From the IMG/VR virus record IMGVR_UViG_3300025010_002037, positions 1 to 43,732 of that record: DNA of 43,732 nucleotides. One strand, 5' to 3'. The translations under genes were made by a program, and so were the position numbers. The notes below the pieces were generated by a model, which was given only the letters and a program-made list of their open reading frames with translations, was not told the origin of the DNA and made no database searches. Positions within the stretch are counted from its first letter, which is position 1, and the number at the start of each line of letters is the position of its first letter. Shown here one piece after another: positions 1-43,732 of the stretch. The DNA comes from a virus.

Positions 1-345
1 TTATATACCCCGATTACTTTTCTGTTTACCGGATCTACTAGTGCCGCCTGATATTTGTGACTGCTTTCCTATCAGTTTTGTTTCTTCCGTTATGTTCTTG
101 CCACAGTCAAGACACTTATAGCGACGTCTATTATACAATATTAATACTTCTAACCCTCTAATTGGTACATCCTTTATTGTTCTTAGATAATAGTCATGAA
201 TCTTATCAGTCACGCTGCCGCAGCAACTGCATTTGTGTGTTTTACGTGGCTCAGTCACGTAGATTCTAATACTTTTTTTATCTTTAACAACTTTTTCTAT
301 AATTACCCCTTCCAAATCCATAATTTCTTTGATATAATCAAACAT
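1..345 (-). pseudogene. Truncated ISL3-family transposase, N-terminal zinc-binding part
   Basis: The 114-residue product has the start typical of ISL3 transposases (MFDYIKEIMDLEGVIIEK) and two CxxC pairs (CSCCG near residue 40, CLDCG near residue 80) forming the zinc-binding domain. A full ISL3 transposase is about 400 residues; here the reading frame leaves the family pattern after CLDCGKNITEE and stops at the window edge, so the helix-turn-helix and DDE catalytic domains are absent. It has a good ribosome site (TAGGAGGG) before ATG 345. An inverted repeat (GAGAAAACC 346-354, GGTTTTCTC 391-399) surrounds the leader and may be regulatory or part of the IS end. It lies outside attL, so it belongs to the chromosome. 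Confidence 0.75.
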
Positions 346-401
346 GAGAAAACCCTCCTATTGTCTATTTGTAGTTATTTATACTTTAGAGGTTTTCTCT
401 T

Positions 402-2015
402 TTATTTGCAACTATTTTCATTAAAAACATGAAAAAAATAGAAGTTGGGAAATTTTACACCCCAACTTCTATTATAGAACCTTACTTTTAACATGTATAG
501 CGGAAACCCGACATTAGATACAGTAGCGACATTTATATTTGTCAATACTTCATAATTATCATCATTTATAGTTATTTTTTTAACATATTTTTGTATTATT
601 TCTTTTTGCTTTTTAGGCTCTAAGGTTTTTAAACTCTTTACAGCTTGCAAATCTTCTTTTATTTTATCTGTATCACGAGCGGCAGTTAGTTTGATTTTTT
701 CTTCTGCTATCATAACAACTAGATTATTTTTCTTATCTTCTAGTTCTGACATCTTGTCCTTCATTGCGGGGTTGTAAAATCCATTAGCAACAGCTTCGAC
801 TATGTTAGCTATTTGTTTTTCTGTATCTTTTAATTCCTTTTCGAATACAGTTATTTCACTTTTATATTCGCTTTTGAATTTTTCCAATTCTTTTTCTATA
901 TTTTTAAGTAATTTATCTATAGCGTCTTTATTAAAAAGTTTGGTTTCAAGTAATTCTATAACCGCATTCTCAATTTCATCTTTTTTAATTTCTTTCAAAG
1001 TACAATTACCTTTCTTTTTGTCACCACAAACGTATGACGAATATATACTATTTTTATTAGCACCACCTTTACGTGTGCTACCAGTCAATAGACTTCCGCA
1101 TTTTCCGCAATATAATTTACCAGCTAACAAATATATGTTTTCAACAGTATTAAAACTTCTAAATATTTTCTTATTTTTTTCTAACATAATTTCCACCTCG
1201 CTAAAAGTTTTTTTATCTATAATAATTGGGATAGCGTTATCAATAGTTATAATGACATCATCATTATTTTTTCTAAATATTTTTTTTCCTTGCTCTGTTT
1301 TTAAATTGTGAGTTTTATTAAAAACATATTTACCTGTGTATTTCTCATTTTTTAGTATAGAGTATATTGATGTATGAGTAAAATTTTTATTACTTCTTGT
1401 TTTATAACCTTTTTCTTTTAATATTTTACATATAGTCCTATAGCCTGTCCCTTTTAAATATTCGCTAAATATAAAACGTACTATAAAAGCCTCATGCTCA
1501 TTTATAACGTAGTTATTATCACTATCTGTATCATAACCAAGTGGAAGTATTCCCCCGTTAAATTTAGCTTTGTATGCATTTTCTTTTAAACCTTTCATTA
1601 CCTCTCTTGCTAGGTTTCTTGAATAATATTCAGCGAATGCTTCAATACTGCTTTCAAGTATGATACTTTCAGGGCTATCATCTATACGTTCTAGTACTGA
1701 TACTATTTTTATACCTAGCAGTTTTAATTTACGTTTGTATACCGCACTGTCATATCTATCACGGAATATTCTATCAAGCTTGTGAACTATTATATAATTT
1801 ATACCTATTGAATTTTTGGTGTCAACTAGTAGGTTGATCATCTTCTGAAAATTAGTTCTATTATCTGTTGTTGCTGATTCTGCTCTATCAACGTATATTT
1901 GCATTATTTGAGTATTGTTATCAGATGCATATTTTTCTATCTCTCTTATTTGTGCTTCTATTGACTCTTCCCGTTGCCCTCTACTACTAAACCTACAATA
2001 AGCGAATGCTTTCAT
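402..2015 (-). CDS. Large serine recombinase (phage integrase)
   Basis: This enzyme should integrate and excise the prophage. The 537-residue protein has an N-terminal resolvase domain with the catalytic serine in YCRFSSRGQ (Ser10) and the conserved arginine region HKLDRIFRDRYD, then a recombinase domain (GGILPLGYDTD; GTGYRTICKILKEKGY), a zinc ribbon (LYCGKCGSLL ... YVCGDKKKGNC) and a lysine/glutamate-rich coiled coil, the order usual for large serine integrases. ATG 2015 follows CGGAGGTGGT. The attL core (496-508) lies inside the gene: the last 30 residues, after NVGFPLY, are read from chromosomal DNA, including the old tRNA terminator. In the excised circle the frame would continue instead to YTVATTIIRNKK and stop, giving about 519 residues. 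The first gene of the lysogeny module, transcribed away from the lytic genes. Confidence 0.95.
   Translation of the reverse strand: MKAFAYCRFSSRGQREESIEAQIREIEKYASDNNTQIMQIYVDRAESATTDNRTNFQKMINLLVDTKNSIGINYIIVHKLDRIFRDRYDSAVYKRKLKLLGIKIVSVLERIDDSPESIILESSIEAFAEYYSRNLAREVMKGLKENAYKAKFNGGILPLGYDTDSDNNYVINEHEAFIVRFIFSEYLKGTGYRTICKILKEKGYKTRSNKNFTHTSIYSILKNEKYTGKYVFNKTHNLKTEQGKKIFRKNNDDVIITIDNAIPIIIDKKTFSEVEIMLEKNKKIFRSFNTVENIYLLAGKLYCGKCGSLLTGSTRKGGANKNSIYSSYVCGDKKKGNCTLKEIKKDEIENAVIELLETKLFNKDAIDKLLKNIEKELEKFKSEYKSEITVFEKELKDTEKQIANIVEAVANGFYNPAMKDKMSELEDKKNNLVVMIAEEKIKLTAARDTDKIKEDLQAVKSLKTLEPKKQKEIIQKYVKKITINDDNYEVLTNINVATVSNVGFPLYMLKVRFYNRSWGVKFPNFYFFHVFNENSCK
431..472 (-). terminator. Chromosomal terminator displaced from tRNA-Met
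   Basis: A perfect 12-bp stem (ATAGAAGTTGGG at 438-449 with CCCAACTTCTAT at 461-472, 11-nt loop) is followed on the minus strand by seven T. In the empty site this hairpin would stand about 24 bases after the tRNA-Met 3' end, so it is probably the original tRNA terminator. In the lysogen it sits inside the extended 3' end of the recombinase gene. Confidence 0.75.
496..531. other. attL: left prophage boundary
   Basis: The 13-bp core TATAGCGGAAACC (496-508) also occurs at 42588-42600; flanking bases differ on both sides (G versus A to the left, C versus G to the right). To the right, on the phage side, lies the arm TACAGTAGCGACA (519-531), the exact reverse complement of the phage-side arm at attR. 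To the left is chromosome that carried the sequence downstream of tRNA-Met. Confidence 0.88.
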
Positions 2016-2090
2016 TATCTACCACCTCCGATGAAAAAAATAATAAAATATAACAAGGTATAATTAAATGTTAAATTTCATAAAATAGTA

Positions 2091-2118
2091 TTGACATTAT
2101 ATGAATTTATGCTACAAT
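2091..2118 (+). promoter_or_regulatory. Sigma-A-type promoter for small membrane gene
   Basis: TTGACA (2091-2096), 16-bp spacer, TACAAT (2113-2118). It points to the right, toward the gene at 2216, opposite to the recombinase, with transcription expected to begin near 2125. Confidence 0.6.
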
Positions 2119-2129
2119 ATAATTAACTC

Positions 2130-2190
2130 AACAGCTGGCAGTACATTACTTGTTTAGTAGTGTCCTAATACACCAGTTGTTCATTTTTTT
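2130..2190 (+). terminator. Leader hairpin with T-run (possible attenuator)
   Basis: AACAGCTGG (2130-2138) pairs with CCAGTTGTT (2173-2181) with one G-U pair, followed by CA and seven T (2184-2190). It lies between the promoter at 2091 and the start codon at 2216, so transcription must pass it to reach the gene. The 34-base loop is long for a plain terminator, leaving room for an alternative fold. Confidence 0.4.
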
Positions 2191-2215
2191 AAGTATTGAG
2201 TGGGGGCGAATAACT

Positions 2216-2473
2216 ATGAAAACAACGTACAAAATATTGCATTATGTAAGTAAGATAAATATGTATCTGTTAGTATATTTTGTTATTGCGTTCACAATTA
2301 AGCTAGTTACGTTTTTTATATTAAAATCATTAGATTTTCAAAAGATAGTAATATTTGAAACATTTTATTTGGATGAAATTATAATATTAGTAGCTTCTTT
2401 AATAGTTGTGTTAAGATTATTAAAGAATAAAAGTATAGAAATATCATCACCTTATGAAAAATATATACATTAA
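2216..2473 (+). CDS. Small two-helix membrane protein
   Basis: ATG 2216 follows a GGGGGCG ribosome site; an upstream in-frame ATG at 2150 has no such site and lies inside the leader hairpin. The 85-residue product has two hydrophobic segments (about residues 15-38, MYLLVYFVIAFTIKLVTFF, and 51-67, IIILVASLIVVLRLL) and a short charged tail. It is transcribed convergently with the frameshifted gene ending at 2477, only 3 bases away. No family recognised. Its own promoter and position beside the recombinase suggest expression in the lysogen. Confidence 0.6.
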   Translation: MKTTYKILHYVSKINMYLLVYFVIAFTIKLVTFFILKSLDFQKIVIFETFYLDEIIILVASLIVVLRLLKNKSIEISSPYEKYIH

Positions 2474-2476
2474 TGA

Positions 2477-3527
2477 TTAAGATTCTTCAGAATCTGAAAT
2501 TTGTTTTGGAATTTCTATTTTTAATTTTTGTATAGAATCATTTAGGCTATTTTCAATAGCCTCTTTTTTATTTCTGTATTGATTATCCTGAATAGCTTGA
2601 TAAAATTTAAGAATTTTTTCTATAAGTCCATCAGTATTTACATCAGTATTCAAATTACAAGTTTGCTTGTTAGCAGCAAACTTAATTTTTATATTTCCTC
2701 CGACAATAAATGCGCATACAACCGTAAAAACAATACCTGATAATATAGGTAAAATAAGTTCAACGTTGCCAGGAGAATTTAAAGTTAATTTAATATCCAA
2801 TTCATTTTTTGAAAAATCACTGTCAGTTAATTCATTAAATAGTTGTATTAGCTGAGAAGGAGAGTTTATAAAATTTACTAATTCTGTAGCTCCTATATTG
2901 TTAGTTGTTTTAACATCAAATACTAAATGTAGCTTATTATCTTTTAAATATAATTCATGCATAGTCCTATCTATAAAGGTAGAATAAGCATTAGCATTAG
3001 ATATTGCGCCATGTGAAAACATTAATCGGTATAAGTATGGATATAGATTATCCCTTTTTGTATCGGCTAACCACTTTACATTTCTTCTTTTTTTTATAAT
3101 TACATTTTTCATATGAAACATCGTCTATGTATTCCTCTAACTCGCTACTTGTATTTTCGTATATATAGTATTCATCTTCTAAAATTTCTCCAAAAGCAAT
3201 AAGATCAGAATTAATACTAGGTATTAATACAATATCACCTTTCTTCATGTCAAACATAAATCTTCTTATTTGATTGGCTGTTTGGCCAGGTCTAATATCA
3301 TTTTTATAAATATTTTTAATTTGTTCTTTTAGCACATCAAATGAAAGGCTCTTTATTTGTTCTGAATCACTAAGTTCATCCCATCCAATTGAAATATACT
3401 TACTGAAGTAGAAGTCCTTAAAAAATTTACCACTTTCCGTTCTGACAAACCAGTAATTCGTATTGATATTGATTTCAGGAATATTAAATATATTCAATAT
3501 TTGTTGTAACTCATCATTATCTCCCAT
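2477..3527 (-). pseudogene. PUA-like sensor domain plus membrane domain protein, frameshifted
   Basis: Two overlapping frames read as one protein. The upstream part (ATG 3527, after AAAGGATG) has the pattern YWFVR, YISIGWDEL, KGDIVLIPS and LIAFGEILE, resembling the PUA/EVE-like N-terminal domain of Mrr/McrB-type restriction proteins and related effectors. It then runs into a run of eight A (T8 at 3088-3095 on the plus strand), where it changes to KKKKKC and stops at 3048. The downstream frame continues the expected sequence from KKRRNVKWL and goes on for about 200 residues, with a hydrophobic helix (ILPILSGIVFTVVCAFIVGG) and a charged C-terminal helix. Seven A would restore one protein of about 350 residues. 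It is either a mutation, a phase-variable tract or a sequencing error. Function unknown; a nucleic-acid or modified-base sensor joined to a membrane effector is an inference. Confidence 0.7.
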
Positions 3528-3555
3528 TATTATCATCCTTTCTTATCTTTAGTGT

Positions 3556-3581
3556 AAAAAGAGCGGTGAGTACTCTTTTTT
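3556..3581 (-). terminator. Hairpin between FxLYD gene and PUA-like gene
   Basis: AAAAAGAG (3556-3563) pairs with CTCTTTTT (3573-3580) around a 9-base loop, with a T-run on both strands. On the minus strand it overlaps the stop codon of the gene at 3580 and may limit read-through into the PUA-like gene. Confidence 0.5.
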
Positions 3582-4068
3582 AATATCCCGATTCAAATTG
3601 TACTTTATAAGTTTTAACATATTTATAATAAGCATTAAAGTCAATTTTAAAAGTCTTAGTTTCTCCTGAATTTATATTATCAATGTATATATTTTGTGTA
3701 TCTAATAGCTTACCTTTTTGGTCATATACAGTAAAAATAAATTTAGTAGTTGAATAATTTTTATTAGATTTGTTTTTTATTTCTCCTAATACAGTTAAAT
3801 AGTCTGTATCGTAAGCATTATATGAAACATCTTTATTCGTAATATTGCCATAATAAAAACCATGTCCAGCATTTAAATTTATTTCAGTACTGTTGTAATT
3901 TTCTGAATCAATATCATAGATATCAATTTGTGATATAAATTCTTTACTGCTTTGAGTATTGATATTACTTGTTTGAATTGATTTTTCGGGCTGGGGGAAT
4001 AATATTACCGCAATAATTCCTACTACAATAACACTTGAAAATAACTGGGGTAATCCTAATAATGCCAT
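3580..4068 (-). CDS. Membrane-anchored FxLYD-type protein
   Basis: The 162-residue product begins with a hydrophobic segment (LPQLFSSVIVVGIIAVILF) that should anchor it or act as a signal, then a low-complexity serine/asparagine linker and a C-terminal beta-sandwich pattern typical of FxLYD domains (LGEIKNKSNKNY, FIFTVYDQKGKLLDTQ, NSGETKTFKIDF). The ribosome site AAGGAG (4084-4079) best fits ATG 4068; in-frame GTG codons at 4077 and 4074 are alternatives. It lies in a minus-strand cluster with two small genes upstream. Exact role unknown; a surface-exposed lysogenic conversion protein is plausible. Confidence 0.65.
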   Translation of the reverse strand: MALLGLPQLFSSVIVVGIIAVILFPQPEKSIQTSNINTQSSKEFISQIDIYDIDSENYNSTEINLNAGHGFYYGNITNKDVSYNAYDTDYLTVLGEIKNKSNKNYSTTKFIFTVYDQKGKLLDTQNIYIDNINSGETKTFKIDFNAYYKYVKTYKVQFESGY

Positions 4069-4098
4069 ATTCACCACTCTCCTTATTATATTTTAGTA

Positions 4099-4308
4099 TT
4101 AAGATTTTAAACCCGCATCTATTATAACTATGCCTATGTATATTCCAAAAAATAAAATTAAAAAATTAAAAAAATACGTGTTTGACATTTCGGTTGTAAT
4201 CGTATTTATTGATTTTAAATAAACTCGTACTCCGTCAAAAATATGCCCAATTATTGTTGCTGCTATTATTGAACTTCCTAGAGATAATAATAACAATCTT
4301 TTATTCAT
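4099..4308 (-). CDS. Small membrane protein, two helices
   Basis: A 69-residue product with hydrophobic segments LLLLSLGSSIIAATIIG and FFNFLILFFGIYIGIVII. ATG 4308 follows AAGGGTGGTGG at good spacing; GTG 4320 and 4317 overlap that site and are unlikely starts. It is followed 30 bases later by the FxLYD gene, so they are probably co-transcribed from the promoter at 4652-4679. No family recognised. Confidence 0.6.
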   Translation of the reverse strand: MNKRLLLLSLGSSIIAATIIGHIFDGVRVYLKSINTITTEMSNTYFFNFLILFFGIYIGIVIIDAGLKS

Positions 4309-4338
4309 ATTTGCCACCACCCTTATTATCTTTATTTT

Positions 4339-4593
4339 TTATGCTATACTGCTTAACCTCTCAAAATCGTTAATGGTAAATATTAAGAGGGTTTCATCAT
4401 TTTTAATTAGCTTGTTAAATATTATTACTGCTTCGGAGACAAGTGTTTCGGAAAAACCATTATTAAAATATAGTATTTGTATATCTGTTTTTACATATAT
4501 GCATATTATCCAATTTGGTAATATACAAGATTTACTTACATATCCTAAATCCGAAAAAAACTTTTGAAACGTTGTTAAAAAACTAGTGTTCAT
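4339..4593 (-). CDS. Unknown 84-residue protein
   Basis: First gene of the minus-strand lysogenic cassette, with a strong site (AAGGAGAGGACGAT) before ATG 4593 and a promoter 59 bases upstream. The product has two cysteines, a mixed alpha/beta pattern and no clear membrane helix or motif. It reads as a real gene because of promoter, ribosome site and spacing, but I do not recognise it. Confidence 0.6.
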   Translation of the reverse strand: MNTSFLTTFQKFFSDLGYVSKSCILPNWIICIYVKTDIQILYFNNGFSETLVSEAVIIFNKLIKNDETLLIFTINDFERLSSIA

Positions 4594-4651
4594 ATCGTCC
4601 TCTCCTTATGGTGTAATATTGTATATATGACAAAATATGACATATATCGAC

Positions 4652-4679
4652 ATTATATCACGGGAAAGTAACTTGTCAA
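4652..4679 (-). promoter_or_regulatory. Promoter of the lysogenic cassette
   Basis: On the minus strand TTGACA (4679-4674), 16-bp spacer, TATAAT (4657-4652): close to consensus. Just downstream the repeat TGTCATAT occurs twice (GATATATGTCATAT, then TTTGTCATATAT, about 4620-4647), a possible operator. This promoter is separate from the repressor promoter. Confidence 0.75.
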
Positions 4680-4766
4680 TAGGTTTCGTTATTAAGTGTA
4701 AAATTACAGACATGAACGGCAATAAAAAAATTTGCTATTTACAGTTCATTAGTAAATCTCTACATT

Positions 4767-5168
4767 TCATTCGATTTTTGCGTTTTTCACGATACTGTGT
4801 CCAAGTTTGAAAGCATTTATTAACATTTCTTTTTCGGCTTCTGTCAATACTAATTTATCTCCTGTAGCAGATACCAGTTCATTGTTATTTACTTGTTGAA
4901 TTAGATTGTTAAGTTGGTCATTTGCATTTGAAGGATTTTCTTTAATTTCTTCTTTATCTTCCATTAAATCAGATTTTAATATTCCGAAATAATCCGCCAA
5001 CATTTGCATTTTATCTATTCTTGGATATTTTTTACCATTGCACCAAGAAGATATAGTTGCCGACGGAAGTTTTAGTTCATTCATTAAATCTATTTGAGTT
5101 TTATCTTTTAAAAACATCCATCTTTTTAAATTTCTTGAAAAAATCTTTTTCTGTCCTGTATTATCCAT
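4767..5168 (-). CDS. CI-like phage repressor (XRE family HTH)
   Basis: Likely keeps the lytic promoter silent. The 133-residue product has an N-terminal helix-turn-helix of the XRE type (about residues 9-65: FSRNLKRWMFLKDKTQIDL, LPSATISSWCNGKKYPR, LADYFGI), then a glutamine/asparagine-rich linker and a short C-terminal helical segment (TEAEKEMLINAFKL). There is no peptidase S24 domain, so RecA-type self-cleavage is not expected. ATG 5168 after AGAGGTGAT is preferred over the upstream in-frame start at 5192, which overlaps the promoter. It is divergent from the Cro-like gene across a 133-bp switch region. Confidence 0.9.
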   Translation of the reverse strand: MDNTGQKKIFSRNLKRWMFLKDKTQIDLMNELKLPSATISSWCNGKKYPRIDKMQMLADYFGILKSDLMEDKEEIKENPSNANDQLNNLIQQVNNNELVSATGDKLVLTEAEKEMLINAFKLGHSIVKNAKIE

Positions 5169-5190
5169 AAAGATCACCTCTTTTTTACAC

Positions 5191-5219
5191 ATTATACACC
5201 TTTATAAAGAAAAAAGCAA
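5191..5219 (-). promoter_or_regulatory. Repressor promoter
   Basis: On the minus strand TTGCTT (5219-5214), 17-bp spacer, TATAAT (5196-5191), 23 bases before the repressor start. It is back-to-back with the lytic promoter; operator O1 begins 17 bases upstream of its -35. Confidence 0.7.
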
Positions 5220-5235
5220 CATTTTTTAAAAAAAA

Positions 5236-5272
5236 TCTTACTTTTGGTATTGACATCTTACTTAAAGTGTGA
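5236..5272 (+). promoter_or_regulatory. Switch operators O1 and O2
   Basis: O1 (5236-5252, TCTTACTTTTGGTATTG) and O2 (5256-5272, TCTTACTTAAAGTGTGA) share the half-site TCTTACT and have degenerate second halves. Their spacing is 20 bp, about two helical turns, placing them on one face. They overlap the -35 and the spacer of the lytic promoter. The third copy (5509-5525) is a nearly perfect palindrome and defines the site. Confidence 0.7.
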
Positions 5273-5278
5273 TAATAT
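5250..5278 (+). promoter_or_regulatory. Lytic (early right) promoter
   Basis: TTGACA (5250-5255), 17-bp spacer, TAATAT (5273-5278), followed 24 bases later by the Cro-like start. Operator O2 fills the spacer, so bound repressor should block polymerase. Confidence 0.8.
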
Positions 5279-5301
5279 ATGTTATAGAAAGGAGGGATAA
5301 A

Positions 5302-5508
5302 ATGTCAAGTGTACCATTCAAAATATCATTAGCAGCAGCTAGAGTAAATGCGGGATTAACTCAAGAAGAAGTTGCAAAAGCTATAAATAAGAACAAAGCG
5401 ACAATAGTAAGTTATGAGAAAGGTGAAACAATACCAACATATGATATTGTTGAAAAATTAGAAAAACTTTATGGAATATGTAAGGATTATATTTTTTTTG
5501 GGAAATAA
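5302..5508 (+). CDS. Cro-like XRE family regulator
   Basis: A 68-residue single-domain helix-turn-helix protein: ISLAAARVNAGLTQEEVAKA, INKNKATIVSYEKGETIPTY, VEKLEKLYGI, all typical XRE positions. ATG 5302 follows AAAGGAGGG; the longer frame from 5269 begins inside the promoter -10. First gene of the lytic operon and divergent to the repressor, so the Cro role is the natural assignment. Operator O3 begins at the base after its stop codon. Confidence 0.9.
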   Translation: MSSVPFKISLAAARVNAGLTQEEVAKAINKNKATIVSYEKGETIPTYDIVEKLEKLYGICKDYIFFGK

Positions 5509-5525
5509 TCTTACTAATAGTAAGA
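5509..5525 (+). promoter_or_regulatory. Operator O3, palindromic
   Basis: TCTTACTAATAGTAAGA: arms TCTTACT and AGTAAGA are perfect reverse complements around three bases. It matches the half-sites in the switch and lies directly after the Cro-like gene, where a bound repressor could act as a roadblock or loop to O1/O2. Confidence 0.65.
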
Positions 5526-5577
5526 AAAGAGTGTGCTGGAATTACATAAGGTATTGAATTTTAAGGAGGTATCTTAA

Positions 5578-5852
5578 GTGGATATGAAAGATGTAGAAAA
5601 CATTGTAGGAAGAAAAACAATAATAACTCAAGATGGAGAATTTATAGTAGATGAAAATGTACCAATGTTAGTAGAAGCAGCTAAACATGAAGGTAAATTA
5701 TTTGGATTTAATTTAATGGGTATCGTAGCGGAAATGTTAACAAATCAATAATATTAGGAACATTTGATACATCAGAAAAAGCACAAAAAATACGTAAAGA
5801 AATATGGGATTGTAAAACAATATATTATATACCTGAAGAAGATGATGAATAA
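5578..5852 (+). pseudogene. Small early phage gene, apparently frameshifted
   Basis: GTG 5578 (or ATG 5584) follows AAGGAGGT and encodes 57 residues (VENIVGRKTIITQDGEFIVD ... NLMGIVAEMLTNQ) to a stop at 5751. From about 5717 another frame reads GYRSGNVNKSIILGTFDTSE, continues EKAQKIRKEIW and ends EEDDE at 5852, a pattern (LGtydT-EkA) usual at the C-terminus of small phage proteins, but it has no start codon of its own. The simplest reading is one gene of about 90 residues broken near 5710-5720. The upstream part may still be made. Confidence 0.5.
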
Positions 5853-5898
5853 ACATGATGAATGAATATATGAGAAAAATCAAAGGAGAGCGATTTTT

Positions 5899-6057
5899 AT
5901 GTTAACAGTGACAATAGAAAGAGGCACAGGAAAAGTATTAAAGGAATATGATGATGGACAAGTTAATGCAGAAGTTGACGAATGGCTAGCGAAGTTTTTA
6001 GCGAGGATTATATACGAAAAAGAAAAGGATGTGAAGAACATTGAAAAAGCTAGTTAA
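5899..6057 (+). CDS. Small early phage protein
   Basis: A 52-residue acidic/helical protein (MLTVTIERGTGKVLKEYDDG ... EWLAKFLARIIYEKE) with a strong ribosome site AAAGGAGAGCG before ATG 5899. It overlaps the next gene by 17 bases. No family recognised; its place in a run of tightly packed early genes supports it as real. Confidence 0.6.
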   Translation: MLTVTIERGTGKVLKEYDDGQVNAEVDEWLAKFLARIIYEKEKDVKNIEKAS

Positions 6058-6238
6058 TAACCCCAATTATTTTATACTATTCTGGGATCATAGCCAAGAA
6101 AAAGAAATACAAGGCTTTGAAGAAAGAACGACGTTAGAAGAGGCAAAGAGGGTTGAAAGTAGTCTAAAGCAAGATTACCCAAAAATAGAAGTTAGAATAC
6201 TTTTTAATGCTACTGAAATAGTAGATGAGGAGGAGTGA
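6041..6238 (+). CDS. Small early phage protein
   Basis: A 65-residue protein from a TTG start inside the 3' end of the previous gene, so translation is probably coupled. Sequence pattern FILFWDHSQEKEIQGFEE then a helix TTLEEAKRVESSLKQDY and a beta strand, similar in form to small phage proteins of unknown function. Acidic C-terminus (EIVDEEE). Confidence 0.6.
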   Translation: MKKLVNNPNYFILFWDHSQEKEIQGFEERTTLEEAKRVESSLKQDYPKIEVRILFNATEIVDEEE

Positions 6239-6241
6239 CTT

Positions 6242-6376
6242 ATGAGGATAGAAGAACAAATAAAACAAATATCTAAAATGAGTTGCAAAGAGTTGGTAAA
6301 AAAGATGATGGAGGATTATAGGAAAAAGGCATTAAAAGAAGCATATGAAAAAGTATCTGCAAAAGCAGAAAAATGA
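6242..6376 (+). CDS. Small charged helical protein
   Basis: A 44-residue lysine/glutamate-rich product (MRIEEQIKQISKMSCKELVK ...), predicted fully helical. ATG 6242 follows GAGGAGGAGTGACTT, part of which is the end of the preceding gene. Function unknown. Confidence 0.5.
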   Translation: MRIEEQIKQISKMSCKELVKKMMEDYRKKALKEAYEKVSAKAEK

Positions 6377-6388
6377 AAGGAGATACAA

Positions 6389-6568
6389 ATGAAAAGATTT
6401 TTAGAGAGGTTAGCGTGGACAAGCTTGTTATTATATATTTTGTACAAAGTTTTTGATTGTGTAATGACTGCACCTGGTGTGGATGACGGGGGATGTTTTT
6501 TAACAGTAGTATTTATATTACCAATTGCACTACTAAGTGGAGTGTATACAATATGGTTAGCAAGATGA
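6389..6568 (+). CDS. Small membrane protein, two helices
   Basis: A 59-residue product with hydrophobic segments LAWTSLLLYILYKVF and LTVVFILPIALLSGVYTIW around a short polar loop (TAPGVDDGG). AAAGGAGAT lies 5 bases before ATG 6389. Only membrane protein in the early block; role unknown. Confidence 0.55.
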   Translation: MKRFLERLAWTSLLLYILYKVFDCVMTAPGVDDGGCFLTVVFILPIALLSGVYTIWLAR

Positions 6569-6592
6569 CCAGAAAATAATTGAGAGGGGGTG

Positions 6593-6817
6593 ATGAATGT
6601 GATTAGAGGAAAGCAATACCTAGAAATTAAAGAAGCAGCTAGTCGATTTATAGAGGATCAGGATAAAGATAATAAATTAGTAGAGTTTGTAGAAGTTCAG
6701 ATAAAAGAGAATAGTAATCTATTTAAAGAAACAGTTTTGAGAGCTATACATGAAGGTCTAGCTGAGGGATTAAAAAAGCTACATTCTGCAGGAACAGAAT
6801 ATAGCGAAAGTATTTAA
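6593..6817 (+). CDS. Small early phage protein
   Basis: A 74-residue helical protein (IRGKQYLEIKEAASRFIEDQ ... FKETVLRAIHEGLAEGL). Ribosome site GAGAGGGGG directly precedes GTG 6590/ATG 6593; GTG 6599 with better spacing is a possible start. No family recognised. Confidence 0.55.
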   Translation: MNVIRGKQYLEIKEAASRFIEDQDKDNKLVEFVEVQIKENSNLFKETVLRAIHEGLAEGLKKLHSAGTEYSESI

Positions 6818-6886
6818 TAATTGTTTCACAAAATAATCATAACACAACTAAAATAAAAAATCAAATAAAAAGGAGAATTTAAGATT

Positions 6887-7072
6887 ATGGATGAAAAAGA
6901 ATTTATAGTAAAGAAATTTAATAACTTTGTGACAAGCGAGGTAGCTGGATTTTTAGAAAAATACAGCTTGGATAAAGTACAAATTGTAGATGAAAATGGA
7001 AACAAGGCAAAAATAACACGAGATAAAGATAATAACTTAGTTATTGAAACAACAACAAAAGAAATTTATTAA
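6887..7072 (+). CDS. Small early phage protein
   Basis: A 61-residue protein: helical first half (FIVKKFNNFVTSEVAGFLEK), then a beta-hairpin pattern (VQIVDENGNKAKITRDKDNN). AAAAAGGAGAA precedes ATG 6887. Unknown function. Confidence 0.6.
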   Translation: MDEKEFIVKKFNNFVTSEVAGFLEKYSLDKVQIVDENGNKAKITRDKDNNLVIETTTKEIY

Positions 7073-7091
7073 AAAAGGAGAATTTTAAATT

Positions 7092-7292
7092 ATGGAGAAA
7101 GGTTGCAAATATTGTAAAGAAAACAGTCAGGAATATATTAAGGCTTTTCCTAATAGGAAGTTATATGTGATAACAGAAGATGGCGAAAATAAAATAGCTA
7201 TAGCAGTAGAAAATGAGTGCATAGGGTTATTTAATATTGATTATTGCCCGATGTGCGGGAAAAATTTAAAGGGGGACACAAACAATGGATGA
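7092..7292 (+). CDS. Small zinc-ribbon protein
   Basis: A 66-residue protein with CKYC near the N-terminus and CPMCGKNL near the C-terminus, the two halves of a zinc ribbon, with beta strands between. Such proteins are common in Firmicutes phages. AAAAAGGAGAA precedes ATG 7092; the 3' end overlaps the next gene by 8 bases. Confidence 0.65.
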   Translation: MEKGCKYCKENSQEYIKAFPNRKLYVITEDGENKIAIAVENECIGLFNIDYCPMCGKNLKGDTNNG

Positions 7293-7701
7293 ACTAATAA
7301 GTAAATTAGCACTTGCGATAGAACATATGGCGAGTAGCGTAGAATGTATGGCAAATAGTATAAATAAATTAGCAACAAAGCAAGAAGAGACAAGAATAGA
7401 TGTAAAAATGGATACACCTTTAATAGATTTCAAAAAGATAGAAAATAAATTGACGGGGTCTAAAAACACAAAAGAAGAATCAAAAGAAGAACTAAAAGAA
7501 GAACCAAAGGAAGAACCAAAAAAGAATGGAGAGAAAAACACGTTTACATTGGATGGAATTAGGTCCGTGTGTGCAGAGCTCACACGAGCAGGCAAAAGAG
7601 AAGATGTAAAGAAGCTACTCAATAAATTTGATGTGGACAAGCTTACGGCTCTGACAGAAGATAAATATGCCGATTTTATGGAAGGGGTGTCGATGTTATG
7701 A
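7285..7701 (+). CDS. Phage early protein, coiled coil plus conserved C-terminal helix bundle
   Basis: 138 residues: N-terminal helical segment, a low-complexity KEE/KEEPK linker (about residues 67-90), and a C-terminal domain (TLDGIRSVCAELTRAGKRED, VKKLLNKFDVDKLTALTEDK) seen in phages just upstream of DUF2800 genes. ATG 7285 follows AAAGGGGGACACAAAC. Its last codons overlap the next gene (ATGA), suggesting coupled translation. Likely linked to replication or recombination by context only. Confidence 0.65.
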   Translation: MDELISKLALAIEHMASSVECMANSINKLATKQEETRIDVKMDTPLIDFKKIENKLTGSKNTKEESKEELKEEPKEEPKKNGEKNTFTLDGIRSVCAELTRAGKREDVKKLLNKFDVDKLTALTEDKYADFMEGVSML

Positions 7702-8867
7702 TAGATCACGGTAATAGAGCCCACGCATTGCTTGGTGCATCAAATTCGAGTAGATGGACTAAGTGCACACCAAGTGCAAGATTAGAAGAACAATTTCCAC
7801 AGCAAGAAACGGATTTTAGTTTAGAAGGTACTTTGGCACACGAGATAGCAGACTTAACTTTGAAAGTTGAAATATCGGATATAACTGTTAAAGAATACTC
7901 AAAAGAGATTAAGGTAAAGCGAAAAAACAAATTATTCGATGATGAAATGATAGGACATGCTGATTCGTATACTGATTATGTAATAGATACATCTTTAGAA
8001 CGTGAAGGTAAATCAATAATAATGACAGAGCAGAAAGTAGATTTTAGTGAATACATACCCGAAGGATTTGGTACAGCTGATGCAATTATAATATCGGATA
8101 GTATTATGGATGTGATAGATTTTAAATACGGCAAGGGCGTACCCGTGGGTGCAGAGGACAACACACAAATGATGTGTTATGCACTAGGAGCCTTGAGCAT
8201 GTTCTCCCAGCTATATGATATAGAAACAATAAATATGCACATATATCAGCCTAGATTAGATAATATAGCAACAAGTCAAATAACTGTAGAAGAGTTATTA
8301 AACTGGGCAGAGACTGAACTAAAAGAAAAAGCGGAAATAGCATATAAAGGTGAAGGGCAATTTGTACCAGGTAGCCATTGTAAGTTTTGTAGAGCTAAAC
8401 ATAAGTGCAATGCTAGGGCAGAGGGCAACATGGAGCTTATAAAACAAGACTTTGCAGATGTTATACTGCTAGATGACGAAAGAATAGAATTCATATTACC
8501 CAAGATAGATGCAGCAATGAAGTGGCTGGAAGACATAAAAAAATATGCACTAGAGGAAGCTTTGAAGGGTAAGGTATGGAAAGGTTTTAAATTAGTAGAG
8601 GGTAAGAGCAATAGAAAATATAAAGATAATGATCAAGTGGTGCAAGCATTAACAGAAGCAGGGTATCCGGAAGCAGTTGTTATGGAGAAAAAACTACTAG
8701 GAATAACAGCACTAGAAAAAGCTTTAGGTAAAAAAGAAGTAGGAAATGTATTAAAGGATTTAATAGAAAAACCGACAGGAGCTCCTACATTAGTTGTTGA
8801 GAGTGACAAAAGACCAGCAATAGATAATGTAGTAGCTGACTTTGAAACGGTAGCTGATGAAGATTGA
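7698..8867 (+). CDS. DUF2800 protein, RecB-like nuclease
   Basis: 389 residues beginning with the family signature HALLGASNSSRWTKCTPSAR and EGTLAHEIADL, then exonuclease-like motifs (GTADAIIISDSIMDVIDFKYGKG, with acidic residues and lysine in the PD-(D/E)XK arrangement) and a cysteine cluster (CKFCRAKHKC near residue 230) that could hold an iron-sulfur cluster, as in Cas4/AddB-like nucleases. It is paired with the DUF2815 gene as in many clostridial phages, probably a recombination or replication exonuclease working with a single-strand binding partner. Confidence 0.85.
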   Translation: MIDHGNRAHALLGASNSSRWTKCTPSARLEEQFPQQETDFSLEGTLAHEIADLTLKVEISDITVKEYSKEIKVKRKNKLFDDEMIGHADSYTDYVIDTSLEREGKSIIMTEQKVDFSEYIPEGFGTADAIIISDSIMDVIDFKYGKGVPVGAEDNTQMMCYALGALSMFSQLYDIETINMHIYQPRLDNIATSQITVEELLNWAETELKEKAEIAYKGEGQFVPGSHCKFCRAKHKCNARAEGNMELIKQDFADVILLDDERIEFILPKIDAAMKWLEDIKKYALEEALKGKVWKGFKLVEGKSNRKYKDNDQVVQALTEAGYPEAVVMEKKLLGITALEKALGKKEVGNVLKDLIEKPTGAPTLVVESDKRPAIDNVVADFETVADED

Positions 8868-9634
8868 AAACCAATTTTGTCAAATGTATGCACTGTGGAC
8901 ACATCTTCGATTTAATTACGTTGCCGGATGAACTAATAGATATGGGCAACTTCTACAACGTTATTACTTGTCCAAAGTGTAAAATAGAGAACCACGAAGA
9001 TGAATTAGAATATATGAAAGATATAGTGCCAAATAGTGCACAGAAAATTATAAATCAAAGGGAGATTAAAATTATGGCAAAGAGAAATGAAACAAGAGTA
9101 ATTACAAATAAGGTGAGGTTAAGTTATGCAAATTTATTTGAACCAAAGAGCATTAATGGGGGAGATGAGAAATATTCAGTATCATTATTAATACCAAAAA
9201 CAGATAAGGAGACCTTGAAGCTCATCAAGGAAGCTATAGCAACCGCAAAAGAAGCAGGTAAAGGGAAATGGGCTGGGAAAATACCTGCGGTATTAAAAGA
9301 ACCACTAAGAGATGGGGACGAGGAAAGACCAGATGACGAAGTATATGCAGGATGTTATTTTATAAACGCAAGTAGTAAAAACAAACCAGGATTAGTAAAT
9401 CAATTAATGAAAGAAATAGAGAGTGAAGATGAATTATACAGCGGATGCTATGCAAGAGTATCAATCAATTTTTATGCATTTAACGCAAACGGAAATAAGG
9501 GTATAGCTTGCGGACTAAACAACGTACAAAAATTAGCGGACGGGGAAAGACTAGGTGGAGGATTTACAAACCCTAGCAGTGATTTTGAAGAAGTAGAAAT
9601 AGAAGCAGATGAAGACGATTCATTTCTAGGATAG
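8864..9634 (+). CDS. DUF2815 protein with in-frame N-terminal zinc ribbon
   Basis: DUF2815 proteins are phage single-strand-DNA-binding-like proteins encoded beside DUF2800 nucleases and DNA polymerase. The usual domain starts at ATG 9074 (MAKRNETRVITNKVRLSYAN) and has its own ribosome site (AAAGGGAGATTAAAATT). Here the frame is open upstream to TTG 8864, which overlaps the DUF2800 stop (TTGA); the extra 70 residues carry CMHCGH and CPKCK, a zinc-ribbon pattern. Two products are possible: a 256-residue fusion and a 186-residue standard protein. The acidic C-terminal tail (EEVEIEADEDDSFLG) resembles the protein-interaction tails of SSBs. Confidence 0.85.
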   Translation: MKTNFVKCMHCGHIFDLITLPDELIDMGNFYNVITCPKCKIENHEDELEYMKDIVPNSAQKIINQREIKIMAKRNETRVITNKVRLSYANLFEPKSINGGDEKYSVSLLIPKTDKETLKLIKEAIATAKEAGKGKWAGKIPAVLKEPLRDGDEERPDDEVYAGCYFINASSKNKPGLVNQLMKEIESEDELYSGCYARVSINFYAFNANGNKGIACGLNNVQKLADGERLGGGFTNPSSDFEEVEIEADEDDSFLG

Positions 9635-9646
9635 GAGAAAAAGACT

Positions 9647-11569
9647 ATGAGAACATTAAGTATAGATATTGAAACATATAGTAGTGTAGACTTGATGAAA
9701 GCAGGCGTTTATACATACACACAAAGTGATGACTTTACTATTTTACTGTTCGGATATGCTTTTGATGATGAAGAGGTTAGAGTCATAGACTTAACCTCTG
9801 AAACATTACCAAAAGAAGTAGAATCCGCTTTAATATCAGAAGCAGTAATCAAAACAGCATTTAATGCTAACTTTGAACGTACATGTTTAAGCAAATATCT
9901 AAACTTAGAATTACCTAGTAATCAATGGCGTTGTACATCAGTACACGCCTTAATGCTAGGGTTACCTAACTCACTGGCTGTTGTATCACAAGTATTAAAG
10001 TTACCTGAACAGAAAATGAGTATAGGTAAAACCTTAATTAGATATTTCAGTATGCCCTGTGCTCCAACCAAAACAAACGGTGGGAGAACCAGAAACCTAC
10101 CGCATCACGATTTAGAAAAATGGGAGTTATTTAAAGAATATTGTAAGCGAGATGTAGAAGTGGAAATTATCGTAAAAAAGAAAATAGAGTTTTATAAAAT
10201 AACAGACTTTGAACAAAAACTATGGGAATTAGATCAGCGGATAAACGATGAAGGTGTAGCAGTAGATATGGAGTTAGTAGAGAACGCTATAAAGATTGAT
10301 GAAAACTATACAAATAAACTAGTAGAAGAAGCCAAGGCTATTACAGGTTTAGATAATGTAAATAGTGTGGCTCAACTAAAAAAATTTTTACAAGTAGAAG
10401 ATTTATCGAAAGCCGCAGTAGCTGAAATGATTAAAACAACAGACGACGAGACAACAAAAAGAGTACTGGAGCTCAGACAACTAATGTCAAAGACGAGTGT
10501 AAAAAAGTATGAAGCAATGTCAAGATGTGTTTGCCCTGATGGACGAGTGAGAGGTCTATTTCAATACTATGGAGCAAATAGGACCGGACGCTGGGCTGGA
10601 CGATTAGTACAGGTACAAAACCTACCGCAGAATCATTTATCAGACCTAGACACAGCAAGGGAGCTAGTAAAAGACGGAGATTATGAAAGCGTAGAAATGC
10701 TATACGATAACGTTCCGAAAGTATTATCAGAGTTAATAAGAACCGCATTTGTAGGCAGTAATGGAAATAGATTTATAGTAGCAGACTTTAGTGCAATAGA
10801 AGCAAGAGTAATAGCTTGGTTAGCGAATGAGAAGTGGAGACAAGAAGTATTTAAAACCCATGGAAAAATATACGAAGCTAGTGCTAGCCAAATGTTTAAA
10901 GTACCTTTGGAGTCCGTAACAAAAGGAAGTGCACTAAGACAAAAAGGAAAAGTGTCTGAGCTCGCACTTGGCTATCAAGGGGGAGTTGGTGCATTAAAAC
11001 AAATGGGGGCTCTGGATATGGGACTAGAAGAAGATGAGCTCCAAGGATTGGTTGACGCGTGGAGACATGCAAACCCAAACATAGTAAAGTTATGGTATGA
11101 AGTTGGGAATGCAGCAGCAAAAGCAATAGACGAAAAAACAACAGTAAATATTAGTCACAATATAAAATTTATATATTCAAAAGGATGTTTATTTATACAA
11201 CTTCCATCAGGGAGAAGGCTATCATATTTGCAGGCTAGTATAGAAACTGTAGGAAGCAGGAGAAAAATAACATATCAGGGTATGAATCAGACATCTAAAA
11301 AGTGGGAGAAAATAGACACCTATGGGGGGAAATTAGTAGAAAATATTGTACAAGCCGTTGCAAGAGATTGTTTAGCTGTCAGTATGATGCGGGTACATGA
11401 GAAAGGTTATAGAATTGTTATGCACGTACATGATGAGGTAGTAATAGATGCAACAAGCAATCAGAAGCTAGAAGATGTTCTCAATATAATGGGGCAGTCG
11501 ATAGAGTGGGCTGACGGGTTAATACTAAAAGCAGATGGATATGAAACCTATTATTATAAAAAAGATTAG
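9647..11569 (+). CDS. Phage DNA polymerase, family A with 3'-5' exonuclease domain
   Basis: Replicates the phage genome. 640 residues. N-terminal exonuclease: Exo I IDIETYS (Asp7, Glu9), Exo II FNANFE, Exo III region FKEYCKRDVEVE. Polymerase motif A is VADFSAIEARVIAW (near residue 380), motif B RQKGKVSELALGYQGG, motif C HVHDEVV near residue 600, all intact. No 5'-3' exonuclease domain, as usual in phage enzymes. ATG 9647 follows ATAGGAGAAAAAG. Forms a replication cassette with the genes on both sides. Confidence 0.95.
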   Translation: MRTLSIDIETYSSVDLMKAGVYTYTQSDDFTILLFGYAFDDEEVRVIDLTSETLPKEVESALISEAVIKTAFNANFERTCLSKYLNLELPSNQWRCTSVHALMLGLPNSLAVVSQVLKLPEQKMSIGKTLIRYFSMPCAPTKTNGGRTRNLPHHDLEKWELFKEYCKRDVEVEIIVKKKIEFYKITDFEQKLWELDQRINDEGVAVDMELVENAIKIDENYTNKLVEEAKAITGLDNVNSVAQLKKFLQVEDLSKAAVAEMIKTTDDETTKRVLELRQLMSKTSVKKYEAMSRCVCPDGRVRGLFQYYGANRTGRWAGRLVQVQNLPQNHLSDLDTARELVKDGDYESVEMLYDNVPKVLSELIRTAFVGSNGNRFIVADFSAIEARVIAWLANEKWRQEVFKTHGKIYEASASQMFKVPLESVTKGSALRQKGKVSELALGYQGGVGALKQMGALDMGLEEDELQGLVDAWRHANPNIVKLWYEVGNAAAKAIDEKTTVNISHNIKFIYSKGCLFIQLPSGRRLSYLQASIETVGSRRKITYQGMNQTSKKWEKIDTYGGKLVENIVQAVARDCLAVSMMRVHEKGYRIVMHVHDEVVIDATSNQKLEDVLNIMGQSIEWADGLILKADGYETYYYKKD

Positions 11570-11581
11570 AGGTGGTAACAG

Positions 11582-13981
11582 TTGATAAAAATTAGCAGTG
11601 ACGGTTTTTTAGATATAGCTATAGGTAGAAATCGAAAGGAATCTGTTTATCAAAATAAAAAAATGCTTTGGTCAAAATTATTAGAGAGAGTAGAGGAAAC
11701 CCACAGAACCTTTGAGACCTATCAGGAATATATGAAGATGACAAAAGATAGACAAGATGACCTGAAGGATGTAGGTGGATTTGTCGGGGGATATCTGAAA
11801 GATGGCAGTAGGAAACAAGTATTACATAGACAATTAATATGTTTAGACGCCGACTTTGGTACACTAGATGTATGGGATGACTGGAATATGCTATATGGAA
11901 ATGCCTGTGCATTGTATACCACTCACAAACACTCCAAAGAGAAGATTAGGTTTAGATTACTAATCCCACTTGACAGACCCGTAAATACGGAAGAATATCA
12001 AGCAATAGCAAGAATGATTGCAAGTGATATAAACATTGAAGCCTTTGACGATACCACATACCAGGCACAAAGGATGATGTACTTTCCATCTACTAGCAAA
12101 GACGGGGAATATATATTTAAATATACCGACGGTGAATGGCTGAGAGCTGATGATATACTGAAAAAATATATAGACTGGAGAGATAGCAGCAGCTGGCCAA
12201 CAAGTAGTAGGGTAAATATAAAAATACAATCTGAAATAAAAAGGCAGGAAGACCCTTTAACTAAAAAAGGAATAATAGGTGCTTTCTGTAGAACATACAG
12301 CATACAAGAAGCGATTACTAAATACCTAAGTGACATATATGTACCATGTGAAATAGAAAACAGATACACCTATGTAAAAGGGTCTACAAGTGCAGGATTA
12401 ATAGTATACGAAGATAAGTATGCCTACAGCCATCATTCAACAGACCCAGCAGGGCAAATGCTGTGTAATGCTTTTGACCTTGTGAGATTACACTTGTTTA
12501 GTGAATTAGACAGTAACGCAAAAGAGGGAACCCCAGTAAATAAAAAACCGAGTTTTGTAAAAGTATGTGAGATGATAACAGATGATGAAGATGTAAAGCT
12601 ATTAATGGGAAAAGAAAAGCTATTAGAAGCGAATGAAGATTTTGATGTATCTGAAAACACAGACTGGATAAAACAATTAGAATTTGATAATCGTGGTAAC
12701 ATATTAGCCACTACTGATAATATTGTCATCATACTAGAGAATGATCCTATGTTAAAAGGTAAGTTGGGATTTAACGAATTTGAACACAGGGAAGTAGCCA
12801 TGGAAAATCTACCTTGGCGAAAGATAAAAGGTGATAGTGCACTAAAAGATACAGATGATGCAGAAATAAGATACTACTTAGAGAAAAACTATAAAATAGT
12901 ATCCGCAGGAAAAATAAAAGATGCATTGTCTGTAGTTGTAACAAAACATACATATCATCCTATTAAAGAATATTTTTCTGAATGTGTTTGGGATGGAGTC
13001 AGTAGAGTTGATACATTGCTAATAGACTACCTAGGGGCAGAAGATACCGAGTATGTAAGGGCTGTAACACGAAAGACACTGTGTGGGGCGGTTGCTAGAG
13101 TGTTAGTACCAGGTATTAAATTCGATACCATATTAGTGCTAGTAGGAAAGCAGGGGTTAGGTAAAAGCCAATTGGTTAATAAACTAGGGGTACAGTGGTA
13201 TAGCGATAGCTTAACAACAGTATCAGGGAAAGAAGCATACGAGCAGCTGCAGGGTGTATGGATTATGGAAATGGGTGAGCTTGCTGCAATGAAAAAAGCA
13301 GAAGTCGAAGCAACCAAGCATTTTATATCGAAGCAGGAAGATAGGTACCGTGTAGCCTATGGTAGAAGAGTTGAGAATTTTCCAAGACAGACTATTTTTG
13401 TAGGTACTACAAATGAAGATAATTTTTTAAGAGATAGTACCGGAAATAGAAGATTCTGGCCTATAGATTGCGGACAACCTAAAAAAAATATGTGGGAGGA
13501 TCTAACTCCTGCAGTAATAAAAAAAATATGGGCAGAAGCTATAGTTCTATGGGATAACGGTAAAGGGGAACAATTATTTTTAGATTCTGGATTGGAAAAG
13601 GTAGCACTGGAAAAACAAGAAGAGCATAAAGAAGAGGATTACAGGATTGGGATGATTAAGGAATACTTAGATATGCCGCTACCTCCTAATTGGCCAGAAA
13701 TGGCACTCAGTGAACGCAGGGCGTACATACAGGATGATGATATAGTAACTAATATAGAAGATGGTGTTAGGCGTGATAGGGTGTGCGTTTTAGAGATATG
13801 GACGGAGCTATTTAATGGGGAGCCTAAAAAACTTACAGATTATGATAGTAGAATATATAATAGAATATTAGCTGAATTACCTGATTGGGAAAGACATAAA
13901 GCAGGTGGTGGTGGATTATTGAGATTTGGAAAAATATATGGTAGACAAAGGGCGTACGTAAGAAAAAATGATAAGCATTAG
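11582..13981 (+). CDS. VirE/P4-type primase-helicase
   Basis: 799 residues. The N-terminal half resembles primase-type domains of phage replication proteins (LICLDADFGT, CALYTTHKHS, RFRLLIPLDRPV); the C-terminal half is a VirE-like superfamily 3 type ATPase with Walker A VGKQGLGKSQ (near residue 520), EMGELAAMKKAE, and a sensor motif FVGTTNEDNFLRD. It probably primes and unwinds DNA at the origin. TTG 11582 after AGAGGTGGTAACAG is the only start with a good ribosome site. The candidate origin follows its stop codon directly. Confidence 0.9.
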   Translation: MIKISSDGFLDIAIGRNRKESVYQNKKMLWSKLLERVEETHRTFETYQEYMKMTKDRQDDLKDVGGFVGGYLKDGSRKQVLHRQLICLDADFGTLDVWDDWNMLYGNACALYTTHKHSKEKIRFRLLIPLDRPVNTEEYQAIARMIASDINIEAFDDTTYQAQRMMYFPSTSKDGEYIFKYTDGEWLRADDILKKYIDWRDSSSWPTSSRVNIKIQSEIKRQEDPLTKKGIIGAFCRTYSIQEAITKYLSDIYVPCEIENRYTYVKGSTSAGLIVYEDKYAYSHHSTDPAGQMLCNAFDLVRLHLFSELDSNAKEGTPVNKKPSFVKVCEMITDDEDVKLLMGKEKLLEANEDFDVSENTDWIKQLEFDNRGNILATTDNIVIILENDPMLKGKLGFNEFEHREVAMENLPWRKIKGDSALKDTDDAEIRYYLEKNYKIVSAGKIKDALSVVVTKHTYHPIKEYFSECVWDGVSRVDTLLIDYLGAEDTEYVRAVTRKTLCGAVARVLVPGIKFDTILVLVGKQGLGKSQLVNKLGVQWYSDSLTTVSGKEAYEQLQGVWIMEMGELAAMKKAEVEATKHFISKQEDRYRVAYGRRVENFPRQTIFVGTTNEDNFLRDSTGNRRFWPIDCGQPKKNMWEDLTPAVIKKIWAEAIVLWDNGKGEQLFLDSGLEKVALEKQEEHKEEDYRIGMIKEYLDMPLPPNWPEMALSERRAYIQDDDIVTNIEDGVRRDRVCVLEIWTELFNGEPKKLTDYDSRIYNRILAELPDWERHKAGGGGLLRFGKIYGRQRAYVRKNDKH

Positions 13982-13982
13982 G

Positions 13983-14153
13983 TGTCAACAGATAGCGTCA
14001 ACAGAACCAAAAAAACGTCAACGGTGTCAACAGAATACAAAATTTTACAGGCAACAGTGTCAACAAAAGAAATTGAATTGTTGACATATACCGTTGACAC
14101 TTAAAACCTTTGTGAAATCTAATAAAATTTATCAATGTCAACAGTGTCAACAG
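13983..14153. repeat. Iteron array, TGTCAACAG repeats
   Basis: Nine-base units matching TGTCAACAG begin at 13983, 13996, 14016, 14025, 14049 (degenerate), 14058, 14136 and 14145; reverse-oriented units lie at 14078 and 14091. Start-to-start distances are 13, 20, 9, 24, 9, 20, 13, 45 and 9. The array occupies a non-coding gap between the primase-helicase gene and the next small gene, as expected for an origin bound by a phage initiator. Some reverse copies contain TTGACA and could also serve as -35 elements. Confidence 0.8.
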
Positions 14154-14289
14154 ATATTTATATAACTGATTATATTATGTATATTAGGTAGTATAAGGGG
14201 TACATATAACGCCTAATATGCATTATACGTATAATACGCGAGGCTTTTGCTACACCGTTGAAACTTAAAAAAATTATGGAGGGTAGATT
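14154..14289. other. AT-rich segment with palindrome, candidate unwinding region
   Basis: No gene is seen here. The stretch is very AT-rich (TATTTATATAACTGATTATA) and includes a perfect 14-bp palindrome ATTATACGTATAAT (14222-14235) and one degenerate inverted iteron (CCGTTGAAA, 14255). With the neighbouring iterons it has the composition of a DNA-unwinding element. Its end holds the ribosome site TGGAGGGT for the gene at 14290. Confidence 0.5.
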
Positions 14290-14493
14290 ATGGAACATTT
14301 AAGCAGGGATAAGGTGGAGATTGCAAAGGATTGGTTGGAAAAGTTTTTATTATCAAATGGACCAACAGATTATTTAACAGTGAAATTAGGAGCAAGAGTA
14401 GAAAAAATAACAAGAGGGGAATTAAAAAGAGCAAGAGTAGAATTAGAAGTGAAAAGTACGCAGACTAGTGATACGTGGGTATGGTCATTATGA
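14290..14493 (+). CDS. Small phage protein upstream of VRR-NUC
   Basis: 67 residues. The fold looks like a winged-helix-like small protein (KDWLEKFLLSNGPTDYLTVK, RGELKRARVELEVKS), often found before VRR-NUC genes in clostridial phages. ATG 14290 after TGGAGGGTAGATT. The stop overlaps the next start (ATGA), implying coupling. DNA binding is an inference. Confidence 0.65.
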   Translation: MEHLSRDKVEIAKDWLEKFLLSNGPTDYLTVKLGARVEKITRGELKRARVELEVKSTQTSDTWVWSL

Positions 14494-14780
14494 GAGAGAA
14501 AAGTATTGAGAATTATTTCAAGACAAAAGTAAATAATCTAGGCTGGTTATGCTTTAAATTAGCTACACCAGGTACAGCGGGAATACCTGATAGGCTGGTA
14601 ATACTACCAAAAGGAACTATATGGTTCGTAGAATTGAAGCAGCCAAAGGGAAGACTAGAGAAAATACAGAAACATATAATTAAGACTCTAGACACCTACG
14701 AATGTAATACAGCAGTTCTAAAGGATAAAGGAGATGTGGATAGATGGATTTTAAGCCTTACAGTTACCAGCAACAGATAA
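14490..14780 (+). CDS. VRR-NUC domain nuclease
   Basis: 96 residues with the VRR-NUC core: GWLCFKLATPGTAGIPDRLV, then WFVELKQPKGRL, giving the PD-(D/E)XK residues (D in GIPDR, E and K in VELKQ). Likely a branched-DNA or nicking nuclease used in replication/recombination. ATG 14490 overlaps the upstream stop; the in-frame start at 14475 is less likely. It overlaps the SNF2 gene by 37 bases. Confidence 0.9.
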   Translation: MREKSIENYFKTKVNNLGWLCFKLATPGTAGIPDRLVILPKGTIWFVELKQPKGRLEKIQKHIIKTLDTYECNTAVLKDKGDVDRWILSLTVTSNR

Positions 14781-16117
14781 TAGATTGGATTATAGATAAG
14801 CCATATTGCGGACTATTCCTAGAAATGAGAATGGGAAAAACTATATGCACACTTACAGCACTGAACATTTTGAAGTATGACCGTTTTGAAGTAGATAAAA
14901 TCCTTATCATAGCACCACTTAATGTGGCAAAAGTTACTTGGAGTGATGAAGTAAAGAAGTGGGAACATATAAGCCATCTGACGGTATCAAAAATTATAGG
15001 CACAGAGAAAGAAAGAGAGCAAGCCATAAAAGAAGATACGGATATATACTTGATTAATAGGGATAATGTAGATTGGTTAGTTACCAAACACTTGAAAAAT
15101 TGGAAGTTTGATACCCTTGTCATAGATGAATCATCAAGCTTTAAATCTAGTAACTCAAAGCGATTTAGAGCACTAAAAAAGGTGAGAAAGAAACTTAAAA
15201 GAGTGATTGAACTCACAGGAACGCCAACACCAAATAGCTTAATGGAGTTATGGCCACAAATATATTTGTTAGATCAGGGGGAGAGACTGGGGAAAACTCT
15301 AACGAGTTATAAGGACAGTTACTTTAAACCCGGGAGACGAAACGGACACATCATTTACGAGTGGATCCTAAAGGAAGGTGCTGAAAAAGAGATATACGAA
15401 AAAATTAACGATATATGCATATCCCTGAAAGCGGAAAACAATGTGCAGCTGACAGATAGAACTTATAAAACCGTAGAAGTGGAGTTGGATGAGGTCGCCC
15501 TAGGAATGTACAGGCGGTTAGAAAAAGATAGAATTACAGAAATGACAAGTGCAGTTGTAGCGGTAAATGCGGCAGTACTTGCGAATAAGTTATTACAAAT
15601 CGCAAACGGTGCAGTGTATGACGAAAATAAAAGCGTTATAGAAGTGCATGATTTTAAACTAAAAGCTTTGGAGGAATTAATAAATATTAAGCTAGATGGT
15701 AAAAGTGTTTTAATATTTTATAATTTTCAACATGATGTAAACAGGATTAAAAATATATATCCTGACGCAAGAGAAATAAAAAAAGCAGAAGATATAAAAG
15801 ATTGGAATAATAGAAAAATAAAAATAGCCTTAGCACATCCTGCAAGCGTAGGACATGGACTTAATTTACAATATGGCGGAAATATAATTGTTTGGTTTGG
15901 GTTAACTTGGAGCTTAGAACTATACCAACAAGCAAATGCAAGGCTACATAGACCCGGGCAAGAAGAGGACGTAGAAATATACCATCTAGTGGCTAAAGAT
16001 ACGATTGACGAAAAGGTGATGTATGTTTTATCCCAAAAAGAAGTGACTCAGGAAGCTTTGATAGAAGCATTGAGGTTAAGAATTAAAGAAATCAGAAAAG
16101 AAGGGAGGGAGAGTTAA
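14744..16117 (+). CDS. SNF2-type DEAD-box helicase
   Basis: 457 residues. Motif I is EMRMGKTICT, motif II VIDESSSFKSS, motif III ELTGTPTPNS, and C-terminal helicase motifs appear in VLIFYNFQHDVNRIKN, ALAHPASVGHGLNLQ and QANARLHRPGQ (the arginine finger region). It is the standard partner of VRR-NUC in these phages. ATG 14744 sits inside the VRR-NUC gene after GGAGATGTGGATAG. Its C-terminal codons are partly duplicated downstream at 16275-16320. Confidence 0.93.
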   Translation: MDFKPYSYQQQIIDWIIDKPYCGLFLEMRMGKTICTLTALNILKYDRFEVDKILIIAPLNVAKVTWSDEVKKWEHISHLTVSKIIGTEKEREQAIKEDTDIYLINRDNVDWLVTKHLKNWKFDTLVIDESSSFKSSNSKRFRALKKVRKKLKRVIELTGTPTPNSLMELWPQIYLLDQGERLGKTLTSYKDSYFKPGRRNGHIIYEWILKEGAEKEIYEKINDICISLKAENNVQLTDRTYKTVEVELDEVALGMYRRLEKDRITEMTSAVVAVNAAVLANKLLQIANGAVYDENKSVIEVHDFKLKALEELINIKLDGKSVLIFYNFQHDVNRIKNIYPDAREIKKAEDIKDWNNRKIKIALAHPASVGHGLNLQYGGNIIVWFGLTWSLELYQQANARLHRPGQEEDVEIYHLVAKDTIDEKVMYVLSQKEVTQEALIEALRLRIKEIRKEGRES

Positions 16118-16276
16118 GTGAAAATATACGTTATATACGAAAAAATGTACCATGAAGCGGCGGACGTAAAAAAGAATTTAATGGCAAAGACAGATGAGAA
16201 AGAAGCAAAGGCACTTGTAAAGGAATTGAGAAAGATAAACATGAATGTGGGTTATGAGAAAATTGAGTTAGATTAG
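16118..16276 (+). CDS. Small phage protein
   Basis: 52 residues from GTG 16118, 8 bases after GGGAGGGAGAG, whose last bases are the end of the SNF2 gene. Pattern MKIYVIYEKMYHEAADVKKN then a lysine-rich helix; resembles small proteins with a ferredoxin-like beta-alpha-beta start. Function unknown. Confidence 0.5.
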   Translation: MKIYVIYEKMYHEAADVKKNLMAKTDEKEAKALVKELRKINMNVGYEKIELD

Positions 16277-16328
16277 AAGCTTTAGGATTAAGAATTAAGA
16301 ATTAAAGAAATCGGAAGAGGTGAGATAT

Positions 16329-16529
16329 GTGGACAATTATAAAAATAAAATCAATAGGGATGTAACGGTAAAAAAACCTTGGTACTATGCAGTTGTTCAA
16401 AATCCAACAGTTACACACCATGACACAAAAGTAATTTACGGCTCGACGCCAGAAGTTGTAGAAAGGAAAATAATTAAACAAATGAAAAAGTGGGAGAGTG
16501 GTAAAAATGTACATTTGCAGAACGGATAA
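16329..16529 (+). CDS. Small phage protein
   Basis: 66 residues (VKKPWYYAVVQNPTVTHHDT, then PEVVERKIIKQMKKWESG). GTG 16329 is best placed behind AGAGGTGAG; GTG 16320 overlaps that site. The 3' end overlaps the next gene by 23 bases. Unknown function. Confidence 0.5.
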   Translation: MDNYKNKINRDVTVKKPWYYAVVQNPTVTHHDTKVIYGSTPEVVERKIIKQMKKWESGKNVHLQNG

Positions 16530-16812
16530 AGAAGCAGCAATAATAAACACGATAGAAGATTTTAGAGATTTTATATCAGACGATTTATATGAGACATTGG
16601 AGGAACTCACGTCGGGTAACCGGGACGAGCTAGAAAAACAGGTAAAAATTTTAGAAAATGAAATAAAGGGCTACGATGCTGATGTGTGTGGGTTAAGAAG
16701 CGGCATGACGGAAGCGTTAGAGTTGTTAGAGAAGATTTTAGATGGTAATAGGATAAACAGAAAAGATATAGAGAGTGTAAAAAAGATATTAGAGAATTCG
16801 GAGGGGTATTGA
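16507..16812 (+). CDS. Coiled-coil phage protein
   Basis: 101 residues, acidic and mostly helical (ETLEELTSGNRDELEKQVKI, LENEIKGYDADV, ALELLEKILDG). ATG 16507 follows GGGAGAGTGG. No family recognised; an oligomeric coiled coil is likely. Confidence 0.55.
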   Translation: MYICRTDKEAAIINTIEDFRDFISDDLYETLEELTSGNRDELEKQVKILENEIKGYDADVCGLRSGMTEALELLEKILDGNRINRKDIESVKKILENSEGY

Positions 16813-16813
16813 T

Positions 16814-17083
16814 ATGAATTATGATGAAATACAAGAATTAATGAACAAAAGAGGCTATGATTTACAGTTACGTAATGCAAACAAGACATATCTACTTTTT
16901 TATAATGCGATCTTAGGATTAAATTGTGAAGTTGGGATAGACGAAAGAGGTGCAATTACATTTGAATTATCTAAAATGATAAATATGATACACTGCACTA
17001 CAACAAAATGCGGAAGCCTAGAAAACGATAAACATTTTAAACGTTTTGAAGATAAACTAAAAAAGATAGGGGAGTGTGAGTGA
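16814..17083 (+). CDS. Small phage protein
   Basis: 89 residues with an alpha/beta pattern (EIQELMNKRGYDLQLRNANK, TYLLFYNAILGL) and two C-terminal cysteines (IHCTTTKCG). Starts one base after the previous stop, with GGAGGGG inside the upstream gene. Unknown function. Confidence 0.55.
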   Translation: MNYDEIQELMNKRGYDLQLRNANKTYLLFYNAILGLNCEVGIDERGAITFELSKMINMIHCTTTKCGSLENDKHFKRFEDKLKKIGECE

Positions 17084-17084
17084 G

Positions 17085-17576
17085 ATGAATAAAGAATTGA
17101 AAAGGTATTTTAAAAAGGTTAATGAATTACGGTTTAGTAAAGAAAATGGATTACTATCTGACAAATATATAATTGTACCGTGCACAGAAATGGAATATCT
17201 AGAATTATTAGAACCAGAAAAAATAAAATCTTATATTTCAGATTATAAGGAGCCTAGCCTTAACCTAAAGCAATTATCAAATACAAGTACAGAAGGTGCT
17301 GAACTAGAAGTATTTTATATAGACAGTGGGGATAGCCGCAATAGTTTATTTGCAGTAATTAAAGGGCAAAACCACTGCTCAGTAATTTCAAAACGTTATT
17401 TAGATATGGTTACGAATGATAAACCACGGGCGTATAAATATAAATCTAATACCAGAGTTGGTGGAGTTCGTATAGAAAATAAAGACGGTGAATTTGTAGG
17501 GTTTATAATGCCTGTTAGATTAACGGACAAACTGTATGAGAAAATTGAAAGCTTGGTTGATGCAGCCGGTAAGTAA
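17085..17576 (+). CDS. Unknown 163-residue phage protein
   Basis: Soluble protein with a basic N-terminal helix (MNKELKRYFKKVNELRFSKE) and a beta-rich remainder. Late segment KYKSNTRVGGVRIENKDGEF followed by VGFIMPVRL recalls small beta-barrel folds. ATG 17085 is one base after the upstream stop, behind GGGGAG. Not recognised. Confidence 0.55.
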   Translation: MNKELKRYFKKVNELRFSKENGLLSDKYIIVPCTEMEYLELLEPEKIKSYISDYKEPSLNLKQLSNTSTEGAELEVFYIDSGDSRNSLFAVIKGQNHCSVISKRYLDMVTNDKPRAYKYKSNTRVGGVRIENKDGEFVGFIMPVRLTDKLYEKIESLVDAAGK

Positions 17577-17625
17577 TAAGAATATTCTTGAATTATAAAT
17601 AACAGATAAAAAGGGGTGGGATACA

Positions 17626-18129
17626 TTGAATATCAAAGAACAGGAAGCTATTAAAAAAATTATACAAGAAACCATAAGCTCTAGCATACAAAGCTATTTA
17701 AATAGTGCTAATAAGAAAATATATGACAAAAGACTAAGAAACACGCGTTTATTACTGGATAACTATAATAATTTTATCGAGCATTGTGGAAATGCGGTGT
17801 ACAATAGTGAACAGTTAGAAGAAGATATATTTGTAGACAATGAAATAATAATTAACTCGATACTCAAGTCTAAAAGACGTACTGAAATTATGATAAATCA
17901 TATTAAATCATGTTTAGATTACTATATAAATTCAGGGCGTATGAGTAAAAATATAGAGATACAAAGACGAGTCGAGGCCGTAGAATTAATATATATAAAA
18001 AAGATGAAACATAATGAAGCGGCGGATTATCTACATGTAGATCCAAGAACATTTAGGAGAGATAGAAAAAAAGCAGTAGAGGAACTGGCTGTGATATTTT
18101 GGGGTGTGGACGGTATAAAATTATGTTGA
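17626..18129 (+). CDS. ArpU-like late transcription regulator
   Basis: 167 residues, helical, ending in a sigma-region-4-like helix-turn-helix (YIKKMKHNEAADYLHVDPRT then FRRDRKKAVEELAVIFWG). This form and the position directly before the terminase operon are typical of ArpU/RinA-type activators of phage late genes. TTG 17626 follows AAGGGGTGGG. A 12-bp palindrome (AAGAATATTCTT, 17578-17589) lies in its leader. The TGTCC repeats next to its stop codon are the obvious candidate binding sites. Confidence 0.8.
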   Translation: MNIKEQEAIKKIIQETISSSIQSYLNSANKKIYDKRLRNTRLLLDNYNNFIEHCGNAVYNSEQLEEDIFVDNEIIINSILKSKRRTEIMINHIKSCLDYYINSGRMSKNIEIQRRVEAVELIYIKKMKHNEAADYLHVDPRTFRRDRKKAVEELAVIFWGVDGIKLC

Positions 18130-18185
18130 TGTCCAAAGCGTGTCCAAAACGTGTCCTTTACATGTCCTCTTGAATGGTATATAAT
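18130..18185 (+). promoter_or_regulatory. Late promoter with four TGTCC repeats
   Basis: TGTCC occurs at 18130, 18141, 18152 and 18163, exactly 11 bp apart. A promoter overlaps the last two: TTTACA (18157-18162), 17-bp spacer, TATAAT (18180-18185). The repeats therefore cover one DNA face from about -62 to -25, fitting contact by an activator (probably the ArpU-like protein) with RNA polymerase. Confidence 0.75.
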
Positions 18186-18353
18186 GATAGTGTGAAATAA
18201 CTCTAATGAGAGGGTGAGAAACATGAAAAGAATAACATAAGAAATAGAAAAAGAAAAAAGTTGCTATGGAATTATTCGAAAAAGTGTGATATATTAGTAT
18301 TATTAAAATTGTGTAAAATGAACAGATACATAGAGAGATTAAAATTCCCCCGA
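18186..18353 (+). other. Late leader without a clear gene
   Basis: About 170 bases between the late promoter and a terminator-like hairpin. It holds a five-codon reading frame (ATG 18223, MKRIT) behind GAGAGGGTGAG, and an extended -10 (TGATATATT, 18287-18295) that could be a second promoter. No conserved RNA family is recognised. A leader peptide or a small RNA is possible. Confidence 0.35.
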
Positions 18354-18390
18354 AACAGACTATCAAAAATGGTAGTTTGTTTTATTTTTT
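18354..18390 (+). terminator. Terminator-like hairpin before terminase
   Basis: AACAGACTATC (18354-18364) pairs with GGTAGTTTGTT (18371-18381), two G-U pairs, 6-base loop, followed by TTATTTTTT. It stands only 16 bases before the terminase start. Late transcription from 18180 must read through, so it may act with antitermination, or end a short RNA. Confidence 0.6.
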
Positions 18391-18405
18391 AAGGATGTGA
18401 TACGT

Positions 18406-18894
18406 ATGGCTAAATCAAAATGGGAACAAGTTAAAGAAAAATTAATACTAGTAGAAGCTTGGGCTCGTGATGGTTTAATCGACGAGCAAATATTCAATAA
18501 TTTACGTATTAGCAAAGATACGTTTTATAAATACAAAAATAAATATGTGGAATTTTCTGACGCCTTAAAAAAGGGTAAGGAAGTTGTTGATGTAGAAGTA
18601 GAGAATGCTTTATTTAAAAAGGCTACAGGATTTACAACTATGGTAAAGAAGCATTATAAACTAAAACACGTGACATATGAAGATGGAAAGAGAGTAGAAG
18701 AAAAAGAAGAGCTTAAAGAAGTGGAAGAAGAGTTATATACACCCCCAGAGACGATGGCACAAATATATTGGCTAAACAATAGAAAGTCGGCTCAATGGAG
18801 AAATAAACAACAAGATGTATCAAATGAATCTGATTCAGGAAATATGCAAGAACTTATACAAGCGATATTAAAAAGTAAAGGTGATGCTAAATGA
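18406..18894 (+). CDS. terS: Terminase small subunit
   Basis: Recognises the packaging site and loads DNA on the large subunit. 162 residues with an N-terminal helix-turn-helix (KLILVEAWARDGLIDEQIFN, LRISKDTFYKYKNKYVEF), a central helical region and an acidic C-terminal part ending QELIQAILKSKGDAK. ATG 18406 follows AAGGATGTG; GTG 18397 overlaps that site. The stop overlaps the large-subunit start (ATGA). Confidence 0.85.
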   Translation: MAKSKWEQVKEKLILVEAWARDGLIDEQIFNNLRISKDTFYKYKNKYVEFSDALKKGKEVVDVEVENALFKKATGFTTMVKKHYKLKHVTYEDGKRVEEKEELKEVEEELYTPPETMAQIYWLNNRKSAQWRNKQQDVSNESDSGNMQELIQAILKSKGDAK

Positions 18895-20111
18895 TAGAAT
18901 GGCAACCTTTTGGAAAAAAATCAATAGACTTTATATTTACCCCATTGGAATCCGATGCACGAATCAATATTTTAGAGGGGTCGGTTAGAAGCTCAAAAAC
19001 CGTTACGATGATACCCAAGTGGCTGAACTATATAAAAAATGGACCTAAAGGCTTGTTATTAATGACAGGAGTGTCTAAGGATACTATTTACGATAACGTA
19101 CTGATAGATTTATTTGACACTACAGGATCCGGGGCATATACATATAACAGACAAACAGGAGACTTAATAATATACGGGAGAAAAATCAAAGTAGTAGGTG
19201 CAAAGGATGAGGGTTCAGAAAAATATATAAGAGGTAAAACATTAGCGGGTGCATATTGTGATGAACTATCACTTATGCCTGAATCGTTCTTTAAGCAGTT
19301 GCTAAACCGTCTAAGCGTTAAAGGTGCTAAGTTATATGCAACAACAAACCCAGATAGCCCAATGCATTACTTGAATAAAGAATACATTACAGACGAAACA
19401 AAAATAAAATCAGGTATGGTCAATATAATACATTTTGAGCTAGACGATAATCCAAATTTAGACGACGACTATAAAACGTTTATACGTAACGCATATACAG
19501 GATTATGGTATAAACGTATGATTTTAGGGCTGTGGGTAATGGCTGAGGGTGCAATATATGATATGTGGACCAACGAGAATATATACGAGAAAATCCAAGT
19601 TGGGGTAGAATCAACGTGCAGACGTTTTATAAGTATAGACTATGGGACTACCAATCCTATGGTTTTTTTAGATATTTATGATGATGGTGTAAATGTTTGG
19701 GTAAAAAATGAGTATTACTTTGATAGCCGTAAATCTAACACACAAAAGACGGATAGTCAATATGCAGATGATCTAATAAAATTTATTGGTGACGAGTATC
19801 CAGAAACAATAATTTTAGACCCATCCGCTGCATCATTTAAGGCAGAGTTAAGACAACGAGGGCTACGAATTACAGATGCCGACAATGGAGTAAATGATGG
19901 GATAAGAATGGTAGCTAGCTTATTGGCTCAACGGAAATTGAAAGTCAACAAAGCCTGCAATAACCTTATAGAAGAAATACAGGGGTATGTATGGGACGAT
20001 AAAGCAATCAAGCGTGGAGAGGAAAAGCCACTCAAAACAAAGGATCATGCTTGCGATGCAATGCGGTATTTCGTTAAAACTAAAATAAAAGCTTATAGGC
20101 TTATAAGTTAG
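18891..20111 (+). CDS. terL: Terminase large subunit, PBSX-type
   Basis: ATPase and nuclease that packages DNA. 406 residues. Walker A is ILEGSVRSSKT (near residue 30), Walker B AGAYCDELSLMP, motif III-like YATTNPDSPMH. C-terminal RNase H-like nuclease has ISIDYGTTNP, IILDPSAASF and DHACDAMRY with the catalytic aspartates. Length and motif spacing match PBSX/SPP1-like large terminases. Confidence 0.95.
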   Translation: MIEWQPFGKKSIDFIFTPLESDARINILEGSVRSSKTVTMIPKWLNYIKNGPKGLLLMTGVSKDTIYDNVLIDLFDTTGSGAYTYNRQTGDLIIYGRKIKVVGAKDEGSEKYIRGKTLAGAYCDELSLMPESFFKQLLNRLSVKGAKLYATTNPDSPMHYLNKEYITDETKIKSGMVNIIHFELDDNPNLDDDYKTFIRNAYTGLWYKRMILGLWVMAEGAIYDMWTNENIYEKIQVGVESTCRRFISIDYGTTNPMVFLDIYDDGVNVWVKNEYYFDSRKSNTQKTDSQYADDLIKFIGDEYPETIILDPSAASFKAELRQRGLRITDADNGVNDGIRMVASLLAQRKLKVNKACNNLIEEIQGYVWDDKAIKRGEEKPLKTKDHACDAMRYFVKTKIKAYRLIS

Positions 20112-20125
20112 GAGGTGTAGATATT

Positions 20126-21508
20126 ATGGCAAAAAAGAAGATAGATAACAAAATATCCAAAACAGCAGATGCGTTTATGAATATAGCAGCAAGACTTGGA
20201 GCGGGTACGGGAAACATACTAGAAGCTACAGAATATCCTTTGACTAGACTAAGCAGAAATTATCAACTTATGAATAGTCTTTACCGTTCACATTGGATAG
20301 TGCGTAAAGTAATAGACGTAATCCCGGAGGATATGTGTAAGAACTGGTTCAATCTATCTAGTCAAATAGAACCAGGCATGATGGATAAATTTAATAAAAC
20401 AAGTCGAAAACTTAAAGCAAACATTTTAAAAGGGATGAAGTGGGGGAGACTTTACGGCGGTGCTGCGGGAATAATGCTAATAGAAGGGCATGACGATTAC
20501 TCCGAGCCCTTAGACCTAGACAATGTATACCCAGATAGTTTTAAAGGTTTGCTAATTATAGATAGATGGAATGGCGTATATCCGCAACCAGACATAATTA
20601 CAGACATATCCGATGCTGAGTTTGGAATGCCCGAATTTTATGAAGTTACATCAGAAGCGATAGGAACAGTACGTGTGCATCATTCACGTTTAATAAGATT
20701 TATAGGTAGAGATTTGCCTTACATAGAATCAGTAGCAGAAACATACTGGGGAGCAAGCGAGGTAGAGCACATATATGATGAACTAAAGAAAAGGGATAAT
20801 ACATCATGGAATATAGCACAGTTGGTATTTCTAGCAAACTTAAGAGTATTAAAGATGAGTGATTTAGGGGAAGCGTTAGCAATATCAGACGAAAAGGTAC
20901 AACAAAGTATATATAATACAATACAAGCACAGAACGCTTTGATGTCAAATCAAGGTATATATTTAATAGATAGAGAGGATGGCTTTGAAACGCATCAATA
21001 TAGCTTTGGAGGATTATCTGATATATATGAAAACTTTATGCTCGACCTTTCAGGAGCTGCGGAAATACCTGCTACTAAATTATTTGGCAGAAGCCCAGCA
21101 GGATTAAATGCAACAGGCGAGAGTGACTTACAAAACTATTACGACACAATAGAGGAAAAACAGGAGTCATCATTAAGACCGATAATAGACAAGCTACTAC
21201 CCGTAATATGTATGAGTGTATTTGGTGCGATACCGGACGACCTGGATTATAAATTCAGCCCAGTATCAAGACCGAGCAATCAGGAAAAGGTTGATATAGG
21301 CGGAAAGCATACAACAGCTATTACAGACACGTTTAATTCGGGGTTGATTAGCCAAGAGATAGCACTTAAAGAATTAAGGCAGATGGAAGAGACAACAGGT
21401 ATGTGGTCTAATATAACTGATGAGGACATAGCACGAGCTGACAAGGAATTTAACCAACAACAAGAGATGCAAGTACTTCCTAACGTGAATTTTGATGATG
21501 AATCATGA
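20126..21508 (+). CDS. Portal protein, DUF1073 type
   Basis: 460 residues, forming the dodecameric DNA gate at one capsid vertex. Start (LTRLSRNYQLMNSLYRSHWI, VRKVIDVIPEDMCKNW) and the region PATKLFGRSPAGLNATGESD are typical of DUF1073 portals; the rest contains the long wing/stem helices. AGGAGGTGTAGATATT precedes ATG 20126. Databases may name relatives after the Acb1 anti-CBASS enzyme; nothing here except the position speaks for or against that, and the length and C-terminal region fit a portal. Confidence 0.88.
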   Translation: MAKKKIDNKISKTADAFMNIAARLGAGTGNILEATEYPLTRLSRNYQLMNSLYRSHWIVRKVIDVIPEDMCKNWFNLSSQIEPGMMDKFNKTSRKLKANILKGMKWGRLYGGAAGIMLIEGHDDYSEPLDLDNVYPDSFKGLLIIDRWNGVYPQPDIITDISDAEFGMPEFYEVTSEAIGTVRVHHSRLIRFIGRDLPYIESVAETYWGASEVEHIYDELKKRDNTSWNIAQLVFLANLRVLKMSDLGEALAISDEKVQQSIYNTIQAQNALMSNQGIYLIDREDGFETHQYSFGGLSDIYENFMLDLSGAAEIPATKLFGRSPAGLNATGESDLQNYYDTIEEKQESSLRPIIDKLLPVICMSVFGAIPDDLDYKFSPVSRPSNQEKVDIGGKHTTAITDTFNSGLISQEIALKELRQMEETTGMWSNITDEDIARADKEFNQQQEMQVLPNVNFDDES

Positions 21509-22317
21509 AAGATAGAAAAATAGAAAATAGTTACAGACGAGCATTAAGAAGTATAACTAATCAAATAACCGCAGAAGTAATTAAATTTAGTAAAGTTGAT
21601 GAAATAATAAGATACCTAATAGCACTATTTAATAATGATATATTCAGAATAATTTGCGAAAAAGAAGCTACAAGAATGGTTACGAATGTAAATAAATATA
21701 CAGCGACAACATGGAGGGAAGCAGCAGCGAAAGGTTCTAAGGGTAATATAATTTATAAGGCATTAAAAAAGAACCTAGAGGGAACAAAAGGAATGTATAT
21801 AGCTGAACAAATCAACCGTAACGCCGAATTAATAAAAAGTATACCCAAAGATTTATCGGCAAAAGTAACAGAGCATATTAAAGAACAGGCATTAAAAGGT
21901 GTTAGGGCTAGTACAATATCTGATCAGATACGAAAGCAGTTTGTTGACATAAGCAAGACCAAAGCAGACCTTATAGCACGTACAGAAGTAAGTAAAACCC
22001 AAACAGCATTATTAAGGTCACAAGCGGAAGAGATAGGGCTTGACTGGTACATATGGAAGGCAACAGGAGACCAGAGAACAAGGCACAGTCATGAAATAAT
22101 GGATGGTCTTTTAATTAATTGGAAAGAACCTCCAAGTCCTGAAAAGTTAGCAGGAGATAAACGTACATATGGAAACTATCACGCAGGGGAAATATTTAAT
22201 TGTAGATGTTATGCAGAACCAGTTGTGGATATAAAATATGTTGATTTTCCACATAAGGTACATATAAACGGTGCGATAAAGATGATGACACTAAAGCAAT
22301 TTAAAGAGGTGATGTAA
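21505..22317 (+). CDS. Minor head protein, Mu F / SPP1 gp7-like
   Basis: 270 residues. C-terminal signature ARTEVSKTQTALLRSQAEEI, WKATGDQRTRHSHEIMDG and GEIFNCRCYAEPV is that of the phage head morphogenesis family. Helps assemble the head and is often injected or portal-associated. ATGA overlap with the portal gene indicates coupling. Confidence 0.92.
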   Translation: MKDRKIENSYRRALRSITNQITAEVIKFSKVDEIIRYLIALFNNDIFRIICEKEATRMVTNVNKYTATTWREAAAKGSKGNIIYKALKKNLEGTKGMYIAEQINRNAELIKSIPKDLSAKVTEHIKEQALKGVRASTISDQIRKQFVDISKTKADLIARTEVSKTQTALLRSQAEEIGLDWYIWKATGDQRTRHSHEIMDGLLINWKEPPSPEKLAGDKRTYGNYHAGEIFNCRCYAEPVVDIKYVDFPHKVHINGAIKMMTLKQFKEVM

Positions 22318-22318
22318 G

Positions 22319-22654
22319 TTGATATTAATAGACAATAGAACAAAGGTAATAAAAATAAGTAAAGGAGACTATGCACCTTTACAATTCAACATTCAAGGTT
22401 ATGTGTTACAACAAGGGGATGTGATACATTTTTCAGTTAAGAAAAATGTAGAAGATGGAACACCGTTGATATATAAAGAAATAACAAATGACGGAGAAAG
22501 TTTTTTTATTGTAACAATTACAGAAGATGATGTTGCAGATATGGATTTTGATGACTACTTATACGATGTCAGACTGGTTTATGCAGATGGCACAATCTAC
22601 ACACCTATTTATCCTACACTATTTCGAGTGATGGAGGTGGTAGGCAATGGCTAA
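22319..22654 (+). CDS. Beta-rich structural protein, BppU-like
   Basis: 111 residues from TTG 22319, behind AGAGGTGATG. Pattern VIKISKGDYAPLQFNIQGY, GDVIHFSVKK, YLYDVRLVYADGTIYTPI resembles the N-terminal immunoglobulin-like domain of baseplate upper/receptor-binding proteins, though it lies in the head module. It overlaps the next gene by 8 bases. Possibly a base for capsid fibres (inference). Confidence 0.55.
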   Translation: MILIDNRTKVIKISKGDYAPLQFNIQGYVLQQGDVIHFSVKKNVEDGTPLIYKEITNDGESFFIVTITEDDVADMDFDDYLYDVRLVYADGTIYTPIYPTLFRVMEVVGNG

Positions 22655-23084
22655 CGTAGAAGTAACACTGACAATCGAAGCCGAGCCAAGGGTAATTATT
22701 ACGGATATAAATTCATACAAAGGATTACCTGGTCCCAATCTAAGTTTAGTTACCTATGCGGCGGGAGAAGATATAAGTGGTCATAGAGCAGTGTATATGT
22801 CTGAGGACGATACTGTAATGTACGCAGACAAAGATGGGGACCAAGTGTGTGTGCTAGGAGTCACTACTCAAGCTTCGATCGAAGGTGATCCTATTGCTAT
22901 ACAGACATTCGGAGAAATAATAGAGCCATCTTGGAACTGGGATGTATCAAAAGCAATATATCTAAGTAATAACGGATATCTGACACAAGAAGCACCTATA
23001 TCGGGTATAATCCAAAGAATTGGAATACCAATTAATAAAACAACGATGTTTGTAGATATACAAATGCCGATTGTTACAATCTAA
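22647..23084 (+). CDS. Head fibre-like structural protein
   Basis: 145 residues. After a short strand (VEVTLTIEAEPRVIITD) comes a domain (AGEDISGHRAVYMSEDDTVM, YADKDGDQVCVLGVTT, IQTFGEII) of the kind seen in capsid decoration and fibre proteins. ATG 22647 after GGAGGTGGTAGGCA. Position between Mu F-like and scaffold genes argues for a capsid role. Confidence 0.55.
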   Translation: MANVEVTLTIEAEPRVIITDINSYKGLPGPNLSLVTYAAGEDISGHRAVYMSEDDTVMYADKDGDQVCVLGVTTQASIEGDPIAIQTFGEIIEPSWNWDVSKAIYLSNNGYLTQEAPISGIIQRIGIPINKTTMFVDIQMPIVTI

Positions 23085-23101
23085 AAGGAGAGTGGATTAT
23101 T

Positions 23102-23614
23102 ATGGCAGGAAATAAATATTTAAAACAAGTAAATGGAGTACCAACAGAAGAGGTTGCAATACAATCATCAGTAGGGGCAGGAGATGCAGGGAAAATACCA
23201 GCATTAGATCTAGCAGGTAAGTTAGATGTAACAATGATGCCTGTAGGGATAGCGGCAGAAACAGACTTGATAGTAGCAAGTGAAAATCTATCAGCAGGAG
23301 ATTTTGTAAATATATGGTCTAGCACAGGAGTAAAAGCGAGAAAAGCAGATGCTACAGTAGCAGGAAAAGAAGCTCACGGTTTCGTACTAGCTGCAGTAAC
23401 ATCCGGACAAAATGCAACAGTATATAGAGCATCACAATCAAACACAGGACTAACAGGAATGACACCAGGAGCAAAACAATACTTAGCAACGACAGCAGGG
23501 GGAAGAACAGAAACAGCACCTTCGGGTTCAGGAAATGTAATACAAATATTAGGAGTAGCAAAGTCAGCTACAGAACTGATATTTGCACCAAGTTGTCCAA
23601 TAACATTGGCATAA
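23102..23614 (+). CDS. Head fibre / decoration-like protein
   Basis: 170 residues, alanine/glycine/serine-rich. N-terminal part (KYLKQVNGVPTEEVAIQSSV, GAGDAGKIPALDLAGKLD) looks like a collagen- or fibre-type trimer lead, and the C-terminal domain (LSAGDFVNIWSSTGVKARKA, AHGFVLAAVTSGQNATVYR) repeats the fold seen in the previous gene. AAAGGAGAGTGG precedes ATG 23102. Probably a trimeric capsid fibre. Confidence 0.6.
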   Translation: MAGNKYLKQVNGVPTEEVAIQSSVGAGDAGKIPALDLAGKLDVTMMPVGIAAETDLIVASENLSAGDFVNIWSSTGVKARKADATVAGKEAHGFVLAAVTSGQNATVYRASQSNTGLTGMTPGAKQYLATTAGGRTETAPSGSGNVIQILGVAKSATELIFAPSCPITLA

Positions 23615-23627
23615 TGGGGGGGATTTT

Positions 23628-25115
23628 ATGGCTAACAAAAAGCCTTTAGTAACAAAAGACGGAATAACACAAGAATTACCAGCATCAGATAAAATAGCAA
23701 CATCGGATATAGCAGGAATAGATCCTACAACAGCGCAAGAAGCAACTCAAACTACAATAAACACAAACCTTTTTCAGTATGCCAATGATGGAAAAACAGC
23801 TATTGCGACAGCTATAACTGCTAAAGGTGTATCATCAAGTCCTAGTGATACATTTGCAACATTGGCAACAAACATAGGGAATATACCAAGTGGAGCGACA
23901 ATTAACGGAGCGGTAGATGCAACAGCTAAAGCATCGGGAACTATAACATCGGGAGACATACTAGAGGGTACATATTTGCCAAGCTACACCGCACCTGACG
24001 TTATACCAGCATCGTCACCGTACGCCGGAGATATAATATACTTTAATTCAGAATATTATATGGCAGTTGGTATCGGTTCAACACCTTATTTATATATATA
24101 CAAGATGGCAACGGGAGTATGGACTAGAATGACAAACCCTGTCACATTACCAACAGGATGGGCAGGGCATTGTAAATTTTGTGAATTTGGAGGAATTTTA
24201 TACCTTGCAGTCGGGCATGGTGGCTCAACACCATTTATATCAACGTATTACTTGAGCGGAAGCACATGGATTAAAATAGCGAACCCATCAGACCTCCCAG
24301 GGTCATCATCGTATGGAATTGACATAATTATTTATAATACTGAAATGTATTTAATGACAGTATGGCAAGCAACAGGGTATATGATAATATGGAAATGGAA
24401 CGGAAGTGCATGGATAAAAGAAACAGCACCAGCAACACTACCAACAGGGAATTGTAATGCCTGCAGCTTTTACATATTTAATAGCACATTGTATTGTGTT
24501 ATAGCACATGCCACATCACCATACATAACAATTTATTATTTAACTGGAGGAGTATGGACTAAGATAGCAAACCCTGCATCATTGCCAACTACAACATGTA
24601 GTGGATCCGATTTCTTCGAGGTTGGAGGGTCATTACATATTGCACTAGGAAGCAATAACAGCTTTGCAACGGGGTCATTCTATTTATACAAATTGGTAGA
24701 CACAACATGGGTAAAACAAACAGTCCCTATATTAACCCGAGGAACTGTTTATAGAATTTCATGTAAGCCTTTTAATTCAAAAATAATTATAATGTTTTCA
24801 GTGAGTTCTGATAAATATACCCTTTTTGAATATGACGGTACCACATTCAAGCCAATAGGATCACCCGAGATTATATCTAGTGTCGGAACACAATCGGTAA
24901 CTTCTAGACTTTGCATAGCAAATAGTGAGTTGTGGGCTGTTCTTTCAAATAGTTATGCACCATACCTGACAACGTCAAAGTTCGGACTGAAAGTAAGAAC
25001 TAAAAACTTTGCGAATTTTGACTATATTACAACAAGCATTTTGACAGGAATAGCAAGCGAAAGCAAGACAGACGGACAATCAATAAATATCAAGTTACTT
25101 AAGGGGGAACTGTAA
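23628..25115 (+). CDS. Beta-propeller fibre protein (putative receptor/carbohydrate binding)
   Basis: 495 residues. N-terminal region (KPLVTKDGITQELPASDKIA, ATLATNIGNIPSG) is fibre-like. From about residue 125 there are six recurrent units of 50-60 residues, each ending in an aromatic strand: GVWTRMTNPVTLP, STWIKIANPSDLP, SAWIKETAPATLP, GVWTKIANPASLP, TTWVKQTVPILTR, TTFKPIGSPEIIS. This is a kelch/sialidase-like propeller. It lies in the head module, far from the tail fibres, so it may be displayed on the capsid. Binding partner unknown. Confidence 0.7.
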   Translation: MANKKPLVTKDGITQELPASDKIATSDIAGIDPTTAQEATQTTINTNLFQYANDGKTAIATAITAKGVSSSPSDTFATLATNIGNIPSGATINGAVDATAKASGTITSGDILEGTYLPSYTAPDVIPASSPYAGDIIYFNSEYYMAVGIGSTPYLYIYKMATGVWTRMTNPVTLPTGWAGHCKFCEFGGILYLAVGHGGSTPFISTYYLSGSTWIKIANPSDLPGSSSYGIDIIIYNTEMYLMTVWQATGYMIIWKWNGSAWIKETAPATLPTGNCNACSFYIFNSTLYCVIAHATSPYITIYYLTGGVWTKIANPASLPTTTCSGSDFFEVGGSLHIALGSNNSFATGSFYLYKLVDTTWVKQTVPILTRGTVYRISCKPFNSKIIIMFSVSSDKYTLFEYDGTTFKPIGSPEIISSVGTQSVTSRLCIANSELWAVLSNSYAPYLTTSKFGLKVRTKNFANFDYITTSILTGIASESKTDGQSINIKLLKGEL

Positions 25116-25116
25116 T

Positions 25117-25317
25117 ATGAAATTTTACATACAGATAAACGAAGATGGATACATAACGGATGCTATAAATTACGAATACGAAAAGTATATAGAGTGCCAA
25201 CTTCAGATACCACTACCTGATAAGTTTATAGCAGGGTGTTATAAATATTTAGGGAATAATCTTGTAGAGCGAGACGAAGAAAGATATAAACAATTGATTC
25301 AAGAGGAAAGTGAATAA
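25117..25317 (+). CDS. Small fibre-associated protein
   Basis: 66 residues, one base after the propeller gene. FYIQINEDGYITDAINYEYE, IPLPDKFIAGCYKYLGNNLV: the form of short proteins found after fibre genes in Firmicutes phages. AAGGGGGAACTGTAAT precedes ATG 25117. A chaperone or capping role is inferred only from position. Confidence 0.55.
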   Translation: MKFYIQINEDGYITDAINYEYEKYIECQLQIPLPDKFIAGCYKYLGNNLVERDEERYKQLIQEESE

Positions 25318-25318
25318 T

Positions 25319-25885
25319 ATGCAAAAGATTATATTTATAATAATTTTATTACTTACATTTCAAACAACGGTATTTGCAGACTACATAATACCTAATACCA
25401 CACCTATCTATAATCAGGGCAAAGCCCCAACTTGCGTTGCATATGCGATAAAAGAAGTTATAGAAATGCAAACAGGACAAAAAATAAACTACAAAAATAT
25501 TTATAAATACCATGAGCCTAACGGTGGAATGCATATTGATATAACACTGGACAAGCTAGGATTAGAATATAGCATATTATCAGATACAAAAGCAATAAGG
25601 CAAGCTATAACCGAAAACTACGGTGTATTAATAAATATACAAATGGATAAAAGTATTTACAAATTAAGTCGTAAAGGAATACTTGACAAGTCAAATCGAC
25701 CTACAAATAACTATCATTGTATGGTGATTATAGGTTTTACAGATACACATTGGATTGTACAAAATAGCTGGGGAAAATATTGGGGATGTAGCGGTCTATG
25801 CTATATCCCTTTTGATTACTCTTTAATAAATAGGTATTACATAATAAAAGGTGGTGATTTAACTGAAAGCATATTACGGAAGTAG
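25319..25885 (+). CDS. Secreted papain-like (C1 family) cysteine protease
   Basis: 188 residues. A signal peptide (IIFIIILLLTFQTTVFA, cleavage after about residue 20) is followed directly by a compact C1A peptidase: oxyanion Gln33 and catalytic Cys39 in NQGKAPTCVAYAI, His133 in NYHCMVIIGF, Asn149 in VQNSWGKYWG. All catalytic residues are present. No propeptide and no inhibitor gene are visible. ATG 25319 is preferred over GTG 25310, which overlaps the ribosome site. It lies between the capsid-fibre genes and the scaffold/protease gene. Substrate unknown; it could process a host surface protein or lysogen environment. Confidence 0.85.
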   Translation: MQKIIFIIILLLTFQTTVFADYIIPNTTPIYNQGKAPTCVAYAIKEVIEMQTGQKINYKNIYKYHEPNGGMHIDITLDKLGLEYSILSDTKAIRQAITENYGVLINIQMDKSIYKLSRKGILDKSNRPTNNYHCMVIIGFTDTHWIVQNSWGKYWGCSGLCYIPFDYSLINRYYIIKGGDLTESILRK

Positions 25886-27017
25886 ATTTTCGCAAAACAT
25901 GACTAAAACTCCTGAGGATTATTTGATATGCCATAACGTACCTATAGCACGTACAGGATGGTATACATATTTAGGGCAGGAGTTAGGAATGGACGAGTAT
26001 TATAACGAGCCTATAGAAGTGTATAGGGGTGAAGAAGAAGTATTTTCGCAAGCATCTATCGCATCGTTTGAGGGCAAGCCTACAACAGACGAACACCCAA
26101 CAACAGATGTTAGACCAGATAACTACTCTAGTATACTTAAAGGAATAGCAACAAATGTAAGACGTGGGGCAGGAGAAAATATTGATTGCCTAGTAGCTGA
26201 TCTAATTATTTATGACCCAATATTACAATCAGAAATAGAAGCAGGGAAGCGTGAAATATCATGTGGCTACGAATGCGTTTACGAGCCACTTGAAGAACCA
26301 AATAAATATCAACAAAGGCAAATTCGAGGTAACCATATCGCTGTTGTTACAAATGGTAGAGCAGGAAGCCGAGTTGCAATAAAGGACGAAAGTCCAATTT
26401 TAAAAAACGAAAGGAGAATTGATATGGGAAATCAAAAATCACCAAGTCTATTTGCTAAGATGTTCGCAGCATTTGCAAAAGATGCCGAACCTGAGGAAAT
26501 AGCAAAAGCGGTAGATGAAATGGGAACAAAAGAAGAGGCAAAAGATGAAGAACCAGACATCACGGGGAGATTAGCAAAGATAGAGGAAATATTATCTAAG
26601 CTAGTTAAAAGTGATGAAGAGGTGCATGCTGAATTACCAAAAGACGAGATGACAGAGCTTGAAAACGAACTATCAAAAGATGTCAACGGTGAGGAAAGTG
26701 CAACTATTTCACCTGAGGAAATTAAAGACGAAGAGCCAGAAGAAGAAAAGAAAAATTCTAATGACTCACTTTTAACTACTGTTAGAGCTATGAAGCCTAT
26801 AATTGCAGCAATGAAAGACCCAACAGAAAGAAAAAAGGCGACAGATGCACTTATTAAGTCAGTTAGAGGTCAAATGACAGTAAAGGATAACGATGCATCA
26901 AAGTTAGTTAAAATTATGAATGATAACGCAAAGGCACGTGACTCGAAGATGGTAGATAATACTGACTTCGGTAAGAAATGTGCTGAAAGAAATCCACATT
27001 TTAAAGGAGGAAAATAA
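25863..27017 (+). CDS. DUF2213 prohead protease/scaffold
   Basis: About 385 residues. The family usually begins AYYGSRFSxNMTxTPEGxLIC; here that sequence is encoded from CTG 25863 (KAYYGSRFSQNMTKTPEDYL), behind AAAGGTGGTGATTTAA, with a stop just upstream. So CTG is the likely start; ATG 25899 would cut off conserved residues. The N-terminal domain includes GKPTTDEHPTTDVRP and REISCGYECVYEP (putative protease); the C-terminal half is a charged coiled coil typical of scaffolds. Precedes the capsid gene as expected. Confidence 0.85.
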   Translation: MKAYYGSRFSQNMTKTPEDYLICHNVPIARTGWYTYLGQELGMDEYYNEPIEVYRGEEEVFSQASIASFEGKPTTDEHPTTDVRPDNYSSILKGIATNVRRGAGENIDCLVADLIIYDPILQSEIEAGKREISCGYECVYEPLEEPNKYQQRQIRGNHIAVVTNGRAGSRVAIKDESPILKNERRIDMGNQKSPSLFAKMFAAFAKDAEPEEIAKAVDEMGTKEEAKDEEPDITGRLAKIEEILSKLVKSDEEVHAELPKDEMTELENELSKDVNGEESATISPEEIKDEEPEEEKKNSNDSLLTTVRAMKPIIAAMKDPTERKKATDALIKSVRGQMTVKDNDASKLVKIMNDNAKARDSKMVDNTDFGKKCAERNPHFKGGK

Positions 27018-27019
27018 TT

Positions 27020-27325
27020 ATGATTGATGGAAATGTTCAAATAGTAAAAGAAGGATTAGGTATTAGTGAAACAAATGAATTAGACGTTGTAGACAAAGAC
27101 ATAGGAGAAGTTGATGATGTAGCTGTAACAGACCCGACAGATGATGCAACGGTAATTGCTGTATTAAAAGGATTACTAACAGAAATAAATACTCTAAATA
27201 CCTCAATAACAGATTTAAATACAGCAATAGGAACAACAGCTGATGCCGCGGTGTCGACAGCTGATACAAACGGTACGCTAATTGCACTTACTAAAGGTGT
27301 AATTACGCTAAACCAACCAGTATAG
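27020..27325 (+). CDS. Small capsid-module protein
   Basis: 101 residues, rich in Thr/Asp/Ala, with a likely trimeric coiled coil (VLKGLLTEINTLNTSITDLN). Repeated turn DATVIAVLKGLLT / NGTLIALTKGVIT suggests an internal duplication. Ribosome site AAAGGAGGAAAATAATT. Possibly a fibre anchor on the capsid. Confidence 0.5.
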   Translation: MIDGNVQIVKEGLGISETNELDVVDKDIGEVDDVAVTDPTDDATVIAVLKGLLTEINTLNTSITDLNTAIGTTADAAVSTADTNGTLIALTKGVITLNQPV

Positions 27326-27338
27326 GAGGAGATTAATT

Positions 27339-27848
27339 ATGCCAGGAAAAGTAATAGGAATATCATTGAATAATGGTTACCCAGGAACAATAGCAAGAAA
27401 TGGGGATGAGGTTTCAAAAACTCGTCCAGTTAAAGTAGGGACAAGTAATATAGCTTACGGTGACCCTGTAGTTTTAAATTCAGATGGAACAATACAAAAG
27501 TTTGAGGCAGCAGGAACAGATGTAACATTTGCAGGAGTTGCAATCCGGAAAGTAAAATCAGCATTAACTTACACAGTGCAAAATGCATACTATCAACCAC
27601 AAGAAGCAGCAGACATCCTTGAAAGAGGTTCGGTAACTGTTCAATGTAATGTAGGATCACCAGCAATAGGTGGAGCGGTTTATGTAAGAGTAGCTACAAA
27701 TGTAGCAATACCCGCAGGAGTAGTTGGAGGATTTGAGGCAGCAGCAGATGATGCTAATACAATTCTTATAACTGATGTTCAATGGGGTAGTACTAAAGAC
27801 TCAAATAGCGTTGCAGAGTTAGTAATTCTGACACGTAAAAACGTATAA
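27339..27848 (+). CDS. Capsid structural cement protein, gp24-like
   Basis: 169 residues. Pattern NNGYPGTIARNGDEVSKTRP, SNIAYGDPVVLNSDGTIQKF and FAGVAIRKVK is typical of gp24-like cement proteins that stabilise the mature capsid. Located immediately before the capsid gene. AGGAGGAGATTAATT precedes ATG 27339. Confidence 0.85.
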   Translation: MPGKVIGISLNNGYPGTIARNGDEVSKTRPVKVGTSNIAYGDPVVLNSDGTIQKFEAAGTDVTFAGVAIRKVKSALTYTVQNAYYQPQEAADILERGSVTVQCNVGSPAIGGAVYVRVATNVAIPAGVVGGFEAAADDANTILITDVQWGSTKDSNSVAELVILTRKNV

Positions 27849-27861
27849 GGGGGAATAGAAA

Positions 27862-28872
27862 ATGATAACAAAAACTTATGATGCAAGTAGCATGCTACAA
27901 ATGCCTAATAGAACAGGAGCGTTTACAATGGATGCGGCAGCAATAAGCGGTGGACTTACTTTTTTGGTTTCAGAACTAGAAAAGATGGATCCTAACCTAA
28001 GAGAACCATTAACATCTACAACATATCCTAGAGACATAGAAATTGAAAGCGGCGGTGGATGGGTTGACTCAACATCAGTAATGAATGTAGACTATGCGGT
28101 ATCTGGAGGCAACTCAGATAGTGTAGGTGGGGTTCAAAATGCAATAAAAAGGATACAAGCCAACGTAGGTAAAGACATTTATAAGGTATTACCTTATGAG
28201 GTTGCAATGTCAATCAAGTTTCAGGATTTGCAAAGAGGTAATATAACGAATAGAAGTCTTGAACAAATATACGATAATGGTATAAGATTAGACTTCGATA
28301 AATACATGGATATGAATGTGTATTTGGGCAATACAATTTACGGATTTTTTGGACTTATAAACGACACTACAGTAACGGCAGGTTCAGTTGCAACTGGAGT
28401 AAGTACAAAAACAACATGGAAAGATAAAACACCAGATGAAATATTATACGATGTAAATAAACTAATAACTGACGCGTGGGCAGCAGCACAATATGACCAG
28501 ACAGCAGTACCAAATCATATATTAATAGACCCAGCAAACTATGCATACATAGCAAGTACAAAAGTATCGTCAGCTGGGAATGTCACTATACTTGAATTCT
28601 TACTAGCAAATAATATCGCTAAGCAAAAAAGTGTTGATCTATTTATAGGTGAGTCAAGATTCTGTATAGGAGCAGGTACAGGAACAACACAAAGAATGGT
28701 AGCATACGTAAATGAAAAGAGATTTGTAAGTATGGATGTACCAGTACCGCTATCAAGGGTTATGACACAACCAAATGTTAACAATGCGAGTTATGATAGT
28801 TTATATATGGCTAACGTTGGACAAGTTAAGAAACATTATCTTGAAGCATTTAGATATGCAGACGGAATATAA
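27862..28872 (+). CDS. Major capsid protein, DUF2184 family
   Basis: 336 residues, forming the shell. Family features: TFLVSELEKMDPNLREPLTS near the N-terminus, YEVAMSIKFQDLQRGN, and the C-terminal IHL region VPVPLSRVMTQP and KHYLEAFRYADGI. HK97-like fold is known for the family. AAGGGGGAATAGAA precedes ATG 27862. Confidence 0.9.
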   Translation: MITKTYDASSMLQMPNRTGAFTMDAAAISGGLTFLVSELEKMDPNLREPLTSTTYPRDIEIESGGGWVDSTSVMNVDYAVSGGNSDSVGGVQNAIKRIQANVGKDIYKVLPYEVAMSIKFQDLQRGNITNRSLEQIYDNGIRLDFDKYMDMNVYLGNTIYGFFGLINDTTVTAGSVATGVSTKTTWKDKTPDEILYDVNKLITDAWAAAQYDQTAVPNHILIDPANYAYIASTKVSSAGNVTILEFLLANNIAKQKSVDLFIGESRFCIGAGTGTTQRMVAYVNEKRFVSMDVPVPLSRVMTQPNVNNASYDSLYMANVGQVKKHYLEAFRYADGI

Positions 28873-28884
28873 GGGGGTATGTTT

Positions 28885-29088
28885 ATGATAAGAATATTCA
28901 GTAAAAAAGCATTTGAATTTACAAACCCAGCAAATGTAAATGAAAAGTACAGTGTTAAAGCGTTAAGCTTTGATACTGTACCCGATTATGCAAAAGAAGA
29001 TAATTTATGGAAATGGGCATTAGCTGATGGAGATTTAGAAATATTTGAAGATGTCAAAGCATTTGTTAAACCAGAAAAAACTAAGTGA
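28885..29088 (+). CDS. Small head-module protein
   Basis: 67 residues (IRIFSKKAFEFTNPANVNEK ... VKAFVKPEKTK). ATG 28885 is 7 bases after AAGGGGG; ATG 28879 is too close. Such short proteins follow the capsid gene in many phages and are predicted beta-rich. Unknown role. Confidence 0.55.
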   Translation: MIRIFSKKAFEFTNPANVNEKYSVKALSFDTVPDYAKEDNLWKWALADGDLEIFEDVKAFVKPEKTK

Positions 29089-29098
29089 GGTGTTTTAA

Positions 29099-29602
29099 AT
29101 GTCACTTTATGGAAGTCTAAGCGATATCGAAATATCTGGTATCGTCTCGGATGCTTCCAACATTCGTGTTGGGGATAATCCAGTATATACAGTAGATGAT
29201 TTTTATATATTGTATCCACAGTTTGGGCAGAAAACAGACGGAACATACGTAGTAGCAACAGAAATACTTAATATGTACATAGCACTAGCAAATTCATGCA
29301 TAAAAGAAACTAGATGGCACAGTTATTGGAAGTTTGCAATGGGATTATTTATTGCACATTTTTGTACGTTGTGGTTACAGAGCACAGCAGACCCAGACAG
29401 TAATGCAGCACAAGTTGTGTCGAAGGGTCAGTCTTTAGGACTCATGGCTAGTAAAGCAGTTGATGGGGTTAGTGTTCAATATGATTTTAGTTCAGTTGCA
29501 AATGACTTAAATGGGTGGGCGGCATGGAAACTTACTATATATGGTCAACAGTTAGCTACATTTGGTAAATTAGTAGGTAAAGGAAATATGTATGTTTATT
29601 GA
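29099..29602 (+). CDS. Head-tail connector, DUF4054
   Basis: 167 residues. DDFYILYPQF, LNMYIALANSCIKETRWHSY and MGLFIAHFCTLWLQ match the DUF4054 adaptor pattern (gp6/gp15-like helical connector). GTGAGGTG precedes ATG 29099. Binds under the portal in the neck. Confidence 0.82.
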   Translation: MSLYGSLSDIEISGIVSDASNIRVGDNPVYTVDDFYILYPQFGQKTDGTYVVATEILNMYIALANSCIKETRWHSYWKFAMGLFIAHFCTLWLQSTADPDSNAAQVVSKGQSLGLMASKAVDGVSVQYDFSSVANDLNGWAAWKLTIYGQQLATFGKLVGKGNMYVY

Positions 29603-29611
29603 GGTGATTTT

Positions 29612-30181
29612 ATGTTAGATGTTACTATAAATGTAACTAACAATCTAGATATTACAGAAGATATAAAAAATAAACTAATGGAACTATCTAAAATGCAAGT
29701 ACTTGTAGGAATATCAGAAGAAAGAAGTAGTAGGGGTGAAGAAATCACAAATGCAGAACTTGCATTTATACATACAAACGGGATAAGAAAACGTGAAATG
29801 ATTGATGACATGCAACCAAATCTTAATTCTGGTATGCAGTATAAGCAAGCATACGATATGTATATACAAACTCACGGTTCTCCGTTTTGGCACTCTCCGC
29901 CTAGACCTATTATTGAACCAGCTATAGAAGATAGTAAAGAAGCTATAGCAGAGCAATTAAGGGAAGCTATACAGGCTACTCTTGAGGGCAAAGATGGAAC
30001 GATACATTTAAAAAAGGCTGGTATGCTAGGAGCAAATGCATCTAAAGCATGGTTTGAGAATTCTAAAAATGGATGGGCTCCAAACTCTCCGCTCACTATT
30101 GCCAAAAAGGGTAGTGACGTGCCTTTGATTGATACAGGAGAGCTTAGAAAGTCTATAACCTATATAATAAGGGAGAAGTGA
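29612..30181 (+). CDS. Neck/tail completion protein, HK97 gp10 or Mu G-like
   Basis: 189 residues: VLVGISEERSSRGEEITNAE, LAFIHTNGIRKREM, PRPIIEPAIEDSKE and GELRKSITYII, a pattern of the gp10/gpG virion morphogenesis family. GAGGTGATTTT precedes ATG 29612. Confidence 0.75.
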   Translation: MLDVTINVTNNLDITEDIKNKLMELSKMQVLVGISEERSSRGEEITNAELAFIHTNGIRKREMIDDMQPNLNSGMQYKQAYDMYIQTHGSPFWHSPPRPIIEPAIEDSKEAIAEQLREAIQATLEGKDGTIHLKKAGMLGANASKAWFENSKNGWAPNSPLTIAKKGSDVPLIDTGELRKSITYIIREK

Positions 30182-30185
30182 TAGT

Positions 30186-30542
30186 ATGCCTAAAATAAAC
30201 GTATCTGAAATAATAAATGACCAAGACTTCGCAGAGGATTACAAGGTATATAGAAAATCAGGTAGTTGGGTAGACGGTAGATGGGCACCAACAGAAAAAG
30301 CTATCAATTTTTATGGTGTTGTCACTGCGGCGGGAAACAAAGATATTATACAAGTACCAGAGGGTGATAGAACATCTCAAGTTATGTGTTTTCATGCTAC
30401 AAAAGAATTATATGTTACAAATTCTAAAGGTACATCCGACGAAATCCTATGGAGGGGCAAACGTTATAGAATACATCTTATAAAAGAGTGGGCTGACTTC
30501 GGATATTATAAAGCGTTAGCGACCTTGATGGAGAGTGATTAA
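30186..30542 (+). CDS. Head closure-like protein
   Basis: 118 residues, beta-rich: YRKSGSWVDGRWAPTEKAIN, FYGVVTAAGNKDI, VPEGDRTSQVMCFH, DEILWRGKRYRIH. Matches the size and position of stopper/head closure proteins between the gp10-like and tail terminator genes. Confidence 0.7.
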   Translation: MPKINVSEIINDQDFAEDYKVYRKSGSWVDGRWAPTEKAINFYGVVTAAGNKDIIQVPEGDRTSQVMCFHATKELYVTNSKGTSDEILWRGKRYRIHLIKEWADFGYYKALATLMESD

Positions 30543-30544
30543 TC

Positions 30545-31063
30545 GTGACATTAAAAGTAATTGAAAACTTATTCAGAAGCTGGACTTGTCTAATGCTAGG
30601 ACTAAATCCTATAACAGACAAAGTAAGAATTGGATGGCAGACATCAGGTGCCCCAGCATGGAAAATCAGTGAAGATATAATTTTTATAATGATAAATAAT
30701 GTAGATGATCCAATTATAAAGCAAAGAGACATAGAATACTCAAATAAAGATGCAGATAATGCTAAACAGACTGTAAGTTATACAAAGGTGCATGCTGTGA
30801 AATGGGTATTATACGGACCTAATAGTTATGAAAATGCAGAAAAAATAAGAAACGCAATATACTTGCAAGAATTTAAGGAACTGTTTAGTAAAAACAATTT
30901 GTATTTGATATTGGATGTTACAACCCCTACTAGATTTCCTGAATTATTTAACGGGAATTGGTGGGAACGTAGCGATTTTACAGCATCATTTAATGAATTA
31001 ATAATAGTATCTAATACAGTTCCTTATATTCAATCGGCAAGCTATGAAATCAAGAAAGGATAG
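30545..31063 (+). CDS. Tail terminator / neck protein
   Basis: 172 residues from GTG 30545. VIENLFRSWTCLMLGL, VRIGWQTSGAPAWKISEDII and a C-terminal FNELIIVSNTVPYIQSASYE, the form of phage neck terminator proteins in phages with a DUF3383 sheath. Confidence 0.7.
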   Translation: MTLKVIENLFRSWTCLMLGLNPITDKVRIGWQTSGAPAWKISEDIIFIMINNVDDPIIKQRDIEYSNKDADNAKQTVSYTKVHAVKWVLYGPNSYENAEKIRNAIYLQEFKELFSKNNLYLILDVTTPTRFPELFNGNWWERSDFTASFNELIIVSNTVPYIQSASYEIKKG

Positions 31064-31072
31064 GTGAATTAA

Positions 31073-32170
31073 ATGAATAATTTAACACTTTCAGATATAA
31101 TTAATTTGACAGTATCATTAAGTCCTGTTGCTACTGTAAGGGCAGGATTTAATGTAGGATTGATAGTTGGCACAACCGATGTGATAAGTGCAGTTACAAG
31201 AACACAAGAGTTTGCAAGTCTGTCTGAAATGATTGACGCGGGATTTGAAACCGATGACCCTGAATACTTAGCAGCAGGTTTATATTTTGGACAGTCTAAA
31301 GTACCATCTAAATTAGTTATAGGTAGATGGGATAATACAGGAACAGAAACAGCACTTCAAGCAGTAACAGCATGCAGAGCCTCAAATACAGATTGGTATT
31401 CTGTGTATTTATGTGATGCAGTTAAAGAGGATATTTTAGCAGTAGCAGGATATATAGAAACAGCATACCCTACATCAGTATTTTTCTATGATACAGGTGA
31501 TGCGGATGTACTTGCAGGAACAGCAGGGAATGTAATAGAAACGCTAAAAGGATTACATTATTCACGAACAATAGGACAATATTCAACGGATGATTATTCA
31601 ATTGTTGCAATCATGGGATATGCTATGGGGGCTAGTGATACAACGTATACATTAGCACTTAAACCTGAAACAGGAGTAACAACAGAAAACCTAACATCGG
31701 CACAAGTTACATCAATTAAAGGGAATAATGGAAATGTCTATGTAAATAGGGGTTTGACATATAATGTATTTGAACAAGGTGTTATGGCAAGCGGACAAGC
31801 ATTTGATGAGGTAATAGGACTTGATATACTTGTGAATGATATAAAAACATCTGTTATGGATGCATTAACAAGCAATTCTAAAATACCACAAACAGAAGAT
31901 GGTGTAAGTTATCTTGTAAGCGTAATATCTAGTGCATGCTTAAAGTCTAAAAATAAAGGGTTTTTAGCAGGTGGTCAATGGAACGCAGCTAACATACTTA
32001 CAATAGAAACAGGAGACACTCTCTCAAATGGATTTACAGTACTCGCGGACTCACTTGTCAATCAGTCACAAGAGGATAGAGAAGCTAGAAAATCTCCAAC
32101 AATATATGTACTGTTAAAATTGGCAGGATCTATAGAACACGTGGTTATTAGTGTAAATGTTAACAGATAA
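31073..32170 (+). CDS. Tail sheath protein, DUF3383
   Basis: 365 residues. LTLSDIINLTVSLSPVATVR, FNVGLIVGTTDVI, EYLAAGLYFGQSKVPSKLVI, GRWDNTGTE and the C-terminal ADSLVNQSQEDREARKSP are family hallmarks. DUF3383 forms the contractile sheath in Pam3/Bcep1-type phages, so this phage has a contractile tail. TAGGTGAATTAA precedes ATG 31073. Confidence 0.88.
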   Translation: MNNLTLSDIINLTVSLSPVATVRAGFNVGLIVGTTDVISAVTRTQEFASLSEMIDAGFETDDPEYLAAGLYFGQSKVPSKLVIGRWDNTGTETALQAVTACRASNTDWYSVYLCDAVKEDILAVAGYIETAYPTSVFFYDTGDADVLAGTAGNVIETLKGLHYSRTIGQYSTDDYSIVAIMGYAMGASDTTYTLALKPETGVTTENLTSAQVTSIKGNNGNVYVNRGLTYNVFEQGVMASGQAFDEVIGLDILVNDIKTSVMDALTSNSKIPQTEDGVSYLVSVISSACLKSKNKGFLAGGQWNAANILTIETGDTLSNGFTVLADSLVNQSQEDREARKSPTIYVLLKLAGSIEHVVISVNVNR

Positions 32171-32184
32171 GAGGAGGAATAAAA

Positions 32185-32619
32185 ATGAATACAACGTATA
32201 GTTTTGCTGATGTGACTTTAACTATAAATCACCCTAAAGTTGGTAAATATATAGCATCTGGAGGGGGTATTGGTAGTATAAACTTGTCTATGAGTAATGA
32301 TAGAACAGTTCATGATATAGCAGCAGATGGTAGTGTTATGGTATCAAAAATAAGGGCAAGAAACGGGCAACTGTCACTAGCTATTCAACAAACATCACCA
32401 CTTAATAAGTGGCTAACAAAATGGTTTAATTATCTTGAAACCGCATCAACTTCGGCTTGGGCTGATACTACAGTAACTATTAGATGCCCTGTTATGGGAG
32501 ATTCTAAAATACTTACAGGAGTATCTCCACAAAAACAAGCAGATGTACCATATCAAGCACAAGGTCAACAGGTTACATGGAATTTAATGGCTGCTGATAT
32601 ACAGCAAGAAGCAGCTTAG
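32185..32619 (+). CDS. Tail tube protein, DUF3277
   Basis: 144 residues: YSFADVTLTINHPKVGKYIA, GIGSINLSMSNDRTVHDIAA, DGSVMVSKIRARNGQLSL. DUF3277 is the tube partner of the DUF3383 sheath. AAGAGGAGGAATAAAA precedes ATG 32185. Confidence 0.88.
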   Translation: MNTTYSFADVTLTINHPKVGKYIASGGGIGSINLSMSNDRTVHDIAADGSVMVSKIRARNGQLSLAIQQTSPLNKWLTKWFNYLETASTSAWADTTVTIRCPVMGDSKILTGVSPQKQADVPYQAQGQQVTWNLMAADIQQEAA

Positions 32620-32632
32620 GAGGAGAAGGTTT

Positions 32633-33061
32633 ATGAATAAAAGAGAAACATTTAAGGAAATAGAAATAAAGGGTAGAAAATTTAGAATAAATAAATTTGA
32701 TGCACTTACGGGTTCTTACATAGCTTATACATTGATGAATGAAGTATTGCCAATGGGATTAAACATGAAAGCTGGTATTCCAATGCCAAAGAATAGCACT
32801 AAAATGACAAAAGAAGCATTTTCAGAGCTACAAAAGGATTGTCTGAGGGTATGTGGCGAAATGTTAGATGCAGGGTTTGCTCCGGTTATCGATGAAAATG
32901 GTAACTGGGGTGTAAACGACTTAGAATATGATACAGCTACAGTCTTGAATTTGACCATACAGGTATTGGTGTCTAATGTATCAAGTTTTTTCGACGAAAG
33001 CCTCTTGCGTTCACTAACGGAAACTTTTTCGGATACGAGTTTGCAAGGTGCGAAAATATAG
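32633..33061 (+). CDS. Tail assembly chaperone G (zero-frame product)
   Basis: 142 residues made by normal termination at TAG 33059. RETFKEIEIKGRKFRINKFD, LTGSYIAYTLMNEVLP. It sits between the tube and tape measure genes, the standard place for tail chaperones. Near its 3' end the slippery heptamer T_TTT_TTC (32986-32992) is in the correct frame for -1 frameshifting into the T part. AGGAGGAGAAGGTTT precedes ATG 32633. Confidence 0.88.
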   Translation: MNKRETFKEIEIKGRKFRINKFDALTGSYIAYTLMNEVLPMGLNMKAGIPMPKNSTKMTKEAFSELQKDCLRVCGEMLDAGFAPVIDENGNWGVNDLEYDTATVLNLTIQVLVSNVSSFFDESLLRSLTETFSDTSLQGAKI

Positions 33062-33222
33062 ATGAATTTGCATATGCTCCCGTATTTGCTGAAATGTGGA
33101 GACAACATGAGGTGTGGGATGGTACTTATACATTAGATGACTTACTAGATGCACACGAGATTATGCAAGTAAAGGCAGAAAATCAAGAGAGAGCAAGGAT
33201 ATATGCACAAGAAAGTAGGTGA
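32633..33222 (+). CDS. Tail assembly chaperone GT by -1 frameshift
   Basis: After the TTC codon at 32990-32992 a -1 slip continues at 32992 (RRKPLAFTNGNFFGYEFARC, then IDEFAYAPVFAEMWRQHEVW) through 76 codons to TGA 33220, giving about 196 residues. The -1 frame has no start with a ribosome site, is open across the whole gap before the tape measure gene, and reads as a plausible helical protein (AHEIMQVKAENQERARIYAQ). GT binds tape measure protein in known phages. Confidence 0.85.
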
Positions 33223-34748
33223 TTAATATTCTAGGAACTATTAAAGATTATTTGGTGGGCTTAGGGTTTAGAGTAGATAATAGCGAATTTAACCAAGCTG
33301 TTAGAGCTATGAGTACTTTTGAGAATGCTATTAGAAGAATGTCAAGCAATTCAAGTTCTAATTTAAATCAGACAATGAGGGTTATAAATAACTTTAGAAA
33401 TGAAATCGGTAGAATGTCTAACAATTCAAATTCTAATGTCAATCAAACAATTGAAGCTATGAATAATCTTGAAAGAAGAATTAATAGAATATCTGATAGG
33501 ACAAGATTTAACCTTGCACCAGCTATTGGAATAGTATCAACCGCTATATTGGCGGCTGATACAGCTATTGCAACATTATTGACTAGTCTTGCCAAGACAG
33601 ATATGGAAATGGAGAAATTCGCTAGGCTTATGTGGACTTCTAAGAGTAATGCAATGGCTTTCAAAAGCTCATTAAATGCTATGGGGGCACAAATGGAAGA
33701 CTTATATCTAAGCCCCGAACTCATGAATACATTTTTAAAGCTAAGAAGCCAAGCAAATAGTATGGAAGCACCAAGTGAATATGGTTCTCAAATGAAATAT
33801 TTGAGAACCATTATTTTTGAATTTCAAAGACTGAAGCTAGAGGCTACATATTCGCTACAATGGATAGGAATGTATCTGATGAAATATCTAGGCAAGCCAC
33901 TTGAAAACTTTAGAACTGCATTTCAAAAGCTGAACGATAATATTGAAAAAGATATGCCAAAATGGACTAAGAATGTAGCTATGGTATTAAGTTGGGTAGT
34001 TAGATTAAGCGAAGCATTTTTAAAGCTGCCAGATGGGGTTAAGTTGTTTGTATTGGCGTTAACTAACTGGAAGCTCATAGCGTCCGCGATGAAAAGCCCT
34101 ATTACATGGATGATAGCAGGAATAACAGCGTTGTTATTGTTATTGGATGATTATCAGACGTATAAAGAAGGGGGAGACTCATTATTTGAGGATTTTTGGG
34201 GTGGAGATACATTTACTAATCTAACAACTGGAGTATCAGAACTGGGGACATCCTTAGATAAACTTAAAACAGCATTTTTAAATTTGATAACCTCAGAAGG
34301 ATTTAAAACATTTGCCAAATTTATCGTTGATGTAGGATTGACAGCTCTTACTAATTTAACAAAGGCTATTACTAATTTATTCGAAAGCATAACAGCATTA
34401 TTAAAAGGGGATTATAAAACAGCTCTTGTAGAATTAGGGAACTTTCTAAGGTCATTGTTTGGTATGGAAAATATTGATGCTAGCGATATGTCGTGGAAAG
34501 ACGGAGGCGATAGTCATTCAGCTGGATGGTCAAATTCTGTAGGCGATAAGTGGATGGACATGGAAAATGCTGTCGCAGGCTTTTTCACAGACTCATGGAA
34601 AAACTATGGAGCAGGAAAATATTTGAATAGTAGTGGAAATACATATAATGCAACATTTAATGTAACGGCTCCAGACGCACAAACTGCCGCAAATTCAGTT
34701 GAGAGTAAAATGAAATACTGGATACGTGGCTTACAAGGGGGGTATTAG
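33219..34748 (+). CDS. Tape measure protein (short)
   Basis: 509 residues. Start LGTIKDYLVGLGFRVDNSEF is usual for the family. Residues about 30-95 hold an imperfect tandem repeat (MSSNSSSNLNQTMRVINNFR, then MSNNSNSNVNQTIEAMNNLE), followed by hydrophobic segments (AIGIVSTAILAADTAIATLL; ITWMIAGITALLLLLDDYQT). GTG 33219 overlaps the GT stop (GTGA). At roughly 1.5 A per residue the tail would be about 75 nm, short for a myovirus. Confidence 0.85.
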   Translation: MINILGTIKDYLVGLGFRVDNSEFNQAVRAMSTFENAIRRMSSNSSSNLNQTMRVINNFRNEIGRMSNNSNSNVNQTIEAMNNLERRINRISDRTRFNLAPAIGIVSTAILAADTAIATLLTSLAKTDMEMEKFARLMWTSKSNAMAFKSSLNAMGAQMEDLYLSPELMNTFLKLRSQANSMEAPSEYGSQMKYLRTIIFEFQRLKLEATYSLQWIGMYLMKYLGKPLENFRTAFQKLNDNIEKDMPKWTKNVAMVLSWVVRLSEAFLKLPDGVKLFVLALTNWKLIASAMKSPITWMIAGITALLLLLDDYQTYKEGGDSLFEDFWGGDTFTNLTTGVSELGTSLDKLKTAFLNLITSEGFKTFAKFIVDVGLTALTNLTKAITNLFESITALLKGDYKTALVELGNFLRSLFGMENIDASDMSWKDGGDSHSAGWSNSVGDKWMDMENAVAGFFTDSWKNYGAGKYLNSSGNTYNATFNVTAPDAQTAANSVESKMKYWIRGLQGGY

Positions 34749-34750
34749 AA

Positions 34751-35323
34751 ATGGCATTATCACCAGTATTACCTTATAAGTTACCCGAACTAGGTCGGCT
34801 TATATATGTTAAAACAAATATAGGTGGATGGTTTTTCGATGCGTTTCTAAAGATAGACCATTCAAGTAGATTAACAATTACAGAACATCCAATACAGACT
34901 GGTGCATCTATTGCCGATTATGCATATTTAAATCCCCAACAACTTACTTTTGATATAGGAATGTCAGATGTAGCACAAAGCTTAGTGCCAGATCAATTTA
35001 CTCAAGGTTGGTCTAGGTCGGTTACAGCATACCAGGTACTAAAAGAACTTCAAAAGAATAGGGTACCGTTACAGGTAAATACTAGGTTAGGGGTATATAA
35101 AAATATGCTTATAGAAAGCATAGACACATCAGATAACTATCAAACACAATATGGGTTAAAAGCTACAGTAGTATTAAGAGAGTTATTTATAGCACAAGTA
35201 ACAACAGTAAAAATAAGTGCTAGACCGCAAGTTACAGGAAGCACAAATAAAGGTAAGGTTGAGCCTGTAGCACCTAATCAAAGCATATTATATCAATTAT
35301 TTAGTGCGAATGGGGGTAAGTGA
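34751..35323 (+). CDS. Baseplate protein, Dit-like N-terminal type
   Basis: 190 residues: LPELGRLIYVKTNIGGWFFD, ITEHPIQTGASIADYAYLNP, LTFDIGMSDVAQ, a pattern of central baseplate/tail proteins (DUF6046-like). Starts 2 bases after the tape measure gene stop. Confidence 0.75.
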   Translation: MALSPVLPYKLPELGRLIYVKTNIGGWFFDAFLKIDHSSRLTITEHPIQTGASIADYAYLNPQQLTFDIGMSDVAQSLVPDQFTQGWSRSVTAYQVLKELQKNRVPLQVNTRLGVYKNMLIESIDTSDNYQTQYGLKATVVLRELFIAQVTTVKISARPQVTGSTNKGKVEPVAPNQSILYQLFSANGGK

Positions 35324-35325
35324 TT

Positions 35326-35658
35326 ATGGCTTATAAAATTATACCTCTCACAACAAATCCAAACCAAACATTCATAAGTACACTTCCAATTGATAATAAA
35401 AATATAGAATTGAAATTTTACATTCGTTATAATACAGAAGCTGAGTATTGGACTATGTCAATAACGGATGTATCTACTCAAACATTATTAATTGACTCTC
35501 TACCGCTACTGACAGGATTTAATTTACTAGAACAATATGATTATATGGGAATAGGTAAAGCTTTTATAATAAAAAGTGGTTCTCCAAATACCGAAAACCC
35601 AGATGACACTAATTTAGGCACAGACTTTTTACTAGGGTGGTGTGGGAATAATGAGTAG
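35326..35658 (+). CDS. Baseplate plug protein, Pam3 gp18-like
   Basis: 111 residues: YKIIPLTTNPNQTFISTLPI, LKFYIRYNTEAEYWTMSITD, DFLLGWCG. This is the form of small plug proteins in Pam3-like baseplates. ATG 35326 after GGGGGTAAG; GTG 35320 overlaps the previous gene. Stop overlaps the next gene. Confidence 0.75.
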   Translation: MAYKIIPLTTNPNQTFISTLPIDNKNIELKFYIRYNTEAEYWTMSITDVSTQTLLIDSLPLLTGFNLLEQYDYMGIGKAFIIKSGSPNTENPDDTNLGTDFLLGWCGNNE

Positions 35659-37084
35659 TTGGCAGGAGATGGCGATTAGTGAAGCAAATAAACAGAGTTG
35701 TGATAAAGATATAGTATTGGCGACAATAGAAGCAGAAACAGGCGGTCGTAACGTAATGGGAGACAGTGATCACGCTTACGGATATGGACAAGTATGGTAT
35801 AAATGGCATAAAGAAGCTTTTGATTTTGCAGCTAAAAGATTAAATGTATCGTATCCTCAGGCAGATGGACCAAGCCTAAAACAATTTATTTTGAGTAATA
35901 ATTTATTTTCGATGATAGTAACAGTAAAAACTATAAAAGATATTTGGTTAGGGCAAAGCAAAAATTGGCATGATTTTACGTTATCATATGTAGGACCCAA
36001 AATACCCACATCAGATTACAACCGTAGATACAAAATATGGCTGAAATATCACGACGGAAAAGATATATCATCAACTATATCAACTACTCCCAATACTTTA
36101 TATTCTACGGATAACTATGCAAGCGTAGAAGAACCTACTATTTATAAAGTGGATGCAATGAGCCAAGAATACGGTGACATTTTATACGGTAGAAAATACC
36201 GAGTACTAATATCGAATAATGGGGATACCGCTCTAGATGTATCACGGTTGCGTTGCACATTTAATATAGTAAAAACCGTACTAATGCAACCTAATTACTG
36301 TGAAGTGGTTATTTACAACCTCAATGCAGAAACAGAGAATGCGATCATAAAAGAAGGGATGCGAATACTTGTTGAAGCGGGATATGAAGGAGAACAGTAT
36401 GGGGGAATATTTGATGGTGATTTATTACAGCCTATCAGAGAAAAAGAAGATGGTACTACATTTAAATTAACTTTATCTTCTTTAGATGGTGATAAATTTC
36501 TTCAATTTGGTTTCTCTAACTTTTCTATTCTGAGAGGTCAATCAATGCGTGATATGGTATACGATTTAACGCAAAATACAGAAATTAGTACAGGTTTAGG
36601 GAGTATATCAGAAGACCTAAACACATCGCAGCTCACAAGAGGTAAGGTGGTTTTTGGGCTTGCTAAAAATGTATTAAGACAAGTTGCACAAACAAATTCG
36701 GCTACGTTCTATATGGAAGATGGAAAAGTAAATATAATAAAAGCTACAGATATACAAGAGGATAGAGTAATTGAACTTTCCCCTACTACTGGACTTATAG
36801 GAACACCTTCACAATATGAATACGGTGTTATTGCTAAGTGTCTTTTAAATCCACGTATTAAATTAAATAGCTTAATACATATAGATAATTCATTAATTCG
36901 TGCTAGAAAGGCAGAAAATGGAGAGGTTCTAAGAAGCTTAGACGACGATGGATTATATAGAGTAATTAAGATTACGCACATAGGAGATACTCGTGGGAAT
37001 GACTGGTATACAGAAGTAGAAACAGTCACACAAAGTGGTATACTTCCTAACATGGCTTCTACAGCTTATACAAATATATGGTGA
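35651..37084 (+). CDS. Baseplate hub fused to lysozyme-like domain
   Basis: 477 residues. N-terminal 140 residues look like a soluble lytic transglycosylase (SCDKDIVLATIEAETGGRNV, the catalytic Glu in EAETGG, DHAYGYGQVWYKWH, LSYVGPK). After a Thr/Ser linker the hub begins (YGRKYRVLISNNGDTALDVS, CEVVIYNLNAETENAIIKEG), continuing with SLDGDKFLQFGFS and RGQSMRDMVYDLTQ. The virion therefore carries a cell-wall enzyme at the hub to open peptidoglycan during injection. ATG 35651 is preferred; GTG 35642 is also in frame. Confidence 0.8.
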   Translation: MSSWQEMAISEANKQSCDKDIVLATIEAETGGRNVMGDSDHAYGYGQVWYKWHKEAFDFAAKRLNVSYPQADGPSLKQFILSNNLFSMIVTVKTIKDIWLGQSKNWHDFTLSYVGPKIPTSDYNRRYKIWLKYHDGKDISSTISTTPNTLYSTDNYASVEEPTIYKVDAMSQEYGDILYGRKYRVLISNNGDTALDVSRLRCTFNIVKTVLMQPNYCEVVIYNLNAETENAIIKEGMRILVEAGYEGEQYGGIFDGDLLQPIREKEDGTTFKLTLSSLDGDKFLQFGFSNFSILRGQSMRDMVYDLTQNTEISTGLGSISEDLNTSQLTRGKVVFGLAKNVLRQVAQTNSATFYMEDGKVNIIKATDIQEDRVIELSPTTGLIGTPSQYEYGVIAKCLLNPRIKLNSLIHIDNSLIRARKAENGEVLRSLDDDGLYRVIKITHIGDTRGNDWYTEVETVTQSGILPNMASTAYTNIW

Positions 37085-37094
37085 GGTGATACAT

Positions 37095-37646
37095 ATGTCA
37101 AAAACAATAAGTGAATTAGTAGGCGGAATGGATGATTTGTTTAGAATTTTTGGTGATACATTAAATAATAAATTAAGGGTAGCCATACCATGCTTAGTAC
37201 ATTCATTTGACCCTAATACACAAACAATAACCGCACAACCAGTGCTACGTGAAAATATACGTAAACCAGATTTAACTACGGAGTGGGTGCAGTTACCTCT
37301 ATTATTAGATGTGCCAATAGTGCTACCACGAGCAGGAAATTTTGTTATGACTATGCCAGTAGCTGTTGGAGATGAATGTTTAGTTATTTTTGCTGATATG
37401 TGTATAGATGCCTGGTATTCAAATGGCGGCATTCAAAATCAAATAGAAAAACGTAGGCACGATTTATCTGATGCAATTGCTATTTTAGGAATCTGGAGTC
37501 AACCAAATAAAATAAGTGATTATTCTACAGATTCAACACAGTTAAGAACGTTCGACGGTACATCATATATAGAGTTAAAAGATAATGAAATAAACCTTGT
37601 AGCTAGTAGCGTAAAGGCTAATGGGAGGAGTGTGTTAACTTCATGA
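37095..37646 (+). CDS. Baseplate spike, Gp138 N-terminal-like
   Basis: 183 residues: LRVAIPCLVHSFDPNTQTIT, AQPVLRE, LPLLLDVPIVLPRAGNFVMT, MPVAVGDECLVIFAD, the OB-fold pattern of Gp138/Gp5-type spikes, then a short beta tail. ATG 37095 follows GTGAGGTGATACAT; the upstream in-frame codon at 37035 is inside the hub gene. Confidence 0.82.
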   Translation: MSKTISELVGGMDDLFRIFGDTLNNKLRVAIPCLVHSFDPNTQTITAQPVLRENIRKPDLTTEWVQLPLLLDVPIVLPRAGNFVMTMPVAVGDECLVIFADMCIDAWYSNGGIQNQIEKRRHDLSDAIAILGIWSQPNKISDYSTDSTQLRTFDGTSYIELKDNEINLVASSVKANGRSVLTS

Positions 37647-37990
37647 GTGTTAAATACAGAAGATTAATAAATGGGGATTATAGCTTTGGCAGAAATAATG
37701 GAGATTTTCTCACAGGAATAGATGCAGTTAGTCAAGCAATCAGAACAAGACTTTTATTACTTAAAGGTGAGTGGTGGGAAGACACAGAACAGGGTCTGCC
37801 TTTATTTCAGAGCATTTTAGGGCAATATGAAACCCAGCCTATAGACTTACTTGTTCAAGATACTATTTCAAATACAAAAGATGTTATAAATATAGTTAAT
37901 TTTGAGAGTACATATAAAAATAGAACGTATTCGGTGTCGTGTACAGTTGATACAAAATACGGACAAGCTTATTTGGAGGTGACTTTATAA
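37643..37990 (+). CDS. Baseplate wedge, gp25/gpW-like
   Basis: 115 residues: DFLTGIDAVSQAIRTRLLLL, KGEWWEDTEQGLPLFQSILG, a clear gp25-like pattern. Its start overlaps the spike stop (ATGA). Connects sheath and baseplate in contractile phages. Confidence 0.85.
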   Translation: MSVKYRRLINGDYSFGRNNGDFLTGIDAVSQAIRTRLLLLKGEWWEDTEQGLPLFQSILGQYETQPIDLLVQDTISNTKDVINIVNFESTYKNRTYSVSCTVDTKYGQAYLEVTL

Positions 37991-39166
37991 ATGGCTTATT
38001 TTTCACCATATATAGATGAAACAGGTTTGCATTTACCTACATATTCGGATATACGTGATCAACTTATATCTGATGCAAAGAATATATTCGGACAAGATAT
38101 ATATTTAGAAATAGATTCACAGGATTACCAATGGATTAGCTCAGTAGCTGAAAAAATATATGATTCATTTCAGCTGTTACAACAAGTATATAATAGTAGA
38201 AGTCCACAAACATCAGTAGGGGTAGCACTTGACAGTATGGTTAAATTAAATGGATTATCAAGAAAATCTGGAACACCGTCAACATGCTTAGTAACGATAA
38301 CTGGCACAGCAGGAACTATAATTAATAACGGAGCAGTAGCTGATATAAATTATAACAAATGGAATTTGCCTACAAGTGTGACGATACCAGTCGGTGGTAT
38401 TATAGATGTAACAGCGACTTGCCAGACAGAGGGGACTATTGTGGCTAATATAGGAGATATCACAACAATAACGACTCCAACGTATGGTTGGACTTCTGTG
38501 TATAATCTAGTAGCAGCAGTCGTGGGAACTAATCAAGAAACTGATTCAGAGTTACGAGCTAGGCAATCAGTTAGTACTTCGATTTTAAGTAAAACATTAC
38601 TTGAAGGCACTAAAGCCACTTTACTTGCGGTATCAAATGTAACACGACTTGCGGTCTATGAGAACGATACAAACTCAACTGATTCTGATGGATTGCCAGC
38701 TCATAGTATAACATGTGTAGTAGAGGGCGGAACCGATACAGATGTAGCAACAGCAATTTACTTAAACAAAGGTATTGGAGCTTATACAAATGGGGATCAA
38801 GAAATAACTATAACGGATTCATTTGGGCAAGATACGGTAATTAGATTTTACAGACCTACATATAAATCAATAGACGTTGTTGTGAACGTAAAAGCCCTAA
38901 CAGGATATACAACCGATATAACAGCTCAGATAAAGCAAAATCTAGTAGACTATTTAAACGGTATGCAGATTGGGGATAATTTATCTATATCTTCTTTATG
39001 GGGTATATCGCTTACAGCTATGCCAGACTTAAAAACTCCTATGTTCTCTATAACAAGCTTAACAGCAGGACTACATGGAGGTTCACAAGGTACATCAGAT
39101 ATAGTAATAAGTTATAAAGAAGTGACACAAGGTGTACTTGCAAATATAACAGTGAATGTAACGTAA
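37991..39166 (+). CDS. Baseplate J-like protein
   Basis: 391 residues: YIDETGLHLPTYSDIRDQLI, SVAEKIYDSFQLLQQVYNSR, VALDSMVKLNGLSRK, ETDSELRARQSVSTSILSKT. Typical J-like wedge protein, starting directly after the gp25-like gene. Confidence 0.92.
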   Translation: MAYFSPYIDETGLHLPTYSDIRDQLISDAKNIFGQDIYLEIDSQDYQWISSVAEKIYDSFQLLQQVYNSRSPQTSVGVALDSMVKLNGLSRKSGTPSTCLVTITGTAGTIINNGAVADINYNKWNLPTSVTIPVGGIIDVTATCQTEGTIVANIGDITTITTPTYGWTSVYNLVAAVVGTNQETDSELRARQSVSTSILSKTLLEGTKATLLAVSNVTRLAVYENDTNSTDSDGLPAHSITCVVEGGTDTDVATAIYLNKGIGAYTNGDQEITITDSFGQDTVIRFYRPTYKSIDVVVNVKALTGYTTDITAQIKQNLVDYLNGMQIGDNLSISSLWGISLTAMPDLKTPMFSITSLTAGLHGGSQGTSDIVISYKEVTQGVLANITVNVT

Positions 39167-39178
39167 GGAGGCGTATAA

Positions 39179-39787
39179 ATGGCAAATGATAAATATCTGG
39201 GTGTGATAACCTCTGAACATAACGAACAACCGAATTTTGTATCCTGGTTGACAAATGTATTAAATAAAGTGGAAGATGTTTATAGTTTGAATATAGATTT
39301 TGACATAGATACAGCAGTTGGAAGCCAGTTAGATATAATAGGAGAAGTACTAGGAAGAAATAGAACTCTAACATTTCAACCGACCGACGGGTCAAGTTCA
39401 ATTTTAGATGATAAATCGTATAGAACATATTTGAAAGGTAAGGTACTCCAAAATCAATGGGATGGTACGATTAATGGACTGGCAGTTATACTTAATACTA
39501 TGTATCCTGATTATGTAATAACAATTGTAGATAACCAAGATATGACGATGACGGTTACGATAATAGGTAATGTAACCGTGTTAGAGATTGACTTGATACA
39601 ATACCATTACTTTATGCCGAAGCCAGCAGGAGTGAACGTGACTTTTAGTTTGCCGATAGGAACACTTGATTTGGTAGATGTAACAATAGTAGATGGTGAA
39701 TACGTACCAATTATAGATAACGATACAGGGCTAGGAGATATAGAAAACCTAGATATAGGTGGAACTTTATCGGGAGTAATAAACTAG
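39179..39787 (+). CDS. Baseplate/tail protein, DUF2612
   Basis: 202 residues: VSWLTNVLNKVEDVYSLNID, FDIDTAVGSQLDIIGEVLGR, RTYLKGKVLQNQWDGTINGL. Usual position after the J-like protein; probably links wedge to fibres. AGGAGGCGTATAA precedes ATG 39179. Confidence 0.85.
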   Translation: MANDKYLGVITSEHNEQPNFVSWLTNVLNKVEDVYSLNIDFDIDTAVGSQLDIIGEVLGRNRTLTFQPTDGSSSILDDKSYRTYLKGKVLQNQWDGTINGLAVILNTMYPDYVITIVDNQDMTMTVTIIGNVTVLEIDLIQYHYFMPKPAGVNVTFSLPIGTLDLVDVTIVDGEYVPIIDNDTGLGDIENLDIGGTLSGVIN

Positions 39788-39801
39788 AAAGGGGAGATTA
39801 T

Positions 39802-40338
39802 ATGGGATTACTAAAATGGGATAATGCTGGGGTAGAACCCACAGAGGGAAAGAAAGTAGCAGGATTTCAAATCGGAGAAAAACCGCCGGCTGATTATTTT
39901 AACTGGTTATTTAATAAAATAATCAATGTATTAAATTTGAGTGCGAGCAAAACAGGAACAGAGACACTAGAAAATAAAACATTGGAAGCGTCAATAGTTA
40001 ATACTCCTACCATAAAAAACTACAATGAGACTGTAAATATACTAGGAAGTAAAACAGGATCAGTTGTCATTGATTTAGAACTAGGAAACGTAGTATCAAT
40101 GACAGTAGCGGGTGCGATCAATTTATCATTTGCTAATCCACCAGACACAGGATACGCGGGGAGTGTAGTGTTATTCGTTACCAACCAAGGAACTAATATA
40201 ACCTTCCCATCAAGTGTAAAGTGGCATTTAGGAATTAAACCAACATTCTCTACGGCAGGTTTAGATATTCTAGTTTTCACAACAATAGATGGCGGAATAA
40301 CATGGCACGCCCAATTGTCGACAAAAGGAAGTGCATGA
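39802..40338 (+). CDS. Tail fibre protein
   Basis: 178 residues. N-terminal LKWDNAGVEPTEGKKVAGFQ and KPPADYFNWLFNKIINVLN are usual at the start of Firmicutes tail fibres; the C-terminal part is beta-rich (VSMTVAGAINLSFANPPDTG). AAAGGGGAGATTAT precedes ATG 39802. Confidence 0.75.
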   Translation: MGLLKWDNAGVEPTEGKKVAGFQIGEKPPADYFNWLFNKIINVLNLSASKTGTETLENKTLEASIVNTPTIKNYNETVNILGSKTGSVVIDLELGNVVSMTVAGAINLSFANPPDTGYAGSVVLFVTNQGTNITFPSSVKWHLGIKPTFSTAGLDILVFTTIDGGITWHAQLSTKGSA

Positions 40339-40342
40339 TGAT

Positions 40343-41209
40343 ATGTTAGGACTAAATATGATGCGAAATAAAAGAATGATTATACCAAGTCAAGTAGAAT
40401 ATATTACACCTGGTACTTATTATTGGGTAGTTCCGGAAAATGTTGAATCTATTTGTGCTGTATTAGTAGGTGGTGGAGGCGGCTCTTCTGACGAGCTAGG
40501 TTCTGGTGGTGGAGGATTAAGATGGATTAATAACCTCCCGGTGGTACCAGGAAGTCAATTGACGGTTGTTGTAGGTGCTGGAGGAAATGGTTCTATTGGT
40601 TCTGATGGTGAGAGTAGTTACATATATAAAAATGGTTATAGTCAGCTTGTATTATACGCCAAAGGTGGCACTGGCTCAAGCGACAATGGAGAGGGTGACG
40701 AAGGAATTGGAGGAACAGGTTCAACTATTGGTGTTGGTGCTTACGGTGGTACTATAGGTGGGGGTAATGGGGGCAACGGTGGTGGTTATCACGAAGGCAG
40801 ACCTACTGGAGGCGGAGGTGCAGGAGGTTACTCTGGTAATGGTGGTCGAGGTGGTAACGGAGCATACGGTTCTAGTGCTGGTAGTGGAGGAGCTGGAGGC
40901 GGTGGAGGCTATGGCAGTGACACATATACACCTGGTGCTGGTGGAGGAGTAGGAATATATGGACAAGGTAGTGATGGATATGCAGGAAATGATGTAGGAG
41001 GAGGAAATCCGCCTACAGGCGGTGGAGGTGGCTCTGGAGGTGAAGCTGGAGGTAGGGCAACTAATCCGGGGGTTTCTGGAGGTTTATATGGTGGTGGTGC
41101 TGGTGGTACTAGAGATTCTGCTGATTACTCTAGCGGAGCCGGCGGAGCCGTAAGAATAATATGGGGAGAAGAAAGAGCCTTCCCAACTACCAATACCGGA
41201 AATTTATAA
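40343..41209 (+). CDS. Glycine-rich tail fibre tip / adhesin
   Basis: 288 residues. An N-terminal beta region (GTYYWVVPENVESICAVLVG) leads to a 200-residue segment made largely of Gly with Ser, Asn, Tyr and Ala (GGNGGNGGGYHEGR, GGGGAGGYSGNGGRGGNG) and a conserved end (GAGGAVRIIWGEE). This resembles adhesins with packed polyglycine II helices, as in S16 gp38. Probably the receptor-binding tip, with variable loops between glycine runs. Start is uncertain: ATG 40343, or GTG 40331 next to AAAGGAAG. Codons are GG-rich and locally raise GC. Confidence 0.75.
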   Translation: MLGLNMMRNKRMIIPSQVEYITPGTYYWVVPENVESICAVLVGGGGGSSDELGSGGGGLRWINNLPVVPGSQLTVVVGAGGNGSIGSDGESSYIYKNGYSQLVLYAKGGTGSSDNGEGDEGIGGTGSTIGVGAYGGTIGGGNGGNGGGYHEGRPTGGGGAGGYSGNGGRGGNGAYGSSAGSGGAGGGGGYGSDTYTPGAGGGVGIYGQGSDGYAGNDVGGGNPPTGGGGGSGGEAGGRATNPGVSGGLYGGGAGGTRDSADYSSGAGGAVRIIWGEERAFPTTNTGNL

Positions 41210-41253
41210 ATAAGTAATTTAATACTATAAACTAATCTAAGGAAGGTGCAGAC

Positions 41254-41637
41254 ATGGATAAAATAATAGAATTTCTCATAGCTAACCCGTTTTGGTTAGT
41301 ATTTTTATTTGTAGCGATAGTAGTAGCAATGATCGTAGGAGGTACGTTATACTTAAAATTAAAGGCTCCTAATAGCCAAAATTGTACTATTGAACCGTGC
41401 TTTTATAAAGATAAATTTAATGAAGGTGCAGGTGATATAAAAAATTTAGCTACAGAAATAAATACTGGAAATAAATTAATAGAAGCTACAAATAAAAAGA
41501 TAGAAGATAACGCAAAAGAACATAGGGAAGCTTTTGCTCAACTGATAGCAAAAAGCGAAAGGCAAAACGAGGTGCTTGCTAAAATTAGCACGCAATTAGA
41601 TATGCAAAATCAATTATTGTTAAGTAAATTAAAATAG
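41254..41637 (+). CDS. Membrane protein with coiled coil, lysis-associated
   Basis: 127 residues: one N-terminal membrane helix (FWLVFLFVAIVVAMIVGGTL), two cysteines, then a long helical coiled coil (IKNLATEINTGNKLIEATNK ... EVLAKISTQLDMQNQLLLSK). Resembles hemolysin XhlA- or Bhl-like accessory proteins next to holins. AAGGAAGGTGCAGAC precedes ATG 41254. Confidence 0.65.
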   Translation: MDKIIEFLIANPFWLVFLFVAIVVAMIVGGTLYLKLKAPNSQNCTIEPCFYKDKFNEGAGDIKNLATEINTGNKLIEATNKKIEDNAKEHREAFAQLIAKSERQNEVLAKISTQLDMQNQLLLSKLK

Positions 41638-41711
41638 CAAGAATGTGATAGATAAGCCCCGGCCAGACATTTTAAAGGCAGGCCATAAATTAAAACAGGA
41701 GAGTGATACAT

Positions 41712-41900
41712 ATGCAAAACAGGTTTAAAAGTAAAATATTATGGTTATCATTAGCAAGTGCAGTAATAGCTTTTTTAGTTAATGCAGGAGTAATAGATAC
41801 AGGCATGTCAGATACATTAACACAAGGTGTAAATACATTAACAACAATACTTGTAGCAGTAGGTATATTAAACGTTCCTACAGACCCTAACAAATTTTAA
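41712..41900 (+). CDS. Phage holin
   Basis: 62 residues: basic N-terminus (MQNRFKSKILWLS), membrane helices LASAVIAFLVNAGVI and LTTILVAVGIL, and the C-terminal motif VPTDPNKF that matches the phi-LC3-type holin ending (GILxDPTT). GGAGAGTGATACAT precedes ATG 41712. It forms lesions releasing the endolysin encoded 13 bases downstream. Confidence 0.8.
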   Translation: MQNRFKSKILWLSLASAVIAFLVNAGVIDTGMSDTLTQGVNTLTTILVAVGILNVPTDPNKF

Positions 41901-41912
41901 GGAGTTGATAAT

Positions 41913-42470
41913 ATGAGTCAAGCATGCAGAGATTTAAATGAGTTGCTACCGTACGTAAAAGAGTTAGCACAGCAGTTGGTTGCAAAATGTAGCCAAATTG
42001 GAGTACCAATATGTATAACTGAAACATATAGGTCTCAGGAGCGACAGAATGAGCTGTACAAGCAAGGTAGGACTACAAAAGGACAAATAGTAACATGGAC
42101 TAAAAACAGCAAGCATATAACACGTAGAGCATTTGACTTTGTACCTTTGAAAAACGGACAAGCAGACTGGAATGATTTAAGTAAATTTAAACGAGTTGCC
42201 GATATCGGGAAAACGTTAGGACTCACGTGGGGAGGGGATTGGTCTACACCAGACCGTCCTCATTTTCAATATGATGGAGCAATACCAGAGGAGGCGAAGA
42301 AAGTGGAAGAAGTTAAAGTAGAACAACCAGTACAACCACACTATGCAGAACCGGCATTTGATTTTTTAAATGCTAATGGTGTAGTGGTGCATGAAAAGAA
42401 TTTTGATGCACCTATCAAACGTGGCGATATTATGATATTGCTAGCTAGAATGAAAGGGTATCAAGGTTAG
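41913..42470 (+). CDS. Endolysin, M15 peptidase with C-terminal SLH-like segment
   Basis: 185 residues. Zinc-peptidase (L-Ala-D-Glu/VanY type): PICITETYRSQERQNELY, Ser-x-His at SKHITRRAFDF (His68, Asp75), and GGDWSTPDRPHFQ (His117). A Val/Glu/Lys/Pro linker (about residues 125-142) joins a 35-residue C-terminal segment (PAFDFLNANGVVVHEKNFD, RGDIMILLARM) that looks like one SLH repeat, probably for wall binding. Cleaves the peptide stems of peptidoglycan. AAGGAGTTGATAAT precedes ATG 41913. Confidence 0.9.
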   Translation: MSQACRDLNELLPYVKELAQQLVAKCSQIGVPICITETYRSQERQNELYKQGRTTKGQIVTWTKNSKHITRRAFDFVPLKNGQADWNDLSKFKRVADIGKTLGLTWGGDWSTPDRPHFQYDGAIPEEAKKVEEVKVEQPVQPHYAEPAFDFLNANGVVVHEKNFDAPIKRGDIMILLARMKGYQG

Positions 42471-42527
42471 GGTGATGTAGCAAGTGTCCAGAGTTCTGGA
42501 CAAATAACTCCGGACATTAGGACAAAT

Positions 42528-42556
42528 AAAAGTAGCCCGTAACCGGGCTACTTTTT
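42528..42556. terminator. Bidirectional terminator at the right prophage end
   Basis: Perfect 12-bp stem AAAAGTAGCCCG (42528-42539) with CGGGCTACTTTT (42544-42555), 4-base loop TAAC, with T-runs on both strands. Rightward it ends the lysis/late transcript. Leftward it now ends tRNA-Met transcription in the lysogen, and in the excised phage would end the recombinase gene, whose alternative stop codon (42550-42548) lies within the stem. Confidence 0.88.
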
Positions 42557-42571
42557 ATTTCTTATTATAGT

Positions 42572-42600
42572 TGTCGCTACTGTATAATATAGCGGAAACC
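42572..42600. other. attR: right prophage boundary
   Basis: Phage-side arm TGTCGCTACTGTA (42572-42584), then TAA, then the core TATAGCGGAAACC (42588-42600), which is the 3' end of tRNA-Met on the minus strand. The arm is the exact reverse complement of the attL phage arm (519-531). Confidence 0.88.
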
Positions 42601-42663
42601 GGATTTGAACCCCCGACACTGCGGGTATGAACCGCATGCTCTAGCCAACTGAGCTATTCCGCC
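42590..42663 (-). tRNA. tRNA-Met (CAT), prophage attachment target
   Basis: Minus-strand cloverleaf: acceptor GGCGGAA with TTCCGCT (G1-U72), D-arm GCTC/GAGC, anticodon stem TGCGG/CCGCA with loop TTCATAC (anticodon CAT), variable loop GTGTC, T-loop TTCAAAT. CCA is not encoded. The loop context suits elongator Met; tRNA-Ile with modified CAU is less likely. The T-stem is poor: GGGGG faces CCGGT, giving two G-G oppositions and one G-U. The phage core supplies the last bases, so the gene stays full length after integration. Confidence 0.82.
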
Positions 42664-42710
42664 ATGTATTTGATTTTCGAGACTTCTACGAAAATATTTT
42701 CATATCAATT

Positions 42711-42739
42711 AATATACCACATTATATCATAAAAGTCAA
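42711..42739 (-). promoter_or_regulatory. Promoter of tRNA-Met
   Basis: Minus strand TTGACT (42739-42734), 17-bp spacer, TATATT (42716-42711), about 48 bases upstream of the tRNA 5' end. Confidence 0.65.
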
Positions 42740-42756
42740 TATGGTTTGAGCATTTT

Positions 42757-42951
42757 TCAGGATAAACTTATAAAAATTTTTATTACCCTTATATCAAATT
42801 TTAGCCATTTTTCTCCCGATGCGTCATCCTGAGGAGAGTGTTTTTCTCGCAGCTCTTTCAATACTGTTGTATTATCAAATAAGTCTATATTTATTTTGTT
42901 TTCTTTAAATAAGTTTTCTATTTCGTTTAGTTTTTTTGCTTTCTTGCCATT
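42757..42951 (-). pseudogene. Start-less coding remnant inside the repeat element
   Basis: A minus-strand open frame of 64 codons reads like protein (GKKAKKLNEIENLFKENK, INIDLFDNTTVLKELREK) but begins after two stop codons, has no start, and its C-terminus runs into the inner repeat arm. It may be a fragment of a helical protein captured by the element. Not identified. Confidence 0.3.
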
Positions 42952-43154
42952 TCATCAACCTTCTTTTATATATTTTTTCTCCATTGTATCAGAAAGTTAT
43001 TATAGAAAGGTTTCTATTTTATTACGTATATGTTATATTTTTAACTCAAATACTAAAAAGCAGATTCTCACGTCGAGAAAAACACTCTCCTCAGGATGAC
43101 AATTTGGGCGTATTTGGCATTTCTGTAAAAACAGAGGGATTTATAAGTTTATCC
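42758..43154. mobile_element. MITE-like element with nested inverted repeats
   Basis: Outer perfect inverted repeat of 17 bp (CAGGATAAACTTATAAA at 42758-42774; complement at 43140-43156) and an inner perfect one of 27 bp (42823-42849 with 43074-43100, starting GTCATCCTGAGGAGAGTG). The 11-bp direct repeat TGAGCATTTTT occurs at 42747-42757 and 43155-43165, as expected of a target duplication, though it overlaps the outer repeat by two bases on the right. No transposase is inside. The short CATCCTGAGG motif recalls dispersed repeats seen in many bacterial genomes (from memory). Confidence 0.6.
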
Positions 43155-43230
43155 TGAGCATTTTTTAGGTAAAACGCATGAAAAAATTTATTTGGTTAAT
43201 TCTATCTCTTATACCAAATATCCTGATTTT

Positions 43231-43262
43231 AAAAAGAAGTTTATGTTTCAAGCTTCTTTTTT
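43231..43262. terminator. Hairpin terminator upstream of spoVAA
   Basis: AAAAAGAAGTTT (43231-43242) pairs with AAGCTTCTTTTT with a short loop and a T-run. It can work in either direction. No gene that it would end is visible within the window, so it may belong to a gene lost or displaced at this site. Confidence 0.45.
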
Positions 43263-43315
43263 GCATAAAATTTAATAATTTTGGAAAAATAAAATGTAGA
43301 AGTATATAAAAAGAG

Positions 43316-43732
43316 GTGGTAGATATAGCGAGTAATACAGTTTATGTAAAATTAGAAAATAAGGTAAGTATAACAAGTAGCACAAGTATAAAAATAATGG
43401 ATATAGCAAAGATTATAGCAGAAGGTGTTCTTAAAGGTGAAATAGAGGAAATGAAGATTTATGAAATAGGCGAAATGAAGAAAGCGCTATATTCTATAGA
43501 TATAGTAGATGTTATAAGTAAAATAAATAGCATTCATCCAGAGCTTGACATAGAAAGTATAGGTGAAAAGGAGACGGTAATCGAGTATCTAAATAATGAA
43601 AAAAAGCCGTCAGCATTATGGGAATTTACTAAAGTTGGTTTCGTATGTTTAATAATATTTTTTGGGGCAATGGTTGCGATAATGACATTTCATACGGACG
43701 TTGCAATGCCTGAGGTACATCGAAAGATATAC
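43316..43732 (+). CDS. spoVAA: Stage V sporulation protein AA (partial, 3' end outside window)
   Basis: 139 codons to the window end. NTVYVKLENKVSITSSTSIK, IMDIAKIIAEGVLKGEIEEM and the region DVISKINSIHPELDIESIGE are the SpoVAA N-terminal domain; a membrane helix follows (VGFVCLIIFFGAMVAIMTF). SpoVA proteins form the forespore inner-membrane channel for dipicolinic acid. The only standard start is GTG 43316, which overlaps AGAGGTGG; an ATA at 43325 has ideal spacing from that site and could be the true start. A SpoVA operon should continue to the right. Confidence 0.88.
   Translation, partial: MVDIASNTVYVKLENKVSITSSTSIKIMDIAKIIAEGVLKGEIEEMKIYEIGEMKKALYSIDIVDVISKINSIHPELDIESIGEKETVIEYLNNEKKPSALWEFTKVGFVCLIIFFGAMVAIMTFHTDVAMPEVHRKIY

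Follow-up and report, generated by a model that had tools for sequence, protein, structure and literature searches.

The DNA stretch analysed here (43,732 nucleotides, IMG/VR record IMGVR_UViG_3300025010_002037; hereafter the window) carries a temperate contractile-tailed phage that was very probably integrated at a tRNA-Met gene by its own large serine integrase, with strand exchange at an AA dinucleotide. According to the scheme that we propose, the integrase would recombine a symmetric attP of ~52 bp with an attB straddling the junction between the acceptor stem and the T-stem of tRNA-Met, and the strands would be exchanged at the central AA, at tRNA positions 66/65. Because the phage half P matches the 3′ end of the tRNA exactly as far as position 65, the tRNA gene would be rebuilt at attR and the displaced 3′ end would come to lie at attL; integration would also swap the 12-residue end tail of the integrase for a tail encoded by the flank. 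The scheme builds on features read from the sequence, namely the core repeat, the arms, the tRNA copy, the family of the integrase, the overlap of its gene with attP, and the same geometry in three relatives.

The prophage, its integrase and its host

The element is an intact-looking 42-kb temperate, contractile-tailed prophage of an anaerobic clostridial bacterium. Its body, its integrase and the host flanks are arranged as follows:

1–481, minus strand: terminal part of an insertion sequence of the ISL3 type, forming the left flank
402–2015, minus strand: large serine integrase as read in the prophage, 537 aa, the last 30 codons coming from the left flank
507–42587: prophage body, with terminase, portal, major head, tail sheath, tape measure, baseplate, DNA polymerase, primase-helicase, repressor and lysis peptidase
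43328–43732, plus strand: right flank, host spoVAA (sporulation protein AA)

The product of 402–2015 contains the three domains of a large serine integrase (Resolvase PF00239, Recombinase PF07508 and Zn_ribbon_recom PF13408), has a length within the 450–600 aa of this class, and matches PHROG 95 (integrase); the domains confirm the large serine integrase named in an earlier, preliminary description of this DNA. It is the sole integrase detected in the window. A search for tyrosine integrases (Phage_integrase, PF00589) found none in the window, while the same search was positive in 14/14 control genomes.

Between the insertion sequence and the core repeat there are only ~14 bp of other host DNA (482–495). 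Over 67 bp, the end of the insertion sequence matches a contig end of the nearest named genome, Clostridiales bacterium GWE2_32_10 (G001), at 100% identity. The right-flank DNA is 73–74% identical to G002 and G003, two genomes drawn as relatives of G001, and repeats of this flank recur in all three. To judge from the spoVAA flank, this level of identity and the insertion-sequence match, the host is a spore-forming clostridial bacterium near G001. A plasmid search with the host flank returned no match.

The attachment site and the tRNA-Met target

Large serine integrases use attP sites of about 50 bp with symmetrical outer arms, and a site of this size and form is obtained when the two ends of the element are joined. 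The features involved are:

496–506: attL copy of the shared core TATAGCGGAAA, followed by CC (507–508) that belongs to phage P′
505–506: predicted crossover dinucleotide AA in attL, corresponding to tRNA positions 66/65, placed by the symmetry centre and the relatives
519–531: phage arm P′, TACAGTAGCGACA, lying within the coding sequence of the integrase
42572–42584: phage arm P, TGTCGCTACTGTA
42588–42598: attR copy of the shared core, restoring the acceptor 3′ strand of tRNA-Met up to position 65
42590–42663, minus strand: tRNA-Met (CAT, elongator type), the attB gene, called by ARAGORN and Rfam (RF00005, 50 bits), its 3′ end rebuilt by phage DNA
42599–42600: anomalous CC, read as AG in a second contig, equal to the phage P′ sequence and causing two G·G mismatches in the T-stem of the tRNA

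When the whole window was searched, the 13-bp repeat TATAGCGGAAACC was found as two exact copies (496–508 and 42588–42600), one at each end of the element as first described; a third copy is absent from the window even when 2 mismatches are tolerated. The direct repeat stops at 13 bp, the flanking bases differing between the two ends. Joining the phage-side halves gives the order TGTCGCTACTGTA-taaTATAGCGGAAACCcgacattaga-TACAGTAGCGACA, in which the two arms form a perfect 13-bp inverted repeat around 26 bp. The longest symmetric arm of this attP is 14 bp and its centre is the AA at 505/506. In 0/20,000 shuffles of the site did a symmetric arm reach 13 bp or more, the largest shuffled arm being 12 bp, which upholds the earlier claim of a perfect inverted repeat in a 52-bp attP. 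A single perfect 13-bp inverted repeat with a loop of 10–40 bp occurs in the window as it stands; since attP is not contiguous there, this repeat lies elsewhere. We infer that this integrase would carry out the reaction, that the exchange would fall at exactly this dinucleotide, and that the element could be excised.

The rebuilt tRNA-Met is unusual in its T-stem, which contains two G·G oppositions (ACCGG against CCCCC). In a tally of 38 tRNA-Met genes belonging to relatives of the likely host, the T-stem pairs in almost all, none opposes ACCGG to CCCCC, and none has CC at the position equivalent to 42599–42600. A viral-contig scan with the P arm plus core retrieved L177 (IMGVR_UViG_3300025154_000725, 5,057 bp), another contig of this phage, which differs from the window over 5.1 kb by six mismatches and one 48-bp gap at 37864. 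Four of the mismatches form a block at 38487–38490, and the remaining two are those at 42599–42600. The attR of L177 reads TATAGCGGAAAAGGGATTTGAACCCCCG, an ordinary tRNA end with an intact T-stem, and the AAAAGGG found there also occurs in some uninterrupted tRNA-Met genes. In the nearest sampled genomes tRNA-Met positions 65–61 read GAGGG, not AAGGG, and the attB is therefore seen only through the right half of L177. The AA is common to attP and to the L177 attR.

Since L177 has AG and 0/38 tRNA-Met genes have CC, the true identity between phage and host is best read as the 11 bp TATAGCGGAAA, and the CC at 42599–42600 as phage attP sequence. The 13-bp core of the preliminary description is accordingly shortened: 496–506 and 42588–42598 stand as the part common to attP and attB, and the CC falls away. 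The same holds for the proposal that the crossover lies in GGAAACC, in which GGAAA with its AA is supported while the CC is phage sequence according to L177. The broken T-stem had at first pointed to a misplaced crossover, a difficulty that L177 removes.

CC beside the crossover in the window attR is not a product of plain conservative exchange. Probably the assembly consensus is in error here because reads from free attP circles, which share the right end of the phage, contributed to attR, and a genuine conversion by attP is the less likely cause: attP has exactly CC at this place, L177 is otherwise identical to the window at the right end and has AG, and two mismatches at the first two bases beyond the junction fit the mixing of reads. 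Against this, the contigs also differ elsewhere, in the 4-base block and at the 48-bp gap. Be it through read mixing by the assembler or through conversion of attR, the source of the CC would be a molecule joining both phage ends, i.e., attP, and the attP-like CC in attR gives a weak hint that a free phage form was present.

A crossover further right, at the CC itself (507–508 / 42599–42600), would be compatible with the CC at both window ends and is allowed by the 13-bp core. We consider it very unlikely in view of the AG at the L177 attR, of the tally of tRNA-Met genes without CC, and of the symmetry centre and the three relatives, which place the exchange at 66/65. The two positions would fit different empty sites, with a predicted attB of GGAAACCGG for a crossover at CC and GGAAAAGGG for a crossover at AA. 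Viral-contig scans with the left flank and the right flank and a comparison with G001–G003 did not find an empty attB of the same host, and viral-contig scans with the rebuilt attP arms, the P′ arm and the odd attR returned nothing. G001 was rejected as an empty-site genome: it shares the insertion sequence, but its elongator tRNA-Met was undetected.

tDNA targeting among related integrases

The predicted exchange at AA can be compared with the sites of three related elements which were rebuilt with both ends on one contig, two of them in tmRNA (G004 and G586) and one in tRNA-Ala (G511). Their attP arms are ~11–12 bp long with one mismatch and lie 13–25 bp from the centre, a spacing shared with the window. 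The centres are GA in G004, GA in G586 and AA in G511 (the last tied with a centre one base further), and all correspond to tDNA positions 66/65, the acceptor/T-stem junction. In 4/4 elements (the window and the three relatives) the identity between phage and host tDNA 3′ ends stops after position 65, as would be predicted for a serine exchange at 66/65 combined with selection to rebuild the gene. The symmetry of attP and this shared geometry support the central AA (505/506) put forward earlier, and the tRNA call together with the same three relatives supports the 3′ end of tRNA-Met as attB. For a further element, G742, no convincing attP was obtained, and the repeat seen there appears to be part of a different element.

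Related integrases were collected in searches of 392 and 391 genomes from the order and class of G001, the closest matches being 45–48% identical to the window enzyme. In 22/60 related loci the antisense 3′ end of a tmRNA or tRNA gene is located at the end of the integrase gene, with the stop codon inside the tDNA in 20 of them; a tDNA within 600 bp upstream of the integrase was seen in 0/60. The targets of the 22 loci comprise tmRNA and tRNA-Met, -Ala, -Gln, -Arg, -Ser and -Glu, and two more distant integrases lie on tRNA-Met itself (L098 and L099). On a quick tree, the window integrase pairs with that of G001 with a support of 98, and the G001 integrase gene terminates in a fragment resembling tRNA-Leu. 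The tDNA label changes 9 times on this tree, compared with a shuffled mean of 20.9; the label is clustered, yet with 9 changes we rejected a single clade of tDNA-targeting serine integrases.

The window departs from its relatives in layout. In all 22 loci the integrase gene and the rebuilt tDNA are neighbours that meet at their 3′ ends. The window has them at opposite ends of the element, with the integrase at attL and the rebuilt tRNA at attR, and the core therefore has an inverted orientation with respect to the integrase gene. Such an inversion would need only a flipped dinucleotide, AA vs TT, because orientation is set by these bases alone, as described for the integrase of the Listeria phage A118 (PMC3556126). 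A second inverted layout was not found in seven relatives without a neighbouring tDNA, which gave only repeats at noise level.

These loci also bear on the possibility that a tyrosine integrase of the host or of another element inserted the phage, the serine recombinase being incidental. The 3′ ends of tRNA genes are the classic target of tyrosine integrases, and Islander knew tDNA targeting only for tyrosine recombinases and set serine integrases aside (PMC4383910); moreover, heteroduplex over a 7-bp overlap GGAAACC could give CC at both ends. Nonetheless, we regard this as extremely unlikely: the window holds no tyrosine integrase, attP, which is located within the serine integrase gene, conforms to a serine-integrase site in size and symmetry, the same geometry recurs where related serine integrases occupy the 3′ ends of tDNAs, and the AG of L177 indicates that CC is not a regular product. 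The tDNA islands of tyrosine integrases are nevertheless similar to the window in having a tRNA 3′ end as target, rebuilt by the element, with a displaced fragment at the other end, but they depend on an unrelated enzyme family (PMC4383910).

Known systems and the exchanged end of the integrase

Among the closest known systems are the tmRNA (ssrA) islands of Dehalococcoides, whose serine recombinase DsiB has 540 residues (McMurdie et al. 2011, PMC3146451). The 3′ end of dsiB always overlaps attL, and its stop codon is located beyond the island; according to the authors, full function of the enzyme may be confined to the circle (PMC3146451). Since attP and the integrase gene overlap in the window, this question of 2011, whether the exchanged enzyme end matters, becomes accessible to direct testing. 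The window resembles these islands in its serine recombinase of ~540 aa, in the tDNA 3′ end rebuilt by the element, and in an integrase 3′ end overlapping the attachment site. However, the islands are not phages, their target is tmRNA rather than tRNA, the insertion is in the T-loop (333/334 of ssrA) instead of at the acceptor/T-stem junction, and they carry a second small recombinase, DsiA (PMC3146451). The window would thus work like the DsiB islands, a likeness of description that makes no claim of membership in the DsiB family. The family proper is also marked by a DsiA-RecF-ParB-Mom module.

Two other systems share part of these traits. The integrase of A118 uses an attP of ~50 bp, an imperfect palindrome, with exchange at the central 2 bp (PMC3556126), and is comparable to the window in being a large serine integrase with an attP of this size and an exchange at a central dinucleotide, which for the window is predicted. 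It differs in that attB lies in a comK-like gene, only 3 bp are common at the centres, and the arms are imperfect while those of the window are perfect (PMC3556126). The serine integrases of streptococcal ICEs in rumA have the direct repeat inside the integrase gene, and integration exchanges the 3′ end of the gene and alters the C-terminus, as in the window; in contrast, these are conjugative elements, and their target is a protein-coding gene whose own 3′ part is swapped (PMC4701971). Phage KL3 in tRNA-Thr was discarded as a precedent, its integration being nowhere attributed to a serine integrase in the text examined.

The preliminary description had implied that a tDNA-targeting serine enzyme is new. 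It is unusual by the standard of Islander, but it has a precedent in DsiB (PMC3146451) and recurs in the relatives; a partial literature search found no paper describing the tDNA-targeting serine integrase group as a whole. What the window and its relatives add is an instance in a phage, tRNA-Met as target, an inverted layout, a position fixed at 66/65 in four elements, and a measure of how often related integrases behave in this way; the novelty is moderate because DsiB has already been published. While tRNA and tmRNA 3′ ends are usually read as the mark of a tyrosine integrase, the window and 22/60 relatives show common use by serine integrases. Wherever both ends were rebuilt the position is fixed at 66/65, and the site halves and the crossover can be read from the letters, which offers a predictive rule for the att sites of this integrase group. 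Enzymes whose targets are conserved genes would be useful for integration vectors in anaerobes that are hard to manipulate.

The integrase reading frame is open through attP, which is located within the 3′ end of the gene itself, and the free and integrated forms therefore encode different C-termini. The end of the gene on the circle maps as follows:

42548–42587, minus strand: predicted end of the integrase gene on the phage circle, with the stop codon and most of the final 12 residues, deduced by joining the ends (stop CTA at 42548–42550 on the plus strand)

The circle form would have 519 aa and end in ...FPLYYTVATTIIRNKK. Its C-terminus would read ...NVGFPLY-YTVATTIIRNKK, as compared with ...NVGFPLY-MLKVRFYNRSWGVKFPNFYFFHVFNENSCK* in the prophage form, whose tail is mostly encoded by the ISL3-type insertion sequence adjoining the site. 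The stop of the circle form would fall within a terminator-like hairpin at the right end of the phage; the integrase would be followed by this hairpin on the circle and is followed by host DNA in the prophage. It is a speculative and rather improbable idea that the swap of the C-terminal tail (12 vs 30 residues), together with the changed downstream DNA, constitutes a built-in switch by which the integrase behaves differently before and after integration, in an arrangement that arose repeatedly in serine integrases adopting tRNA and tmRNA genes. Similarity of the integrase to its relatives fades near residue 495, just ahead of the arm, and for this reason the tail is probably dispensable for catalysis.

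Bases at the attR junction

Comparison of the sequences reveals that the window and the second contig of the same phage (L177) are near-identical, except that positions 42599-42600 read CC in the window versus AG in L177. Since CC corresponds to the attP bases at these positions, either mixed reads at the junction or a converted attR would account for it. Relative to the window, L177 also carries a 48-bp gap at 37864 and four adjacent substitutions at 38487-38490 (GTTG/CCAC), positions that lie near and in the baseplate gene.

An insertion sequence and a MITE-like element in the host flanks

The following elements are found in the two flanks:

1-481, terminal part of an insertion sequence (ISL3-type), approximately 14 bp from attL
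42757-43158, MITE-like element bearing inverted terminal repeats, in the interval from the tRNA to spoVAA

Over 67 bp, the ISL3-type end matches with 100% identity the end of a contig from Clostridiales bacterium GWE2_32_10 (L006). The terminal repeats of the MITE-like element consist of TCAGGATAAACTTATAAA and copies of cgagaaaaacactctcctcaggatgac, and parts of this element are also present in the same bacterium (G001) and in two genomes drawn as its relatives (G002 and G003). In G002, the gene immediately upstream of spoVAA has a sigF-like reading; there is no such gene in the window.

Related serine integrases and nearby RNA gene sequences

The nearest integrase by tree (L100, G001:C86) has its gene 3′ end in a tRNA-Leu 3′ fragment of approximately 55 nt, which is devoid of the 5′ half and is perhaps the remnant of another element. 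The genes of two more distant serine integrases (L098 and L099), one of which is a pseudogene, extend into tRNA-Met 3′ ends, the same target as in the window, apparently adopted independently. Near a tmRNA gene (L102, G169:C29), two serine integrases, both about 42% identical to that of the window, are found in tandem 12 kb apart, an arrangement which suggests stacked elements. Finally, the annotated integrase C-terminus of Moorella phage MCACPph1 (L067, OR602863.1) continues across a tRNA-like 3′ end (GGGGGSRTPVRR), so that the end of the deposited protein may be prophage-flank sequence.

Follow-up and report, generated by a model that had tools for sequence, protein, structure and literature searches.

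An attachment site that lies within the integrase gene is already published for DsiB of Dehalococcoides and for the myxophage Mx8. DsiB is a large serine recombinase specific for ssrA, whose gene invariably shares its 3' end with attL at a stable-RNA gene (PMC3146451). The dsiB stop codon is found outside the element, and the authors suggested that full function is perhaps attained only on the circular element (PMC3146451). In Mx8, the integrase coding sequence contains attP, and integration provides int with a new 3' end and a reported change of specificity, according to a review (PMC6070905, citing Tojo, 1996; Magrini, 1999). A comparable layout underlies integration-dependent immunity in mycobacteriophages, where attP is located in the repressor gene and the C termini of the viral and prophage proteins differ (PMC8092301, citing Broussard, 2013). 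In some cases attB overlaps the 3' end of a tRNA, and the viral repressor typically carries an ssrA-like degradation tag (PMC8092301).

Here we focus on a viral locus in the window, by which we mean the whole 43,732-nt stretch of IMGVR_UViG_3300025010_002037. Its integrase is like DsiB in being a large serine recombinase with a 3' end that overlaps attL at a stable-RNA gene. The DsiB elements, however, are genomic islands at ssrA that carry a second, small serine recombinase (DsiA) alongside, whereas here the element is a prophage at tRNA-Met with int on the strand of the tRNA, and the neighboring ORFs that were scanned contain no recombinase domain. The likeness to Mx8, as far as the review describes that phage, is an attP inside int and a new int 3' end upon integration. 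The Mx8 integrase is a tyrosine recombinase, unlike the serine integrase of the window. In the mycobacteriophages it is the repressor gene that holds attP, in contrast to the window, where int holds it and a gene with an HTH lies separately at 4767-5192. Natural pairs of integrases throughout a clade, a swap that falls before the last strand of the protein, and in-frame conservation of the swapped tail were not found in a limited search of the literature.

Attachment site and integrase gene of the window

The int product carries the Pfam domains Resolvase (PF00239), Recombinase (PF07508), and Zn_ribbon_recom (PF13408), all of which exceed the cut-off, and a model of the protein has a long coiled coil in the C-terminal domain (helices 363-410 and 416-444). 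The features of the locus are as follows.

402..2015, minus strand: large serine integrase gene int, lysogen form, 537 aa (from the ORF, domain matches, and model)
402..495, minus strand: chromosomal continuation of int in the lysogen, MLKVRFYNRSWGVKFPNFYFFHVFNENSCK, stop TAA at 404-402
433..473 (about), minus strand: hairpin and T-run, -18.7 kcal/mol, z -5.5, upstream of the lysogen int stop
496..508: left, int-side copy of the att core TATAGCGGAAACC, coding for about residues 503-507 of int
518..531: left arm of the putative attP dyad, 14 bp, perfect, within the int coding region
42528..42555: predicted bidirectional phage terminator, whose 5' arm holds the phage-form int stop; in the lysogen it closely follows tRNA-Met
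42548..42587, minus strand: predicted phage-form continuation of int, which completes Tyr507 and adds YTVATTIIRNKK, stop TAG at 42550-42548
42572..42585: right arm of the putative attP dyad, 14 bp, perfect; in the circular phage it would code for YTVATT of the phage-form tail
42588..42600: right copy of the att core TATAGCGGAAACC, the 3' end of tRNA-Met
42589..42664, minus strand: tRNA-Met (CAT), the target gene, intact at the right end, with no encoded CCA
42711..42739, minus strand: promoter-like TTGACT-17-TATATT upstream of tRNA-Met, a consensus match only and equally frequent in shuffled sequence

The 13-bp core occurs exactly twice in the window, against a chance expectation of 0.01 with one mismatch allowed. 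Core and dyad both fall inside the integrase reading frame, and the two arms, which are separated by 24 nt, become symmetric about the core only once the ends are joined. Such a core-centered inverted repeat is the shape expected for the attP of a serine integrase. We therefore read the window as a prophage with attP embedded in the 3' end of int and with the 3' end of a tRNA gene as its target, as one part of an explanation in which, taken whole, we have moderate confidence.

The codon at 497 (TAC) takes the last two bases of the core, and joined to 42587 it would become TAT. Both frames stay open with unlike tails, giving a lysogen form in which residues 508-537 are read from flanking chromosomal DNA and a phage form of 519 residues (507 + 12). 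The original prediction had placed the core in the recombinase frame and extended the lysogen protein by 30 residues into the chromosome, and the coordinates bear this out, with 496-508 inside 402-2015 and a total of 537 residues. Its arithmetic for the circular phage, with the frame running through 42587-42548 to TAG after 519 residues, is also correct; the join of 496 to 42587 is one that we infer. This join is supported by the 14-bp inverted repeat that is symmetric only after joining and by relatives in which both forms are found. A free or joined form of this very phage was found in none of the collections searched. That the enzyme encoded by the circular phage must differ at its tail from the one encoded by the lysogen is thus a supported reading of the sequence.

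The chromosomal flanks give some indication of the host. The start of a gene for stage V sporulation protein AA (SporV_AA, PF12164) occupies 43328-43732 in the right flank, which suggests that the host is probably a spore-former. In searches of 6 genomes, and of 249 from the order to which one of them belongs, hardly anything apart from the tRNA matched. The window gene lacks an encoded CCA, in contrast to the tRNA-Met genes that were listed for the searched genomes. Between tRNA-Met and the SporV_AA gene (42757-43157), two perfect inverted repeats of 18 and 27 nt are nested in the manner of a small non-autonomous mobile element, and in the left chromosomal flank an ORF on the minus strand (1-345) has an ISL3-type transposase zinc finger.

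Two tails in relatives of the integrase

Relatives up to about 51% identical were gathered by alignment-based scans of viral contigs and GTDB genomes; a single-protein query gave only 27% matches, while alignment queries worked for close relatives. The integrase ORF overlaps an intact tRNA or tmRNA gene in 29 of 80 GTDB genome loci, against an expectation of 0.46 derived from the remainder of these loci. The target of DsiB is ssrA and that of the window tRNA-Met; 16 of the 29 overlapping relatives use tmRNA and the other 13 a tRNA, with int always antisense to the RNA gene.

The original prediction had proposed a look at phage-form tails, and the relatives supply both forms, which split at the core. 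The integrase DNA of L191 and L192 is identical for 1593 bp up to the core, that of L204 and L206 for 1568 bp, and that of L187 and L189 for 852 bp, after which the tails are different. In each of these natural pairs one member enters phage DNA and the other enters an RNA gene, the tail being derived from tmRNA in L191/L192 and L204/L206. An inverted repeat flanks the core in several phage-form families. Since the pairs are identical up to the core and then split, relatives do undergo the swap that is proposed for the window.

Several further observations were made among these relatives. Near the int 3' end of L186 (stop after 5737), the phage-form tail has, farther along, another core-like GGTGGAGG stretch with a similar arm. 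The L206 record (G255) holds an extra copy of the int 3' end, to about the core, at its far end (41-132), which suggests tandem elements at one tmRNA. In the Roseburia phage Shimadzu (L010, 1426-3089) the integrase is annotated as an incomplete pseudogene, and its tail may belong to the same class with attP in int. Repeated RTPVRK tails (GGGxGSRTPVRK) were considered as a protein motif and rejected, as they are an antisense reading of the tmRNA 3' end.

The phage-form tails look conserved as protein. Over the ten codons after the core, 12 phage-form families score 0.97 BLOSUM per site in the true frame versus 0.17 and 0.39 in the other frames, a comparison that favors the true frame to the extent that the tails were partly anchored by protein similarity. 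Third codon positions are the least conserved in these tails. Beyond the DNA arm, after the strand, a YR[HR] motif is encoded by different codons across seven families; it is absent from some phage-form tails (L183, L223, and L226). The phage tail of the window scores 3.3 bits against the tail profile of its relatives, a fit that 2-3% of random or shuffled tails equal and that is significant only nominally, and the lysogen tail scores -6.1. It would follow that the phage tail is functional. With the swap seen in relatives and the phage tail apparently under selection, the swap is probably not empty.

The foremost alternative is that the arrangement is a neutral by-product, in which attP sits at the int 3' end because the site is co-inherited with the recombinase, the frame is open on both sides by chance, and neither tail affects activity or level. 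The lysogen tails of the relatives run from 6 to 133 codons beyond the tRNA or tmRNA end, a spread that would suit neutrality and that argues against a dedicated lysogen-specific function. Very short tails in some relatives (e.g., L183 and L098) and an A118 integrase that does without the strand point the same way. However, in-frame conservation in 12 families, a confidently modeled strand and helix in L191, and a strong hairpin ahead of the stop in the window lysogen all speak against it, and we consider a wholly neutral origin rather unlikely.

Position of the swap and direction of recombination

Where the swap would fall in the protein was approached through a model of the phage form of L191, built on a 36-sequence alignment. 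This model has strands at 485-492 and 501-508 and a final helix at 510-516, with a mean pLDDT of 87 across residues 501-510. The core coincides with the loop between the two strands; integration would thus replace the last strand and the helix. By analogy with relatives, the swap in the window is predicted to fall in the loop ahead of the final beta-strand of the C-terminal zinc-ribbon domain. The model of the window lysogen form has a strand at 507-513 followed by disorder at low confidence, with pLDDT block means of 45 or less after residue 500. A profile alignment to the A118 integrase (4kis) ends at the strand preceding the swapped one, and A118 has no counterpart of the swapped element. 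As the A118 integrase ends before it, that enzyme can carry out the basic reaction in the absence of this strand.

Directionality of serine integrases is usually credited to the RDF alone. In the model, the swapped strand forms a hairpin with the strand to which the end of the A118 integrase aligns; a bias in direction, as the original prediction suggested, is on this basis no more than possible. In phiC31, the strand that has been equated with LI beta14 contains I582; substitutions in it interfere with RDF binding, and the I582T enzyme is inactive in integration with low excision retained (PMC5814800). A stronger proposal would be a direction switch, in which attP x attB is favored by the phage strand, and integration drops once this strand is replaced while RDF-driven excision persists, the swap itself locking the direction. 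This could draw on the strand pairing and on the phiC31 substitution, but the A118 alignment places beta14 on the unswapped strand, and the lysogen tails are too diverse for a common altered function unless the plain loss of the phage strand is itself the signal. The switch is therefore improbable in our estimation. An identity of the swapped strand with phiC31/LI beta14 was rejected, as the A118 alignment reaches only the preceding strand.

We attach equally little credence to the view that the phage-tail similarity is a pure DNA effect, whereby attP arms are inverted repeats and related attP sites hence yield related peptides, because, even though the right arm encodes much of the strand and an arm motif (AATCCACAAT) is common to several families, the same DNA is clearly less alike when read out of frame, the YR motif falls outside the arm and uses different codons, and the arms of the window differ in sequence and yet its tail outscores most random tails.

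Integrase level and the proposed course of events

A second consequence of the exchange may concern the amount of enzyme. The lysogen frame passes a hairpin and then a run of seven T ahead of its stop. The original prediction that it crosses a tRNA terminator hairpin stands as regards a strong hairpin and T-run before the stop; that this is the intrinsic terminator of the target tRNA is probable from its position just after the tRNA. If the terminator works, int transcripts should frequently lack a stop codon, and judging from the sequence this could lower the integrase after insertion. A level difference peculiar to this insertion is plausible. As a common design, a stop placed after the terminator was rejected, since in relatives of the same orientation the stop is found right after the core, in the first arm, or in the T-run. 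The viral form in mycobacteriophages typically ends in an ssrA-like tag (-AA), in contrast to the window, where the phage form ends in IIRNKK and the lysogen form in ENSCK; a degradation tag was rejected for both tails, as neither ends in -AA.

The explanation that we favor, and to which as a whole we give somewhat better than even chances, is that a selected phage tail integrates, a tolerated lysogen tail excises, and the lysogen integrase is lowered by the terminator. Recombination at the core would exchange all sequence that follows codon 507. The circular phage would encode the 519-residue enzyme, ending in a phage-coded strand, and the lysogen the 537-residue enzyme with its last 30 residues from host DNA. 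Selection at the protein level would keep the phage-coded tail, which makes the integrating form the optimized one and leaves the lysogen form as a tolerated variant. The latter must still work in excision because the phage form is not encoded in the lysogen, and we infer that excision uses it. Part of the int messages in the lysogen would end without a stop at the hairpin and T-run, and ribosome rescue would remove their product, with less integrase after integration as the outcome.

A bolder form of this explanation, which we regard as very tentative, is a built-in isoform switch in which integration removes the selected strand and puts a terminator before the stop. The integrating enzyme would destroy its own best coding form, the lysogen would keep a weaker, scarcer, excision-only version, and the strand swap would be common to the whole tRNA/tmRNA-targeting clade.

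By the layout of the gene, integration and excision would be carried out by two different proteins. The natural matched pairs differ only at the tail, and so the role of the C-terminal strand is directly testable. Integrase sequences of this clade that derive from lysogens end in tails supplied by host tRNA or tmRNA genes and are perhaps not the integrating forms; the origin of the tail therefore matters when such integrases are mined as genome-engineering tools.
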